Below are positions 1 to 64,000 of a stretch of 64,000 nt of DNA, piece after piece; position 1 is the first letter of the stretch; each line of letters begins with the position of its first letter. The position numbers were made by a program, and so were the translations under genes. The stretch comes from Actinernus sp. WN-2022 (lineage: Eukaryota > Cnidaria > Anthozoa > Actiniaria > Actinernidae): contig JAOWCC010001501.1 in assembly GCA_030867875.1 (NCBI GenBank), positions 30,214,792 through 30,278,791 of the forward strand, in the 5' to 3' direction. The notes under the pieces were generated by a model, which was not told the DNA's origin, did not search any database, and saw only the letters and a program-made list of their open reading frames with translations.

Positions 1-2640
1 AGTAAGATAATTTCCTGCTCTTGACATTTTCCATGCATGCAGACGGTAAATTGCGATTCTCAGCCAGTAAAATGATTTTCAACCAAGGTACTAATGCGTT
101 GTGACTTTCATAGTGGTCAAAGAGATGCCAATTAATCCCAAAAATCGTTACGTTAACTCAAAGTAGAGACATGGTTTTGGTAAAATTTATTGGCAAAACA
201 ACAAAGACGAAAATGACAGGATATCGGTACCACAAGTAAAGCGCTGCATGCCTTCTATATATTAGTGAAATTTACAAATCAAGTTCTGGAAGTTGCATAT
301 TAATTTGTTACTGTTGACTGCTGTCCTCAAATAAAATTTTTTCTGGAAGTGGAACAAATATTGGTTTAACAGTAGGTAACACATATCTTTCAGTTAACAC
401 AGTGATTTCTTCAGTACCATTATAGTAAACTTCTTCTAGAAGTGAAGTATAAACACTTGAATGTCGTGTATATTATACATGTATGCGCTGTTCGTTTGTC
501 AATAACATGCAACTGGCATGAATACCTAAAGTGTTGTGTGGAATGGTATTCGCCAATAACTAATCAATATGTTTATATTGATTTTGTCCCAAGGCCACCA
601 TATGCATGGATCAATAACGAGCCATTATTACAAGGGCCGTTGTCAAAGGGTTAAAGAACTAAGATATAGTTGTATACCTAAAGTGGTGTGTGAAATGATG
701 TTCCTCAGTCACTGATCAATATGTTAAAAGTGATTTTGTTCCCAGCCCATGATCATGTGCGTCTGGCATAATATAAGAAGACAAGATTAGAATAGAAAAA
801 AAGATCATGGACCTATATCAACAGTTTACTTGTACTCCAAACCTGCAGCAGTAAATGTAGTTTGATGAGAAGTAACATACTTTTGTTGGTATGGAGGCAC
901 AGAAGGCATAGATTTCACATGTAACAGAAGACCTTCTGTAAAATAATATGCTTGCTTTTAATTTGTTGTCGAGGAATAACATATTCCCTCACAACCTGTT
1001 TAATAACTTTCAAAATATGCTTTCCCGTAATTGGGAATGATGTTTTTCAATAACTGATCAGTAAAAACATACGCCTGTATGCATATAAGTGTATCTGAGA
1101 AAATATAAGAAGATATAAGAAACAATATAAGAATGGAAACACATTATTTAAAGATCTAAGAAACAGGAGATACCTAAAGTGTTGTGTGGAATGATGCTCC
1201 TAGATCACTGATCAATCATGAGAAATATATACGCCTGTGTAAACGTGTCTGGGAAAATATAAGAACATCAGGTAACAATATAAGAGTAGAAAAAAAGATT
1301 ATGTACCTAAAATCAGTTTACTTTACTTTAAAGTTGCAATAAATGTAGTTTTATGAGAAGTAAGATAATTTCGGTGCTCAGTATGGAGGCATGCTTAGAT
1401 TTGACAAATAACAGAAGATAAATATGGATCTAAGAAACAGTTGGATATCTAACGTGTTGTGTGGAAGTTTGTTTTCGCGATCAGATATCAACAGACAACG
1501 TTTAGAAATGAAATGGTTATGTGCTGCGATATGCGGAGAAATTCTGCATTACACGGTATAACCGCTTTATATTGTATGAAAAATACAAAAATGCTCACTC
1601 AAAACTACTCAATATTTAAGGAGTCATGAAAAAGGGTACGTAAATAGTTCGTGTGACGCGGTGCTCGTAAACATAAGTTGACGTTTTTAACGTAAACTAT
1701 TCTTGAACTGGTGAGCTAGATTTCAGTTCTAAAATGAGCTCTTCATTTTAAGAAATTGATACCAATTTATCAGTTCTAAAGTTTACATGATCTTGATGCA
1801 AACAATTTAACACGATCTTAAAATTTTAACAATTTAACATTATTTAGTCAGAAGTAGGACTGGTGCGATGAGAGAAGATTATCTGCTGTTTAATTTGCAT
1901 TCTGCAGCCATTGAATAATCCCAAACAGCAGACTAGGAAAACACATATCGCAGATTAGGATAATTAACAATAAACGCTAATAAAAAGCCTTTTTATATTG
2001 TCTAATTCGGTATTTTGTGAAGCCCTCAACCCTTGCGTTTTTCTACAAAAGACCAAAATTAGCCATTTATTTTTAGAAGCATCAAGGCTATATAACGTGT
2101 TGTTTATCGCAATTTCTTCTATGTTCTCTTACTTTGAAGACAAAGCCAAGCTTCCTTGTCATAATGTCTTGAATTAATATATTGAATGAATATTTTGAAT
2201 GGAAATTGTCGAATGGAAATTGTCGAATGTATATTTTAAATGAATATGAAATACCTATGTGGTCCTGTTTATAAAATGCTAAGCAAACTTACATGTATTT
2301 CTAAGTAAGATAATTTCCTACTATTGACATTTTCCATGCAGACGGTAAATTGCGATTCTAAACCAGTAAAATGATTTTCAACCAAGGTACTAATGCGTTG
2401 TGACTTTCTTAGTTGTCAGAGGGATGCCAATTAATCCCAAAAATAATGTTACGTTAACTCAAAGTATAGAGACATGTTTTTGGTAAAATTTGTTGGCAAA
2501 ACAACAAAGACGAAAATGACAGGATATCGGTACCACAAGTAAAGCGCTGCTTTCTATATTTTTGGAAACGTTATATTAGTGAAATTTACAAATCAAGTTC
2601 TGGAAGTTGCATATTAATTTGTTAATTAATTTGATTTGAC
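1..2640. repeat. AT-rich non-coding repeat block with about 2.3-kb direct repeat
   Basis: No gene is visible. Bases 1-317 recur almost unchanged at about 2,304-2,636 (same order of words, including a GATATCGGTACCACAAGT stretch), and a more diverged third copy lies near 5,500-5,800. Between the copies a degenerate unit beginning TACCTAAAGTGTTGTGTGGAA recurs near 521, 676, 1,169 and 1,445. This looks like an old, internally repeated, non-autonomous element. I cannot assign it to a superfamily. Confidence 0.55.
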
Positions 2641-3081
2641 TGCTGTCCTCGAAGCCTGATAATCTATGTGAAGTGATTACCAAAAATTGTTCTTAGTTAC
2701 AAAGTTTGTATGGTCATCTAGTCTTCACTTTCATTTTGTTGAATTTGGTAGTCTTAAAATTTTGTAAAGCTCCCAAACTTCACGTTCATCATAGCTAGAT
2801 TTATTGCTAACTATCTATTCATCCCTCTGACAGCTAGCACTACGAGTAAGAGAAATAAGACCAGGAAAACCACTGCAGTTTTAGAAACCTTAAAAGGATA
2901 AAAAAAATCTTTTTTCGAAATATCGTTCACGCTAGAGTACATTCTCTCTCTGCTTTTTGGGTTTTACTTGGAAGAGAAAATCAAGCTTCTTTGTTAACAT
3001 TTTGTTCTCAGTGTGCTATAGACTTTAGTTTTGCAGAGCCTGACAATTAGAACAAAATGCATTAGACTTCGTATTCATCAT
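2641..3081. other. Non-coding spacer
   Basis: AT-rich sequence with short ORFs only. I see no gene, RNA or clear repeat. Confidence 0.4.
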
Positions 3082-3240
3082 ATAGATGGTTTTCACTCAA
3101 TCCCCAGATATTCAAATGAAAAAGGGCATGGCGGCCATGTTGGTGTACCTAACAAAAGAAGCTAACGAATAATCAATTGTTAAAGCAATGTTAAAGGTAC
3201 ACCAACATGGCCGCCGTGACGTCATGTGAAAACCATCTAT
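3082..3240. mobile_element. Hairpin MITE (TAGATGGTTTTCAC ends)
   Basis: The ends are inverted copies (ATAGATGGTTTTCAC / GTGAAAACCATCTAT). Just inside are GGCGGCCATGTTGGTGTACC and its inverse, so most of the roughly 159 bp can fold back. No coding capacity. The flanks do not give an unambiguous target duplication. Confidence 0.75.
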
Positions 3241-3321
3241 TGACAACCAGCTGAACATGATATAATTGGATGGCCATTCCTGCTAATTAAAGAAATTATA
3301 TCAAAATAGTTGTTTTTGTGT

Positions 3322-5400
3322 CCCCCCTTATAATACTAGATGTCCTTACATGGTACTTGATCTAGGCTTGAATGCTACTTGATTTGTTTTGAAGTATACT
3401 TGTTATTGTTAAGCATGTATTTGCACTGTATTTGAATATACTTGACTGATCTTCAAGCCTTTCTTGAAGTAGTCTTGCCACAATACTTGTGTTATACTTG
3501 ATGTCAAGTACAACTTGGGTAGTGTATTGAAGTGTACTTAACTTGTATGTTTCGTATTCTTGCATATCAAGTACATATCAAGTAGGTGTACATGAAATGT
3601 ATTTGCAACATACATTTTAGCAAAACATTAGGTCTTGTGTGACAAGTACATATCAAGTAGGTGTACATGAAATGTATTTGCACCAGACGGCAGTTCTTAT
3701 ATGACCAGTACATATCAAGTAGGTGTACATGAAATGTATTTGCAACAGACATTTTAGCAGAACATTAAGTCGTGTGTGGCAAGTACATATCAAGTAGGTG
3801 TACATGAAATGTATTTGAGAACCTAAAGATCAGTCAAGTACATGAAACATTCATCCAGTAACAAAAGAGTACAAATACAGAACTCCAGGAATGTTGAAAT
3901 TACAGTTCAAGTAGTTTGCGGGTACACGTTTCAAGTATATACTAGGTACATGTACATTTCAAGATCATTTTCAGTTCAGTGGCGAATTTTAAAATAAACA
4001 ATATTGTTTGATGTCTCACATACAGGTCTATTTCAAGAACATTGCAAATATAATTCAATGACAAAAAGGTACAAGTCAAGTATATTGCAGGAACTCTAGG
4101 ATCAGTCTAGTACCATTCAACCAGTAATAAAATAGTGTTCAAATACATACCTAGGCCTGCATGAATATTGAATTTACAGGTCAAGTAGTTTTCAGGTACA
4201 CATTTCAAGTATATTTTGTGCATATTTCAAGTTCATTTAGAGGTATATTTCTAGAACATTGCAAATATAATTCAGTGACAAAGGTACAAGTCAAGTATAT
4301 TGCAAGAACTCTAGGATCAGTAAAGTAGCATCCAATCACCAATACAATAGTGTGCAAATACAGACCTAGGCCTGCATGAATATTGAATTTACAGTTCAAG
4401 TAGTTTCCAGGTATACATTTCAAGTATATTTTTGGCACATTTCAAGTTAATTTTCAGATCTGTGACAGTTCTTTGATGTTTAATTAATTCACATACATGT
4501 CTATTTCTAGAACATTGCAAATATAATTCAGTGACAAAAAGGTACAAGTCAAGTATATTGCAAGAACTCTAGGATCAGTCAAGTACCATTCAACCAGTAA
4601 TAAAATAGTGTGCAAATACAGATCTGCATAAGTATTGAAATTACAAGTCAAGTAGTTTGCAGGTATACATTTCAAGTATATTTAGGGTACATTTCAAGTA
4701 AATTTTCAGAGCGACTAGATAAAATAAAATGTGTATTTGATGTTTCAAATACAGGTATATTCCAAGTATATTTCAAGAATATTGTAAATATAATTAAATG
4801 ACCAAAAAGGTACAAGTCAGGGAGGGTCAAGTATATTGCAAGGAGTCTAGGACTAGTCAAGTAGCATTCAACCATTAACAAGTAGTGTACAAATATAGAC
4901 CTGCATGAACTTTGAAATTACAATTCAAGTATTAATCAAGTATCAGCTACAACTACACTTCAAGTCTGGTTTAGGTACTATTTCCCCCTAACTCTGAATT
5001 GCTTGTCAGTTTGTGCAAATATTGCTCAAGTAGTAAACTGGAACACTTCAAGTACTATATTTTGCAAATATATTTCAAGTACTTACCAACTACACAACAA
5101 ATATGTACTTGATGTTTCAAATACAGGTACATATTACAACCATAAAACAAATATAAAACAAATATAAAACAAATATAAAACAAATATAAAACAAATATAA
5201 AATAAATATAATGAAAGTACAAAAAGGTACAGCTCAAGTATACTCTATACTTTAGCCATCAAGTAGCTATAAGGGATAAAACAAATATAGTTCAAGTACA
5301 CTTTTCAAACACAATGCAGGTACCTTGCAAGTACAGAAAAAATATAAACTGCAAATACACATCAAGTAGTCTTCAAGTATTGCTTATTTTCATAAGGGGG
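3322..5400. mobile_element. Non-autonomous element made of TACTTGA/TCAAGTA words, CCCCCTTAT ends
   Basis: About 2.1 kb bounded by inverted CCCCCTTAT / ATAAGGGGG. The interior is saturated with a short word that reads TACTTGA on the plus strand from about 3,355 to 3,545 and TCAAGTA from about 3,565 to 5,375. Within it are a roughly 70-80 bp tandem repeat (GTACATATCAAGTAGGTG, 3,565-3,800) and a roughly 280-bp unit repeated over about 4,040-4,930. A short (AAATATAAAAC)n run lies at 5,145-5,215. The ORFs here are translated repeats. This dense short-word architecture resembles the subterminal arrays of the 28-kb transposon further right. No clear target duplication was found. Confidence 0.6.
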
Positions 5401-5941
5401 CCATCACAATAAATAATTTACAATCTCTCCTCTGCAACGAACTTAACCACAGTAACCGTATTTATAGAACGAGGAGCATCTCGCCCGTTCAGAAAATACT
5501 AAGCAAACTTAGGTGTTTCTTATGTATCTAGTTTCTTGCTTTTCGTGATATTTACCATGCAGAAGGTAAATGTTTGCTAATGCTAAATAGCGTTTCTCAG
5601 ACAGCAAACTCATTTCCTGAACCAGAATACTAAATGCATTGTTGACTTTCTTAGTGCAAACTGTCTGAGTGACGAATAAATAGTTTTAAAAGATCAATCT
5701 GCGACTTTTAAAATTAACCAAAAATAAAGATTATGTTTTGTGCCAAAACAACAAGATCGAGAAAGAGTAGAATATTAGTAAAATATACAAATTAAGTTGT
5801 ATTGCAAAGAAAATTATGTGGGCTGTTTAATTCTCACATTTTGATAATATGTGTTCTTACTGGGTCATACAATTTATATGGTGTTTTTAGGAGGACTTCC
5901 ATATATTCAACGTATTCTAATTATAACTCCTTAAAGCCTCA
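5401..5941. other. Non-coding, diverged copy of the 1-317 repeat
   Basis: From about 5,500 to 5,800 the order of words follows bases 1-317 and 2,304-2,636 (CCATGCAGAAGGTAAAT, TTGACTTTCTTAGT, GCCAAAACAACAA), with many changes. No gene is visible. Confidence 0.4.
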
Positions 5942-6076
5942 GGTTCTCATATAATCGTCCCAATAGTCCCGATCGCTTGATTCTTTTGTTCTGCATATAT
6001 TTAAATTTACGTTTCGATTCACACCAAACGAAAGGTTCAAGCGATCGGGTCGACTAAGACGATTATGCTGAGAACC
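5942..6076. mobile_element. MITE, copy A (GGTTCTCATATAATCG ends)
   Basis: Inverted ends GGTTCTCATATAATCG and CGATTATGCTGAGAACC, with inner inverted CCCGATCGCTTGA / TCAAGCGATCGGG. A shorter relative is at 6,677-6,759. No protein. Confidence 0.75.
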
Positions 6077-6676
6077 AGCCTTTAAGCAGAACCCAAGTGC
6101 AATGTATAGAACAGTACCAAAGCTTTAATATTTATATTATACACTCTAACCTTCGTACTTCGTATTTAAGTTCAGTAATCAAACTTGGCTTTCCTCGAGT
6201 ATTAACGCGCGTATTAACTTCGGACATCTTGTATCCTATAAGCTTGTTCAATCCCGATTTTGTTTGGTTTCCACTGTCGGCTTGAACGTCTTCAAGCGAA
6301 GACGAAGTTGTGCTGTGTATCGTACAACATCGAGAGACGGTCCATCTGTGAACTGAATAACGCTATACCAAGTTAACCGATCAAAGTCACTTTATAAAAT
6401 GATTCCCTCAGCAGTTACTTACGACAGCGAGCGAGAGGTGAGCATCTGTTTTACGAGCTTTGCGTGTGTTAACTGACACCATCGCCAGATGTTCCAATTC
6501 ATACGAAAAGTAGCAGTTTTGTTCTCCTGTTTATTCGTGCCGGCCTGGAAAAGGGGAAATTATCTAAGGCCCAATTCAAACGTCGAACTTTTCATGCGCC
6601 GAACCTAATTAGATCGAAAGAAACCGCGTGCATTTTAAGACATGGTGATCTAATCAGCTCTCTTTGCGGTCAATCT

Positions 6677-6759
6677 GGTTCTCATATAATCGTCCCGATC
6701 TCTTGATTCTTTCACACCGAACAAAAGGTTCAAGCGATCGGGACGATTATATGAGAACC
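6677..6759. mobile_element. MITE, copy B (same family as 5,942-6,076)
   Basis: An 83-bp near-perfect fold-back: GGTTCTCATATAATCGTCCC at the left and its inverse at the right, with CTTGATTC / GGTTCAAG in the centre. It shares ends and core with the copy about 0.7 kb upstream but lacks part of the loop. Confidence 0.8.
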
Positions 6760-9352
6760 ACCCTTAATATTCAGCAAAAGACAAGAATAATAATCCGTGG
6801 CACATTCCTGCATTTCTGTTTCTTATTTTGGATTCAATTCCGAAAATGGTATATATTGTTAATTTCTTCGCATTTCTGTTTCCTATTTTTGGATTCAAAT
6901 TCAAAAATGAAATATAGCGTTATTTTCTCATCCATCTCAGCCAACACGAAATAGTCATATTTCCGTTGTCCGCCATTTTGAAGTGAGGCAGTGGAAAATA
7001 TGTCTGTAAAGTTGCCAAGCTAAGGTCGTCATGGAAAATATCGACGAGAACTTGATCCGTTCCCTTGTATGGGCCAGGGTAAAGCACATATATATTTCTT
7101 CTATATTGCAGAATCAATTTCGAACCGTAAAAAATAGGTTTAAGCGCGAGAACAGTTCTCGTTCTCGGATAGGAGCATTCACAGACTCAACCGAGCTGGA
7201 CGACATAATAAAGAAGGAACCCGTTTATTTGATTTCTAAAATCAAGAAACGAAGAATTTCGAAAGCCGAATTTCTGATTTCCGAAATAAGGAAATCCAGG
7301 TTTCCGATGTTCTTTCACCTGAACTTAGAATTCAGGAATCGGATATCTGAAATGCCATTTCTAAAGTCTCGTTCTTTCAGATCTGGTACCGTGATTATCA
7401 GAGTTTCTGATTTCAGAAAACAGAAAATAGGATTCGTAAATGTAACAATATTTCCGTGGGTGGGAGGTGGCTATTGAATTTTGTCACAATATTATACTAC
7501 CCTTCCTCGGAAATATTTATCCATTCGGGTGGAGTGAAAAGCGCGTACGCACCGCTTCCAGTCCAGCGCCGCTTCCCATTGGCGGAAAATCTTCGAGCCA
7601 AAAGCAATCACATGCTTGTGCACGTGATCTAATTAGCAAAATTGTATAAGTAATAATTGGGCAGGTAGTTTTCGTCGTCATGACCCTCGATCGCAAAATT
7701 GGTTTGCATTGATAAAATCAAATAAAACATTTTGGTCCTTGTCAATCTCGTACCCAGACCCCATTTGTTTCTTACTGCGCATGCTCGACGAAAAAATAGG
7801 GCTCTGGACGAATCCGATTCCGGCGACTCTCCACATGTTTATTGTTTCGGGGCCAAAACCTTCTTTCTGGCTTCCCTTGGGACCGGGATCGTACTCAAGT
7901 GAGCAGGCGAGACTTGGTCTGAGTTGAACTTCGCTTTATTCGTACCCGTGGAGAAGTCCGCGCCAACTCCTGTCTTACAATGTGGGCTTCGCCTTTTATC
8001 GGCTAGCTCTTGTCAATCTTATGGGCAGACAGCTATCAATCTAAAGGTTGGCTCCTATTGGCTATCCTCTCTTAATGTATTCTGATGTAAGGCAACTAGT
8101 GAGTGGGAGTAACCAGTGAAAAGATTGACAAAACAAGAATAAGAGATATTTAGCAGACAAAGTTTGCAAAGAAACTTAACATAGGATTTGCTTAACCATT
8201 GATACTCATTCTACCGTAGAGAAAGATAAGTCTTAACCGAAAATATTAGGAAGAGGTGACTTTAGAACAAAGTCCAATTAAGTACGCACCGTACCTGGTG
8301 GGACGAGGCGGGGCTTTAGCCTTAGCTAAATCAAGGACCGCCTAGTTTAAGTTCATGTGAAATGGTCACCTAAACTTGATATTGCACGTTACTCAAAGCT
8401 CACACAAGTTGCCTGTACATATAAAGTACTTGTAAATAGGATATCAATTAGTTTATCACAAAAACCAACAAAGATAAGAGGTCTTATGTTTTCATAGGTC
8501 AACTCCTCTTGACCCAACACCATTATCTCTGACATATTTTAATGAATTCCTCCTAAGCCTTTTTGTAAATTGCATCTAAACAACTCCTAATGGCTTTTGC
8601 ATACGGAAATCAAGGCATAATTATATAGTGTCATATTAAATCTGATAATAGTGTTTGTTGCTACATATATATGAACCCATGCATAGCGGCTAAAAGATAG
8701 ACTACATCAAATGCATATACTAATAGCTTTTGTAATCCCATAATTGATTTTACAATTGCCTCCAACTACTAATCTATTTCCATAGAAGAGCAAACAGAAC
8801 GAGAGTTTCTTGTAGAGTTAATGAGGTTGAACGACATTATGTTTACTCTGCTTTGATGGGTGTTCGATTAATTGTACTCGAAAGAAGGGACAACTCATTT
8901 TATTTCCCGCGAAGATTATATCTGCTAATGTATATCGACCCCTTTAACTAAATACTATGTTTTCATTACTACTTTTATGGCTCGTTAATCGCGACATTTG
9001 GGCGCGTGAGAGCAAACAAAGCTACACTTAACTACAAGAACTAATTATAAACTCTGAAGTTGTTTCATACTTCCATGTTTAGCTGTTTATTTAAAAACCC
9101 TTATTCTAATCACCAATCCTTTCCAAAAATATTTAAACGGTTACATTTTATAGTGTAACAGTTATTTCCCCCTCCAGATGCGAATGTCCCCATTCGGAAA
9201 TAGAAACCGTTAGAGAGTGGAGGTACCTACTTGTAACAGAATCACGCCCGTGTCGAGAACCAGCGACAGAATATATTTTGAGATATAATGTTCTTATATA
9301 CTGTTACCCCAATAACAAACCAAAAGGTATCATAATAATATACGGCGACATT
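6760..9352. other. Non-coding, repeat-derived DNA
   Basis: No supportable gene. Around 7,220-7,420 a purine/pyrimidine-skewed run repeats GAAATC/GATTTC-like words, which alone explains a 148-codon plus-strand ORF there. The rest (7,480-9,350) shows only short ORFs and no recognisable protein or RNA. Confidence 0.45.
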
Positions 9353-10038
9353 CTAATATTTCAGCAATTTGCGCGCATTTGCACGTTCAATGTTGTGTAC
9401 ACGTTGAAGAAGCGCCCGATAAGTAAGGCAATTCGTAAAAGCGTGTAGTGGCAAACACAGAGCGTCGCAAGAGGGCCACTGACAAAAATTGCGGAGTGCG
9501 GTGTGGAAATTGTACAAGTACAACTCCCATGCAAGTGCTAAAAAGAAACTCCGCTGGAAGGCATGTGCGTCCGTAATAACTCTGTATGTAAAAAATTGCG
9601 TCATTAGAATGTCTTCATTTAGTTCAATTTCCCACAAACGCGGACAAACGTCAGCAAATCGTCCGAAGACGTGAGTAATCTCTCGCCCTGCAAAACCGCT
9701 AGTGCTGCATCTATAGTACCCGGTCGAGTAAAAGGATGAAACTCAATACGGTTTTCAGATCGTAAAACACAATTTGGGCAGTCCGTGGTGAGACTGTGAG
9801 TAGTGTTATTTAAAACAAGACGATGGAACACTTCGAATGTATTCCTGTCCGGCAATAACCAACTGTAATTGACTGCACGGAATGGATCCATCGTGGCGCT
9901 CATCTGATATTCAAGAAAATGTATATAGAAGGGAATATTGCGAGTCCTTAAAGTAAGTATTGAGCTTTTACTTATAACAAATAATGGATAATATAACTTT
10001 ATAGTTAATATATACTTGTTCTCATTGGAATTAGGCAA
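9353..10038 (-). pseudogene. Unrecognised broken coding region
   Basis: Two minus-strand ORFs in different frames overlap at 9,619-9,637 and look like one protein split by a frameshift: 10,038-9,619, with an internal Met beginning MDPFRAVNYSW and a TDCPNC cysteine pair, then 9,637-9,353. I do not recognise the family. It lies downstream, in transcription order, of the RING-like remnant at 10,273-10,829 and the Gypsy env remnant, so it could be an accessory gene of that element or separate decayed DNA. Confidence 0.3.
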
Positions 10039-10146
10039 TTCAGGAATAGTGCATTTACAATTTTATTACAGAATTGATTAGGATATTGAAAATAATTTTA
10101 CCGCCGCCTATAATTATTAGAACGAGGAGGGGGACCCGGTCTAAGG

Positions 10147-10309
10147 TAGCCTGCGTAGCAAGCGTTTCCGTGGTTTTTTTTTAAGCGAAGGAAGACTTTT
10201 TCGCTATTTGGCCGCGCGAAAAATGGGGCGAGAGTTTCGCGCGGCCAAATAGCGAAAAAGTCTTCCTACGCTTCAAAAAAACCCACGGAAACGCTTGCTA
10301 CACAGGCTA
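10147..10309. mobile_element. MULE-like MITE with 9-bp target duplication
   Basis: Long fold-back of 163 bp whose ends are TAGCCTGCGTAGCAAGCG and its near inverse. The centre pairs CGCTATTTGGCCGCGCG with its inverse. It is flanked by the direct repeat GGTCTAAGG (10,138-10,146 and 10,310-10,318). A 9-bp duplication is typical of Mutator-like elements, so the assignment is inferred from TSD length and TIR form. Read on the minus strand, the right arm supplies the last residues (LCSKRFRGFF) of the ORF at 10,273-10,704. Confidence 0.85.
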
Positions 10310-10829
10310 GGTCTAAGGTGGTCTGGAACAGTCGCTCGAACCAAATTCCAGTCCACACGAGGGTAACGGGGTTGGTTAGATTGCCCCCATTCGTACCAAA
10401 AATCAAAATCACCCACTTCCTCTTCTGGGTCAGGCGGCCAACGGTTTCTGTTTTCATCTCTACCTACATAATTATACGTAGGACTAAAATAAATGTTTTG
10501 AAATTGAAATATATTTTGAACTTGTGGCAAATTGCCACGGACCTCTTCATCTCTATTCAGTGGTATTAATGGTGTTCTACAGTGAGGGCAGTGATAGAAA
10601 CGCCCCGTCCTTGAGGTCACAAACCACTGCGCCACACACGTCTCGTGTATGATTTGTGACAACAGGGAAGAGGTCTGGACAGTTCTGCTGTTCTCGTGAT
10701 GCAAATAAAATATCTCGTCGTTAAAAATCGATGTAGGCGTCGTTCGTTTCGACTCTTATTTGGACGAGCTTTCGGCATCTTGAAGCGCAATAAAGGGGGG
10801 GATATATATATATAAGTAAAAGTTGTCAC
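10273..10829 (-). pseudogene. RING-finger-like protein remnant
   Basis: The minus-strand ORF from 10,704 has a HETCVAQWF...FYHCPHCRTPL pattern. That is the second half of a RING-H2 finger (HxxC, then CPxC), the zinc module usual in E3 ubiquitin ligases. A basic start (MPKARPNKSRNERR) lies in another frame within 10,617-10,829, which suggests a frameshift between them. The 3' end is overwritten by the MITE at 10,147-10,309. The first cysteine pairs of the RING are not visible in frame, so the gene is broken. I infer E3-ligase ancestry only from the RING half-motif. Confidence 0.4.
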
Positions 10830-10978
10830 GACTGACTATACCAATCAAGTGACAACACAACGACGGTAAAACTGCTAACGATGATTATGACTCGCAATAG
10901 TCAATAACGCAATATTTATTTATTTAGTAAGTTACTTCCAAAATAGCAACCCACTCGTATGTCAATCCGAATACGATT

Positions 10979-13207
10979 TCAAACGCTCACAGGATCACAG
11001 TTATCCTCATCAGGGGGTCTAATCTGATTACAATTATCGCAAACACTTCCAGTGGAAAGCGCGTCGCTTACTGGATCTTCACTACGAGGTTCAATAGGAA
11101 ATTCTTCTAGTTCATGTTTTTCAGTAGAATTGTTTTTAGTTGATTGTTGTTTAAGTTGACGAAGATAATAGTAACCAACAATAATGGAGCAGATAGAGTT
11201 CAAAACCGACAATGGTAACGCAATATACACAAGAATCGCTGTCACTGTGGTTTCTGTGGTTTCCTTGATAGCTTTAATATCTTCTTCTATCTTATGCAGT
11301 TTACGCGTGAGTTGACCATCTAAAATATTATACGTTCTATCAAGAGCGTTCAGAGTCTTCTTATCTAACTTAAGAGGAGGTGGAATTTTGAGAGAATCAT
11401 AATGAAGATTAAGTATGGATTTATCCATACCTTCCGTCCAAGATATGCATTGGATTTGACCTGGTGTCAGTATCGGAATATGTAGTTCAAGTCGCTGCGG
11501 ACATGTGCCAATACCCGTTTCTTGGTTACAAAGAGAAATACTACAGGGAAATGATAGATTATTAAAGGTGACAAATGGAAAAGTGTAGTGGTTCCATTAT
11601 TTAAGGAAATTTCGCTATCTTTTGTAGAAAGATAATACCGTCCTCCAAGGTGAATTAATGGCTGTAATTTGGTGCAATCGTCATCAATTTGATGTGATCT
11701 AGCAAATGGAATCTTAGTGTCTGGATTCCACGGCAATCCAAGCCAACTAACATCATGCACTTGTTGTAATACATTTGGGGGACACAAAATATTAATTCCA
11801 TCTTGAAAACACTTTGCCAATGCATCAACTCTAAGGACTGACCGTGAATTTTGGCAAGTTATTAACGCTAAGTCATCTCTAGAGATGGGTCCTGCATGTA
11901 ACATTTCCCTGATATGTTATACTTCAATGGTTGTAAATGTTCTAAGGTGCAAATGGAATCCATTTCACTGAGTTCCGGCACTGAAATTAATATGTTAAGT
12001 TTTAATCGCTTGTGATTATAGTTAAAATACACCATTGGATTAACTAAAAGTGAAAAAACCAGCATTCAATGACTGTACAGTTAGTTTCATCGAAGGAACG
12101 CTATTAAGCTTTCTGGATATTTCTGTTGTTAAAAACCGTGGAAGTTGAGAATATCCAAGCAGTTTTGACTTTGTAATATGGTAGATTTGTCTAGTTAGCT
12201 CATCGATCCGCTTCCATTAATCTTAAAATTGAAGAGAATATGCGGTATTGTTCAGCTGAGAACTTAGAAACGAAATCCAAAAGAGTATTGGAACGGCAAG
12301 TCTGTTTGATGGAGTATGCATGACTTCAATGCCTAGTCTTCCACGAACTTAAGGCGTAATCTACACTTTTTACGTTATCAGCCAATGTGTTCAATCTAGA
12401 ATTAATTGCATCAGTTGCTTTGACCAAATACACTGTTTTCCCGTTAACAGTCTGGATCAGACCTTGCATATCTTTCATGCCGTCTAGAATATCGGACAAT
12501 GTTTCTTTAAGATGAGAAATGTGGTTCGGTTCACAATTATGTCCTGTGGCTTCATAGAGCCAGCGAAATATACCTAGCCCTCTGGCATGGCACATCCAAT
12601 TCGATCTTCGATTCCTAGATCGAGGACGCAGCCAACTTCTTTCCTGCGGGGATATCCGTATACATCTATTTAAAGCTCATTGTTTACATTCTGTCACTGA
12701 AGATCTATAACTTCGTGGGCAATATATTTTTGATTTTATCCCAGTTTCGAAATAGTAATAGCGCTTTAGATAGGAATCACATTCAACCAAATTTGTTATT
12801 CCTTGTAATGATCCCAACTTTCGAATAAAACGCTGAAGACCATGTACTGAAGACAGAATTTTGTCAAGAAAAGCTTTTTGTGCTGGATCACAATTAAGGT
12901 CAATCTCTGGAAGTGGTGTTAATTCAATAAGCGGTATATTAATCTGCAAATTAACCAACTTAGTATCCTTAAAGAAAATCAATGCCTTAGGATTCCTAGC
13001 AATCATCATAGCTTCGGGATAAAAGCGGATCTGTTCATTAACAGCATCTAATCTCTCTGCTGGGATTTCACTAGGCCAGTTTGAGAAAATAAGGATTAGT
13101 GTCAACAAAAAAAACGAACTAAAGACTCTAGCGCGTTTGTGGTTTTTCACTTTGGCAACGCCCACTTTTTTTTTCTTGGGTGTTACGATAGTTTGGTTTG
13201 TACTCAC
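10979..13207 (-). pseudogene. Env-like region of Gypsy-type LTR retrotransposon (decayed)
   Basis: Several minus-strand ORFs follow the pol/chromodomain remnant. The region at 13,207-12,677 begins with a basic stretch and then a hydrophobic signal-peptide-like segment. A TGA closes it at 12,677, and the same frame continues through a basic RNRRS-type site, a candidate furin-like cleavage site, into 12,595-12,326. Later parts lie in other frames (12,065-11,868, 11,904-11,467, 11,428-10,979). The last part has a coiled coil and a membrane anchor (VYIALPLSVLNSICSIIVGY) followed by a cytoplasmic tail. This order (signal, cleavage site, coil, anchor) is that of a retroviral or errantivirus-like envelope. 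With at least one stop and several frameshifts it is not functional. Confidence 0.6.
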
Positions 13208-14057
13208 TTCTTGTGTCTGTTTCTTCTGTCCAATTCTTAATGCTGCTATTCGTAGCGGCTCAGTCTGGCTCTTCTTGGCTCGATTCTGGAGAAATGCTTC
13301 AAGAAGGCTCTTATCTAGAATATTCTCCTCAGGCTTGCATGTATTATGGGGCGAATCGTATCATTCCCATTTAATCAAGTATTCCTGTTTATTCCCTTTC
13401 TTTCGAGACTTTAGTATTTCCTCAACTTCAAATACATCAGGCTCATCAAGAATTCCTGGGGTTCCATCTTCTTCAGTAGCTACTACTGGAGGTTCTTCGT
13501 CTGAAGGATCAACAGGAACATTGTCTATCTCACTATCTTCTACTTTTTCGAAACTCTCATCCGAAATCTCTAGATCACGCATATCTTCTCCCTGGTCATC
13601 GTCCGGTGGTAGGATTGGCCTATCATTCGGATCATAATAGGGCTTAAGTCTGCTTATGTGAGCAGTAGGGCTCTTGCGGTTATCCTGTACACCTCGTAAC
13701 AAGACATGGGCAGGCGACAGACACTTAACAATGCGGTAGGGACCATGCCAATTATGCATTAGCTTCTTAGATAAACCTTTCCTGTCCTAGGAGTATAGAC
13801 CCAAACTTTCTGACCTAACTCGTACTTGAGTGGTCCGCTGCTCTTTTCATGGTAATCCGGCTTTCATGCGCTGTTGTGCTCGTTGGATGTTGGGATTCTT
13901 CTATTTGTTCCACAATTCTAGCTCGGTGCTCCGCTATGGAGGTGGAAGTGTCGGCACGTGAGAGCAAGTTAACATCCATAGGCAAGCGCGGATCACGCCC
14001 ATATAACAGAAAGAAAGGGGATTCTCCTGTGACTTCCGATGGAGAGACGTGGTATGC
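13208..14057 (-). pseudogene. Gypsy pol C-terminus with chromodomain (truncated, frameshifted)
   Basis: The minus strand at 14,087-13,815 encodes the integrase C-terminal motif TGESPFFLLYGRDPRLP, diagnostic of Metaviridae (Gypsy). After a frame change comes KVWVYTPR, then 13,759 onward HNWHGPYRIV (the GPY/F module) and, after an acidic linker, a chromodomain (FEVEEILKSR, YLIKWE) whose next codon is TGA. The reading continues in frame past that stop (HNTCKPEENIL) into the env-like region. The element lacks everything upstream of the integrase end, because it is cut at about 14,058 where the inverted-repeat element begins. Known role: integration, with the chromodomain guiding target choice. 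Confidence 0.75.
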
Positions 14058-17000
14058 AAACCGGGCTGAAGTTAGCTGCCAATTCAAATCGAATTGTTGC
14101 CAATTCGGCTTTTAGAAGTTAGCTGCCAATTCAAATGTTTCAAACGCGGAAACTGGCTCTTGATATGCGATGGCATAGGTATCCATTAACTAGCTCACTG
14201 CCAAAAGTGCGCACTTGTTCTTCAAAACAACACCCATTTAGGTCAACAAAAACATATCAGATGTCTCATGTCCTCTCTAAAACACAGTACCAAAAATTAA
14301 AACTTGAATAACTCCTTCTAAACAAACACCATGATCAAGATCTTTTGCAGGATGGAAGACCTTCGGTCATAGACCCCAGACCAGAGTAAATGAGAGTCAT
14401 TCCTGTCGCGCCTTCGTATTTAAGGGGGGTAGGGTAAAAACCTAGTTTGCCTTATCCTAGTTTGCCTTATCCTTTTAAAATATCATACAGATAATATACA
14501 CGTGGCCCTCGACATAAAGAAAATAAATAAATAGATAATTAATAACAGTGGCAACTTCTTGTGAAATGTGTCTTGTTTGTTCAGCCGGGCAGCAAAATCC
14601 GCTCGTTTGCTCACCCAAAACACATCAGCATCAATGTTTCCGCAACAATGTTTTCTTGTTTGCGAATGTCTTAACAACAAATTTTCGTGCAGCATTCTTG
14701 CGCGTAAAGTCAACATTGTGTAACATGTCGCGCTCGGCGCAATCTGCGTTAAGGCAACATTGTTGGGATTACTTCGAGTGACACCCTAGCCGTTAACGTT
14801 TCACACCACGTCGTCCCAGAAACCTGTTCGCTACGCACACGGAAACGATACTAAACCAGCCAACAAATACCAGCCCGCTCACCCAATTTTATTATTTAAC
14901 GAGGGTCTAGGTGCCTACGTGCTAGCTATGTTGCGCTAAAATCGTCCCGTGTAACATACCTGATGCCGCATCAATGTTTCGCTAAACGTTGTGTCAATTG
15001 CATTGAAAATCGTCGCGAAATTCCCTCATGCAACATCACCTTTACTTTTTCGCTTTTGCAAAAGCGCATGAGCTAATTGTTATTTTTATCTTGTTCAATT
15101 TTGAATTAATTCACACCAGTGTGCACTTCAAAGAGTTGAAATTTCGTTCGCTGTACGGAGTTCACCCAGTTATAAATGCTCTTTGGCAAACCTACTTATG
15201 CGCAGTTATCCGAAACTAACTTCGAAAGAGTATGATTTAAAAACCTACATATTTGTATACAAAGTACTGTGGTAGCTTAGAAACATGCTCTATGTATTTG
15301 TTACATAACATATACAACGAATTTCTTATAATTATTTTAGAAAATAATAATAACGGTGTGAGCGTCCGAGAGAAAAACAACGGATAGATCATGATCAGAT
15401 CAGATAATTTCGACGTATCTTTTATAACCTCTTGTATTGAAAAGGTAAAACTTGATAAGAAAAAAATGAACTTTGTCCTTAGACATTTGCTATATTGCTC
15501 AATCCGTTTTTAACATACGGCGTTTCAAAAGCTGGAGGACTTAGCTTTTTACGAACCATTCTTGTACGTCTATGAAGTTCAGATCAATCCGGGCTCCGCG
15601 ACATTATAAATGAAACTTTTCAAGTGTTAATGCGTTTATACACTTGTGAATGCCGTCGCAGGTTTTGCAATAACACTGTAATAGTTCAACAAAGCCACAA
15701 ATTGCATACCCATAGAGGACGTTAAATACAGTCATACACGCTTTGGTTTATATATTTTAATTCTACCGTATATATACTTTAGCCTTTAGTTTACGAAGGC
15801 GTTTCCATTCCACTACAGGAACAACATTTCAAGTATTTGAGATCATATCCTGCGCACCCTTTCAATTGAGCATATTCCATACACTTGCTGCACGTAATTC
15901 TCTTATCGCTCTTATCTTACTGCATAGATCACGTTCAACACAATATATCATGCAGGGACAACAGACACGATCAACCTATTGACTTCAGTTCATGAATTTA
16001 TACACTTGTCTTGAGAACATTAACTGACTCTGGAAGTTTATGTTGTCATAGTATATCATTGACAAATGCTACATTCATCCTCGAACCCAGGCATTTCACA
16101 TTAATTGCATTACCCTAAATAGAGTTTACACGTTTTCGGCAAGGAAGTCCCTTACCGGACCTGCACCGCCCTCACAAAAACGAGTTCACATCACGGAGTT
16201 CACTTTAATATGCCAAAGCTTTGAGGAATGTTACCTGACTCAGGTTGAAAAGTCAGGTTGTCAAGTCTATATCAATAAAGGAAGCAAGAGAAAGGAACAT
16301 AAGAGTGACAGGAGGGGTCAAATTCATATATTTAACACGGCCACGAACGCAGGACCTATTATTACAGATGACAAAGTATTTATTGACAAGGCACTTATCT
16401 CCCATCTCAGCCGATTACTTGTTCGCGTCCTTTTACAATCACGTCCTATGTCAAACACAAACCGTAACATGACCTCATATGGGATAGACGGGGTGAATGA
16501 GTATATGAGGTCACGCTAATAAAGCCGGGCAAGCTAGGCTGCTAGGGCCAGGCCAAGTTGGATAAAATTCCAAATTCAGTTATACTAATATCAAAACACG
16601 CTGGAACTACTGTCAATACTTCTCTAAAAGGTGCAGGGTTTTGACATTCAACATTCATGCATGGATGTTGGGTTAATCATTTGCAGCAGTTTGCTTAATG
16701 CCCCGCGATGTATAGTGATAACCTTACTTTTACAAACACGAATACGTTCACATATCTTCCGTACTAATAAAGGGATAGACGTTGTATAACTGCAATCTTT
16801 ATTAAATGCAACCTTAAATAGTCATTCAACCGTAAGTTGAGATACAATGTGGTTTTGTGTGTGTGTTATTAAGAGAACGTGGTAGGAGCAAGCTAAGGGT
16901 GCTTACCATTTATATATATTGGAAAACATTAACACATGCATGGTACGCGTCATTTCGTTCTGAGGTATATATATACACTTTCCCCGCTCTTTTCGGTCGT

Positions 17001-18693
17001 TCCGTTGCACGCGCGTATCATTGTTATGTTTGAAATTTATGTTATTTATCCGTCTATTTGTTTTCTTAAATTTTCAACCAGATCGTTTGATGTTAAATAG
17101 TAAGCAGCCAAGGTCTTTGGTATTCAAACACACGCCACCCTCCAATTTCATGACCACGACTTTTATTGTCGCAACAAGTAGATAGAACAACATTAGGCCG
17201 CTAGGGATGCAAACAGCCATTTCTTACCCTACCCCCATCCTATCAGAAGTCTCTATGCTAACGATTATTTCTTTGGGAGCGAAATATCTTTGCTTTGATG
17301 TTTGTTTTGAAAGAGTTATTCACGGCGTTTGAAGTTCTAAATATGCTTAGAATATTGCAAAATATGTGTTTACCCCACCCCAGTCAAATCAGAAGTTGCC
17401 ACTATAATATTAGCATAAGGCAAACTAGGGTTTTACCATACCCCCTCAAATAACAAGGCGCAACAGGAGTGACTCTCATTTACTCTAGTCTGAGTTCTAT
17501 GGCTAAAGGTCTTCTAACCTTCAAAAGATCTTGATCAGGGTGTTTGTTTAGAAAGAGTTATTCAAGTTTGAAAACGTAAATATGACTAGGATAAGGCACA
17601 CTAGGTTTGTACCCCAACCCCCTTAAATACGAAGGCGCGACAGGAGTGACTCTCATTTACTCTGGTCTGGGGTCTATGCCCGAAGGTCTTCAAACCTGCA
17701 AACGATCTTGATCAGGGTGTTTCTTTAGAAAGAGTTACTCAAGTTTGAAAACGTAAATATGACCAGGATAAGGCAAACTAGGTTTTTACCCTACCCCCTT
17801 AAATACGAAGGCGCGACAGGAGTGACTCTCATTTACTCTGGTCTGGGGTCTATGCCCGAAGGTCTTCCATCCTGCAAACGATCTTGATCAGGATGTTTGT
17901 TTAGAAAGAGTTATTCAAGTTTGAAAACGTAAATATGACCAGGATAAGGCAAACTAGGTTTTTACCCTACCCCCCTTAAATACGAAGGCGCGACAGGAGT
18001 CACTCTCGTTTACTCTGGTCTGGGGTCTATGACAGAAGGTCTTCAATCCTGCGAAAGAGCTTGATCAGGGTGTTTGTTTAGAAAGAGTTATTCAAGTTTG
18101 AAAACGATGATATGACTAGGATAAGGGAAACTAGGTTTTCCCCCACCCCCTTTAAATACGAAGGCGTGACAGGAGTGACTCTTATTTACTCTTGTCTGGG
18201 GTCTATGCCCGAAGGTCTTCAATCCTGCAAGAGAGCTTGATCAGGGTATTTGTTTAGAAAGAGTTATTCAAGTTTGAAAACGTAAATATGATGAGGAGAA
18301 GGCAAACTAGGTTTTTACCCTACCCCCCTTAAATACGAAGGCGCGACAGGAATGACTCTCATTTACTCTGGTCTGGGGTCTATGACCGAAGGTCTTCCAT
18401 CCTGCAAAAGATCTTGATCATGGTGTTTGTTTAGAAGGAGTTATTCAAGTTTTAATTTTTGGTACTGTGTTTTAGAGAGGACATGAGACATCTGATGTTT
18501 TTGTTGACCTAAATGGGTGTTGTTTTGAAGAACAAGTGTGCACTTTTGGCTGTGAGCTAGTTAATGGGTACCTATGCTATCGCATATCAAGAGCCAGTTT
18601 CCGCGTTTGAAATTTCGAATTGGCAGCTAACTTCTAAAAGCCGAATTGGCAGCTGCCAATTCGATTTGAATTGGCAGCTAACTTCAGCCCGGT
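14058..18693. mobile_element. Fold-back element with about 410-bp inverted ends
   Basis: Bases 14,058-14,475 and 18,285-18,693 are inverted copies. The outer ends read ACCGGGCTGAAGTTAGCTGC, the GAATTGGCAGC words repeat just inside, and the inner part carries the GCGCGACAGG repeat. The left end abuts the truncated Gypsy pol, so it probably came in later or mediated that deletion. The 14,480-17,390 interior is AT-rich without a recognisable gene (only ORFs under 80 codons). A small palindrome (TGACCTCATAT / ATATGAGGTCA) lies near 16,470-16,515. No clear target duplication. Confidence 0.55.
17395..18460. repeat. About 176-bp tandem repeat, six copies
   Basis: A unit containing AAGGCGCGACAGGAGTGACT and ACTCTGGTCTGGGGTCTATG recurs about every 176 bp (near 17,453, 17,631, 17,807, 17,983, 18,158 and 18,333). 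One inverted copy is in the left arm of the fold-back element (14,320-14,475), so the array expanded at only one end. Non-coding. Confidence 0.85.
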
Positions 18694-18814
18694 GCTGAGA
18701 ACATATAGTTTGCTGAGAACTAGTTTGTCATATTGCTGTTTCCTATAAACAGATAAACCTAGCGATGTTTAGTATGCCTTTCACTTTACTGCTAATTTTA
18801 TTTTCAAGACACTA

Positions 18815-18975
18815 AACCACAGTACTTTGTTTGTGTCTCAAACAGCGACGGGGGCGCGTGAAGTTTGGTTCTGTTATCGTCACTGTAAAGCTGCAGATCA
18901 GTCAGTTTCAATACGTTTTTTCAGTCTCTAGTAAATTCTTATCACTCGCGATTTGATGTTAGTCATTTCTAGGGT
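18815..18975. repeat. Inverted repeat partner of 22,870-23,115
   Basis: The stretch around CAAACAGCGACGGGGGCGCG and TTTGGTTCTGTTATCG is repeated in inverse orientation at about 22,870-23,115, on the far side of the Harbinger-like element. This suggests an older inverted-repeat element into which that element inserted. Confidence 0.55.
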
Positions 18976-19204
18976 ATTTTCCCAGGTTCGGCTTTCAGGT
19001 TGTGCTGTTATCTGGGCTACAGGAATAATTCAGCGGAGAAATCACTATAAAGCTTAGGTAATCAGTTATGTAAATTCTAAGTTTTTTTATAGTGAAACAC
19101 GAATGAGACTTAAGGTGAAGTAATACGGGCAACAATTTCTTGCAACTTGTCGCGCAACATTGTTGCGTTGCGAGTTGCAGCGCGATGTTGCTCGTATTAC
19201 CACC

Positions 19205-19309
19205 CAACAAATTTCCGTGTTGCAAGTTGCAGCAACATGTTGCAGAAAGTAGAAGTGACTTGTACTTTCTGCAACATGTTGCTGCAACTTGCAACACGGA
19301 AATTTGTTG
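19205..19309. repeat. Perfect 47-bp-arm palindrome
   Basis: Arms at 19,205-19,251 and 19,263-19,309 are exact inverse copies around an 11-base loop, rich in GTTGC/GCAAC words. It sits just inside the left end of the Harbinger-like element and is probably a nested MITE. ORFs here on both strands are by-products of the symmetry. Confidence 0.85.
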
Positions 19310-19989
19310 CGTGGCAAGTTGCACGCGCGGTTCACTCACCGCCCCATGAGGAGCTTTACTCGAGTTAGGATTTTGGCTCCCCACTGCTAAGGGACATACA
19401 GTGTCCCTTAGAACAATAGGAGCTGTAATCTGAAACACTGGTATATGGTTTTATAGGAATGTTGTAATTGGAAAAGCTGTCACCAGTCGAGAGCGCTAAG
19501 TAATTAAAATCTATCAACACGATACTTAATCTTCTGTTACTTTAATTATTTAATGACCAGAACTACACATAAATTAGTTTCCATGTACGAGCGCACTGGA
19601 ATACTTGAAAGTCGAATTGTTTCGGGCTCTCGCGGGGTGAGGATAACCTGACCCAAAATATAAAACCTGCTGTGAAAGGTTAAGGAAGTGTATGGGGAGT
19701 TTGCCAGACACAAAAAATAAAATGTTTGTGGGGATAGGAAATAGTATTAGAGATTCATACGATTTTTTATGGAATTCGAGCGAATTTTAAAGCGTTTAGA
19801 ACTTATTTTGCCGATACTCTGCCGGCGGGATGGAAACTCATCGGAAAACCCGAGAACCCTATAAACAATTCAGTCCCATTTCGCCAAGTCAACTCGACCA
19901 AATCTTACTGTACCACTATAATGCTTTTAAAGTGTCTATTTAGATTAATAAAAAAGCTTACCTGGGTTCTGGGGAGAACTGTCCGCCGG

Positions 19990-20525
19990 CTGTAGCAATA
20001 ACTTGCAGCGGTTGCAAAACCGAGCTGCCCGTATCATTCTCAGGCGTGATTATCGTAAAATACACAAATGTGTTCTTGTTTTTAAATGTTTACATAACCA
20101 AGTTCCACCATACTTAGGTAATTATTTCACTAGAAATTCCGGCTTTCATACTTACAATACAAGAAGAAAAGCTGACCTCCATCTACCTACACCGAAACTT
20201 AGCCTTGTAAAATTAAACGTACGTTTAGATTTTCTAGATCAATACTTTTTAACTCACTTCCTGTTAATATTAAACATACTGAATCACTTTCTTCTTTCAA
20301 AATTTCTGTTAAAGCCCACTTTCATTAGTACTTATAGTAACTATGATATTGTATGTGTGTTATATATGTATCGAGATGTATATGCTATAAATAAAATCAT
20401 AGTTTTAGGATATTAACATTGTACATAGTTTTTAGGATATTTGTATTGTATGTAGATTTTATTGATATAGCTAGGGCCCCTTTGGACACCAGCCACGTTG
20501 ATGAATGGGCCACCCTGTTAAAATA
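19990..20525 (+). mobile_element. LINE 3' fragment (non-LTR reverse transcriptase C-terminus)
   Basis: The frame at 20,003-20,416 encodes LQNRAARIILRRDYR followed by KCVLVFKCLHNQVPPYL and NTRRKADLHLPTPKLSL. This is the conserved C-terminal end of metazoan LINE reverse transcriptases, past the polymerase palm. The usual residues between the two motifs are missing (internal deletion) and the upstream palm is absent, so it is a dead 5'-truncated copy. The tail near 20,470-20,525 (GGGCCCCTTTGGACACCAGC onward) looks like the element's 3' end. Confidence 0.7.
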
Positions 20526-20699
20526 AAGTTCAGATTAGCTTTATCCTTTATGTTAAGACTTTAAACACTAACGTTGGCATCAATACGACTTAACAGGAAC
20601 CAATTAAGAAGTACAATTAACATTTTTGAATTGTTGACCAGAACTACACAGTTTATATATACAAGCAGACTGGAATACCAGCCAGAGAGCCCTAACAAT

Positions 20700-21570
20700 A
20701 AAGAGGGGGAAAGCTAATTTCTGCCCAGGTTTAGCTGTGGAATTCAGGTAACGGATTACCCATGAAAACAACAGACATAAACAGGAAGTAAGGGGGGAAG
20801 CTAATTTCTGCCCAGGTTCAGCTGTGGAATTCAGGTAACGGATTACCCATGAAAACAACAGACATAAACAGGCAGTAAGGGGGGAAGCTAATTTCTGCCC
20901 ATGTTCAGCTGTGGAATTCAGGTAACGGATTACCCATGAAAACAACAGACATAAACAGGCAGTAAGGGGGGTCTAATTTCTGCCCATGTTCAGCTGTGGA
21001 ATTCAGGTAACGGATTACCCATGAAAACAACAGACATAAACAGGCAGTAAGGGGGGTCTAATTTCTGCCCAGGTTCAGCTGTGGAATTCAGGTAACGGAT
21101 TACCCATGAAAACAACAGACATAAACAGGCAGTATAAGGGGGGTCTAATTTCTGCCCATGTTCAGCTGTGGAATTCAGGTAACGGATTACCCATGAAAAC
21201 AACAGACATAAACAGGCAGTAGGAGGTGTCTAATTTCTGCCCATGTTCAGCTGTGGAATTCAGGTAACGGATTACCCATGAAAACAACAGACATAAACAG
21301 GCAGTAAGGGGGGTCTAATTTCTGCCCATGTTCAGCTGTGGAATTCAGGTAACGGATTACCCATGAAAACAACAGACATAAACAGGCAGTAAGGGGGGTC
21401 TAATTTCTGCCCAGGTTCAGCTATGGAATTCAGGTAACGGATTACCCATGAAAACAACAGACATAAACAGGCAGTATAAGGGGGGTCTAATTTCTGCCCA
21501 TGTTCAGCTGTGGAATTCAGGTAACGGATTACCCATGAAAACAACAGACATAAACAGGCAGCAAGAGGGG
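20700..21570. repeat. About 86-bp minisatellite, ten copies
   Basis: A unit with CTAATTTCTGCCCATGTTCA, AGGTAACGGATTACCCATGA and AAACAACAGACATAAACAGG repeats about every 86 bp. Copies differ mainly in a CATG/CAGG variant and in the length of the G run. Minus-strand ORFs repeating LFSWVIRYLNSTAE are translations of this array. I found no start or splice context that makes them a gene. Confidence 0.9.
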
Positions 21571-21589
21571 CTCTTGCTTGGTTTGCCTG

Positions 21590-22570
21590 TTTATTCTTAA
21601 GATTTATCCCCACTTTCAAATTAACTTCTAATCTAGCATAAGCTGCTTGCGAAGTAGTTGTTTCCCCTTGTATTTCCATGTTAGATTCCAACATTACAGC
21701 TTCCTGAACCATCACCTGACATATCTAACATGGCTATATCTGTTCGGTAGAAAATGTAGGCCCTGCATTCTACAACAGCAATATATAAAAACACAAATAC
21801 ACAAAATATAGATACACATGCAGTAACAATATACTAAAATAATATATATATGCATGACAGTACAAATTAAACAGATTAAGCAAATTCGCATGATCGACGA
21901 TAAAATGATAATCCCGCGCGAATAGTTTATTCAACAGGCCAGTTTTAAATCATTAAGTAATCAATTAATAAATAACTTTAAACAAAATAAATTGTAACAC
22001 AGTCGCAGCGATAGGTACGTTCGTTTCCTTTACCTTCTTCCATTTAAAACAACAGCTCGTTTCCTAATACTTGAATGCGATGAGTCTTCAGGGTTACCTA
22101 AAGTTGTCGCTGATTCACCGATCACAGCAGAACGCGTAAGGTCGAAGGATTTCATCGCGTCAATTACTTGCTTGAACTCTAATGAGACCAAAAATCCTTG
22201 ATATGATCCCAACAAGACTGGTGCTGCTTTAGCAGCCCACAACAGAGTCCAAACAGATTAATGGCGTACATACATACCTCTTCTTCGGCGTTTCTTCTTT
22301 CCGGCCAGAAACATTAGAATTGAGCGCATTCACCATTTTCCCGCCACAAATCTGATACTTTTACTTGGCAAATCTCGTCCGAGAACCGGTCAAAAGCCTT
22401 GTTCTTGACAATTTTTCTCCCTTTACAATCACAATGCCTACCACTTCTGAAGTTTGTCAAGTAAAGCTCCAAAAACCCTGTTTTAAGTGGAAAGCGTCCT
22501 CCATGATCGCGTGGGAACATCCTTGAAGTTTGAGCGTCGACGGCAAGAATATAATTTCTGCTCTCCACAG
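21590..22570 (-). other. Possible exon fragments, unrecognised
   Basis: Minus-strand open stretches at 22,568-22,314, 22,242-22,030 and the non-repeat part of 21,715-21,570 have less simple composition than their surroundings (for example VLLGSYQGFLVSLEFKQ). They could be exons of a gene inside the Harbinger-like element. I recognise no domain and cannot join them with confident splice sites. Confidence 0.2.
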
Positions 22571-22796
22571 GAATTATACCTGCATAATCTTCGAAAGTGT
22601 TTATGTTATATTAAATAAAGTGGTGACAACACTGAAACCACAAAATGTCAAAATCGTAATTCGATTTTGATGGCGTCATAGGCTTCACGCTGAGAAATCC
22701 GAAGTCGGGTTAAGCTCCTCATCGCGCTGCAACTCGCAACCCAACATTGTTGCGCGATAAGTTGCAAGAAATGTTGCCCGTATTACTTCACCTTTA

Positions 22797-23136
22797 TGTG
22801 TCCCGGCAATAGATTTTCCGGCGAATCTACATTCTAAAATACAATGTAATTGCTATAAAATTAAATCGCTCTGTTGTCTAACGTGAAATCGTGAGTGATA
22901 TTTGCAACTGTGAAAACATGCTTAAATATAAAAAAAGCATAACCGGTAACTGAAATTATGAAATCGGTAACCGGTAACCGGTAACCAACTTCCAACTGGT
23001 ACTGGAAAAAGGTATTGAAACTGACTGATCTGCTGAGTGAGCTTTACAGTACCAGTGCCGTGGCGATAACAGAACCAAACTTCGCGCGCCCCCGTCGCTG
23101 TTTGAGACACAAACAACTGTGCATGAAATAATATTG
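22797..23136. other. Non-coding; right arm of outer inverted repeat
   Basis: Contains the inverse copy of 18,815-18,975 and a short tandem run of GGTAACC at about 22,966-22,987. No gene is visible. Confidence 0.5.
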
Positions 23137-23254
23137 AGTAGTAGGGAAAGGCCGATTCTGGCGCAGTTTTCTGGCGCATTGACACTTTCTGGCGCAGCGC
23201 CAGTAATTGTCAATTCCCAGTCAACTTCGCCAGAATATGCCTTTCCCGACTACT
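23137..23254. mobile_element. Short MITE (AGTAGTAGGGAAAGGC ends)
   Basis: Inverted ends AGTAGTAGGGAAAGGC and GCCTTTCCCGACTACT, with inner TTCTGGCG / CGCCAGAA. About 118 bp, no coding. It is the last repeat before the viral genes begin. Confidence 0.65.
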
Positions 23255-23491
23255 GTTAATTTATTCAGCCTGTCTGATACTTAATGAAATTGTTATATAG
23301 TTGATCCAATAACCGGTTTAAAGTGGATTCAGGAATGCAGTTAAAAGTGGATTCTAGGAAACCGGTTTAGAATGGAATTCCAGGAATTCGATCACGTGAT
23401 CACCTCGTGAAATTGACCACGCCCTAATTGACCGCGACCTTGACCTTGACCTTGATATTATTTTAATATACTCAAACTATATAAGTAGGTG
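23255..23491 (+). promoter_or_regulatory. Leader of the first viral gene; possible viral left end
   Basis: Holds a duplicated AACCGGTTTA word, a GATCACGTGATC palindrome, a GACCTTGACCTTGACCTTGA run and, 11 bases before the ATG at 23,492, the TATA-like word CTATATAAG. The left border of the integrated virus probably lies here, but its terminal repeat partner would be outside the window. Confidence 0.4.
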
Positions 23492-25021
23492 ATGTTTAAT
23501 AATAATATCGAAATGGAGGGAATCATAAAAGGATACAAACATATCGAAAAAGCAAAGTCCAAGAAAGAAGACGAATTAAAAGAAGTAAGAAAGAAGATTT
23601 CCTCAATGTCTAGATCCATGGAGAGAGTAAGAAAGAAAGAGCTTAAGGCACGAATTAAGGAAGATTTAGAGATAGAATCGAACAATGAAAAGATTCTGGA
23701 AGAAGAATTAGAGGCTATCGAAATAGTATTGAAGGACTTCATAGAAGAACATAATCTAGATACTACACTAATCAATAAAAGTAGTAAACCAAAAGATGAA
23801 TGTATGCCACCAAAGAGCAAACTAAACGACAAGCATACATTATCAAAGAGTGACATTGCATCCTTAGAAAAAGTAGTAATAAAAGATAATGAAATGGAAA
23901 TAGTGAGGACAATTATGGAAGGATATAATAGAATGATAGAAGTGAAGAACGAACAGGAGTATAAATTATCAGAACTAAATAATGGTATTTATGAGCTCAA
24001 TAAATATGTATCGTATCAGAAGGAACAACCAAAGGATAAGAGAGACAAAGAAAAGATATTAGAAAGTCTTAAACGAAGAGGCGAATTCGCATCTGCTTAT
24101 GATGATGTTGAATCTGCTTATGATATGAATAATAAATTAATAAATGAGCATATTAGCGTATTTGGTTTAGATCCCGTATCTAGTGGTTTATCAGTAAGAG
24201 AATTATATAAAAATGCTAAACGGTTAAATCTAGAGGGTCAAAAAGAAACCAATCAATACCTCAAAGAGCAAGATGAAGAAAAGCAACAATATGAACGCTT
24301 AGAAGAAATGATTAAGGAAGAACAACCCAAACTACAAAAGCCACAACCCAAGAAAGATAGACAACCTAAACCACAAAAGCAACAACTCAAGAAAGAGAAA
24401 CGAGTCAAGGAAGAGCAACTCAAACGAGAACAATACGAAGAAGACAATCAAACTGAAGAAGACAATCAATCTGAAGAAGACAACCAAATCGAACTGATAG
24501 AACAAGTTGAGGAAGAGCAACCTAAAAAATCTGAGGAACAACTTAAGAAAGACAAACGAAATGCACGAGTTAGACAACGCAGGAAAGAGAAACGACTCGA
24601 GGAAGAGCAAATCGAACCACGCGGGAAAGAGAAACGACTCGAGGAAGAGCAAATTGAACAACCCAAACAATTAGAGCAAGTCGTACTACCCAATCAAAAG
24701 ACATTTGAACAATTAGAGCAAATTGAACTAGGCAATCAAAAGGCAATTGAACTAGACAATCAAAAGGCAATCGAACAGTTAAGACAAATTGAACAACCCA
24801 AACAAGAGATAATCGAACAGCCAGAGCAAATCAATCAACCCAAACAAGATCTAATCGAACAATTTAAACGAGAGCAAATTAAGCAGTTAGAGCGAATCGA
24901 ACAATTTAAGCAAGAGCAAATCAATCAACTAAAGCAAAAGCAAACCAAACAATTAGAACGACTTGAACAATTAAAGCAAGGACAAGATAGACAACTACGA
25001 ATTATCAAGCAGTATAAGTAG
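23492..25021 (+). CDS. Gln/Glu-rich coiled-coil protein of the integrated virus
   Basis: A 509-aa protein that I do not recognise. The first roughly 270 residues are charged and helical with long coiled-coil character. From about residue 275 to the end it is low-complexity Q/E/K, with repeated KEKRLEEEQIE-type units (two near-identical copies around 365-390) and many QPKQ/EQL/IEQ repeats. The ATG at 23,492 follows a TATATAAG word; an ATG at 23,513 is an alternative. It ends one base before the next gene's ATG, so the two are tightly coupled. Likely a structural or scaffold-like protein, but that is only inference from composition. No membrane segment or enzyme motif is visible. Confidence 0.75.
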   Translation: MFNNNIEMEGIIKGYKHIEKAKSKKEDELKEVRKKISSMSRSMERVRKKELKARIKEDLEIESNNEKILEEELEAIEIVLKDFIEEHNLDTTLINKSSKPKDECMPPKSKLNDKHTLSKSDIASLEKVVIKDNEMEIVRTIMEGYNRMIEVKNEQEYKLSELNNGIYELNKYVSYQKEQPKDKRDKEKILESLKRRGEFASAYDDVESAYDMNNKLINEHISVFGLDPVSSGLSVRELYKNAKRLNLEGQKETNQYLKEQDEEKQQYERLEEMIKEEQPKLQKPQPKKDRQPKPQKQQLKKEKRVKEEQLKREQYEEDNQTEEDNQSEEDNQIELIEQVEEEQPKKSEEQLKKDKRNARVRQRRKEKRLEEEQIEPRGKEKRLEEEQIEQPKQLEQVVLPNQKTFEQLEQIELGNQKAIELDNQKAIEQLRQIEQPKQEIIEQPEQINQPKQDLIEQFKREQIKQLERIEQFKQEQINQLKQKQTKQLERLEQLKQGQDRQLRIIKQYK

Positions 25022-25022
25022 A

Positions 25023-25985
25023 ATGGAAAGATTCAATTCTACTTATATATCAGATGCGTTATACTACTTCGACATGCGTGAAGAAGAAGAAGATGATGGA
25101 CCAAAGAATACGAGGTGTACTGAAATAGTAAGGGACACGCAAAAAGGCATAGATGTCTGTATCAAATGTGGTCAAGTGCAAGGATACATCCTAGATAACA
25201 ATCCCGAATGGACTACGTATGAAGGAAATGACAATTCGGGTATGAATAGATGCAGTGGGCCAATCAATACGCTCTTACCCCAATCATCTCTCGGTACGAG
25301 TATCAGTGGTAACAAATATGGTAAACTACAAACACTAAATAGATGGTTACAAATGCCATATAGAGAGAGGAGTCTGTATATGGTTTTCAAAGACATCGAA
25401 GAGAAATGTAGAAGCATTGGTATTCTAAAGTGTATTGTGGATGATGCTAAAATTATCTTTAAAGAAATAAATTCACAATACTATTTGAATGATGCTAATG
25501 TAAAAAAGAGCGTCATTATGAGAGGAACAAATAGAAAAAGTGTCATTGCAAATTGTGTTCTCTTTGCATGCAAAAAGAATAATAGCACTAGATCATCAAA
25601 AGAAATAGCTATACTATTTAAACTAAATCATAAAGATATAGCAAAGGGATGCAAGGTCTTTATGAAATTAGCTAAAAATATCAAATCCTTGAGAAAATTA
25701 GAGTATAGCTCTCCTGATGACTTCATTCCACGATTCTGCAAGATCCTTAATTTTGAACAAAAACTTATAGATCAAGTTATGAAAATCGTAAGAAACGTTC
25801 AAAAGCTAAATATCGCAATAATGCACACACCACTTTCTATAGCTATTGGATGTATCCTATTAACAATAAATATAAATAATTTAGCAATTACAAAGAAAGA
25901 GATAGCTAATAAGTTCCTAGTGTCAGAAACCACTATATCTAAAGTTTATAAAGCAATAGAGCCATATAGAAATGAGCTCGTCTGA
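25023..25985 (+). CDS. TFIIB-like transcription initiation factor
   Basis: A 320-aa protein close to eukaryotic TFIIB in length and layout. The N-terminal zinc-ribbon region has DVCIKCGQV (residues about 42-50) and, shortly after, the NPEWTTYEGND segment that matches the TFIIB D..EW..F/Y motif. Two cyclin-like repeats follow: about residues 165-215 (NRKSVIANCVLFACKK) and about 260-315 (TPLSIAIGCILL through a helix-turn-helix, KKEIANKFLVSETTISK). TFIIB bridges TBP on promoter DNA and RNA polymerase II. A viral copy implies that the element directs its own gene set to transcription, and a TBP-like partner is at 60,699-61,463. The first zinc pair is atypical (one clear Cys), so metal binding may be altered. 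Confidence 0.85.
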   Translation: MERFNSTYISDALYYFDMREEEEDDGPKNTRCTEIVRDTQKGIDVCIKCGQVQGYILDNNPEWTTYEGNDNSGMNRCSGPINTLLPQSSLGTSISGNKYGKLQTLNRWLQMPYRERSLYMVFKDIEEKCRSIGILKCIVDDAKIIFKEINSQYYLNDANVKKSVIMRGTNRKSVIANCVLFACKKNNSTRSSKEIAILFKLNHKDIAKGCKVFMKLAKNIKSLRKLEYSSPDDFIPRFCKILNFEQKLIDQVMKIVRNVQKLNIAIMHTPLSIAIGCILLTININNLAITKKEIANKFLVSETTISKVYKAIEPYRNELV

Positions 25986-26020
25986 CACTTAAAGAGACGG
26001 CGTCATAATGTATTATTGAG

Positions 26021-26497
26021 ATGAATGATAATAAAGAAATACCTCCTATTAATGAAGTCATCATTAATGGAAAGATTAGAGATTATTCATTCGTTAAAGA
26101 TAGTCATAAGAATAAGAAGAGCATAAAAACTACCAATTGTGATACGGATAAAGTAACGTACTTCAATAGTATGTATGCTATTCAACAACATCTTGGAATC
26201 AATGCTGGCATAGTCAAGATGGTTTGTGAAGGATTAAATAATTGTAAAAGTGGTATATCAAAGATAGATAAGTGTAGATATATATTCGAATATATAAAAA
26301 GAGATGAGCTACCAGAAGATTGTAAGAAATCGTCTTATAAACGAAAGAAAGAGAAATTGTCAGAATCTGAACTAAAGGATAAGCGAAAGTTGAGATGTAA
26401 GGAATGGCAACAAAAAGAATATATTTGTCCTGATTGTAATGCGGCGATTAAACTTGGTAGTAAGTACACTCACATGAAGAAGCACTTAGGTAAATAG
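26021..26497 (+). CDS. Small protein with NUMOD-like domain and C-terminal C2H2 finger
   Basis: 158 aa. The middle (residues about 50-95, NSMYAIQQHLGINAGIVKMV followed by C..GLNNCKSGISK and YIFEYI) resembles the NUMOD1/helix-turn-helix DNA-reading modules that accompany homing endonucleases. The C-terminus carries CPDC-x11-H-x3-H, a C2H2-type zinc finger. No nuclease catalytic motif is visible, so I infer a DNA-binding regulator. It starts 35 bases after the TFIIB-like gene on the same strand. Its 3' end overlaps by about 12 bases the convergent gene ending at 26,486. Confidence 0.7.
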   Translation: MNDNKEIPPINEVIINGKIRDYSFVKDSHKNKKSIKTTNCDTDKVTYFNSMYAIQQHLGINAGIVKMVCEGLNNCKSGISKIDKCRYIFEYIKRDELPEDCKKSSYKRKKEKLSESELKDKRKLRCKEWQQKEYICPDCNAAIKLGSKYTHMKKHLGK

Positions 26498-28000
26498 ATA
26501 CCAACCTACTCCTGCTGCTGCTATTGTTAGTACAATTAAATTAGTTTCATGAGAGGATGATGTAAGTGTTATTCGTGGTTTCTTCATTATAGGCTTCACT
26601 ATTGGCTTATTACCATATTGGTGTGGCAGTTTAACTTTACCTATATTATGTTTTAATACTATAGGTTCTACTTTTTTATTTACTGAGTCGTTAGCTCCAA
26701 ATGTCATATCATTTGTAGCTTTCAATAATTTATTATTGTATCCTACCACACTTTGTGTATTTATGATGAGATCAGATGGCATTAACCATATTCCTGGAGC
26801 AATGGCTAAGTCTAGTCTCAATTTTGCTCCTTGAACAGCTAATTGATATCGTTGTATACTCATTGATATACTACCTTCAATTACAGCGCTTTCAAAAAGT
26901 GATAGCATTTCCTGTTGTGTCTCAATAGCACTTCCACCAGTACCAATAATACTTGATCGCGTATCCACTTGTGAACCTAATATGCAATAAACGAAAGCCT
27001 CTGCTGATCTATTTAGTCTACCCATACCAGCTATTGTTAATCCACTATCTTTATTTGGAACGAACCAAGAATATTGTTTACCATCGTGGTCATCATTACG
27101 GATAAATGAAATGAGATTTCCTTGGTCAACCTTACCACCCTCATCAGAGAATAGTTCTCCATCTGGACTGGGATATAAGTTAGCATCTATATCGTATCCA
27201 CGAATTTCATGAACATTTTCATAACCCTCACCTGAATAATATAGAAATATATCACCAAGTCCATTATTGCGTCCTCCTTTCCACCTGAAGTCTGGATTGG
27301 AAGGAATATCGAATTCATTACATAACCGTTCGAAAGTAACTTTACTATAGCGATTATTCGTTTGATTAAAAATATGATCATCTGGTAATGGTGTTCCCAA
27401 CTCATATAGGATTCTTCGTATAGTATAGTAAACGTGAAACTTGATAAATCCTTGAACAACTGGAGGATACTGTTCTTGTAGACTTATTCCACAACCAGAA
27501 GTAGCGCACCATACAGCAAGGTTTAATTGTTGTGGCCAATATCCAAAGTCGGGTTTACTCAACCAACGTCTCGACTGTTTAGCAGATTTGAAAGTCACTG
27601 TACAATCTTTGAAGATGTTTCTAAACTTTATGATAAAGTACTGAGTTGGGGAAACGTATATCTTCATTTCTTTCAATGATGGTGCAATATCCAAAGCTGG
27701 TTGTGTAAATGAGATTCCAGGGATTGGATACTTGTGTGTAGTTGGTAATAAGGAATCTGGAAATGATGTTGGTGGTTCTAGAGCTATTCTCATAGCCTTC
27801 TTATCGGCATTCGTTATAGAATTAGGATCATCAATGAATTTCTTATCACCCCACACGCCATGATCCATATTTGGCCCTTTGAAGTATACGTTATAATAAG
27901 TAGTACCATATTCTTCTGTGGCTTCCTTATAGAATTTACTTAGGTCAGCATTAGGATAGCGTTGTTTGAAACTATTCCATATTTCAATCAATTTCGTCAT
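26486..28000 (-). CDS. Conserved 504-aa virus protein with C-terminal membrane anchor
   Basis: Large protein of a family I recognise from similar virus-like loci in cnidarian genomes; its function is not established to my knowledge. Family landmarks are YVSPTQYFIIKFRNIFKDCTV, RRWLSKPDFGYWPQQLN and FRWKGGRNN. The last 18 residues (NLIVLTIAAAGVGWYLFT) form a transmembrane helix, which suggests a virion membrane or capsid-associated protein. The ORF is open to an ATG at 28,072, but I prefer the ATG at 28,000 because CATAAAT directly precedes it, like the AT-rich words before the other late-type genes, and because the conserved part starts there. It is the last gene of the minus cluster, convergent with 26,021-26,497. 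Confidence 0.75.
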   Translation of the reverse strand: MTKLIEIWNSFKQRYPNADLSKFYKEATEEYGTTYYNVYFKGPNMDHGVWGDKKFIDDPNSITNADKKAMRIALEPPTSFPDSLLPTTHKYPIPGISFTQPALDIAPSLKEMKIYVSPTQYFIIKFRNIFKDCTVTFKSAKQSRRWLSKPDFGYWPQQLNLAVWCATSGCGISLQEQYPPVVQGFIKFHVYYTIRRILYELGTPLPDDHIFNQTNNRYSKVTFERLCNEFDIPSNPDFRWKGGRNNGLGDIFLYYSGEGYENVHEIRGYDIDANLYPSPDGELFSDEGGKVDQGNLISFIRNDDHDGKQYSWFVPNKDSGLTIAGMGRLNRSAEAFVYCILGSQVDTRSSIIGTGGSAIETQQEMLSLFESAVIEGSISMSIQRYQLAVQGAKLRLDLAIAPGIWLMPSDLIINTQSVVGYNNKLLKATNDMTFGANDSVNKKVEPIVLKHNIGKVKLPHQYGNKPIVKPIMKKPRITLTSSSHETNLIVLTIAAAGVGWYLFT

Positions 28001-28096
28001 ATTTATGATATGAGACAATGTTTTATATCGTTTAGTATTTTTCATATCTAAATTTATGGATGAAACCTCCATAAGGTGTTACATCATAGGAGTGTG

Positions 28097-28705
28097 TTAT
28101 TTCTCTAGTTGTTTTAATAGTTCCTGTTTTACTTCCTCTCGTATTTTCTGTGTATCGGTTTTCTCTATAGTGTTGGTTCTTTTTTTTAATTCCTCTTTTC
28201 GGGTATTTTGTCGGATCTCACATTTCAAGTCTTCATACTTGTTGAATTCAACCATAATCAATTCGAATTCTGTATTGCTGATCTTGTTATCATTTAATGC
28301 TTTCGATACTAGGTCACGTATTGTGTTTAGTTTCGCTTTGCCTAACATTACTGTCTTTTCATGTTTGGACACCTTCTTGGTTAGAGCTTTAGTAGCTGTT
28401 GCGGAAGAAGCTGAAACTAGACCACACAAACCACCAACTACTCCTACTGGGAGTCCAATGACAGCACCAAACCCTGTCAAAGAAGTCGCTACTGCAGAAC
28501 TCGTTAAGATAACTGAAAGTAAGCCAGCACCTACAGAAAGATTGTGGGTTATTCCTCGTATTCTAACGTATTTCTTTCGTACCTTTTCATAATATTTTAT
28601 TTCGGCTCCTAATTCTGATAGGACCGTATTTACCTTATGAAGTCTAAAGTTTTCTCCAGTGACTTGTAGTGGTATATCTGGGTAAATCGAATCGTAGTCA
28701 ACCAT
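28097..28705 (-). CDS. Conserved virus membrane protein, two hydrophobic segments
   Basis: 202 aa. Residues about 25-50 form a charged helix (EIKYYEKVRKKYVRIR), followed by a long hydrophobic Gly/Ala/Ser-rich block (about 55-105: LLSVILTSSAVATSLTGFGA and VIGLPVGVVGGLCGLVS) able to form a membrane hairpin. A conserved KVSKHEKTVMLGKAKLNTI segment and a charged C-terminal coil come next. I recognise the family from virus-like loci in cnidarians, but no function has been assigned that I know of. Inferred role: insertion into a membrane or lipid layer of the virion. Same strand and close spacing to both neighbours. Confidence 0.7.
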   Translation of the reverse strand: MVDYDSIYPDIPLQVTGENFRLHKVNTVLSELGAEIKYYEKVRKKYVRIRGITHNLSVGAGLLSVILTSSAVATSLTGFGAVIGLPVGVVGGLCGLVSASSATATKALTKKVSKHEKTVMLGKAKLNTIRDLVSKALNDNKISNTEFELIMVEFNKYEDLKCEIRQNTRKEELKKRTNTIEKTDTQKIREEVKQELLKQLEK

Positions 28706-28729
28706 ATGATTAATAGTAGCATCTTTCGT

Positions 28730-29383
28730 TTAAACGATTTCTAACACTATCCGCATTGGATATATATCAGAATTTATCATATTATGATTACTATCTGTTA
28801 CCCATAAACGAATGCTATTAATATGATTGACCTCTCTAATGCTAATATTAGGAGAATTATTAGGATTGTAGGATGTCCTTTCTCCTTTTTTACTTAGTTC
28901 CAATGATGTTAATATTTGTGAGTATTTGGTTTCTTTTATAACTTGTGTTGGATTGATAAGGTCACAATGAATATATATGAAGTCAAAGCTCCTCATAATC
29001 TGAATCTCATTTCGAGACCCTGATTTTATGCTCCTATTAATAGTAAGTAATTTAGCTAGACTCTCATTTAGTGTGAGATCTTCATTAGCAATGAGATAGG
29101 TCTTATCCCCTGATGTTTCTATATTGATTGATTTGAAAGACAATGGCATCCTTTCATACATGAAAGCTACTAATTCTTTGATTGATTCTTTGGTGGGATT
29201 TCCTGGAGTGAAAAGTAATCTTACAATACCTCGTGCATTAGTGAGTGTGCCGTCTTCTATGAGATCATTCAAATCGTTATAGAAATTACAGCTAATCAGA
29301 TGAATGGATCTTCCAACTTCGATAGGATACTTCAAGTATATGGTCTCATCAGCTTTCATCTTTTCAATGTATAGTACTACCAT
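28730..29383 (-). CDS. Virus protein, copy A of a tandem paralogous pair
   Basis: 217 aa, start MVVLYIEKMKADETIYLKYP, intact. It is paralogous to the gene split between 57,547-58,126 and 29,410-29,470. The two share the N-terminal 15 residues, the ISLISCNF-type motif, ESLAKLLTINRS, the IYIHCDLINPTQVIK motif, RTSYNPNNSPN, and an INSIRLWVTD then PMRIVLE end. The mostly beta pattern with conserved IHCDL and IRLWVTD could fit a small capsid-decorating or fibre-base protein, but I know no assigned function. It is preceded by TGTATAATGG at the start codon. In the virus before transposon insertion it lay directly downstream of its paralogue. Confidence 0.7.
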   Translation of the reverse strand: MVVLYIEKMKADETIYLKYPIEVGRSIHLISCNFYNDLNDLIEDGTLTNARGIVRLLFTPGNPTKESIKELVAFMYERMPLSFKSINIETSGDKTYLIANEDLTLNESLAKLLTINRSIKSGSRNEIQIMRSFDFIYIHCDLINPTQVIKETKYSQILTSLELSKKGERTSYNPNNSPNISIREVNHINSIRLWVTDSNHNMINSDIYPMRIVLEIV

Positions 29384-29409
29384 TATACATGTATAATCTT
29401 TTTATCTTT

Positions 29410-29470
29410 CTAAATAACTTCTAACACGATCTGCATTGGAAATATTTTAGAACTCATCATATTATGACTA
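29410..29470 (-). pseudogene. C-terminal end of split virus gene (copy B)
   Basis: On the minus strand these bases encode the last roughly 20 residues of the paralogue whose main part is at 57,547-58,126, ending PMQIVLEVI and TAG. The alignment to copy A (PMRIVLEIV) is clear. The 28-kb transposon lies between the two pieces. With one copy of the duplicated TA removed, the pieces add to 639 bases, a whole number of codons. Confidence 0.88.
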
Positions 29471-29479
29471 TACCCTTAC

Positions 29480-30425
29480 CAATTCCTGTGATATGGGCCA
29501 TATATGGCCCTTGTATGGGTTTGGTATGGGCCCATTTGATTGCCATATGTGGGTATGGTGTGGGAAGTGTATGGTTTATGTATGGGCCATATGATTCCCA
29601 TGTATGGGTGCAATGCTGTCTGATGTGCAATATTTTCAAACCCATACCATGTCCATATTTAGTCCATACTATTCCCATACAAAAGTATATGGAAAAAGTA
29701 TGGATTTGTCTAAAATCCAGATAGTTCCCATATATGGCCATATAGTTTCCATATATGGAGAATGTATGGGCAACAATGCATATTTGTAACATTTTTAGCA
29801 TGGGAAGCAAATGGGTTTTTGATGGGAATAATATGGGTGGCATATGGGATCTATATGGCAGTACTATGGTAATTACATGGGAACTCAAAAGGTTAAAAAA
29901 GTTGCATTTGTCCATGTGTTCCCCATACAGAAACCACACATTTGCCATGCTTATCCCATACTCAACCCATAGCTTATCCATACAAATGTAATAATCCCAT
30001 ATCATACCCATATCATTTACATACTCGACCCATACAATTTCCATTCCTTAACCAGACTAGTCCCATGGTATATCCATTCAATTTCCATACCTTACCCATT
30101 TATTTTCCATTCTTTTCCCATACTCCCCAAACATTTAACTGGCCATGTAATACCCATCCATTTCCCATACACTACCCCATATAATTTCCACACGTTCCCC
30201 ATACGCTCCCCAGAAGTTTCCCATATAATTTCCATACGTTCCCCAGACGCTCCCCATATAATTTCCATACGTTTCCCCAGGCGCTCCCCACAAGTTTCCC
30301 ATGTAATTTCCATACGTTCCCCATACGTTTCCCATACCTGCCACAATTTCTATAAGTTTCCCAGGCGCTCCCCATACGTTTACCAGGCGCTCCACATACG
30401 TTTCCCAGGCGCTCCCCATACGTTT
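29480..30425. repeat. Left subterminal array of TATGGG/CCCATA words
   Basis: Dozens of TATGGG (29,480-29,880, plus strand) switching to CCCATA (29,900-30,425), often as CATATGGG, spaced a few to about 25 bases apart. It mirrors the array at the right end of the transposon. ORFs rich in MGNVW or PYPHM are translations of the repeats. I infer binding sites for the element's own DNA-binding protein. Confidence 0.85.
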
Positions 30426-30812
30426 CCCATGCCTGCTACATAATTTCTACGAGTTTCCCATACGTTCCCCAGGCACGCCCCATACGTTTCCCAGGCACGC
30501 CCCATACGTTTCCCAGGCACGCCCCATACGTTTCCCAGGCACGCCCCATACGTTTCCCAGGCACGCCCCATACGTTTCCCAGGCACGCCCCATACGTTTC
30601 CCAGGCACGCCCCATACGTTTCCCAGGCACGCCCCATACGTTTCCCAGGCACGCCCCATACGTTTCCCATGCACGCCCCATACGTTTCCCATGCACGCCC
30701 AATACGTTTCCCATGCACGCCCCATACGTTTCCCATGCACGCCCCATACGTTTCCCATGCACGCCCCATACGTTTCCCATGCACGCCCCATACGTTTCCC
30801 ATGCACGCCCCA
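30426..30812. repeat. 22-bp minisatellite
   Basis: About 17 tandem copies of a 22-base unit with core CATACGTTTCCCAGGCACG. The last roughly seven copies have CATGCACG in place of CAGGCACG. It is the inner, recently homogenised extension of the subterminal array. 22 is not a multiple of 3, so all three minus frames stay open with the same repeating peptide in shifted order. It is not a gene. Confidence 0.92.
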
Positions 30813-30849
30813 TATTCCTTTGGTGTACAGCAGTTACACACCCCTAGAT

Positions 30850-33162
30850 ATATCTATGTAGATATATATGAAACATCCAAACCAGTCTGTTTCCATGTAC
30901 TCACTTTTAATTATTTCATATTATGGATCATACATTCATGTAAACATTTGCATAACATAATATATATATATATATATATTTGAAATATATATTTGAAAAT
31001 ACAAATATTAGAAAATTGTTACACCCCTCAGCTTTTCAGTGCCCTAAATTCTATAAAGCCTCACTATATAGGTATCACCAATTAGGTATATTTTCCTTTC
31101 AGGTTTAAACTCATTAGCAACTAATGGACTTAAATTTTAAATAATTAAAAATATAATATCAATTCAAACTTTATGTAATGCAAATTCAAATATAAAAACT
31201 GTTGCCAACAATATTTTTGTGCTAAATTAACAAATGTACATTTCACTCTCCCCCAGAAATGAAAACCAGTTTTCTGCCAATATTTTTCTCTAGCTAAATA
31301 GCTTCTTTTTGCACCTCAAGATATTTCTTTCTTGAACTCTTGGTATAGGTGGTTGATGTGTGTCTGAAACTGATTTCCTCTACGTAAACATGCAATAGTG
31401 TGCAATTATTCAAACATTCCTTTGTGGGTGTAACCATTTTCTAAGGCAATCAGACAACTGAACACTGTCACTTCTGGAATTTAGCATTCCTTGCTCTGAA
31501 CCCCAAACCCCATAAATTACTATCATTTATCGTCTACTAATACTTGTATGGAAATTGCCAAATAAAAGTAGATTTTTGAAATACTGGTATGAATAAAATT
31601 ATAAAAAAATGCATTAATACTTCCTTAAAATTGTATCATCACAATGTTTTTATAAACAATCCAATTAATATAAACTTATTTTCTAAACTACAATTTAAGT
31701 ATTAAAAATAATGTTCCAAATAATATCATTTCGTAATGTTATAAAAAAAATATTCTAGAATGTAATGCATAACATAGCTTTTTGCTTCCTGTCATTTTGT
31801 CACATATACGTACCACATCTTATCTGAAGCTCTTATTGTACAACCAAAATTTGAACATTTCCCTTTAAAATATTTCTATTTCCCCCATAATATAATGCCA
31901 CAATAAAATAAATTATTTCTCAAGCCAATTTAGTATGTTTTGAAGCAGTTTGCATTTTCCCCTTAGTTTTCCTCATTTAAACCTTTTCAGTAACTAAATT
32001 ATACAATTTTTATCTGAACTACATGTACAAAATGTATGTTCATTGCAGCACAACAAAGCTATTTACCTTATAAGCTGCACTAATAATGTGTTATGCAAAA
32101 TGCTATTATTCTTGATACATTGTATTTAAGTTATAGTATAATAATTATTTATAATACTAAAATATAAATACAAAAATACTAGATTTGAATTGCCTGAGCA
32201 TAGACAAATTAATCACTAGCAGTGCAAACACAGTACATTTGATGCAAAAACTAGTTAATCCAGTTCTCCTTTTCATTTTGGCATCTACATTATTAACTGC
32301 AGGTAATCATTACCATCGTTTGCATGAAAGCGTGAGCAAGTGAGACAAAAACCTGTTCTAACTGGGTATTGTAACACGATTCGTCATCAACCTTTCAAAG
32401 TTTGAAGGCGTGCTAGATGAACCTTTGCACTCAAAATACCAACTTATTCTCTTCCCATATCAATAATTCTCCAACCAACTCTACCACTTGATTTCTGAAG
32501 TCCCAAATTAAAGGCACATACACCTGGTTTGAAGTTACAGCTGTATTTGTTTACTGTGTTTATCATAAATATCCTCACCTTCAAACTTCAAACGTTTGAC
32601 GATGAATCAGGTTATGTTTGATACAGTTAGAACATGTTTTCATCTCGCGTATTTGCACTTAGATGCAAATGATGGTAGTGTCCAACATTTAATTGGCAAT
32701 TATAATACTGTGCTGCAGATGCATGTTATTTTGTTAGAATTTTCAAACATCACACATGCTAAATATTATTAATCATTAATTGAACTTGCATACTATAATA
32801 TTACCAATACTATATATATGTCAACTGTTAATACAACCAATTCAATAATTACATTGCAGTTCAGGCATAACACCAGTAAAAAAATTATGACATGTACATG
32901 TACCAATGTATTGCTTTTAAATGAACATGCAACTGAAAAAGTAAATTTGGTTTTTATGTAACTACTGTACAATATATGCACTTCTCATGCAATTTGGGAC
33001 AAATGTAATTCCGATGTCTTTTCAGAAAGCTCAAACTCCATTTGCCCTAACAGAGTGACACACAATAACAACAGTCTTTTAAAAAAAGTTTGAACTTCAT
33101 GAAATCCCAAATTGCATTCAAAACCATTTCATTACCTTTACAGATAGGTTTACTTAGTAACT
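30850..33162. other. Non-coding interior of transposon downstream of BEN gene
   Basis: AT-rich, no gene. Contains a (TA)n run at 30,960-30,980, the probable 3' UTR of the BEN-domain gene, and a degenerate inverted repeat at 32,311-32,679. Confidence 0.5.
32311..32679. repeat. Degenerate inverted repeat (old MITE)
   Basis: Words ACCATCGTTTGCAT, CTGTTCTAACTG and CAAAGTTTGAAGG on the left recur inverted on the right (ATGCAAATGATGGT, CAGTTAGAACATG, CCTTCAAACTTC). About 370 bp. Confidence 0.5.
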
Positions 33163-36100
33163 TTAATTACTAGCTTTTTTTCCAGCCACTGCTCGAACAC
33201 GTTTGGGCCGCCTGGCTTCAACACACTTTTGGTTGATCCTTCTGTTGAGGTCGGCTATGCTTGGTGATGGCTCAAAGCGGCTTTGAATCTTGGCTGTAAA
33301 AAAGGAAATCAAAATAATCTTAGTAGTACAAAATGGATATGTATTTATTATCAAAGTTACCATAAAACCTGGTTATAAGCTCCCCCCTGATATACAAATT
33401 TGCAGGCCCACCTCTTCTCTTTCCCTATCCTCACAAGATACTTTTTCATATGTGTACATGTATGTGCACATATTACTCAGCTGTACAGCATTCACGTAAT
33501 ATTTCTACATTTTGTTTTACTTTGGTGGAAAGAGATATGTAAAGTATCATGTACCATGCATGGCCATACGAAAACTTGATACTTACCAATAATGACTTGT
33601 GCTATGGTTTTGTTGAGGGCAGGATGTTTTCCATGTCCTCCCACATTTCCATTCCCCAGTTCCTCTTTGGTGAAAAACACCTGAACAATTGATGACAAGT
33701 AGTCTGCATACTTCCTGTTTGCAGCACAGAGCACTTTTTGGTGGACAAACCAAAAAACACCACTCCCTTCGATGACCTCCTTCATCTACAGGATTGTAAA
33801 TAAAACACATGAACATGACTTTAGATATTCTACATACATGTACATTGTAGGTACAAACAAACAAACATAACATATACATACTGTATATCTATATACTGTA
33901 CATGATACACATGTATACTATATAAACGGCATGTTCAGCTACGAGGATCCAACAGGATTCACAGCTAGTCTGTCCTTTGCCAGAAGTATATTATAAGTTG
34001 AATAGAAATAAAGCAAAGACACTGCCACTCATAACTGTTATTAACATATACAGTGTAGTTAAAAAAATGGAGAACATTTCAGCCTTTGTTCTTCTTCAAC
34101 TGCTGACTGCATGCTGCTGCTAGGATCTTGCCCTTGTGTTTTTGGATTTTTTATATGTATTTTAATCAACAGGAATGAGTTGCTTTATTTATATCCAACT
34201 TCTACATGTACATTATATTTGAAAAGAAATTCCAAACGTTTCCAGAAAAGGTGAATAGTTTTTTCTAACAGAATCAATTGAAATTGTGTGCTCAAGCTGA
34301 TTGGCTCATGGCTGTTTCTTTTCATACAGCCTGGCTAATCCCAAAGTTTTTCAATATTGACTTTACTTTACTTACACAAATGTACTCTAGCATTGAAGTA
34401 CCAAACTAATATGTATACTAATAAATTATAACCAAACTAATATAAATCATGTACTTCAATCTCAGGGAGAATTCGATTGACCATGCATATTTCAGAATAA
34501 GATTTAATGCATGTACATGTATAGTCTTTGGAACTCATGCATTAATGCATGGGCATTTTATACTTCCTAAGCTATTTGAACTCAAGTACCATACATGTAT
34601 ATATATCCACATATGGGCCATACATTTTGGGGGATAAAAACAAGGTTTAAAGTTGGGGATGCCAACATTATTTTTATCATGGAGCAACAAAACACTTGCC
34701 CCAGATCGACCCTCCTCAAAAATCCCAAGATGGTGGACCACAGATGTGGACTTATTGTGCATGCATGCATGTATAGTTCAGCCAGAAACCCTTCCTTTTA
34801 CTTCTGCTTTAAGGATTGTCAGCTTCCTTGAAAATGGTCTTAGTTAATGGAAGGAATAAAATAGGAATAATTCTAGAATAATTTAAGAACTGCAGACCAA
34901 AATACAGTGGAACCCCACTACACATACATACATACATACATACATGTAACAAACCAGGTTATACATTTATCAAAGTCCCCCATAATTACAAGTACATGTA
35001 CCACAAAGATGTTTTCAGCACTGCAAAAACGTTTTGCTGGAAAAGTGTTATATATATATAATTATATATATAATAATTATTGGGGAGTCATTTATTATAT
35101 TTAATGAATCCTTGATACATGTATAATGAACCTAATTTCCCATCCCTTGGCACATATTATAACAGGGTTCCACTGTATACACAACAAATGATAAAGTTGT
35201 GATAGCACCTAGTTCACATAACTTGGAATGAAGCAAAACTTCTTCATAGATTGTTCTAAGTTGAAGCAATTTTAGGAACCAAATACAAGGCTCTAAGTTT
35301 GGGGTGAGTCCTACTACATGTATACTCAGGTGCAGCCTAATATGTGTTCAGTAATACTATGACCCATTGGGTTGTGTTTTGTCCAAGAGTTAAAATAGAA
35401 ACTTGTATAGAACAGTTGAACATTATAATTTGTTGTACTACACATCATACCTGGTAGAGTTGTGCCAACTTTGGGTCCACAATGCCAGCTCTAGGCTTGA
35501 GTTCCTCAACTTCAGTCGATGTGTTAGCACTTACTGAAATCCAAGAGAGTGGTATAGAACACATCTTACTTTTGTGAAGTTTTCACTCCTACATTGTACA
35601 TCCATTTGAGCTATTCTTCCTCGTTTTGAAAGCATTTCAAATGATATCAATCACTGGGTCATACATTTACATGTATTTATACTCTAAAACAAAACTAGCT
35701 AGTATACTTAAGCTGCTGTCACTTCATTGGCAACATGTACTGCATGTACTGTATATAAACTGTATATATATATATATGTAATTGAATTATTATGAAAATA
35801 TATGTAATGGAATTATTAGTATTAGCTACAGTATACTTGCATGCACCTAGAAGTACATTTATGTCAAAAAAGATTATCCCACAAGCTGTTAAGCTGAATG
35901 TCGGGGGGGGGGGGGGGGGGTCAAATACTGTATTACTAGTATCATGATTTTTCAAATTACAATGTAGTTTACCTGTTGTGCAGCTGGACATTTCAGTTAA
36001 AACCACAATCCATTTTAGTCTGGGCTCAGGCTAATGATTTTGATAAGTATAATGTTGGACATTTTTAGAAATATTTGAAACTACTAAAATGGTCAGTAAA

Positions 36101-39100
36101 GTCATGAAATCTTACCTGTGTTTTGAGAACTTGTTCCTTTTCATGATAATTTTTCGTTTGAGGCAATCCTACATGTATTTATAACAGGTATTATTTCATG
36201 ACTTTATTGACCATTTTAATACAGTTTCATATTTTTCTAAAATCTCCCATACAGTATGCCCCCAAAAAGGCTAGACAATTTTTGTACAGCTTCTTGATCG
36301 TCCAGTTATAAAACAATACAACCATTGTTTTGAGAAACTTACATGCCACTTCCAGCTTCGTTTCTAGGTTTCTAATCTTCCTGCGAAGTGCTTCACAGAT
36401 CTGTCTCAAATGTTGGTTAGACATTTGAGACAGATCTTCATCCCAATCTTCCACTTCACTGTCACTGTCTAAAGCATCTTCAGCTTTACGCTTAGACATA
36501 CCTGGGAAAAAAAGACAAGGATAAATCAAATTTATGGCAACTATAGTGACTGAAAATAACTTTAGCCAAAATTATTCAGTTGCTCAGAATTTTCTAATAA
36601 TAGTTTTCTGTTGCCAATTTTACCTTATAACATTAAATTAGTTTGACAGTAAAAAATATGAAGCATGGGACCTTTAATTTCAATGCTTGTAATTACAGTA
36701 TGGTGATTAAGCAACCAAGAAACAGTGGAGAAGTGAAGTAAAGATTTAGAAAAGTTGTTGACAACAGTATTAAGTGAGCTGGCATTGAACCACATGGTTG
36801 TAATTTTGAGCCCCAAGCCTCGGAAAGAAACAGTCTACAACATATTACATGCATACTTACTGGCATGTCGGTGCACAGAATCTCGATCAGTCTCATCTGG
36901 AATGTTACATGTAGGTTCCTGATCTGCTAAGAAAATTACCATAAATGCTTTACAATGTATTTGCTCTTGCTAGAACATTTCTCAAAAGGAAAAGCTTTAA
37001 TAATGTACATATACCTCTCTATACATGTACATGTATAATATACAGATTCATATTTTTTAAATAAGTCATTTGTACCATGTTGTTTCTCCATGCATGCATG
37101 TAAATTCGTCCCCTGTGAGCAGTTTCAAATTCACCAATAGGCCTTTTGCAGAAAACAGTCACATGCTGATATACATGTAATACTTTGTTTAACAAATGAA
37201 TTGAGCTCATGATCCCCATGGGAAGGGGCGGACTTCACCTCCTTGGAACCTGGAACAGTAGAAACAATACAAACCCAAACACTAAAACAATGGAATTCTT
37301 TGTCAGTGCAGTCCTAATGGCTCCAATAAAATGCAAGGTTTTGAGAGGTGAAGGCCTCCTGTATGGGAAAGGCATTGCCATGGGTGTTGGTGGCAAGCTA
37401 TCTTTAAAAACGCTGTTTTAGAAAGATTGACAATCGATTTGAGGTGGAAAATAGCATTTACAAACAGGTTTTGCTAATAACACTACCGATCTTGTACAAG
37501 TGCCTTTAAATATATGAATTAAGATTTTTTTTGCAACCCAGTACAACCATGTGATTGCATTCCTGCAAAAGGCACATTTGATATTAAAATAACTACAATG
37601 TACATGTATGTACTGGTACAATGTTGGGTGAATGTCATGTGCAACTGAAGTGATGTGTGCACAACAAAGGCATTTACAAGTGACTTTTGATCACATTCTA
37701 AATTCTCCCTTAGAAAACAAAGAATTTAGAATGTGATCAGGAGTCACTCATACCCATTTTGCAAACAGCCCTTCAATTTAAGAGTGATGATTGCTTACAG
37801 CTCAATGTTTTTTTTTGTGTGTATGCCACGCTGTTTGAAATTATATAACTGGATTACAAAAGATTTACACAACAAGCATAAATTGTTGTATTTTAATAAC
37901 CCATAACATTGGCTAATTAAATTCAAGGTACAATTAACACACTTCACCATTATGAATTGTGTATACAAATTGTGCTCTTACCAGTAATGCCTACATGTAG
38001 CTCTATTCTTCCCTGGATAGCTTGCAAGGCATTTCTCTTTTTTGCAGCCAGGGAATAATCATTGCCAGTACTATCTTGTTTGGCTTTTCCTTTCTCTGAA
38101 AAACAATAAAATAATGTTACATACATGTATATCATTATGCTGGTTTAAAGGACCCTAAAGTGCAACTTATACATGTAGATAAAGTTATGAACATTGATAA
38201 TCTGGTGAACAAAGGACAATGAGCCTATCGGGTAAGACTACCTAATGTACATGTATCATATACATGTATACAGTGTAGCTAATGGTCCAAATGAGAGTGA
38301 CTTTCTATGATTGACCAAAATCAGGGCACCTGGTCAAGAAATTGTTAATAGACAGTGTATTACCGGTATATTCTACACTAAATGTTACGTGCATGCATGC
38401 TGGTTCTTAGGTAGCAAGCACATTGGCTGGTTTTGGTTTAGTTTTACAGTTAGTTTGTGAGAACACACTCAACAGTAAAATACATGTACATGTACGTATT
38501 ATGAATTTGTTTAAACAAAATATAATAAGTATGGGCTCTCGTGAGTATATCTAGTTGTCAATAGTAGACAAACCAAAACAATGGAAATAGTGTCTATTAT
38601 AGTGAGTAACAACCTAGTAATTGTTTCACATACAGTTAATTCGCTACATATACATGTACAGTTATTTTTTGTCACTGGAAATGTACTCCAGAGAAATGTG
38701 GCAGAAAACATGGGTCAACATTATTGCCCCACCAAAAATACATCCTTGTAGAAATAATCCTACAAACTGTGCAAATTCAGCTGTCCAAAATTGCAAAATA
38801 AACAATTGCTACATTAGTCTATTCCTGTGAAACAGTTACTAGATTATTACACACTATTGCTTAAATGTACATTTATGTATATATGTATACATGTAATTAT
38901 ATTATTTTAACTGATGAAAGCTGAATGACGAAAGTTTTTCAATATATGGAACTGTGAAAAGTTGCCAGTTGTAAGTTCAAGATTGTAAATTCTACATATA
39001 TATATACTGTGTACACACACATACTGTACAGTGAATTGCAAAAATTGTATGAAAGTTACTTCTTAACACTTATGAACATCATACATGTACCTTTACTTAG

Positions 39101-42100
39101 TTCCTTGGACACTGTTTGTGATTGTTTCTTGTTTTCTAGATGAGCAATATTATTCAGAATGATTAGCATAACAACATCAACAGCTCTGATGGTCAAAAGT
39201 CTTATGTACACGAGGGATATTCAGGGGTTTCAATAGAAGGCGGCTACTGGCGATAAACCTCTGGTTACTTTGCTTCTTACCACTGGCTACTTCACACAAT
39301 AATTGTGTTTTTTTGTTAAGTGCTGAGTAATGTTTACTAGGTAAACCACCGCCTCTAACGACATGACCGCCAGTTGCCTAAAAGGTTATTGAAATGCCTG
39401 GATATCGATGCACTGGCCAGTAGTAACACACATTGATAGCCCTTTTGAGATGGACTTTGCACTGTATGTACACATGTACATCATACAATTGCAAATAAAA
39501 TAGTCCCTTTCAACAATTCACTACCTGCACGCCCCTATACAATGTACATGTAGCTACATTTGTAGCTAGGTGGGTACATTGTAAATTAAGGCAGATCTAA
39601 CAGATTAGAAACCTCTTCATGTAGCTCAGCAACAGGGTTTACTTTGTGTTTACTTTGCATACACACAAGTGTACATGTAAATGCAAACAAAAAAGTACAT
39701 GCAAATTAAAGTACACACCTAAAGTAAATGCAAGTAAACGCAAGGCAAATGATTGATATTTATCTAAAGAAATACCACAAGCCAAAGACAGTCTGCTCGA
39801 GGTAGTTACACCTCCTGTAAGCAATCACTTTGTCTGTGCACCAAGGGTGGTCACTTAAGAGAGAGTTGACTGTATTTACAATAGTAAATGCAAAGTAAAC
39901 ATAGGATTAAGAGTGCATGCAAAGTAAATGCAGGGTTTGCTTTGTGTTTACTTTGCATGTATTTTGTGTGCACGCAAAGTATTAAATGCAAGCGTGAGGT
40001 TAGTTTCGATCGGAACTCATGTACGTGTAGTAAGGTATTGACCATTATCCAAGCTAATGCAAGATGTTAGATGGCCTCTGCAGCTGCAAAACATATAACT
40101 TTTTGCAACTGCTTACCAAGGATTCATAAATATTCTTGACTTGTGGTACATTAGTTGTGACAGTCCCCCTTAACAATTTACAAACTCTCTACAGTATCTG
40201 TTATCATACATGTACAGCATACCTTTGCTTAGTTCCAGCTTCGACTTTGCTTGTAATTCTTTCTTGTTTTCTAGAAGTATTAGCATAACAAAACAAACAT
40301 ACATGTAATAAACATTAAAAGCCCTGATTAAAGGCATTAGTGTATAAACATTGATATATAATTAGCCATTTAATATGTATTTGCACTATACTGTATTAAT
40401 ATACAATCATGTACATTTGTAAAAAAGATTGCCCCTGTATAAGTAAAAGCCCAATGGGAAAGTTTAGTTACATGTAAGTACACTAGTGACCCTTATCAGT
40501 CCCATTCCTACAACCCACTTTCCCAATCACTTTGCACAATGCTGAAGACTATCGACCCAGCTAAATAAAAGGCTTCAACACTGACATGATTGGGAAAGTG
40601 GCCTATTAATTTACATTCTGGCTAATGCAATAAGATGTTGGATGGACCTCTTCAATTGTAAACATACCACTTTTGGCGATCACTAAAGCTTCGCAAATTT
40701 CCTTATGTGGAAGGGTAGCTGTGATATAGTCCCCCTCTTCAATTGCCCGCTCTTCACCATCATCTTCAATTGCATCACCAGACACAATGAAGTATTTTGA
40801 TCTTGGTTCAACATACACAAGATAATACATTGCTATAAATAATAGTAGAAAATACAATGAGCAAAGAGAATATCTCTGTACAATATTATTATAGAATACC
40901 CTGCATGTCAAAAGATCACTTAAAAACTGTGCCAAATTCTCCATTATAGTGCATGTGTACATGTTATGTAGTCATATGAATGACTTTTGGTTGAAAATGG
41001 TTAGGTTTTTTTATTTCAGGGTTAGGTCTTTAGAAGGTTTGTATGAAAATTTGAGAAAATGAATTATTATTGATGTAACTTGTGGGGTATTCTATAATAA
41101 TTATTCCAATGTCTCATCTACATGTAATCCCAGATGTTACAAACAGTATGCACCTATCAACATGAACCCTATGGAGTAAGTGTGGGCATATCCAAGTTAA
41201 GAATCTTGCAAAATCTTGCCAATATTCTCAACCTGGGCAGAGTGGGAATTTAATTGACAGAATACCTTATCCCCACAGTCTAACATTTGACTGTGAATCA
41301 TTGGCCAGAGTCAATAAGACATTTAAAAGACTTTGAGGGAGTGGGCACAATCTTTGATTCAGTCACAGCATTGTGCTTCATAGCCCTGCAAGTGATCCCA
41401 CTCAGTCAAAGAAACAAAACATTTATTTTAAAAACACCCTGTGTTATATTCTCTGGTAAATCGGTGTTCTCATTCAGATAATTTAGAGTTACAAATAATT
41501 GAAGCCATATAATATAACTTATTAATTAATATTCCTGTGCTTGAGCTTGCTCTTTTGATAGATGCTTTCGATTTCTAGCTGCCACAAAGTCTAACTGTCA
41601 TTAAATAGACTTTTTGTCCTGGGGTGGTATACATGTACATTTGATTAACATGTTTCCCCACCCTCTGGAATTTGAAATTATATATATTTTTTTGTCTGCA
41701 CTCCACCCATTCTCCTCTGCAGGCTTTACATTTATATTGATAGGTGCATTATGTCGAACTCTCACCTCTTACATATGTTATAATACCTCGGGGAGCCAGA
41801 GTGGCAAAGTGGTTAAGTGCTTTGCCTCTCACCTCTTTGGCCCAGGTTCGATCCCTGCATGGACACAGTGCCATATGTGAGTGAAGTATCTCACCCTTGC
41901 TCTGAGGGTTTTTCTCAGGGTCCACCAGTTCCTCCCTCCACAACAAAACAACATGCTAAATTCCAATTTGATCTGTGGATTAGCCAGGTCCTCCAGGCTT
42001 TAATCAGACCCTTGGTTGTTTCAGGTCTCATTAGAAATTCAGATCTTTTTTACCTTCAGAGCCCAAACACACATCAGTTTAGATTTCGGTTATGGCAAAT

Positions 42101-43135
42101 ATATGCAACCTCAAAACAAGTAAAAACCTATTGAAGGTGGATCATGGTTGCTTCTATGAATGATTTCCCGCCTTTTTGGACACGTAAGATAAGAACGATC
42201 ATATTACAACTACATGCAACATGTATGTATAGATCGTTTAAAAAAATTCCTTAGATCTGTAAAAGTATATTGAGCTGTTATAAAGTTTTATGAATTAACA
42301 TGTATTGCTTACGTTTAGAACAAACTTCTTCGTCGTCCTGGTCCTCATAATCGTTAAACTTGGCTGGTTTCTTTTTTTGTCGGGCGGCTTTAATTGTTTG
42401 CACAGTGGGAGTAGATCTAGAGGTGGTACTAGTACTGGTAGTGGTAGATGGCTTCGATGGCAGCGTGGGCAGGGCAGGAAGAGGCAGAGGGTCGAAATCG
42501 TCGTTTTTGTTTAGAGGTTTTAGGATCTCCTCGTCTAGAACTCCTTCGAGGTATGATTTCTTAGCTGTAAAGTGCATTAATCGAAGAACACATTATAAAC
42601 TCACAGCGTCAGCGATACAAACCTTTGCGAATTTATATCAAGCATATTACCGGGATTTATAGAAAATCAAACTTGCCGCCATTGCCTATATCCATATATT
42701 TGCTATATTAGCAGACATTGATCCAGAAATTGAGCCACAAGGGACAATTTGGCCCTAAGCAAGTGATTTGGCATTTAATTTCCTTTGAAAGCGGGACAAA
42801 GCTGGACAATTTAGGGGCAAATGTGTTTTTAAAATTATAAAAGCGGCAATCGCGCAGCCTGGCTCGTCTACATGATACATCACATTCAAATACCTACAAA
42901 TACACCGTCAAGAGAGAGACCTCTGCTAGCAGGGAATCCAAATTATAGTTCATAGGTATTCTAGATACTCACTTGAAATTTTAACGATTGTAGCAGGAGA
43001 GGTTTCATCTTGCCACTTTGCATCGACGTGGTCCCCAATCACGATCGTACTTCCATCGGGCTTTTTAACATCGTTTTGTCTGACGACATCCCAGGACTCT
43101 TCGCCAGTCCACTTTATCAAATAATAAATAACCAT
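33163..43135 (-). CDS. BEN-domain protein of the transposon (11 exons, 474 aa)
   Basis: Exons on the minus strand, in order: 43,135-42,973; 42,564-42,313; 40,832-40,668; 40,270-40,223; 39,135-39,091; 38,095-37,982; 36,926-36,861; 36,501-36,343; 35,533-35,451; 33,785-33,587; 33,293-33,163. Every junction is GT-AG and the phases match, giving 1,425 coding bases. Exons 1 and 3 each encode a roughly 50-residue domain (YYLIKWTGEESWDVV and YYLVYVEPRSKYFIVSG) like the N-terminus of BEND5-type proteins. Exon 2 is Ser/Thr/Pro-rich then basic, and exon 8 is acidic plus a coiled coil. Exons 10-11 form a BEN domain (about residues 385-465: VFFTKEEL, ALNKTIAQVII, LNRRINQKCVEARR). BEN domains bind DNA, so I infer that it recognises the element's subterminal words. 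It is divergent from the transposase. Confidence 0.85.
39222..39400. mobile_element. MITE with CAGGGGTTTCAATA ends
   Basis: Inverted CAGGGGTTTCAATA / TATTGAAATGCCTG with inner GGCGG...CCGCC words, flanked by GATATT / GATATC (imperfect 5-6 bp duplication). Same family as 54,427-54,603. It lies in an intron of the BEN-domain gene. Confidence 0.7.
40886..41105. repeat. Inverted repeat (TATTATAGAATACCC ends)
   Basis: ATTATTATAGAATACCC near 40,886 is matched by GGGTATTCTATAATAATTAT near 41,086. About 220 bp, intronic, MITE-like, no coding. Confidence 0.55.
41791..41960 (+). mobile_element. tRNA-derived SINE
   Basis: Starts GGGAGCCAGAGTGGCAAAGT with an A-box-like GTGGCAAAGTGG, then a B box GGTTCGATCCC about 45 bases on. 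These form an internal RNA polymerase III promoter of tRNA type. A non-tRNA body follows. The anticodon arm is not a good tRNA fold, so it is a SINE rather than a tRNA gene. The 3' limit is approximate. Confidence 0.65.
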
Positions 43136-43384
43136 TGTAGCTTCAGATGAAACAGGCGAGCACCAAAGCGAAAGAAGGAAGAATCGAGGATAGACTTTTA
43201 AAAATAACTGAACATGCAACGTTTCGAAAGAACTTCGAATGACCCGCCTTTGCAACGTTGAAATCTAATATACTTCGAGTCACGAGACTGGAGTTACATT
43301 GTTCCCAGTCTACCTCTGTCAAACAGTGATGCATTGCGCGCACAAACATCCCGCGCAAACGGCGGGAAGCCGAAGAGGATCAGG
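43136..43384. promoter_or_regulatory. Bidirectional promoter of the transposon
   Basis: 249 bases separate the two divergent start codons. The stretch is less AT-rich than the introns and lacks repeats. Both 5' UTRs must start here, unless undetected upstream exons exist. I see no clear TATA box. Shared control of transposase and DNA-binding partner is the natural reading. Confidence 0.55.
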
Positions 43385-44900
43385 ATGCCGAAAAACAAGA
43401 AGTTTAGAAGCTTACTTAAAGGTAGTTTTGGTAGCAGTAACAAGTATCACTTTAAAAAACGTTTTCGACGCCAAGAGTCATTGAAAAAGACTGCATTAGC
43501 CGACAACACGAGAAAGAGAACAACAGCTGCACGCGTTGCTGTTGATAATCATTCGCATGACGATGAGTATGATGGCTTTGGACTTGGCCTTGCGGCGTCC
43601 GACTCAAATGCCAGTGATCAAGAAATCGGGGACTGTGAACTGCATGAAAAGTTGTTGGCTAGCCATTACGGAGAACAACGAGAAGAAGTAAAATGCACGA
43701 GTGTGATTGAAAAAGCAAGCAAGCCTAGCTGTTCATTTCACTGCAACGAGAACTGGGATGGACCAGAGGCAGAGTCTGGGAGTGGTAACGACTCTTGCAG
43801 CGAAGACGAGTTCTTAAATTTGTGGGATCCAGAAAAGCATCTCGCTGATGATTCGTCATGTTACAGCAGTGACGAAGATACTCGACCAGCCGAAGTTCCA
43901 GAAGAGGAAAAGCTGTTGTACTTAGGATGTCCTATAACCGTTGGAACGAGCATTCTGTTACAACTTCGTTTTGCTATGCGGCATAAATTAACGGGTGAAG
44001 CACTTATTGACTTATTTAAACTTATTCAAGTCCACTGCCCTAAACCAAACAGATGTAAGACTTCTATGTCAGGCATCCGTGATTACTTGAGGCTCCTCGA
44101 TTCTCCTTTATGCAGTAACGTATACTGTGGTAAATGCAAAGCATATGTTGGCGAAGTAAGTTTAGACCAACACCATCCCAAAATGTGTGATGTCTGTGGT
44201 TGCGAAGTTGACTGGAATGGAAATTCACATTACTTCATTGAAGTTCCAATTGAAAACCAACTGAGGCAGTTTTACACAGGTGAGTGAGTAAGCAAATATT
44301 TTTTCTATTTATTTTAATAGGGCACATTCGTTTTGGATATTCTTTTCTCAAACTCATGAATTATTATTCATGATGGTAGGCCACCAATTACTGGATGTAT
44401 ACCACACCACGTGTATACAGTTGGATACCCAGTGAAAACATGTATACCAATCAATAGTGTAACTGGTACATGTATATACCACTTTAGTAATCAACATATT
44501 CATAACTCTAAATATGACACTTGGAATTAACTATTAGATGATATCCTACTGTAGCTTTACATAAGGAGAAGTAAAGGAAAGATAGAATTAAAATTCAGCG
44601 TACAGAGTATGACTCGAACTGCCAACCTCATGAATGCCCTCAGGCATTTATAATAGAGCTGCCACTGACTCAACTGCATGAAATTGATCTAGCCTTTGAA
44701 ATTATAACAATATCAACACTGTCCTCACACAGTGTAGATTCGCGGTGAGTGTGAAAGGGGAATTTTGAGCTTTTGACTGTAGTGTGGTATGTAAGTAAGT
44801 AAGTAAGTAACTTTATTTAAGTGTCAATTGTATTTAGCTTTGCAACTAATTTGGGACACTAGTCCTACGATTTTACGTCCTTATCTGAGAAGGCAGCACC

Positions 44901-44936
<36 letters not shown>

Positions 44937-47900
44937 TGGCCGGGGTTTGAACCCACAACGTCCCACTCAACAGACCGGAGCTTAACCACTGAGCTAACTG
45001 GGAGGCGTGGTTTCCCAGTGGTTTGCATCAATCACATCCCCTGAAATACTATAGATGCCAGGACCCACAAAAGAAGATTGCATTGACAGTTGATAATTAT
45101 ATGTGAGATGATAACTTGTTGTGTTCGGTTAAGTGCCATTCAAATTTGACTGGTATCCCATTACATTATTAAGTCGATGAAAATCAATAAAAATAGATAA
45201 TCAAGGATGCTAGGGTTGTATTGTCCTGGCTAGGGACATTGTACATTATTTTGTTCATGTATATTTATATATAGATTTTGTCAATCACTTGCCCAGAGAG
45301 TTACAGTAGTTAAAATGCCCTGAATAAGCTAGTCTTTTTTACATGCAGACAAGAAGTTTCTTGAGGCCATCAGTTACCGTTTCAAGAGAAGAAAACTAAG
45401 CAAGGAAAACATTGAAGATGTATATGATGGTGAACTTTACAAGATGCATTTTAAGCCAGGGGGATTCCTGCATGAGTCTCTGAACCTCTCCCTTAAGATC
45501 AACACTGATGGTGTCAGCATATTCCGTTCATCGAGTTACTCCATTTGGCCTGTGTTCTTTCAGATCAATGAGCTTCCACCGAAGTTGAGGTAAGACACAT
45601 AATTAAGGTTACTGTAGACCTTTGCAACCTGTTTTCTCCCAAAAAAATCGTTTTCATTCCTTGTTAAGTTTATTTATTGTACTTTATTTCCCTTAAAAAA
45701 AAAAGTTTGCGAGATATTACCGGTAGCCTGAATTTCAGCCGTCTCCTCTGGTTCGTTCCTCCCGAGAGAGACGTCTGAATCTAATAGCTGATAATGCCAT
45801 CCAGTGATGTCACTAGCAGAAAACCTGGTAGTGATCTTTGATTGGTTCATATTCTATAATTTTGCATAATTATCAGCCGAGAAGACGGCAGGATTCACTT
45901 TGGACTCGCGATTGTTGATCGTTGAGTTTCGGTGGAGTGATTTTCTTTGGCAAAGACCTTGAATTCGTAAGGAAAACATCTGGAAATGGATTGGAAGTGT
46001 CCTGAACAATAACCGGCCGACTAACCTGTAAACATGTACATTTATTTTGCACATACATGTAGCCCTTCAACTGTACTTTGCCTCCAAATATAATATAACG
46101 ATTTGCTGCTTCGAAAAGGTTTTTACAACATAGGAGGCACTTGAGAAGCGAATGGGATGGATATATATATATATATATAGGTAAGGCTTTTATTTTGGCC
46201 GGCATAATCTCAAATAATTTCTCAAGGTGAGCGATGGCTTTGTTTTTGTGACCCACGAACTCTCACTACTGCCGTGAAGTTTTATTTGCATAAATTAAAT
46301 TGTTAATCCGCCTTGACGTCACTGGACGGCATTATTGGCTATTGGATTCAGACTTCTCTCTCGGGAGGAACGAACCAGAGGAGACGGCTGAAATTCAGGC
46401 TAGCGAGATATTTGGAAAACCATATTTCGAAGTAAACTAAATAGATAGCTTTGGTGTGATAATCCCTTTATGAGTGGCAAGCTAGCTGAGATTTTTGTGC
46501 AAAACTACATCCGGGACATCCAAAAGTCCAATCACAACGCATATGCCTGGGGCATATGTATATTGCATGTACTTTAGTGTTCACATGTTAGACTGTGCAG
46601 TACTGCTATTATTCATTGCTCTTCAAGTTTTCATTAGATATATTATTTCAGATCGTTCGATGAAACTAGCAACACAGTACTGTACATGTATGTAGAAATG
46701 TAAACCAAGGCAATACAAACCATTTCATTGCCTGCAAATTCTTGGTTCATTCACAACAACCGAAGGGGTTATGTTTTCATTGGCTTCTTGGGTTAACATA
46801 TTGACAGAACCTTTGATGAAGTGTGAACTCACTGTAAAACTTCCAAAGCTAAAAACTCTTCCCTATCTTTGACTGAATTATATGTGTCTTAATAATTATT
46901 GGATCCTTGTAAAACTTGGCCAAAATATAGATATACTATCAAGGAACCAATGTGTGTGTTGGGCTTTAGCAATATTTTCGTTATTATTTTTTTATGTGGC
47001 TTAGCGTCCTTAATAGTCATATACAAACAAAGTAAAATGTTAAAAATCCCAGACAAACTTTTGGAGGCTGTCATCTGCAATTTAATGGATCGTATGCTGA
47101 AATGCGTATGCGCATAATTCTTTTTACACAATGTACATGCCTAATATTTTAACTTGCACTTTCCATTAATCACAGAAAATCAAAGGATTACATGGTATTT
47201 GGTGGCCTCTGGTTTGGAAATAACAAGCCATTTTTCTCCAGTTTCCTTTATCCATACACATCAAGACTTCAGAAGCTGTCACAATCTGGTAAGTGTTATG
47301 GACCATTAGTTAAGTAAATTTTGTGTTGAAATTGAGCCATGAGTTCTCTGCCTTGCAGCTTTAATCTTCCAACTCAGTTGCTGGGTAGGCAAGTACTTAC
47401 ATGTACATGTACCTGTACGAATTCATCCTTCCTGACCAAAATATTGGGTTGGCCTGGGCTACTGGGTAAAGGATATTTTGAGCCATGTTTAACTCAATAC
47501 AATGTAGATGCAACACTCAAATGAAAACATGTTCAATTACTTTTTACTTGATGTACAATCAAGTTAATAATTTGTATACCTTTAATGTTTACCCATTTTT
47601 TTGTTTCTTTTTAACAGGTTTTGAAATAACATTACCTAATCAACTTCCAGCCAAATCCAAAGTCATTTGCTATGCAGGAATTTTTGATCTCCCTGCACGT
47701 GCAGGAGTCACAGAGCAAACAAATTTCAATGGCAAGAAAGGTTGCTTATATTGTGAAGACCCAGGTGAAAATCTTAGGACATCAAAGGGAGGAAATGTAC
47801 GTTACTTTCCTGTTCAGAAAACAGAGAGTGGCTTTGGGGAAGCAAGAACTATGGAATCTGTCAAAGCTGATGGCCTAAAAGCACTTGAAGCTGGAAAATC

Positions 47901-50900
47901 GGTAGGTTGTGTACATACATTTGTATTGCCATTGGTGCATGCATACATCTACATGTACATGTATGTTGTATTTCAAATTTCATATGTTCACTTTTTTTAA
48001 CCATTTTATCATAAAAATTGAAATCTTGTTATTTTCATACAAAATCACTACATTGAATCCACACATGGATTTTTTGCAGCAAGTTTTAATGTGTAACTAT
48101 TTTCCAGACCGGAGCTAGGAACAGAAATGAAACACACTTCTGTCTCAGTTGTCTGTTTTTAAGAACCAAGGCCTAAATTATGGGGGGTTGTCAAATGCTA
48201 CATATATCAAAATGATTTGCAGTAATCACTAGATACACTGTATGCTTATTTCTGTTGTGGTGGTCTAATTTTAATGGACATACAAATGTATTGGTATACA
48301 TGTACATTCCACCATGTGACTTACCTCACCAATTTCTATACCAGACTTGCAGATTGCATCCGATTCTACATTGCAATTCATTTCCAGAATATATAGGGAA
48401 TTTTGGTGTACTAAAAGTAAATCCACCCTCTCCCTTTGTTTTCCTACTTCCCCCTTATCACTTCTTGTCCCTACCCCTCACCCTCTCTCCTTACAGTGCT
48501 AACCATATTTACTGTACCTTCCACTGTCATTACTGGCAGAGCCTTACAACCACTGTGCCACATAATTGATTGATGTAAAGCATCATACATGTACTCATAT
48601 GTACTATATTAAATATAATTATGAAAGTGTCTACTAGTACCCAATCCTCCATAATCTAGTCTAAATTTGCATACATGTATGTGCAGTATAATCTTATTAT
48701 AGGATGAATTTCACTTACATGTAACACTGCTCAAAAATTGATGACACAAACCCAGTACACCATTGTTGCTGTTTGTCTCACTATAGGAACGGCTCGCCAG
48801 CAGCAAGTTGGAACAAGTAGAAATTTGACTTGTGACTCATTAGTGGATGTTACATTGTACGTTACTCGCGAGTGGTACTGTACAGGACTTGAAATAAAAA
48901 AGTTTATAATACATTAGCTGATAAATTTCGACTACCTGTATGTGTAGTTACAAAAATTGGTTCCAAGTTAACAATTTTTAGTTTCTAAAGCATAATCCAG
49001 TGGCCTTACAACCAAAATCTGCAGCAACAATACATGTACATGTATATAAAAAAAGACCACATTAAAATGACATCTCATGCGTTCAGCTACTAACATTTAC
49101 TGGCTGCTCAATGTACATGTACAATAATATTGTTTTTGCTTAGGTAAATGGCTTTAAAGGAGTGTCTGTTCTAGCTGGACTACCTTCATTTGATGTAGTC
49201 AATGGAATTATTGTGGATTACATGCATGGTGTCTGTTTGGGAGTAGTGAAAGCTTTCCTTTGTTTGTGGGTTAACTCTGAAGCAAGGAAAGAAGCATTTT
49301 ATATTGGCAACAAGGTTAAAAACATTGACAAGAGGCTTCTCTCAATTAAGACTACCAGCAATATCAGCAGGACCCCAAGAAGCATTGAGACACACAGGGC
49401 TTACTGGAAAGGTAAAGATAATGTTAGTTATTTAAAAATCATTATTAATGCTACATGTGTGTAACTTGCGAATAACCTTGAATGAAAGAATGGAAAAAAG
49501 TAATGTACAATAACCTTGAATGAAAGAATGGAAAAAAATAATGTACAATGTACGTTCTACATTGCACAAAGTATTGTTGTAACTATCCAACATAACGTAT
49601 TGCTGTAGCTAAAATAATCCATTGTAGATATTTCTGTTGTTTGAAACTGGAGAATGTGCCTTAATTGTTGTGGATTTTGACAATATGGGCATATGATTTT
49701 ACTGAAAACTGACATACAGGTACAATTCAAAAATAAAACAAGATATCACAGGTACATGTACATAATTGTGTAGCTACATGTATATTGTTTGGAGGAGTAA
49801 GTGCAGGGAGGAACTGACACATACCCTGACCCGGGTGGGTCGTGATTTAAGGTGCACAGGTCTTCACATGGTCAAGTTTGAGTTGCTCATTCGCAGTGCT
49901 GAAATACTGTAGTTAAATCAACTTTTAATGCATATATTTTAAAAAGCAGGGTTTGAAAGTAACTTTTTCATAAAGGTGCCAACTGGTGACTAAAGCAAGA
50001 ATTTTGGTCAGATTGCCCAAACAAACACAAGGTTAAATCCTCTATCACTTTATTTGTGCTTTCTGTATCACCTCTTACATCGTGTCAACGAACCTTTAAA
50101 TAGATCTAAAGAATTTGCATACATATTCAACACTGATAGTTTGCCCATGCTAATTTGTGTGTACATGTACCACTTTTGGAGATTTCGCTGAATCAAAATG
50201 GCACTCACGCATCTCTATTGGGAGAAACTGCAAAAAAAAATGGTGCCCAGTAAACATGATGATCAAGAACTAAAAACTATGTTTGGTGCACTTACATGTA
50301 CGTGTATTTGTAGGAACCTGGTTTCAGGGTGAGTTCCTATTATACAATACAATGTAGGTTTTCCTTAGAAGTAGGAAAAGCATAAGGTTAAAAGGTAAGT
50401 CACCAGCTGGCAACTAGTTCTGAAATTTTGGTCAATTTCAAGTAAAATTTTTTTTGCATTGGTGACCAGTTGGTCCCAATTTTGAGCCCTGCAAAGAATA
50501 TCTTAAAGCTGGTTTCAGTCCAAATGTGTTTTTCATTTGACTGTACCTTTAAAATATAATTTGAACACTTTTTTTTTCAGCTTCTGAGTTTCGCAATTGG
50601 TTGCTATTTTACTCAGTACCTTGCTTGAAGGGTATTCTACCAACATTGTTTCTGGACCACTGGATCCTCATCGTGAAAGGAATTTGGCTTCTCCTGAAGA
50701 CGTCTGTTTCCCCATATGATTTGGAAACAGCCGAATCATTGCTCTTGAGGTTTTGTGTGCTGGTCTCACCATTGTATGGTATGTTACATGTACTGATTAA
50801 AATACTACAATATATGTATTGTGGTTCAATTTTATATTTGGTTTAATTTTATTAAACTGGTTTAATTTTCAAGATAGTAAGCACAGTCTTATGATCACTG

Positions 50901-53900
50901 ATGTTATAGTTTATATTGAAAAAGGATTGTTGTCTGCATTGTTTAGTGACTTGCTCTATAAACACCCTAAGTGAGCACCTGTTGTGGATGGTTGGGGTGT
51001 TTTTTAATGTAGGGTTTGTATTAGTTCACAGGAACATTGAAGAACCATGATGTGTCTCTGTTGTTCAGTGAGCTTAGCCCTAAAAATCTTAAATTAGTGA
51101 CAAGCTCTAAACACCCTAAATTAGCGAGCACTCATTGTGGATTGTTAGGGTGTTTTAAGATGTACATGTAGGGGTAGAGTTTGGATTACAGTCCCGCTCT
51201 TTGCAACCACCACTAAACGCCGGACGGCACTAACAGCTGTTGGTGGCGTTAGTGCCACCAAACCACTAGATGGCATGAACCATAGGTGGCTAGCCACCAA
51301 AACTTCTGGGCAACCAACGGCTAGCCACCAAAACTTCTGAGCCACCAACATTTTGTGAGGGGTGGGTGAATTTGTTTTCTTTTTAAATCCCCCCCCCCCC
51401 CCAAAAAAAGAAAACTAAACTGAACACCCTTATTTATGAATACCAAAAAATTGAAATATCCCTTTTTAGAATCTTGATTATTAAACCAGTTTAAAATATA
51501 TATAAAACCAGTTTGGAAAAAAAATAGTTAAAAAATAATTAAACCAAGTAACAAAATGAAACCAGAACATAATATTGTGTTACATGTATTTGCTATCCTT
51601 TTTTTTTTAAAGAAATAAATGTAAGAGTATTCTACATTTGTTTTAAATTTCTGTATTATTTTGAAATGGTTGGAAATGGTGCAACATATTTTTGTGTTTG
51701 CAGTGACATCATATTGTGATTCAATCAAAAGGCAGCAAGTTCATAAGTTTGTGTTTGTGTGTTCTGATTTCCATAAAAAAAGAAATTCTGAAAATTGAAT
51801 CATTCATTACTTAACAGGTGAAAGATACCAAGGAATCAATGTTCACAACCTTCTTCATTTGGGGAATACTGTAAGGAAACATGGACCATTGTGGGCAAAC
51901 AGCATGTTTGTATTTGAAGATTGGAATGGAGAAATCACCCGACTCATTCATGGGACCCAAAATGTTGAGACCCAGGTATATTCAATATACACTAGCTGTA
52001 CCTGTGAATCCTTGAAATAATGAAAACATGCAAAAATGCTTGCACTAATACCTGTACATGTATGTGCTTTAAACTGTATTTTCTATAAATTCTAATGATT
52101 GGGCAAATCAAGGAACTGATCAAAAACCAGACACGACAAATGGGGAAAAATTAGTGTTTTAATAAATTCCTATGATTTCACATACAAATTAAAGTGGTTG
52201 CTACACAGGTACATGTACATGTATAAGGAAAAAACCTTAAAAGGTGCTACTGGTAAATATTAATTGAACCAGCTGCTTAGTTTAGCTTGAAGCAGTGATA
52301 CATCTACCTTTGCCTCCTAGCTGTGTCTCTGATGCATTAAATTCCCCCAAAGTGCAAAGACAAGTTGTAACATCCCTTCCTAATATTAGAATTCTTTTAC
52401 TGAGGTATGCTTAGCTTTACATATAATTTGGCTAGTTTTCTCCTGAAATAATCACATTCAAATTCAATATTGGAACGCGAAATCAGAAAAAAATGATTCA
52501 CTGTGTCACTACTGTGTATTTACGGAACAGGTGGGCAGCAGTCACTGTGACAAAAACAAGATTTAAATTTCTAGATGGATCACTGTATGTTGAAGTATTG
52601 TTTAAAACATTTGTCACATGATTCTATGGCATATGGTGTTTTTGTTATACTAAATGGATTATTCAACCATCAGTTTCTTTATCACTATTACAGGATAATT
52701 TAAAGTACTATTTATAAAACAAGCCGGCTGTGTTATACCGGCGAGGATCTACATGTATATCTCTGGTACAACACAACTCAAATTTTATAAAATATTTCTC
52801 AAATTTCTAGATGTAGAGTCATGTTGTTCAGTTATTTTGGCTGCGAAAATCAAAGTTAAAGTTTATGTAAATGAGACCAGTACTGATACATGTACATGTA
52901 CATGTATCACATTATTTTATAAACATTCATTTCATTTGTTTTGTTTTTTCGGCATTTATTATTGAGTTTTAGAAGTAATGTTTCAAGGCCAATTGAACTT
53001 TTGAATCTTCACAGATAACAACAGCAATCTCCCATCGCCAGAATGTGTCTGTGTTAGCACGTGGGCTGCAGGATGGTACAGATGCCAAAGCCTTCTATGA
53101 AAAAATGGCTGATAGAGGGAGATCTCCGTGAGTATTTGTTTTTAATATTACCCTTTTCTGTAAAAGATTGATTTAAGGGCTATTTTATAGGAGGCATCAA
53201 GTACATGTACATGTAGTTATCTTGGTGTCATTAATGTACTGTACCTGAGCTGCCATACCCTGAGTGACCAAGTTATTTTTCAAGCATGCAGCTCTCAAAA
53301 TCAAAATTTGAACAAATGGACAGGAAACAACAATAGAGAGGAAGCTATATATACCAGAGTGAAAAAAGTCTTGTTTAAGTAGCCCAGGGCTAGTGGAATT
53401 TTGCTCTTGGGTTTTTTTCTTGCATTTTTAGTTTGAGAGTAATGAAATAGAAATTGAAATACATTATAATAACACATGTCAAATCATGTGAGTCCTGTAA
53501 TTGGCAACATTGTCTCAATTACCGTAAAGACCTGTAGATAAGCCGCAGCCGTAGATAAGCTGCACCCCAAGTTTTGAAGCTTGAATTTAGGAAAAAAACT
53601 TTTTTTGAGAAATACAAAAAAATATTTAGAAAATCTTTTGTTGGAGTTCATAAACGCTCGTACTTGAAGCAAAACTTCATCAGATTGTCATAAATACATA
53701 ATCACAACTTTAATTCAATCGAATAAATCGAATATGCCGGGAATATGGTTACAACTTGCCTTGTCATTTCTTGTGTATATTTTAACCTGCAGTCTTTAAA
53801 TCACTCCAGAATTCTTCGGCTATTATTCCCCATTAACTAACAACAATTCCAAGGAACCGCTTTCCTTTAATCGCTAGAACAAGAAAGGTTTTCTGGTGAG

Positions 53901-55345
53901 ACTATACTTGCATGAGTAGGTCTGAGGTCCGCCATCTTGGATTTTCATTAACTAGTGCCAATCTCTCACGTGTAAAATTGTGAAGAATGTCTGGTTGTTT
54001 AGATGCATGCTTTGACAAGCGCTTCGAATCAGCGTGTTTTGGAAGGTAAATAAGCTTAATCACGTTAAAATATTCATGAAATTCTAATATATTAGGTCTA
54101 AGGTTAGTCTTAGAAGAGATTTTGCTTTAATTCTTTCAAATTGCGTGTTTTTGTTTCAATGATTATGCTTAAATTGCTATATAATATTACATGATTGCAT
54201 GCGATTTGAACCTGATTGTACTATATGTACCGTCGCATAATAAAAGCTTCATACAGGTTCATGATATGTAAATATATGTTAATGTTGGGTCTCCTTTCTA
54301 GGTGTTCCCGTAGATAAGCCACACCCCCGAATTTGAACGAAAATTTTGGGTAAAAAGGTGCGGCTTATACACAGGTCTTTACGGTAGTCTAATACATGTA
54401 TGAAATTTATTTAAATCCCTCCATGTCAGGGTTTTCAATAACATTTGAAGTAAGTGGCAAAACTTGAAGAGTAGGCGGCGAGCATCGAGCGCCATTGGCG
54501 CAAATATCTAATTTCTGGGGAATTTTTCAATCAAAGAAGGCGGTGATTTCATGTAAAATACCTGGCGAGATTTGCCGGCTGCCGGCTTCTATTGAAAACC
54601 CTGCATGTAAGTATGGGCTAATGATTAATAGAAAGTACATGTACAGTACAATTATGACTTCTCATTGATGTTCAGGGGGGGGGGGGGGAGGGAAATAAAA
54701 ACAAATTACAGGAAATCTCCCCCCTCTTTCTTGTACATCTACATACCCCAGTTCCAGCTTGAGCAAAGGGTCAATTAATTTCTTTTCACCTGCTTACATG
54801 TACATGTGTTTATAAAATCTATTTTAAACATTGTTTACAGGAACAAGAAACAGTTGATTGATGAGAGAATGGCAGTTTTAGGAGCCTTAAGTGGAAGTAT
54901 TAATTTGGAGTACAAAGACATAATTCTGGAAAGTGTTGAAGGAATTACCAGCATCTCCCAGGTTAGAACATTTTCAAGGTTGGAAATGAATGGAATTATC
55001 ATTCAGTCACAAAGCTACAAGCGGGTGAGCCGTAGAAATAACTTTACTGTTTCCTTCACTGACAAAGAACAGGAAAGATATTGTCATATAATTCAGTTTT
55101 TAAGCTGTTCTGACAGTTATTTTGCACTAATAAATGTATTAGAGGAGTGTAGCCATAAAATAACCACCACAGAACTGACAGACCAGAATGTAACTTTGGA
55201 TCATCTTATGCCAGTTTTGCCTCCAGAGAAAGATAAGGTCATCTTAATTAAAGTTAATGCACTCAAGGAATTGTGTATGTTCATACAGTTAACACAGTCA
55301 GAGTGTTATATTGGCAAATTTCCAAATTTAGAGGAAGGAGACTAA
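43385..55345 (+). CDS. TNP2/CACTA-type DDE transposase (9 exons, 924 aa)
   Basis: Exons: 43,385-44,279; 45,349-45,589; 47,176-47,288; 47,618-47,901; 49,144-49,411; 50,581-50,778; 51,818-51,975; 53,015-53,127; 54,841-55,345. All junctions are GT-AG with matching phases and the 2,775 coding bases are open. Exon 1 holds a basic N-terminus, an acidic Ser-rich region and a zinc-ribbon-like CGKC...CDVC (about 247-270). The catalytic region follows plant TNP2: LKINTDG (D352), SIWPVFFQINELP, IFDLPA (D440) then GCLYC, VDYMHGVCLG, and MFVFEDWNG (E700). I infer a DDE triad of these D, D and E, which would cut the TACCC ends. ATG 43,385 is the first in-frame ATG; the frame is open further upstream only from TTG. 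No break is visible. Confidence 0.88.
44791..45007 (-). mobile_element. tRNA-derived SINE in transposase intron 1
   Basis: On the minus strand it begins CGCCTCCCAGTTAGCTCAG (A box TAGCTCAGTGG) with a B box GGGTTCAAACCCC about 45 bases later, then an unrelated body, and ends in a (GTAA)n tail at 44,791-44,810. This head plus short-repeat tail is characteristic of a SINE. Confidence 0.8.
45724..46402. mobile_element. MULE-like MITE with 10-bp target duplication
   Basis: About 100-bp inverted ends beginning TAGCCTGAATTTCAGCC. The direct repeat GCGAGATATT is at 45,709-45,718 and 46,403-46,412; on the left five extra bases (ACCGG) separate it from the repeat end. It shares the TAGCCTG terminus with the MITE at 10,147-10,309. 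A (TA)n run sits at about 46,160. It lies in transposase intron 2. ORFs inside are fortuitous. Confidence 0.8.
49470..49550. repeat. Short tandem duplication
   Basis: A unit of about 38 bases (AATAACCTTGAATGAAAGAA then TGGAAAAAA and AATGTAC) occurs twice in a row in transposase intron 5. A recent slip event. Confidence 0.8.
53522..54384. mobile_element. DNA element with CCGTAAAGACCTGT ends and TA duplication
   Basis: Inverted CCGTAAAGACCTGTAGATAA and TTATACACAGGTCTTTACGG flanked by TA (53,520-53,521 and 54,385-54,386). AAGCCGCAGCC / GGTGCGGCTT follow inside. 863 bp without a transposase, so non-autonomous. The TA duplication fits Tc1/mariner-like insertion. It is nested in transposase intron 8. 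Confidence 0.75.
54427..54603. mobile_element. MITE with CAGGGTTTTCAATA ends
   Basis: Inverted CAGGGTTTTCAATA / TATTGAAAACCCTG, GGCGG and GCCGGC words inside, and CATGT directly repeated at both flanks (5 bp). Same family as 39,222-39,400; both sit in introns of this transposon's genes. Confidence 0.75.
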
Positions 55346-56319
55346 TACGTACATTGTAGTTACTACCATTTGCAAGCTACTGTTAAGTGTGAACCTTTTT
55401 CCATGTTCGTTTATGTTTGAAACTAAATGGCTGGCAGCCCAAACCTTTGCAATTCTGTCAAGTTTATGTTGAGAATGCATTAGTTCTGGGTTATAGTCAG
55501 TCCGGTTTACCATATGATTGTCAAATCGGTTTTTGCTGTGCATGCTTTGATTTCATTGAGGAATGGATTGCCAAGTGTGAGACCACTGTCTTGAGGCCAA
55601 TCTATTTTGCTCCAATCTAAACTTGACAGAATTTTGGCAGAGCCTTCCTTTCTCTTCTCTTTTAGATTGAAGGAAGAAGGCTCTGCTTGCAGGGTGAATA
55701 ATTGAACAAGTCGTGTTGATATAAAGGTTCCTGTATGTACATGTACAGTAGCTTAATTCCCAGGGCTCAGTGCACCAGCCATTGTGAACTCCCACTCCTG
55801 GATTGGATACCTGCATATTCAACTGCGATAGAGGTCAGAAAAAAATACTATTTTTGTAAGATATCTTGAACATTGCAACAACTAGGGAACCTAGTTAAAG
55901 GTAATGAATGAATAGTGTTAAGGAGGGGTAGTTACATTGACTGGTGCAAAAGTATCAAATTGACTTTAATTAATTATTGACTGATTTAAGCAAAACCGAT
56001 GCCCATGTCAATCAACAATTTTTTTTATTACTTTATTAACACAGATTTTGAGAAGCTATAGTTATTATTTGTTGATGAAGATAAGAATAAAATGTACATT
56101 CAATAGTTTCAAATTAGTGTCATGTATTGCCATTTGAATCTTTACTATACTCATGTGTATCATATTTGTGACTTGTTGGAAATCACATGACCATTCACTT
56201 GATCTCCATGTACAATGTACATGTAGGCCGATTAAGTTCAAATGCAAGGTTGATGTGCATACTGGATTCCTTAATGTATGTGTTCTATATGTACTAGAAT
56301 TAATGAAAATTGAAGTTTT
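55346..56319. other. Transposase 3' flank, non-coding
   Basis: Probable 3' UTR and spacer. A small hairpin (AGAGCCTTCC / GGAAGAAGGCTCT) lies at about 55,639-55,684. No further exon was recognised. Confidence 0.45.
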
Positions 56320-57534
56320 GTGCCCACATGTTTACCATGCATGAGTTGTCACCGAGTCTCATGCCCATGGCCATGTATCAAGCCATGCATCAAGCAGATG
56401 CTGGGAAATATTTTGTTTGCAATTAATTGCATCCCATCTTGTACCCATGTCTGCCATATACATGTACGTACATGTACATGTATCATGGGAATCGTGATAC
56501 ATGATGCTTGTAAATATATGGGTTGTTACATCTGTGTGATCACATTTGCCCATACAAATACCACCTTGTGCCCATGTCTTTACCATATCATGGGAATCAT
56601 ATGGGTTATTATCATGTCTACCCATACAATTCCCATATGTATGGATTTCATATGGGATTTGTACAAGCATTGAACCCTTTTTGCCCATGCATCTCCCATA
56701 TGCTTCCCATATATTTACCAGATGCTGGTAAATATATGGGTTGTTACATCTGTGTGATCACATTTGCCCATACAAATACCAACTTGTGCCCATGTCTTTA
56801 CCATATCATGGGAATCATATGGGTTATTATCATGTCTACCCATACAATTCCCATATGTATGGATTTCATATGGGATTTGTACAAGCATTGAACCCTTTTT
56901 GCCCATGCATCTCCCATATGCTTCCCATATATTTACCAGATGCTGGTAAATATATGGGTTGTTACATCTGTGTGATCACATTTGCCCATACAAATACCAA
57001 CTTGTGCCCATGTCTTTACCATATCATGGGAATCATATGGGTTATTATCATGTCTACCCATACAATTCCCATATGTATGGATTTCATATGGGATTTGAAC
57101 AAGCATTGAACCCTTTTTGCCCATACATCTCCCATATGCTTCCCATATATTTACCAGATGCTGGTAAATATATGGGTTGTTACATCTGTGTGATCACTTT
57201 TGCCCATACAAATACCACCTTGTGCCCATGTCTTTACCACATCATGGGAATCATATGGGTTATTGTCATGTGTACCCATAAATTTCCCATATGTATGGAT
57301 TTCGTATGGGATGTGCTTCCCATATGCTTTCCATATATGGGTTTCATATGGGATGTGCTGCCCATATATTTTCCATATGATATCATTTTAAACCCTTACT
57401 TTTCCCATATATGGTTTCTGAATGGTAAGTCTACCCATACTTATCCCATATACCAAAAACTCAAACCCATATTGGTTCCATACCAGACCCATATATATCC
57501 CATGTCATACCCATATAATCCCCATATGTTTGGT
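56320..57534. repeat. Right subterminal array: TATGGG words and 218-bp tandem repeat
   Basis: CATATGGG/CCCATATG words fill the region. Between about 56,510 and 57,300 a 218-base unit (TATATGGGTTGTTACATCTG start near 56,514, 56,732, 56,950 and 57,168) is repeated almost exactly. Nearest the end the words read CCCATA on the plus strand, mirroring TATGGG at the left end. Repeating ORFs on both strands are translations of the array. Confidence 0.9.
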
Positions 57535-57546
57535 TTGGTAAGGGTA

Positions 57547-58126
57547 TACCATCTGTTATCCACAATCGTATGCTATTAATGTAGTCAACTTCTCTAATTC
57601 TAATATTAAGAGAATTATTAGGATTATAGGATATCCTTTCTCCTTTTTTATTTAGTTCCAATGATGTTAAGATTTGTGAATGTTCAGTATCTTTTATGAC
57701 TTGTGTTGGATCAATGAGATCACAATGAATATATATAGCATCGATCTTCATAATCTGAAACTCATTTCGAGACCTTATTTTTAAATTCTTATTAATAGTA
57801 AGTAGTCTAGCTAGGCTCTCATTTAGTATGACATCGACTGTAGGAATAAAGTAGGCTTTACCATTTGAAATTTCTATACTGATTGGCTTTTCACCAATAG
57901 AAATAGCATCACTTATAGCAATCTTAAAACTTTCTATGGTGTAGTCTCCTTGAGGAATACGAAGTCTTACATTGCCTTGTGTATCGGAAACTATGCCTTC
58001 ACTCATAAGATCGTATAAATCATTAAAATTACAACTAATCAGTGAAATGTGCCTCCTAACTTGGATTGGGTTCTCGAGATATATAGTCTCATCACATTTT
58101 GTTTTTTCGATATATAATACTACCAT
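57547..58126 (-). pseudogene. Virus protein, copy B of paralogous pair, split by transposon
   Basis: Starts MVVLYIEKTKCDETIYLENP and aligns throughout with copy A at 28,730-29,383 (ISLISCNF, ESLARLLTINKN, IYIHCDLIDPTQVIK, RISYNPNNSLN, INSIRLWITD). It then runs into the transposon end right after the WITD motif. Its remaining roughly 20 codons are at 29,410-29,470. The apparent C-terminus of the ORF as it stands (rich in YGDYMG) is transposon subterminal sequence, not viral. With the element in place the protein would lose its conserved last strand. The promoter-like word TATAGTATAATGG overlaps the start codon. Confidence 0.88.
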
Positions 58127-58139
58127 TATACTATACGGT

Positions 58140-59075
58140 CTATCTTTTATTTTTATATCTTTCTACAAAATAAACAACTACAGCTACGATAAGAAGCCAT
58201 GCATTCTTAGCCAAAAAGCTAACGACTTCTCCAGCTGTTCTAAAAATAAAGGATGCGATTGCTCCAATCATTCCAGGCAATAATTCACCTAATTTCTTTC
58301 CAATAGTTTTCAAACCATTTCCAATACCTTTTGCAACGGATGATAGTCCACTTGTTAGGCTATTAACAATTACTCCAATAACAACCCCAACAGCTGTTAG
58401 GACAGCAATGACTGTAAAACCATATTTTTTGAATATAGCTTTTATACGATCTCTTAGAGACATGTGCCCTTCTATTACTTCATTCACATGTTCCATCTGT
58501 TCGATCTCATCTTCTTTTTCCATAATCTGTTCTCGAAGTGATTTATTTAACCTTTCTCTAACGATATCAGTTTCAGCATGAGAAATATTGTCTATATCTC
58601 GTTCTAATTGTTTAACTTCTTGTTTGGATTTTAATATCTTTTCATTGATGTCGTCTACGATTTTTGCAGCAGGTGGGCCAAGTTCACTAACAATCCTCTT
58701 GGGTAATTTTCCATTTAATTCGCCTCCTGCATTAAACAGAAGATAACGTTTACCATTTATTCTATTAAGTCTTACTACGACTCTATCGTATTTATCGGTA
58801 GTAGCAAGGAATGAGGCTTTATTTGGGTTGAAACTAGGATACATATCTTGAATCCTTTCCTGAGCGATATCCATTTTATCTTCCTTAGTTATTAATTGTG
58901 TTTTAGAGCCACCATACCAAAATGACGTTTCTTCAGTGGTATGATGGTGAGGCAAATTAGTTGATGTCATTTGAGTCATTTCATAAGCATTATAGTCGCC
59001 ATCATCATAACCAATATTATCGTGATTAAAAGGATTCTTAGCAACTGGAATTTCTTCTGTTGGGTCAATGTCCAT
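58140..59075 (-). CDS. Conserved virus membrane protein with coiled coil
   Basis: 311 aa. An acidic N-terminus is followed by a compact region with RVVVRLNRINGKRYLLFNAG and LPKRIVSELGPPAAKIV, then a coiled coil (about 145-205, LREQIMEKEDEIEQMEHVNE). A membrane helix follows (about 220-245, VIAVLTAVGVVIGVIVNSL), then a Gly/Leu-rich amphipathic stretch and a C-terminal membrane helix (NAWLLIVAVVVYFVERYKNK). I know this family from cnidarian virus-like loci, without an assigned function. The topology suggests a virion or host-membrane protein. It sits 13 bases from the end of the next cluster gene, so transcription is tightly packed. Confidence 0.75.
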   Translation of the reverse strand: MDIDPTEEIPVAKNPFNHDNIGYDDGDYNAYEMTQMTSTNLPHHHTTEETSFWYGGSKTQLITKEDKMDIAQERIQDMYPSFNPNKASFLATTDKYDRVVVRLNRINGKRYLLFNAGGELNGKLPKRIVSELGPPAAKIVDDINEKILKSKQEVKQLERDIDNISHAETDIVRERLNKSLREQIMEKEDEIEQMEHVNEVIEGHMSLRDRIKAIFKKYGFTVIAVLTAVGVVIGVIVNSLTSGLSSVAKGIGNGLKTIGKKLGELLPGMIGAIASFIFRTAGEVVSFLAKNAWLLIVAVVVYFVERYKNKR

Positions 59076-59104
59076 TTCTATATTTTATAATATGTAATAT
59101 CTTT

Positions 59105-59515
59105 TTATACTAGTTTAGTAGCTATATATGTTATAGCCATAATACCACCTCCCACATATGCCATTTCATATTGTTTCTGATTATTACTTGGTTTATAATA
59201 GTTGGATAATTGTGGTTCATTCAAGTTGAAATCTGGATGTGTTTGAGCATATAGTCTAAAAGCGTTATCAGTCTCTTTGTCATTATCATCTGCATGGATT
59301 TTGTTTCGATATTTTTCTGATAACCAATCTTGATATTCTTGTCTTCTTTTCTGCCACTTACCCATATCGCGTTGATATTTTTCTAGAGCCTTATCGTGTC
59401 TAATTCGTTCTTCATCTGAATTGTTACCTGATAGGTACTTTGCTAGATAAGACCCTCCTACGAATGTCGTTGCATTTAAGATAGCTCCACCAATCATTAT
59501 TGCTATAGTTGCCAT
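59105..59515 (-). CDS. Small conserved virus protein with two hydrophobic ends
   Basis: 136 aa. The N-terminus IAIMIGGAILNATTFVGGSY and the C-terminus YVGGGIMAITYIATKLV are membrane-like. The centre is charged and helical (RIRHDKALEKYQRDMGKWQ) and is followed by YAQTHPDFNLNEPQLSNYY. This family recurs beside the same capsid genes in cnidarian genomes to my recollection; its function is unknown. The start codon is directly preceded by ATATAATATAAT. Confidence 0.7.
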   Translation of the reverse strand: MATIAIMIGGAILNATTFVGGSYLAKYLSGNNSDEERIRHDKALEKYQRDMGKWQKRRQEYQDWLSEKYRNKIHADDNDKETDNAFRLYAQTHPDFNLNEPQLSNYYKPSNNQKQYEMAYVGGGIMAITYIATKLV

Positions 59516-59536
59516 ATTATATTATATATACATTCG

Positions 59537-59758
59537 TTAAAGTGACTTTGGTAGTATTTTCTTATCTTCAAGATACTCTTTCAAATACATACTTCCAGAT
59601 AGTACTAGAACCCACTTGCCATAATTCGTGATACTTGATGAGGGATCGTTTAGGAATGATTCTTTCATCATCTTTTTGCTTAGATAACCAACACCAGCTG
59701 AAAGTCCAACTACGACAGCAGCATCTGTAAATGTTTTAACAAGTTTATTTTATACCAT
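59537..59758 (-). pseudogene. Small virus membrane protein with broken start
   Basis: An open minus frame from 59,749 to 59,537 encodes about 70 residues (KLVKTFTDAAVVVGLSAGVG, SKKMMKESFLNDPSSSITNY, YLKEYLEDKKILPKSL). It is too short and lacks an in-frame ATG to be called automatically. The only nearby ATG (59,758) is in frame but is followed, after one codon, by TAA (59,752-59,750). So either the gene is inactivated by a stop at codon 3 or it starts at a non-ATG codon. Position and composition match the small membrane proteins around it. Confidence 0.6.
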
Positions 59759-59796
59759 GATACTTACGTATCTTACCATAGGTTTAAATCAATTCA

Positions 59797-60135
59797 CTAC
59801 ATACCTATATTATGAATGGACGACTTTGTAGATGGTTTTATTTCTTCTATTACGTTAGGTTCTCCAACTTTATTATTCCTATATCTAAAATACAAGTCTG
59901 TAGCAGTTAGGCCAATACCAACAATTGTTAATACTGTCGTAAACGATAACTCAGGTATGTAAGACTTAGGATCCACCTCATCCGTATTTACCTCTTTCTT
60001 AGCTTTCTTACGGTATTCTGCTAACTTCTTTCCAGCTTCGACCTTCTTAGGATCTTTTGGAGTTGGTTTATTGTTTTTTACCTCCTTAGTAATTTGTTCG
60101 ATATAGTCATCATCAAATATCTTATCGTTCGACAT
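59797..60135 (-). CDS. Small single-pass membrane protein of the virus
   Basis: 112 aa. A charged Lys-rich N-terminal half (KNNKPTPKDPKKVEAGKKLA) is followed by one membrane helix (FTTVLTIVGIGLTATDLYF) and a short polar tail. Family not recognised. It is in line with neighbours on the same strand, and TTTATAAT directly precedes the ATG. Confidence 0.65.
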   Translation of the reverse strand: MSNDKIFDDDYIEQITKEVKNNKPTPKDPKKVEAGKKLAEYRKKAKKEVNTDEVDPKSYIPELSFTTVLTIVGIGLTATDLYFRYRNNKVGEPNVIEEIKPSTKSSIHNIGM

Positions 60136-60159
60136 ATTATAAATAATATGTTTTAATGT

Positions 60160-60675
60160 TTAAACCAATTTGCTCTCAGGAGAAATCTTAACGTGTTTTG
60201 CTATTTGAAGTAAACCACTTGCTAGAGCTACTATTCTACCCCCCTTCAATACTAAATATCCAGCAGCATTTGATAGTTCTTGTTTGACTAATTCATTGGT
60301 TTGTAGATCTTTACACAATTCTTCATTATTATCTATAGTAACCATGTGGGAGATTATTTCCACAGTAGCTTTTATAGCGGTATCTACTAAGCCATTAGTA
60401 ACTTTATTACCAACTATGACTTGGTACCTATTATAATACTTCTCAACATCTTTTACTGACAACTTCTTAACGTCACCAAGACTCATATTGACTCCAACAA
60501 ATTCATTGATAGTTCCCAACACTGCTAGGATTGCTAAGGATTCCCTTTTATCATCTATGTCTGTTGGGATTACTGTTGGCTCCTTCTTGAATCTTACCTT
60601 CTTCTCTTTTGGAGCTTTTATTGGTTGGATATCTTCTTCATTAACATCAATATACTCTTCAATGATTGATTCCAT
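60160..60675 (-). CDS. Conserved virus protein of unknown function
   Basis: 171 aa. An acidic then basic N-terminus (EEDIQPIKAPKEKKVRFKKE) is followed by a helical domain with VGVNMSLGDVKKLSVKDVEK and YYNRYQVIVG. A C-terminal Gly/Leu-rich hydrophobic segment follows (AAGYLVLKGGRIVALASGLL). The MSLGDV...KYYNRY segment is the most family-like part. I do not know a function. TTATAATAT immediately precedes the start. It is 24 bases upstream of the next gene in the cluster. Confidence 0.65.
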   Translation of the reverse strand: MESIIEEYIDVNEEDIQPIKAPKEKKVRFKKEPTVIPTDIDDKRESLAILAVLGTINEFVGVNMSLGDVKKLSVKDVEKYYNRYQVIVGNKVTNGLVDTAIKATVEIISHMVTIDNNEELCKDLQTNELVKQELSNAAGYLVLKGGRIVALASGLLQIAKHVKISPESKLV

Positions 60676-60698
60676 ATATTATAATTGTCAACTATCGT

Positions 60699-61463
60699 TT
60701 ATGTATCCAACGAGTAAGATCCATATCCAACGATTAAGATGAAATCCGCGTAGTTGCTAAGCAGGAGAATTGAAATGTAACTAAATGCATCATTAATTTG
60801 CTTTGCAGTCGTTGCCCCAGTAATGATAATGGAACCACTTGTAAATACAAAAATGGATGTCTCCTTTCCCATATCGTTATCAAGCTTAATATTGACGCAT
60901 GCATGCCTGTCAAGATTTAAAAATACCTCTACATCTCTTTCCACTAGGTAATCACGTAGTCTTTGTCTATCTATTGGGAATCCAATATTCATCAAGCAAT
61001 TGATCATGCTGATCTTAAAATCATAGACATTATTAATGTTTAAAAGTTTTGGACAATCAACGAAAGGTTTCTTTCTCAATTCTATACACATTTTATTAAG
61101 AGCTTCAATAGTACCATTGATACTTTTACAACCTGTCATCTGTATTGATCCATTATTGAACAACTTCATATTTATATATTTATCGTCATAATTCGATTTT
61201 ATAATAATGGTTATTTGATTTAGAAAACTCTTCTTAACCTTTTTCTTTTCATTCAGTAAAGATCTCACTTGCTGAATACCTTTGTTGTTATAGTTGATGG
61301 AAACTATGGCATCCTTATTCAACTTTAGATATCTATATATATTCTCGGTATTGAATTTTACATTGAACTTACACACTATTGTCATTGTACTTATACTCAA
61401 TTTATCATCTATAGTATCTAAACTTAGGAGAGAGTTTAACTCTTCTATTTTATTTATAGTCAT
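60699..61463 (-). CDS. TATA-binding-protein-like factor of the virus
   Basis: 254 aa with the two-fold TBP layout. The first repeat contains INMKLFNNGSIQMTGCKS (about residues 98-115), followed by a helix. The second contains SIFVFTSGSIIITGATTAKQ (about 205-224). These match the F.SG..V.TGAKS strand-turn of each TBP half. NNGSIQMTGCKS is the form typical of divergent TBP-like proteins of nucleocytoplasmic large DNA viruses. Known role of TBP: it saddles and bends AT-rich promoter DNA and recruits TFIIB; a TFIIB-like gene is at 25,023-25,985. The start codon and first 13 codons lie in a 40-bp-arm palindrome (61,428-61,513). No second gene copy is seen. Confidence 0.75.
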   Translation of the reverse strand: MTINKIEELNSLLSLDTIDDKLSISTMTIVCKFNVKFNTENIYRYLKLNKDAIVSINYNNKGIQQVRSLLNEKKKVKKSFLNQITIIIKSNYDDKYINMKLFNNGSIQMTGCKSINGTIEALNKMCIELRKKPFVDCPKLLNINNVYDFKISMINCLMNIGFPIDRQRLRDYLVERDVEVFLNLDRHACVNIKLDNDMGKETSIFVFTSGSIIITGATTAKQINDAFSYISILLLSNYADFILIVGYGSYSLDT

Positions 61464-61513
61464 CTCTACGGTGAGAGATGACTATAAATAAAATAGAAGA
61501 GTTAAACTCTCTC
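61428..61513. repeat. Perfect 40-bp-arm palindrome over the TBP-like gene start
   Basis: Arms 61,428-61,467 and 61,474-61,513 are exact inverse copies around a 6-base loop (ACGGTG). The left arm encodes the start of the TBP-like protein. The right arm is upstream of it, so the promoter-proximal region is an inverted copy of the coding start. In the transcript from the upstream BRO gene this would form a strong hairpin. Confidence 0.95.
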
Positions 61514-61532
61514 ACATTATTTAAGAGGAGCC

Positions 61533-62393
61533 TTAGTTTATATCCATTCTATGGAAGTACCTTATATGGTTTCTTAGTGTTTCACTTGTGCAGAATTTCC
61601 TATTGCAATATTTACATTTTATCCTAATATCTTTTAGATAATCATTTAGCTCTTTTATTATTAGATCATAATCATTCGTTACTAAACACTTGAACTCATT
61701 CTCTTCATACTTCTCTAATAGATTCTTTTGCGCATTAGATAGGATACCATTACCAGTAGGGGTTTTAAATTCGATGCATAAACCTTTGTAAGTTTTGTGG
61801 CAATTATTTATCATTATGTCTGGCTGCCCTTTCATATATCCTTTCTTATAAGAATCGATTCGTTTAGTTGAACTATCTTGCAATTCACCCAATCCAGCTG
61901 TCATTATGACATTAGGATAGAATCGTCTAATATAACTAACTACTTTTGTGTGCAGGTCATATTCATCTTCTATCTTGAATGTTAGTGTGTTGGGATTGTC
62001 AAACATTTTATAGTATCCATACTTTCTGATAGATGGTAGGACTTTGGAGAATACCCAGTCTTGGAATACTTTAGCTGAATCTAATTTAGAACCAAAGATG
62101 AGGGAGTATAAGCCAGGTTCTTTTATGAAAATAGTTTGTGGTTGCATATCATTCAAGGGGTACGTGAAACGCGCACCCCTTCGAGGGTACGTGAAACGCG
62201 ACCCTTGCAACTTCCTATATTCTATTCTATATTTTTCATCTACATGATTTGAAACAGCATCCGCAGTGTTCTTATAACCCAGTGCTCTAGCAACATCTTT
62301 CCCTTTGAAATAAACATTCTGCTTACTATCTATGAAAGCATTGATAGACATATTGAGTTCAACATTTTCGAATCTCTTGATTACTAGCGACAT
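61533..62393 (-). CDS. BRO-N / VRR-NUC-like nuclease / C2H2 zinc-finger fusion
   Basis: 286 aa from the ATG at 62,393; an ATG at 62,402 is alternative, but TGATTATAATG suggests the promoter word overlaps there. Residues about 1-115 form a BRO-N domain (VYFKGKDVARALGYKN, EPGLYSLIFGSKLDSAKVFQ, WVFSKVLPSIRKYG). About 150-250 resembles VRR-NUC-type PD-(D/E)XK nucleases (GQPDIMI, then LCIEFKTPTGNGILSNAQKN), with D and ExK as likely catalytic residues. The C-terminus is a C2H2 finger (CKYCNRKFCTSETLRNHIRY then FH). BRO proteins are DNA-binding regulators of large DNA viruses. The fusion suggests a sequence-directed nuclease. A duplicated 9-residue GSRFTYPRR-type insert interrupts BRO-N. Confidence 0.8.
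   Translation of the reverse strand: MSLVIKRFENVELNMSINAFIDSKQNVYFKGKDVARALGYKNTADAVSNHVDEKYRIEYRKLQGSRFTYPRRGARFTYPLNDMQPQTIFIKEPGLYSLIFGSKLDSAKVFQDWVFSKVLPSIRKYGYYKMFDNPNTLTFKIEDEYDLHTKVVSYIRRFYPNVIMTAGLGELQDSSTKRIDSYKKGYMKGQPDIMINNCHKTYKGLCIEFKTPTGNGILSNAQKNLLEKYEENEFKCLVTNDYDLIIKELNDYLKDIRIKCKYCNRKFCTSETLRNHIRYFHRMDIN
62155..62205. repeat. Hairpin-forming 27-bp direct repeat inside the BRO gene
   Basis: GGGTACGTGAAACGCG occurs at 62,158-62,173 and 62,185-62,200, period 27 bases (9 codons, frame kept). Each copy is bounded by inverse words (AAGGGGT / ACCCCTT and AGGGT / ACCCT). It is markedly more GC-rich than the gene around it. Confidence 0.9.
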
Positions 62394-62407
62394 TATAATC
62401 ATATATG

Positions 62408-63049
62408 TTAACTATCCTTTAAGTCTATTGCATTAGGTATCTCAAGATAACACTGGAATGGATATCGTAAGCAAAAACATATCCTAGAATACTTTTCAGA
62501 CTTTAGTAGCTTTACGAATTTCTTACGATCTTCATTATCCATGTCTCCTCCACACTCTTCAAATAATGTTTTAGTTGCCGTTTGACATGAACTATGAAAT
62601 GCTATAACACAAGCTACATTTTCACGAAATGGTTTAGCTATTGAGGTTAGTTGTTGAGTTAGTACCCAAACGGATATTCCTTCATGTCTACCTGAAAACC
62701 CTAGATTAATAAACTTATTAGAACGCTGTTTTAGATCTTTACTAAAAGCACAATCATCTAATATTATTAATGTGTTAGTACCTGTAAATAATTGTTGGCA
62801 ATATGATAGTAAATCATTTATCTCATCTACATTACTTGCATCAGGTGATAAAACAATAAATCTAGGATCACCTTTTGCAAATCCATGATATGTCTTATTA
62901 TTTATGTATGTTGGGCAAAATAGTACTATGTATTCGAATATATAACGAAAGGAGCCTCTAAGAAGATCTATTAAATATTTCGTCTTTCCACATTCTGTTG
63001 GTCCTGTAATGATACAGTGAAAAGGTGCCTTCAATTTTTCCATATACAT
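62408..63049 (-). CDS. A32-type genome-packaging ATPase
   Basis: 213 aa. Walker A is GPTECGKTKYL (about residues 15-25) and Walker B TLIILDDCAF (about 96-105). A GRHEGISVWVLTQQLTSI segment follows, with the polar QQ typical of the sensor region of FtsK/HerA-family viral ATPases (vaccinia A32 type). These proteins pump the genome into preformed capsids and are a hallmark of Polintons, adintoviruses, Polinton-like viruses and nucleocytoplasmic viruses. It lies directly next to the capsid gene, the usual morphogenesis-module arrangement. Starts at 63,049 or 63,043 (MEKLK) are both possible. No break is visible. Confidence 0.9.
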   Translation of the reverse strand: MYMEKLKAPFHCIITGPTECGKTKYLIDLLRGSFRYIFEYIVLFCPTYINNKTYHGFAKGDPRFIVLSPDASNVDEINDLLSYCQQLFTGTNTLIILDDCAFSKDLKQRSNKFINLGFSGRHEGISVWVLTQQLTSIAKPFRENVACVIAFHSSCQTATKTLFEECGGDMDNEDRKKFVKLLKSEKYSRICFCLRYPFQCYLEIPNAIDLKDS

Positions 63050-63067
63050 ATGTTAATACTCAATCTC

Positions 63068-64000
63068 TTAATACATAATCGATTGGAGTTCGTTATTCAT
63101 AAGAGTGAATAGAGCATCAGCCACTACAAACATGTAACAGGTAACTGCAGAAGATCCAGTCTTTCTCCTAATCTCTAGTCTTACACCATCTCGTGTGTTA
63201 TTCAGTGTCAATCCTCCTCCATGAACATCATTATCTGCGAAAGTTCTCAAATCAACCCACAATGCGAACTTATCACTAGCATAGAAGTCATTTTGTTTTA
63301 CACCTTCTAATCCTGGAAAGCGTTTCCTTATAGAATCCCACAGATCTGATGGTAGCATACCTTTTGAGTATAGACGATTTGGCATTCCATCAATATCAAT
63401 AATCACAGATGTGATCTTTGGGTTAGCAAACTTTTCGGAATCTCTTGCACCAACAGTATAGGCTTCTGTAAACAAGAATAATACTCCTGTCATAGACCTA
63501 CGTGGTAAATTAATATGTTCATTGATAACGACATCTGTTGTCTTGATATTGAATGTCTTATATAAAATTATATTCTCATAGAAAAAGCCTCTACCTCCTC
63601 GATATGTTGATGCCGCTTCACCTGCAAGTAATTCACTTGAAATACATGAATATTCCATTTCTATATTTGTAAGTTTATAATTAGGAGGTATCGTAGTATC
63701 TGAATATACTAACACATCAGCAACTGGGGCTAGCGTAATCTCAAATATTAGTGGATGAGGTAGTGCCTTTGGATAAAATACTCCATGATTGTTCAAAATG
63801 GAATGGTCAAGTGGGATTTTATACTTAGTGCCGTGTATTGCTGCTAGAGCAGTATCCTTAGCAACATCAGAAGGCTTATCACCAGCACCTGCTCGCATCT
63901 TTCTCATAGCTTCAGAAGATATACCTTGTTTTATTCTATTTTCACGTTCTTCTGTTGATAAGTATAAATCGTGGTAGGTATGGAAAAGATCATGACGTTG
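63068..64000 (-). CDS. Major capsid protein, double jelly-roll type (5' end outside window)
   Basis: 311 residues are visible and the frame is still open at the window edge, so the N-terminus is missing. Landmarks are KIPLDHSILNNHGVFYPKAL, LIFEITLAP, YKLTNIEMEYSC, INLPRRSMTGVLFLFTEAY and DKFALWVDLR. The IPLD....FYP..L...L.FE.T...Y.LTNI..EY order is that of the C-terminal part of the double jelly-roll capsid proteins of Polinton-like and adinto-like viruses, and I recognise this subfamily as common in cnidarian genomes. It forms the icosahedral shell. It is 18 bases upstream of the packaging ATPase on the same strand. A Met at 63,907 is internal, since upstream codons are open and in character. 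Confidence 0.85.
   Translation of the reverse strand, partial: QRHDLFHTYHDLYLSTEERENRIKQGISSEAMRKMRAGAGDKPSDVAKDTALAAIHGTKYKIPLDHSILNNHGVFYPKALPHPLIFEITLAPVADVLVYSDTTIPPNYKLTNIEMEYSCISSELLAGEAASTYRGGRGFFYENIILYKTFNIKTTDVVINEHINLPRRSMTGVLFLFTEAYTVGARDSEKFANPKITSVIIDIDGMPNRLYSKGMLPSDLWDSIRKRFPGLEGVKQNDFYASDKFALWVDLRTFADNDVHGGGLTLNNTRDGVRLEIRRKTGSSAVTCYMFVVADALFTLMNNELQSIMY

What the first reader, a model, noticed from the sequence alone, without database searches (positions are those of the whole stretch)
29469..57548. 28-kb CACTA-like transposon inside an integrated virus gene, boundaries resolved to the base
Seen directly: 12-bp inverted ends TACCCTTACCAA, TA on both flanks, and a viral gene in two pieces whose parts align to an adjacent intact paralogue. 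If TA is the duplication, the pieces sum to 639 bases (213 codons); with the alternative TATA duplication the frame would fail. The terminal TACCC differs from the CACTA motif, and the size is very large. I infer a metazoan CMC-superfamily lineage with TA preference, caught parasitising a virus-derived locus.
Basis: partly seen in the sequence, partly recalled or inferred. Interest (0 to 1): 0.92.

Follow-up and report, generated by a model that had tools for sequence, protein, structure and literature searches.

The report
Giant animal CACTA transposon in provirus
A 28-kb jumping gene of a known animal family sits inside a gene of an integrated virus; it is the only copy found in this genome assembly with a complete-looking transposase gene, while many shorter relatives share its ends.

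Summary
A 28-kb DNA transposon interrupts one gene of an integrated virus; 39 of 39 other scored copies of that virus are uninterrupted, and the 9 read at the site carry one TA there. But other copies end at CCC...GGG: the family's inverted repeat is 10 bp, with 2-bp duplications that can be TA, AA or CA. The window copy thus has two extra TA pairs. A CCC core and 2-bp duplications are published features of animal CACTA-related (TRC) elements. The element encodes an apparently intact 9-exon, 924-aa transposase with DDE, C(2)C and H(3)H motifs and, head to head, a 421-aa protein with a sub-threshold BEN match. Its ends carry CCATA motifs, many 11 bp apart. In the 1.39-Gb assembly the last transposase exon was found only here; three other copies of exon 1 are broken. 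Eight 8-9.7-kb copies read throughout contain neither gene. It is an unusually large variant of a known kind; the role of the BEN-like protein and the carriage of TA pairs are inference.

The parts
29473..57544 (+). Transposon by the family boundary (CCC...GGG), 28,072 bp; the unit inserted here relative to the empty site is 29471-57546 (28,076 bp) plus a 2-bp TA duplication
29473..29482 (+). 5' terminal inverted repeat CCCTTACCAA
57535..57544 (-). 3' terminal inverted repeat CCCTTACCAA (reverse strand)
29469..29472 (.). TATA at the left junction: outer TA = target duplication, inner TA = extra pair not shared by the family
57545..57548 (.). TATA at the right junction: inner TA = extra pair, outer TA = target duplication
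29473..30900 (+). Left subterminal array of CCATA/TATGG motifs, many 11 bp apart, including a 22-bp tandem array at 30352-30814
56420..57544 (+). Right subterminal array, same motifs, many 11 bp apart, including 3.7 copies of a 218-bp unit
43385..55345 (+). Transposase gene, 9 exons (43385-44279, 45349-45589, 47176-47288, 47618-47901, 49144-49411, 50581-50778, 51818-51975, 53015-53127, 54841-55345), 924 aa, introns GT-AG, no internal stop
   Evidence: model; relatives; catalytic residues; Pfam Transposase_21 E 1.3e-9
33163..43135 (-). Second gene, divergent, 8 exons (43135-42973, 42564-42313, 40832-40668, 38095-37982, 36501-36343, 35533-35451, 33785-33587, 33293-33163), 421 aa, C-terminal BEN-like domain
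   Evidence: model; BEN E 0.0011, 19.5 bits, below the curated 23.2
43136..43384 (.). 249 bp between the two start codons: candidate shared divergent promoter (inference)
45709..46412 (.). Nested MITE-like insert in transposase intron 2: 92-nt inverted arms, GCGAGATATT on both sides
57549..58126 (-). Upstream piece of the interrupted viral gene
29410..29468 (-). Downstream piece of the interrupted viral gene
28730..29383 (-). Intact tandem paralogue of the interrupted viral gene, 217 aa
23489..29468 (.). Left part of the provirus (TFIIB-like gene 25023-25985; 528-aa protein 26486-28072 with 1266 relatives)
57549..63907 (-). Right part of the provirus, running towards the window edge (Bro-N protein 61533-62402; A32-type packaging ATPase 62408-63049)

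Best explanation
This is a large autonomous animal CACTA/EnSpm (TRC-type) cut-and-paste transposon that inserted at a TA dinucleotide inside one gene of one copy of a multi-copy endogenous DNA virus. Shown by sequence: the boundaries, the TA duplication against natural empty sites, the intact-looking transposase with the CMC-clade catalytic motifs, and abundant copies that share its two ends, eight of which were read throughout and contain neither gene. Inferred: the transposase cuts at the CCC ends and trans-mobilises the short copies. The BEN-like protein is the counterpart of plant TNPA: it binds the CCATA arrays, whose spacing puts many motifs on one face of the helix, and brings the ends together. 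In this jump the unit took along the two TA pairs that flanked it at its donor site, so that inserting into a TA left TATA on both sides.
For: Transposase relatives: 379 proteins with E <= 0.001 among 7994 scored candidates, 120 listed, best 6.8e-132 at 43% identity; the listed hits that bear an organism name come from animals such as Ptychodera, Acropora, Dreissena, Clytia, Pecten, Lingula, Gadus. D352, D440, C459, C462, H676, H680 and E700 are kept in 117-121 of 121 aligned sequences (the element and the 120 listed), the rest being gaps. Pfam Transposase_21 above its cut-off. Empty sites: 9 of 9 read, 39 of 39 by spacing. 2-bp duplications: 11 of 11 copies read at both ends, of 23 tried. Only the window copy has the last transposase exon (1 match of 1 candidate); exon 1 has 4 matches, of which the three others carry a stop, lose the start of the frame, or are shifted and truncated. 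Those three stretches also encode BEN-gene exons next to exon 1, so the head-to-head layout is not unique to the window. Subterminal CCATA/TATGG pairs 11 bp apart: 20 in 29471-30345 and 11 in 57120-57546, against means of 0.04 and 0.03 in 1000 dinucleotide shuffles and 1.21 and 0.82 in 2000 random placements; no such pair in 31000-56400 although 43 motifs lie there.
Against: The BEN match is below Pfam's cut-off, finds no solved structure, and the exon that bears most of it has just one other copy in the genome, so its role is not shown. The 11-bp pitch may in part be the by-product of tandem amplification. No expression, excision or transposition was measured. Carriage of donor TA pairs rests on this single insertion; none of the 11 other copies read has TATA on both sides. 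The two guesses at where a second 28-kb copy's 5' end would lie (L009, L010) did not find one.
Confidence: 0.9

Rival explanations
1. The provirus copy had TATATA at the site before the insertion; the transposon is CCC...GGG with an ordinary 2-bp TA duplication and carried nothing along.
For: All 11 other copies read at both ends have exactly this structure: CCC...GGG with a 2-bp duplication.
Against: 9 of 9 sister proviruses read at the site have a single TA, and four extra bases would have shifted the viral frame; with a single TA the two pieces stay in frame with the paralogue.
Confidence: 0.15
2. A separate subfamily with true TACCC...GGGTA ends and strict TA targeting.
For: At this one site the inserted unit is exactly TACCC...GGGTA plus TA.
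Against: The copies closest to the window's 3' end (L002, L003; 97.7% over 387 bp and 100% over 207 bp) are followed by CAGT and TGCA, not TA; their 5' ends were not read.
Confidence: 0.1
3. Not one transposon but an assembly join, or unrelated DNA between chance inverted repeats.
For: The 12-bp repeat alone is weakly significant in 64 kb.
Against: No N in the window, empty sites in sister copies, both ends recur in many other copies, and a complete-looking transposase and matching arrays lie between them.
Confidence: 0.01
4. The element is inert: a formerly autonomous copy with an undetected defect, and the short copies were moved by a source now lost.
For: Other exon-1 copies are broken; only one copy carries the last exon; a nested MITE-like insert lies in an intron.
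Against: The open reading frame, splice sites, catalytic residues and both ends are intact by sequence. The provirus copy it sits in is young (closest sisters 98% identical over 578 bases), which bounds the age of the insertion if it came after integration.
Confidence: 0.3

Closest known systems
Animal TRC elements of the CACTA superfamily (SmTRC1 and the Tribolium and Aedes elements; DeMarco et al. 2006, PMC1636069, abstract and passages seen)
   Same: CCC core at the ends, 2-bp direct repeats at the flanks (7 of 14 SmTRC1 copies there), Transposase_21 domain, GT-AG introns
   Different: Those are about 4.7-9.2 kb; this one is 28 kb, has a divergent second gene with a BEN-like domain (not mentioned in the passages seen) and long subterminal arrays
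ESTA, fungal EnSpm-like elements with TA duplications (PMC12730594, abstract and passages seen)
   Same: [quoted passage not shown] TA duplication at this site
   Different: Here duplications of AA and CA also occur, and the closest transposases with organism names are animal; no tree with ESTA was made
Enlarged En/Spm families of the red alga Chondrus crispus, 16-20 kb with 4-5 ORFs (cited in PMC6431247, passage seen)
   Same: Enlarged CACTA elements
   Different: 28 kb here, with two genes found; much of the size lies in introns, a nested insert and repeat arrays rather than in many ORFs
Plant En/Spm with TNPD and TNPA (recalled, from no call)
   Same: Catalytic transposase plus a second protein, and multiple short subterminal motifs
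   Different: The second protein here is a BEN-like candidate with no tested binding

Membership tests
[quoted passage not shown]
   D352, D440, C459/C462, H676/H680, E700; kept in 117-121 of 121 aligned sequences
CMC/CMCT transposons (CACTA-Mirage-Chapaev-Transib) | Transposase_21-type domain | tested here: met
   Pfam PF02992 E 1.3e-9, 38.0 bits against a cut-off of 28.6
CMC/CMCT transposons (CACTA-Mirage-Chapaev-Transib) | Inverted ends and 2-5 bp duplication | tested here: met
   10-bp ends; 2-bp duplications in 11 of 11 copies read at both ends, of 23 tried; 8 of them picked with TA at the 3' side
CACTA proper (plant type) | Ends beginning CACTA (or CA..TG) | tested here: not met
   Ends begin CCC
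Animal TRC group of the CACTA superfamily | CCC core | tested here: met
   for the definition; for the ends
Animal TRC group of the CACTA superfamily | 2-bp target duplication | tested here: met
Animal TRC group of the CACTA superfamily | Transposase grouping with TRC proteins in a tree | not tested
   Relatives with organism names are animal proteins by search; no tree with SmTRC1 was made
ESTA (EnSpm-like, TA duplications) | Duplication is TA | tested here: not met
   AA, AA and CA at three copies of the family
BEN-domain proteins | Pfam BEN match above the curated score | tested here: inconclusive
   E 0.0011, 19.5 bits against 23.2, profile positions 6-76 of 76; no PDB match
Identified virus family for the provirus | Close match to a named virus lineage | tested here: inconclusive
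   A32 ATPase and Bro-N domains; no IMG/VR relatives in four scans with three proteins; poor structure models and no fold match with E <= 0.001

The most novel reading that the evidence does not exclude
A single master element drives a genome-wide swarm: the window copy is the only one left with a complete transposase, and its BEN-like partner wraps helically phased CCATA arrays into a TNPA-like synaptic complex. Its transposase can cleave 2 bp outside the CCC ends, so the mobile unit carries donor TA pairs along and then reads as TACCC...GGGTA at the new site.
Probability: 0.25. Interest if true: 0.65.

Novelty: new variant of a known kind. Interest (0 to 1): 0.5.

Why it matters
It gives a rare complete picture of a giant animal CACTA element: both ends, natural empty sites, an intact-looking transposase, a candidate helper gene, and a swarm of short copies with the same ends, all in one genome. 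If the window copy is really the only source, removing it would directly test whether one master copy keeps the family moving. The divergent BEN-like gene and the 11-bp spacing of the end motifs suggest how animal CACTA elements may do what TNPA does in plants.

Tried and rejected
Structure of the 528-aa viral protein: mean pLDDT 42, no use. Structure of the paralogue of the interrupted gene: mean pLDDT 55; its best fold match had E 1.4e-3 and none reached 0.001, with penton-like, adomavirus LO5 and uncharacterised viral proteins among the listed ones; not used. IMG/VR scans: four, with three viral proteins, found no relatives. Rfam at gathering threshold: nothing in the window. PDB sequence search for the BEN-like region and two viral proteins: nothing. 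A TATA (4-bp) duplication was rejected because the natural empty sites have one TA. TACCC as a family end was rejected because other copies do not share it. Literature: ten searches. 'BEN domain' with 'EnSpm' and 'transposon': 0 papers; with 'CACTA' and 'transposase': 1 paper, on lateral transfers in Lepidoptera, seen as a listing only; the 12 papers listed of 471 hold no 'BEN domain'. This covers open PubMed Central papers only. Of the papers used, I saw passages (PMC1636069, PMC12730594, PMC6431247, PMC10294476, PMC4455052), none in full; the last two gave nothing used here.
Full report
What was claimed.

The observation. The two ends are exact, and the motif has no other hit in the window with up to one mismatch. 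The upstream viral piece aligns to the intact paralogue through residue 197, and the downstream piece continues at residue 199 in the frame that a 2-bp duplication requires. The upstream piece of the viral gene finds 40 scored copies (of 217 candidates) with 88-100% identity. All 39 copies other than the window's have the tandem paralogue 85-88 bases after the gene: 88 in the 23 with at least 93% identity, and 85, 87 or 88 in the 16 more distant ones (counted). All nine sister loci fetched read a single TA at the insertion point (for eight, for L031). So the empty site is a natural fact, not a reconstruction.

The correction. The last 217 bp of the element find 40 scored copies (of 220 candidates). 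Of these, 15 (the window included) match through GGGTA, 7 through GGGT and 18 stop exactly at GGG. The ranking favours longer matches, so these shares do not measure a TA preference. The first 220 bp find 40 scored copies (of 262 candidates): 23 start exactly at CCC, 3 one base earlier, 11 (the window included) at TACCC, and 3 further in. The family's end is therefore CCC...GGG, 29473-57544, with a 10-bp inverted repeat. I tried to read both ends of 23 copies (18, 5) and succeeded with 11. Each has a 2-bp duplication: TA in eight (L011, L017, L018, L019, L021, L022, L024, L025, all with a 3' match reaching TA) and AA, AA, CA in three (L039/L040, L041/L042, L047/L048, picked because theirs did not). 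The twelve not read at both ends: L015 and L026 have damaged 5' ends; L012, L013, L014, L016, L020, L023, L027 and L028 have no complete 5' end in the stretch fetched; in the pairs L043/L044 and L045/L046 no 5' end was found. The copies nearest to the window at the 3' end, L002 and L003, are followed by CAGT and TGCA; two guesses at a 5' end 28 kb upstream of them (L009, L010) did not find one. Against an empty site with a single TA, the window copy thus has two TA pairs more than a standard insertion. The simplest reading is that the unit was cut 2 bp outside its CCC ends at a donor site with TA duplications and carried those pairs along; this is one case and an inference.

What the element encodes. 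On the plus strand a nine-exon model with GT-AG introns and no internal stop gives 924 aa. A search with residues 200-719 of a partial model gave 379 relatives with E <= 0.001 (7994 candidates scored), the best at 6.8e-132 and 43% identity; those among the 120 listed that bear an organism name are animal proteins. In an alignment of the element's protein with those 120, the residues D352, D440, C459, C462, H676, H680 and E700 are kept in 117-121 of 121, the rest being gaps. These are the DDE, C(2)C and H(3-4)H motifs shared by the CMCT clade (PMC12730594, passages); that they are the catalytic and zinc residues here is by alignment only. Pfam Transposase_21 is above its cut-off. On the minus strand, starting 249 bp away, an eight-exon model gives 421 aa; its C-terminus matches Pfam BEN over nearly the whole profile, but at 19.5 bits it stays below the cut-off of 23.2. 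The three other stretches with transposase exon 1 (L050, L051, L052) also give BEN-gene matches beside it, so the two genes travel together in at least those copies.

The ends. CCATA and TATGG motifs often lie 11 bp apart: 20 such pairs in 29471-30345 and 11 in 57120-57546, against means of 0.04 and 0.03 in 1000 dinucleotide shuffles and 1.21 and 0.82 in 2000 random placements of the same number of motifs. The interior (31000-56400) has 43 such motifs and no pair 11 bp apart. Tandem growth of short units may explain part of this pitch. The proposed function, binding by the BEN-like protein on one face of the helix, is inference by analogy with plant TNPA, which I recall and did not look up.

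Copies. The 11 short copies read at both ends are 8.05-9.72 kb long. They or their neighbours in the fetched set share about 380 bp of the 5' end (82-84%) and 0.8-1 kb of the 3' end (about 80-82%) with the window element. Eight of them were read throughout; tblastn found neither the transposase nor the BEN-like protein in them, while the same search finds 9 and 8 exons in the window. The interiors of the other three were not fetched. Seven of these eight compared with the eighth, L017: the main collinear blocks are about 90-97% alike, with weaker matches of 81-85% between shifted repeats. Transposase exon 1 has four matches: the window's, one with a stop, one that lost the start of the frame, and one shifted and truncated. 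The last exon has one match, the window's. One BEN exon has two matches, the window's and one at 94% on another contig. So in this assembly the window copy is the only one found with the sequence of a complete transposase gene; the middle exons were not searched (did not complete), and a copy absent from the assembly cannot be excluded.

The virus. The flanks encode an A32-type ATPase, a Bro-N protein and a TFIIB-like protein, and a 528-aa protein with 1266 relatives, the 120 listed without names. The lineage stays open: no relatives in IMG/VR in four scans with three proteins and poor models. The interrupted gene is a tandem duplicate of unknown function with one relative in the protein collection.

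Comparison. Animal TRC elements of the CACTA superfamily have a CCC core and 2-bp direct repeats at the flanks, the latter in 7 of 14 SmTRC1 copies there (PMC1636069, passages): both met. The plant CACTA end and a strict TA duplication (ESTA) are not met. Enlarged En/Spm elements reported in one passage are 16-20 kb (PMC6431247). The present one is larger and has a second gene for which my searches found no paper (open papers only). Hence: a new variant of a known kind.

Noticed in passing
23489-29468 and 57549-63907; sister copies: The endogenous virus is a multi-copy family (39 other scored copies, 88-98% alike over 578 bases) with the interrupted gene as a tandem duplicate; long reading frames follow each other closely in the window, so this copy may be young. 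Its lineage was not resolved.
   Followed up: partly
45709-46412: MITE-like insert in transposase intron 2 with 92-nt inverted arms and GCGAGATATT on both sides: a transposon inside the transposon inside the virus.
   Followed up: partly
17415-18452 and 20714-21570: Tandem arrays of a 177-bp and an 85-bp unit left of the provirus.
   Followed up: no
23311-23386: Short degenerate tandem repeat (about 24 bp) just outside the left end of the viral gene block; possible provirus border.
   Followed up: no
L026 and L015, 5' ends: Two short copies have damaged 5' ends (one lacks the inverted repeat, one has a degenerate one) although their 3' ends are intact.
   Followed up: no
G000:C942:4705653-4705850 (L054): A second copy of the BEN exon (94%) on a contig where the exon-1 search of the transposase gave no match; three BEN-gene matches lie in this locus.
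   Followed up: partly
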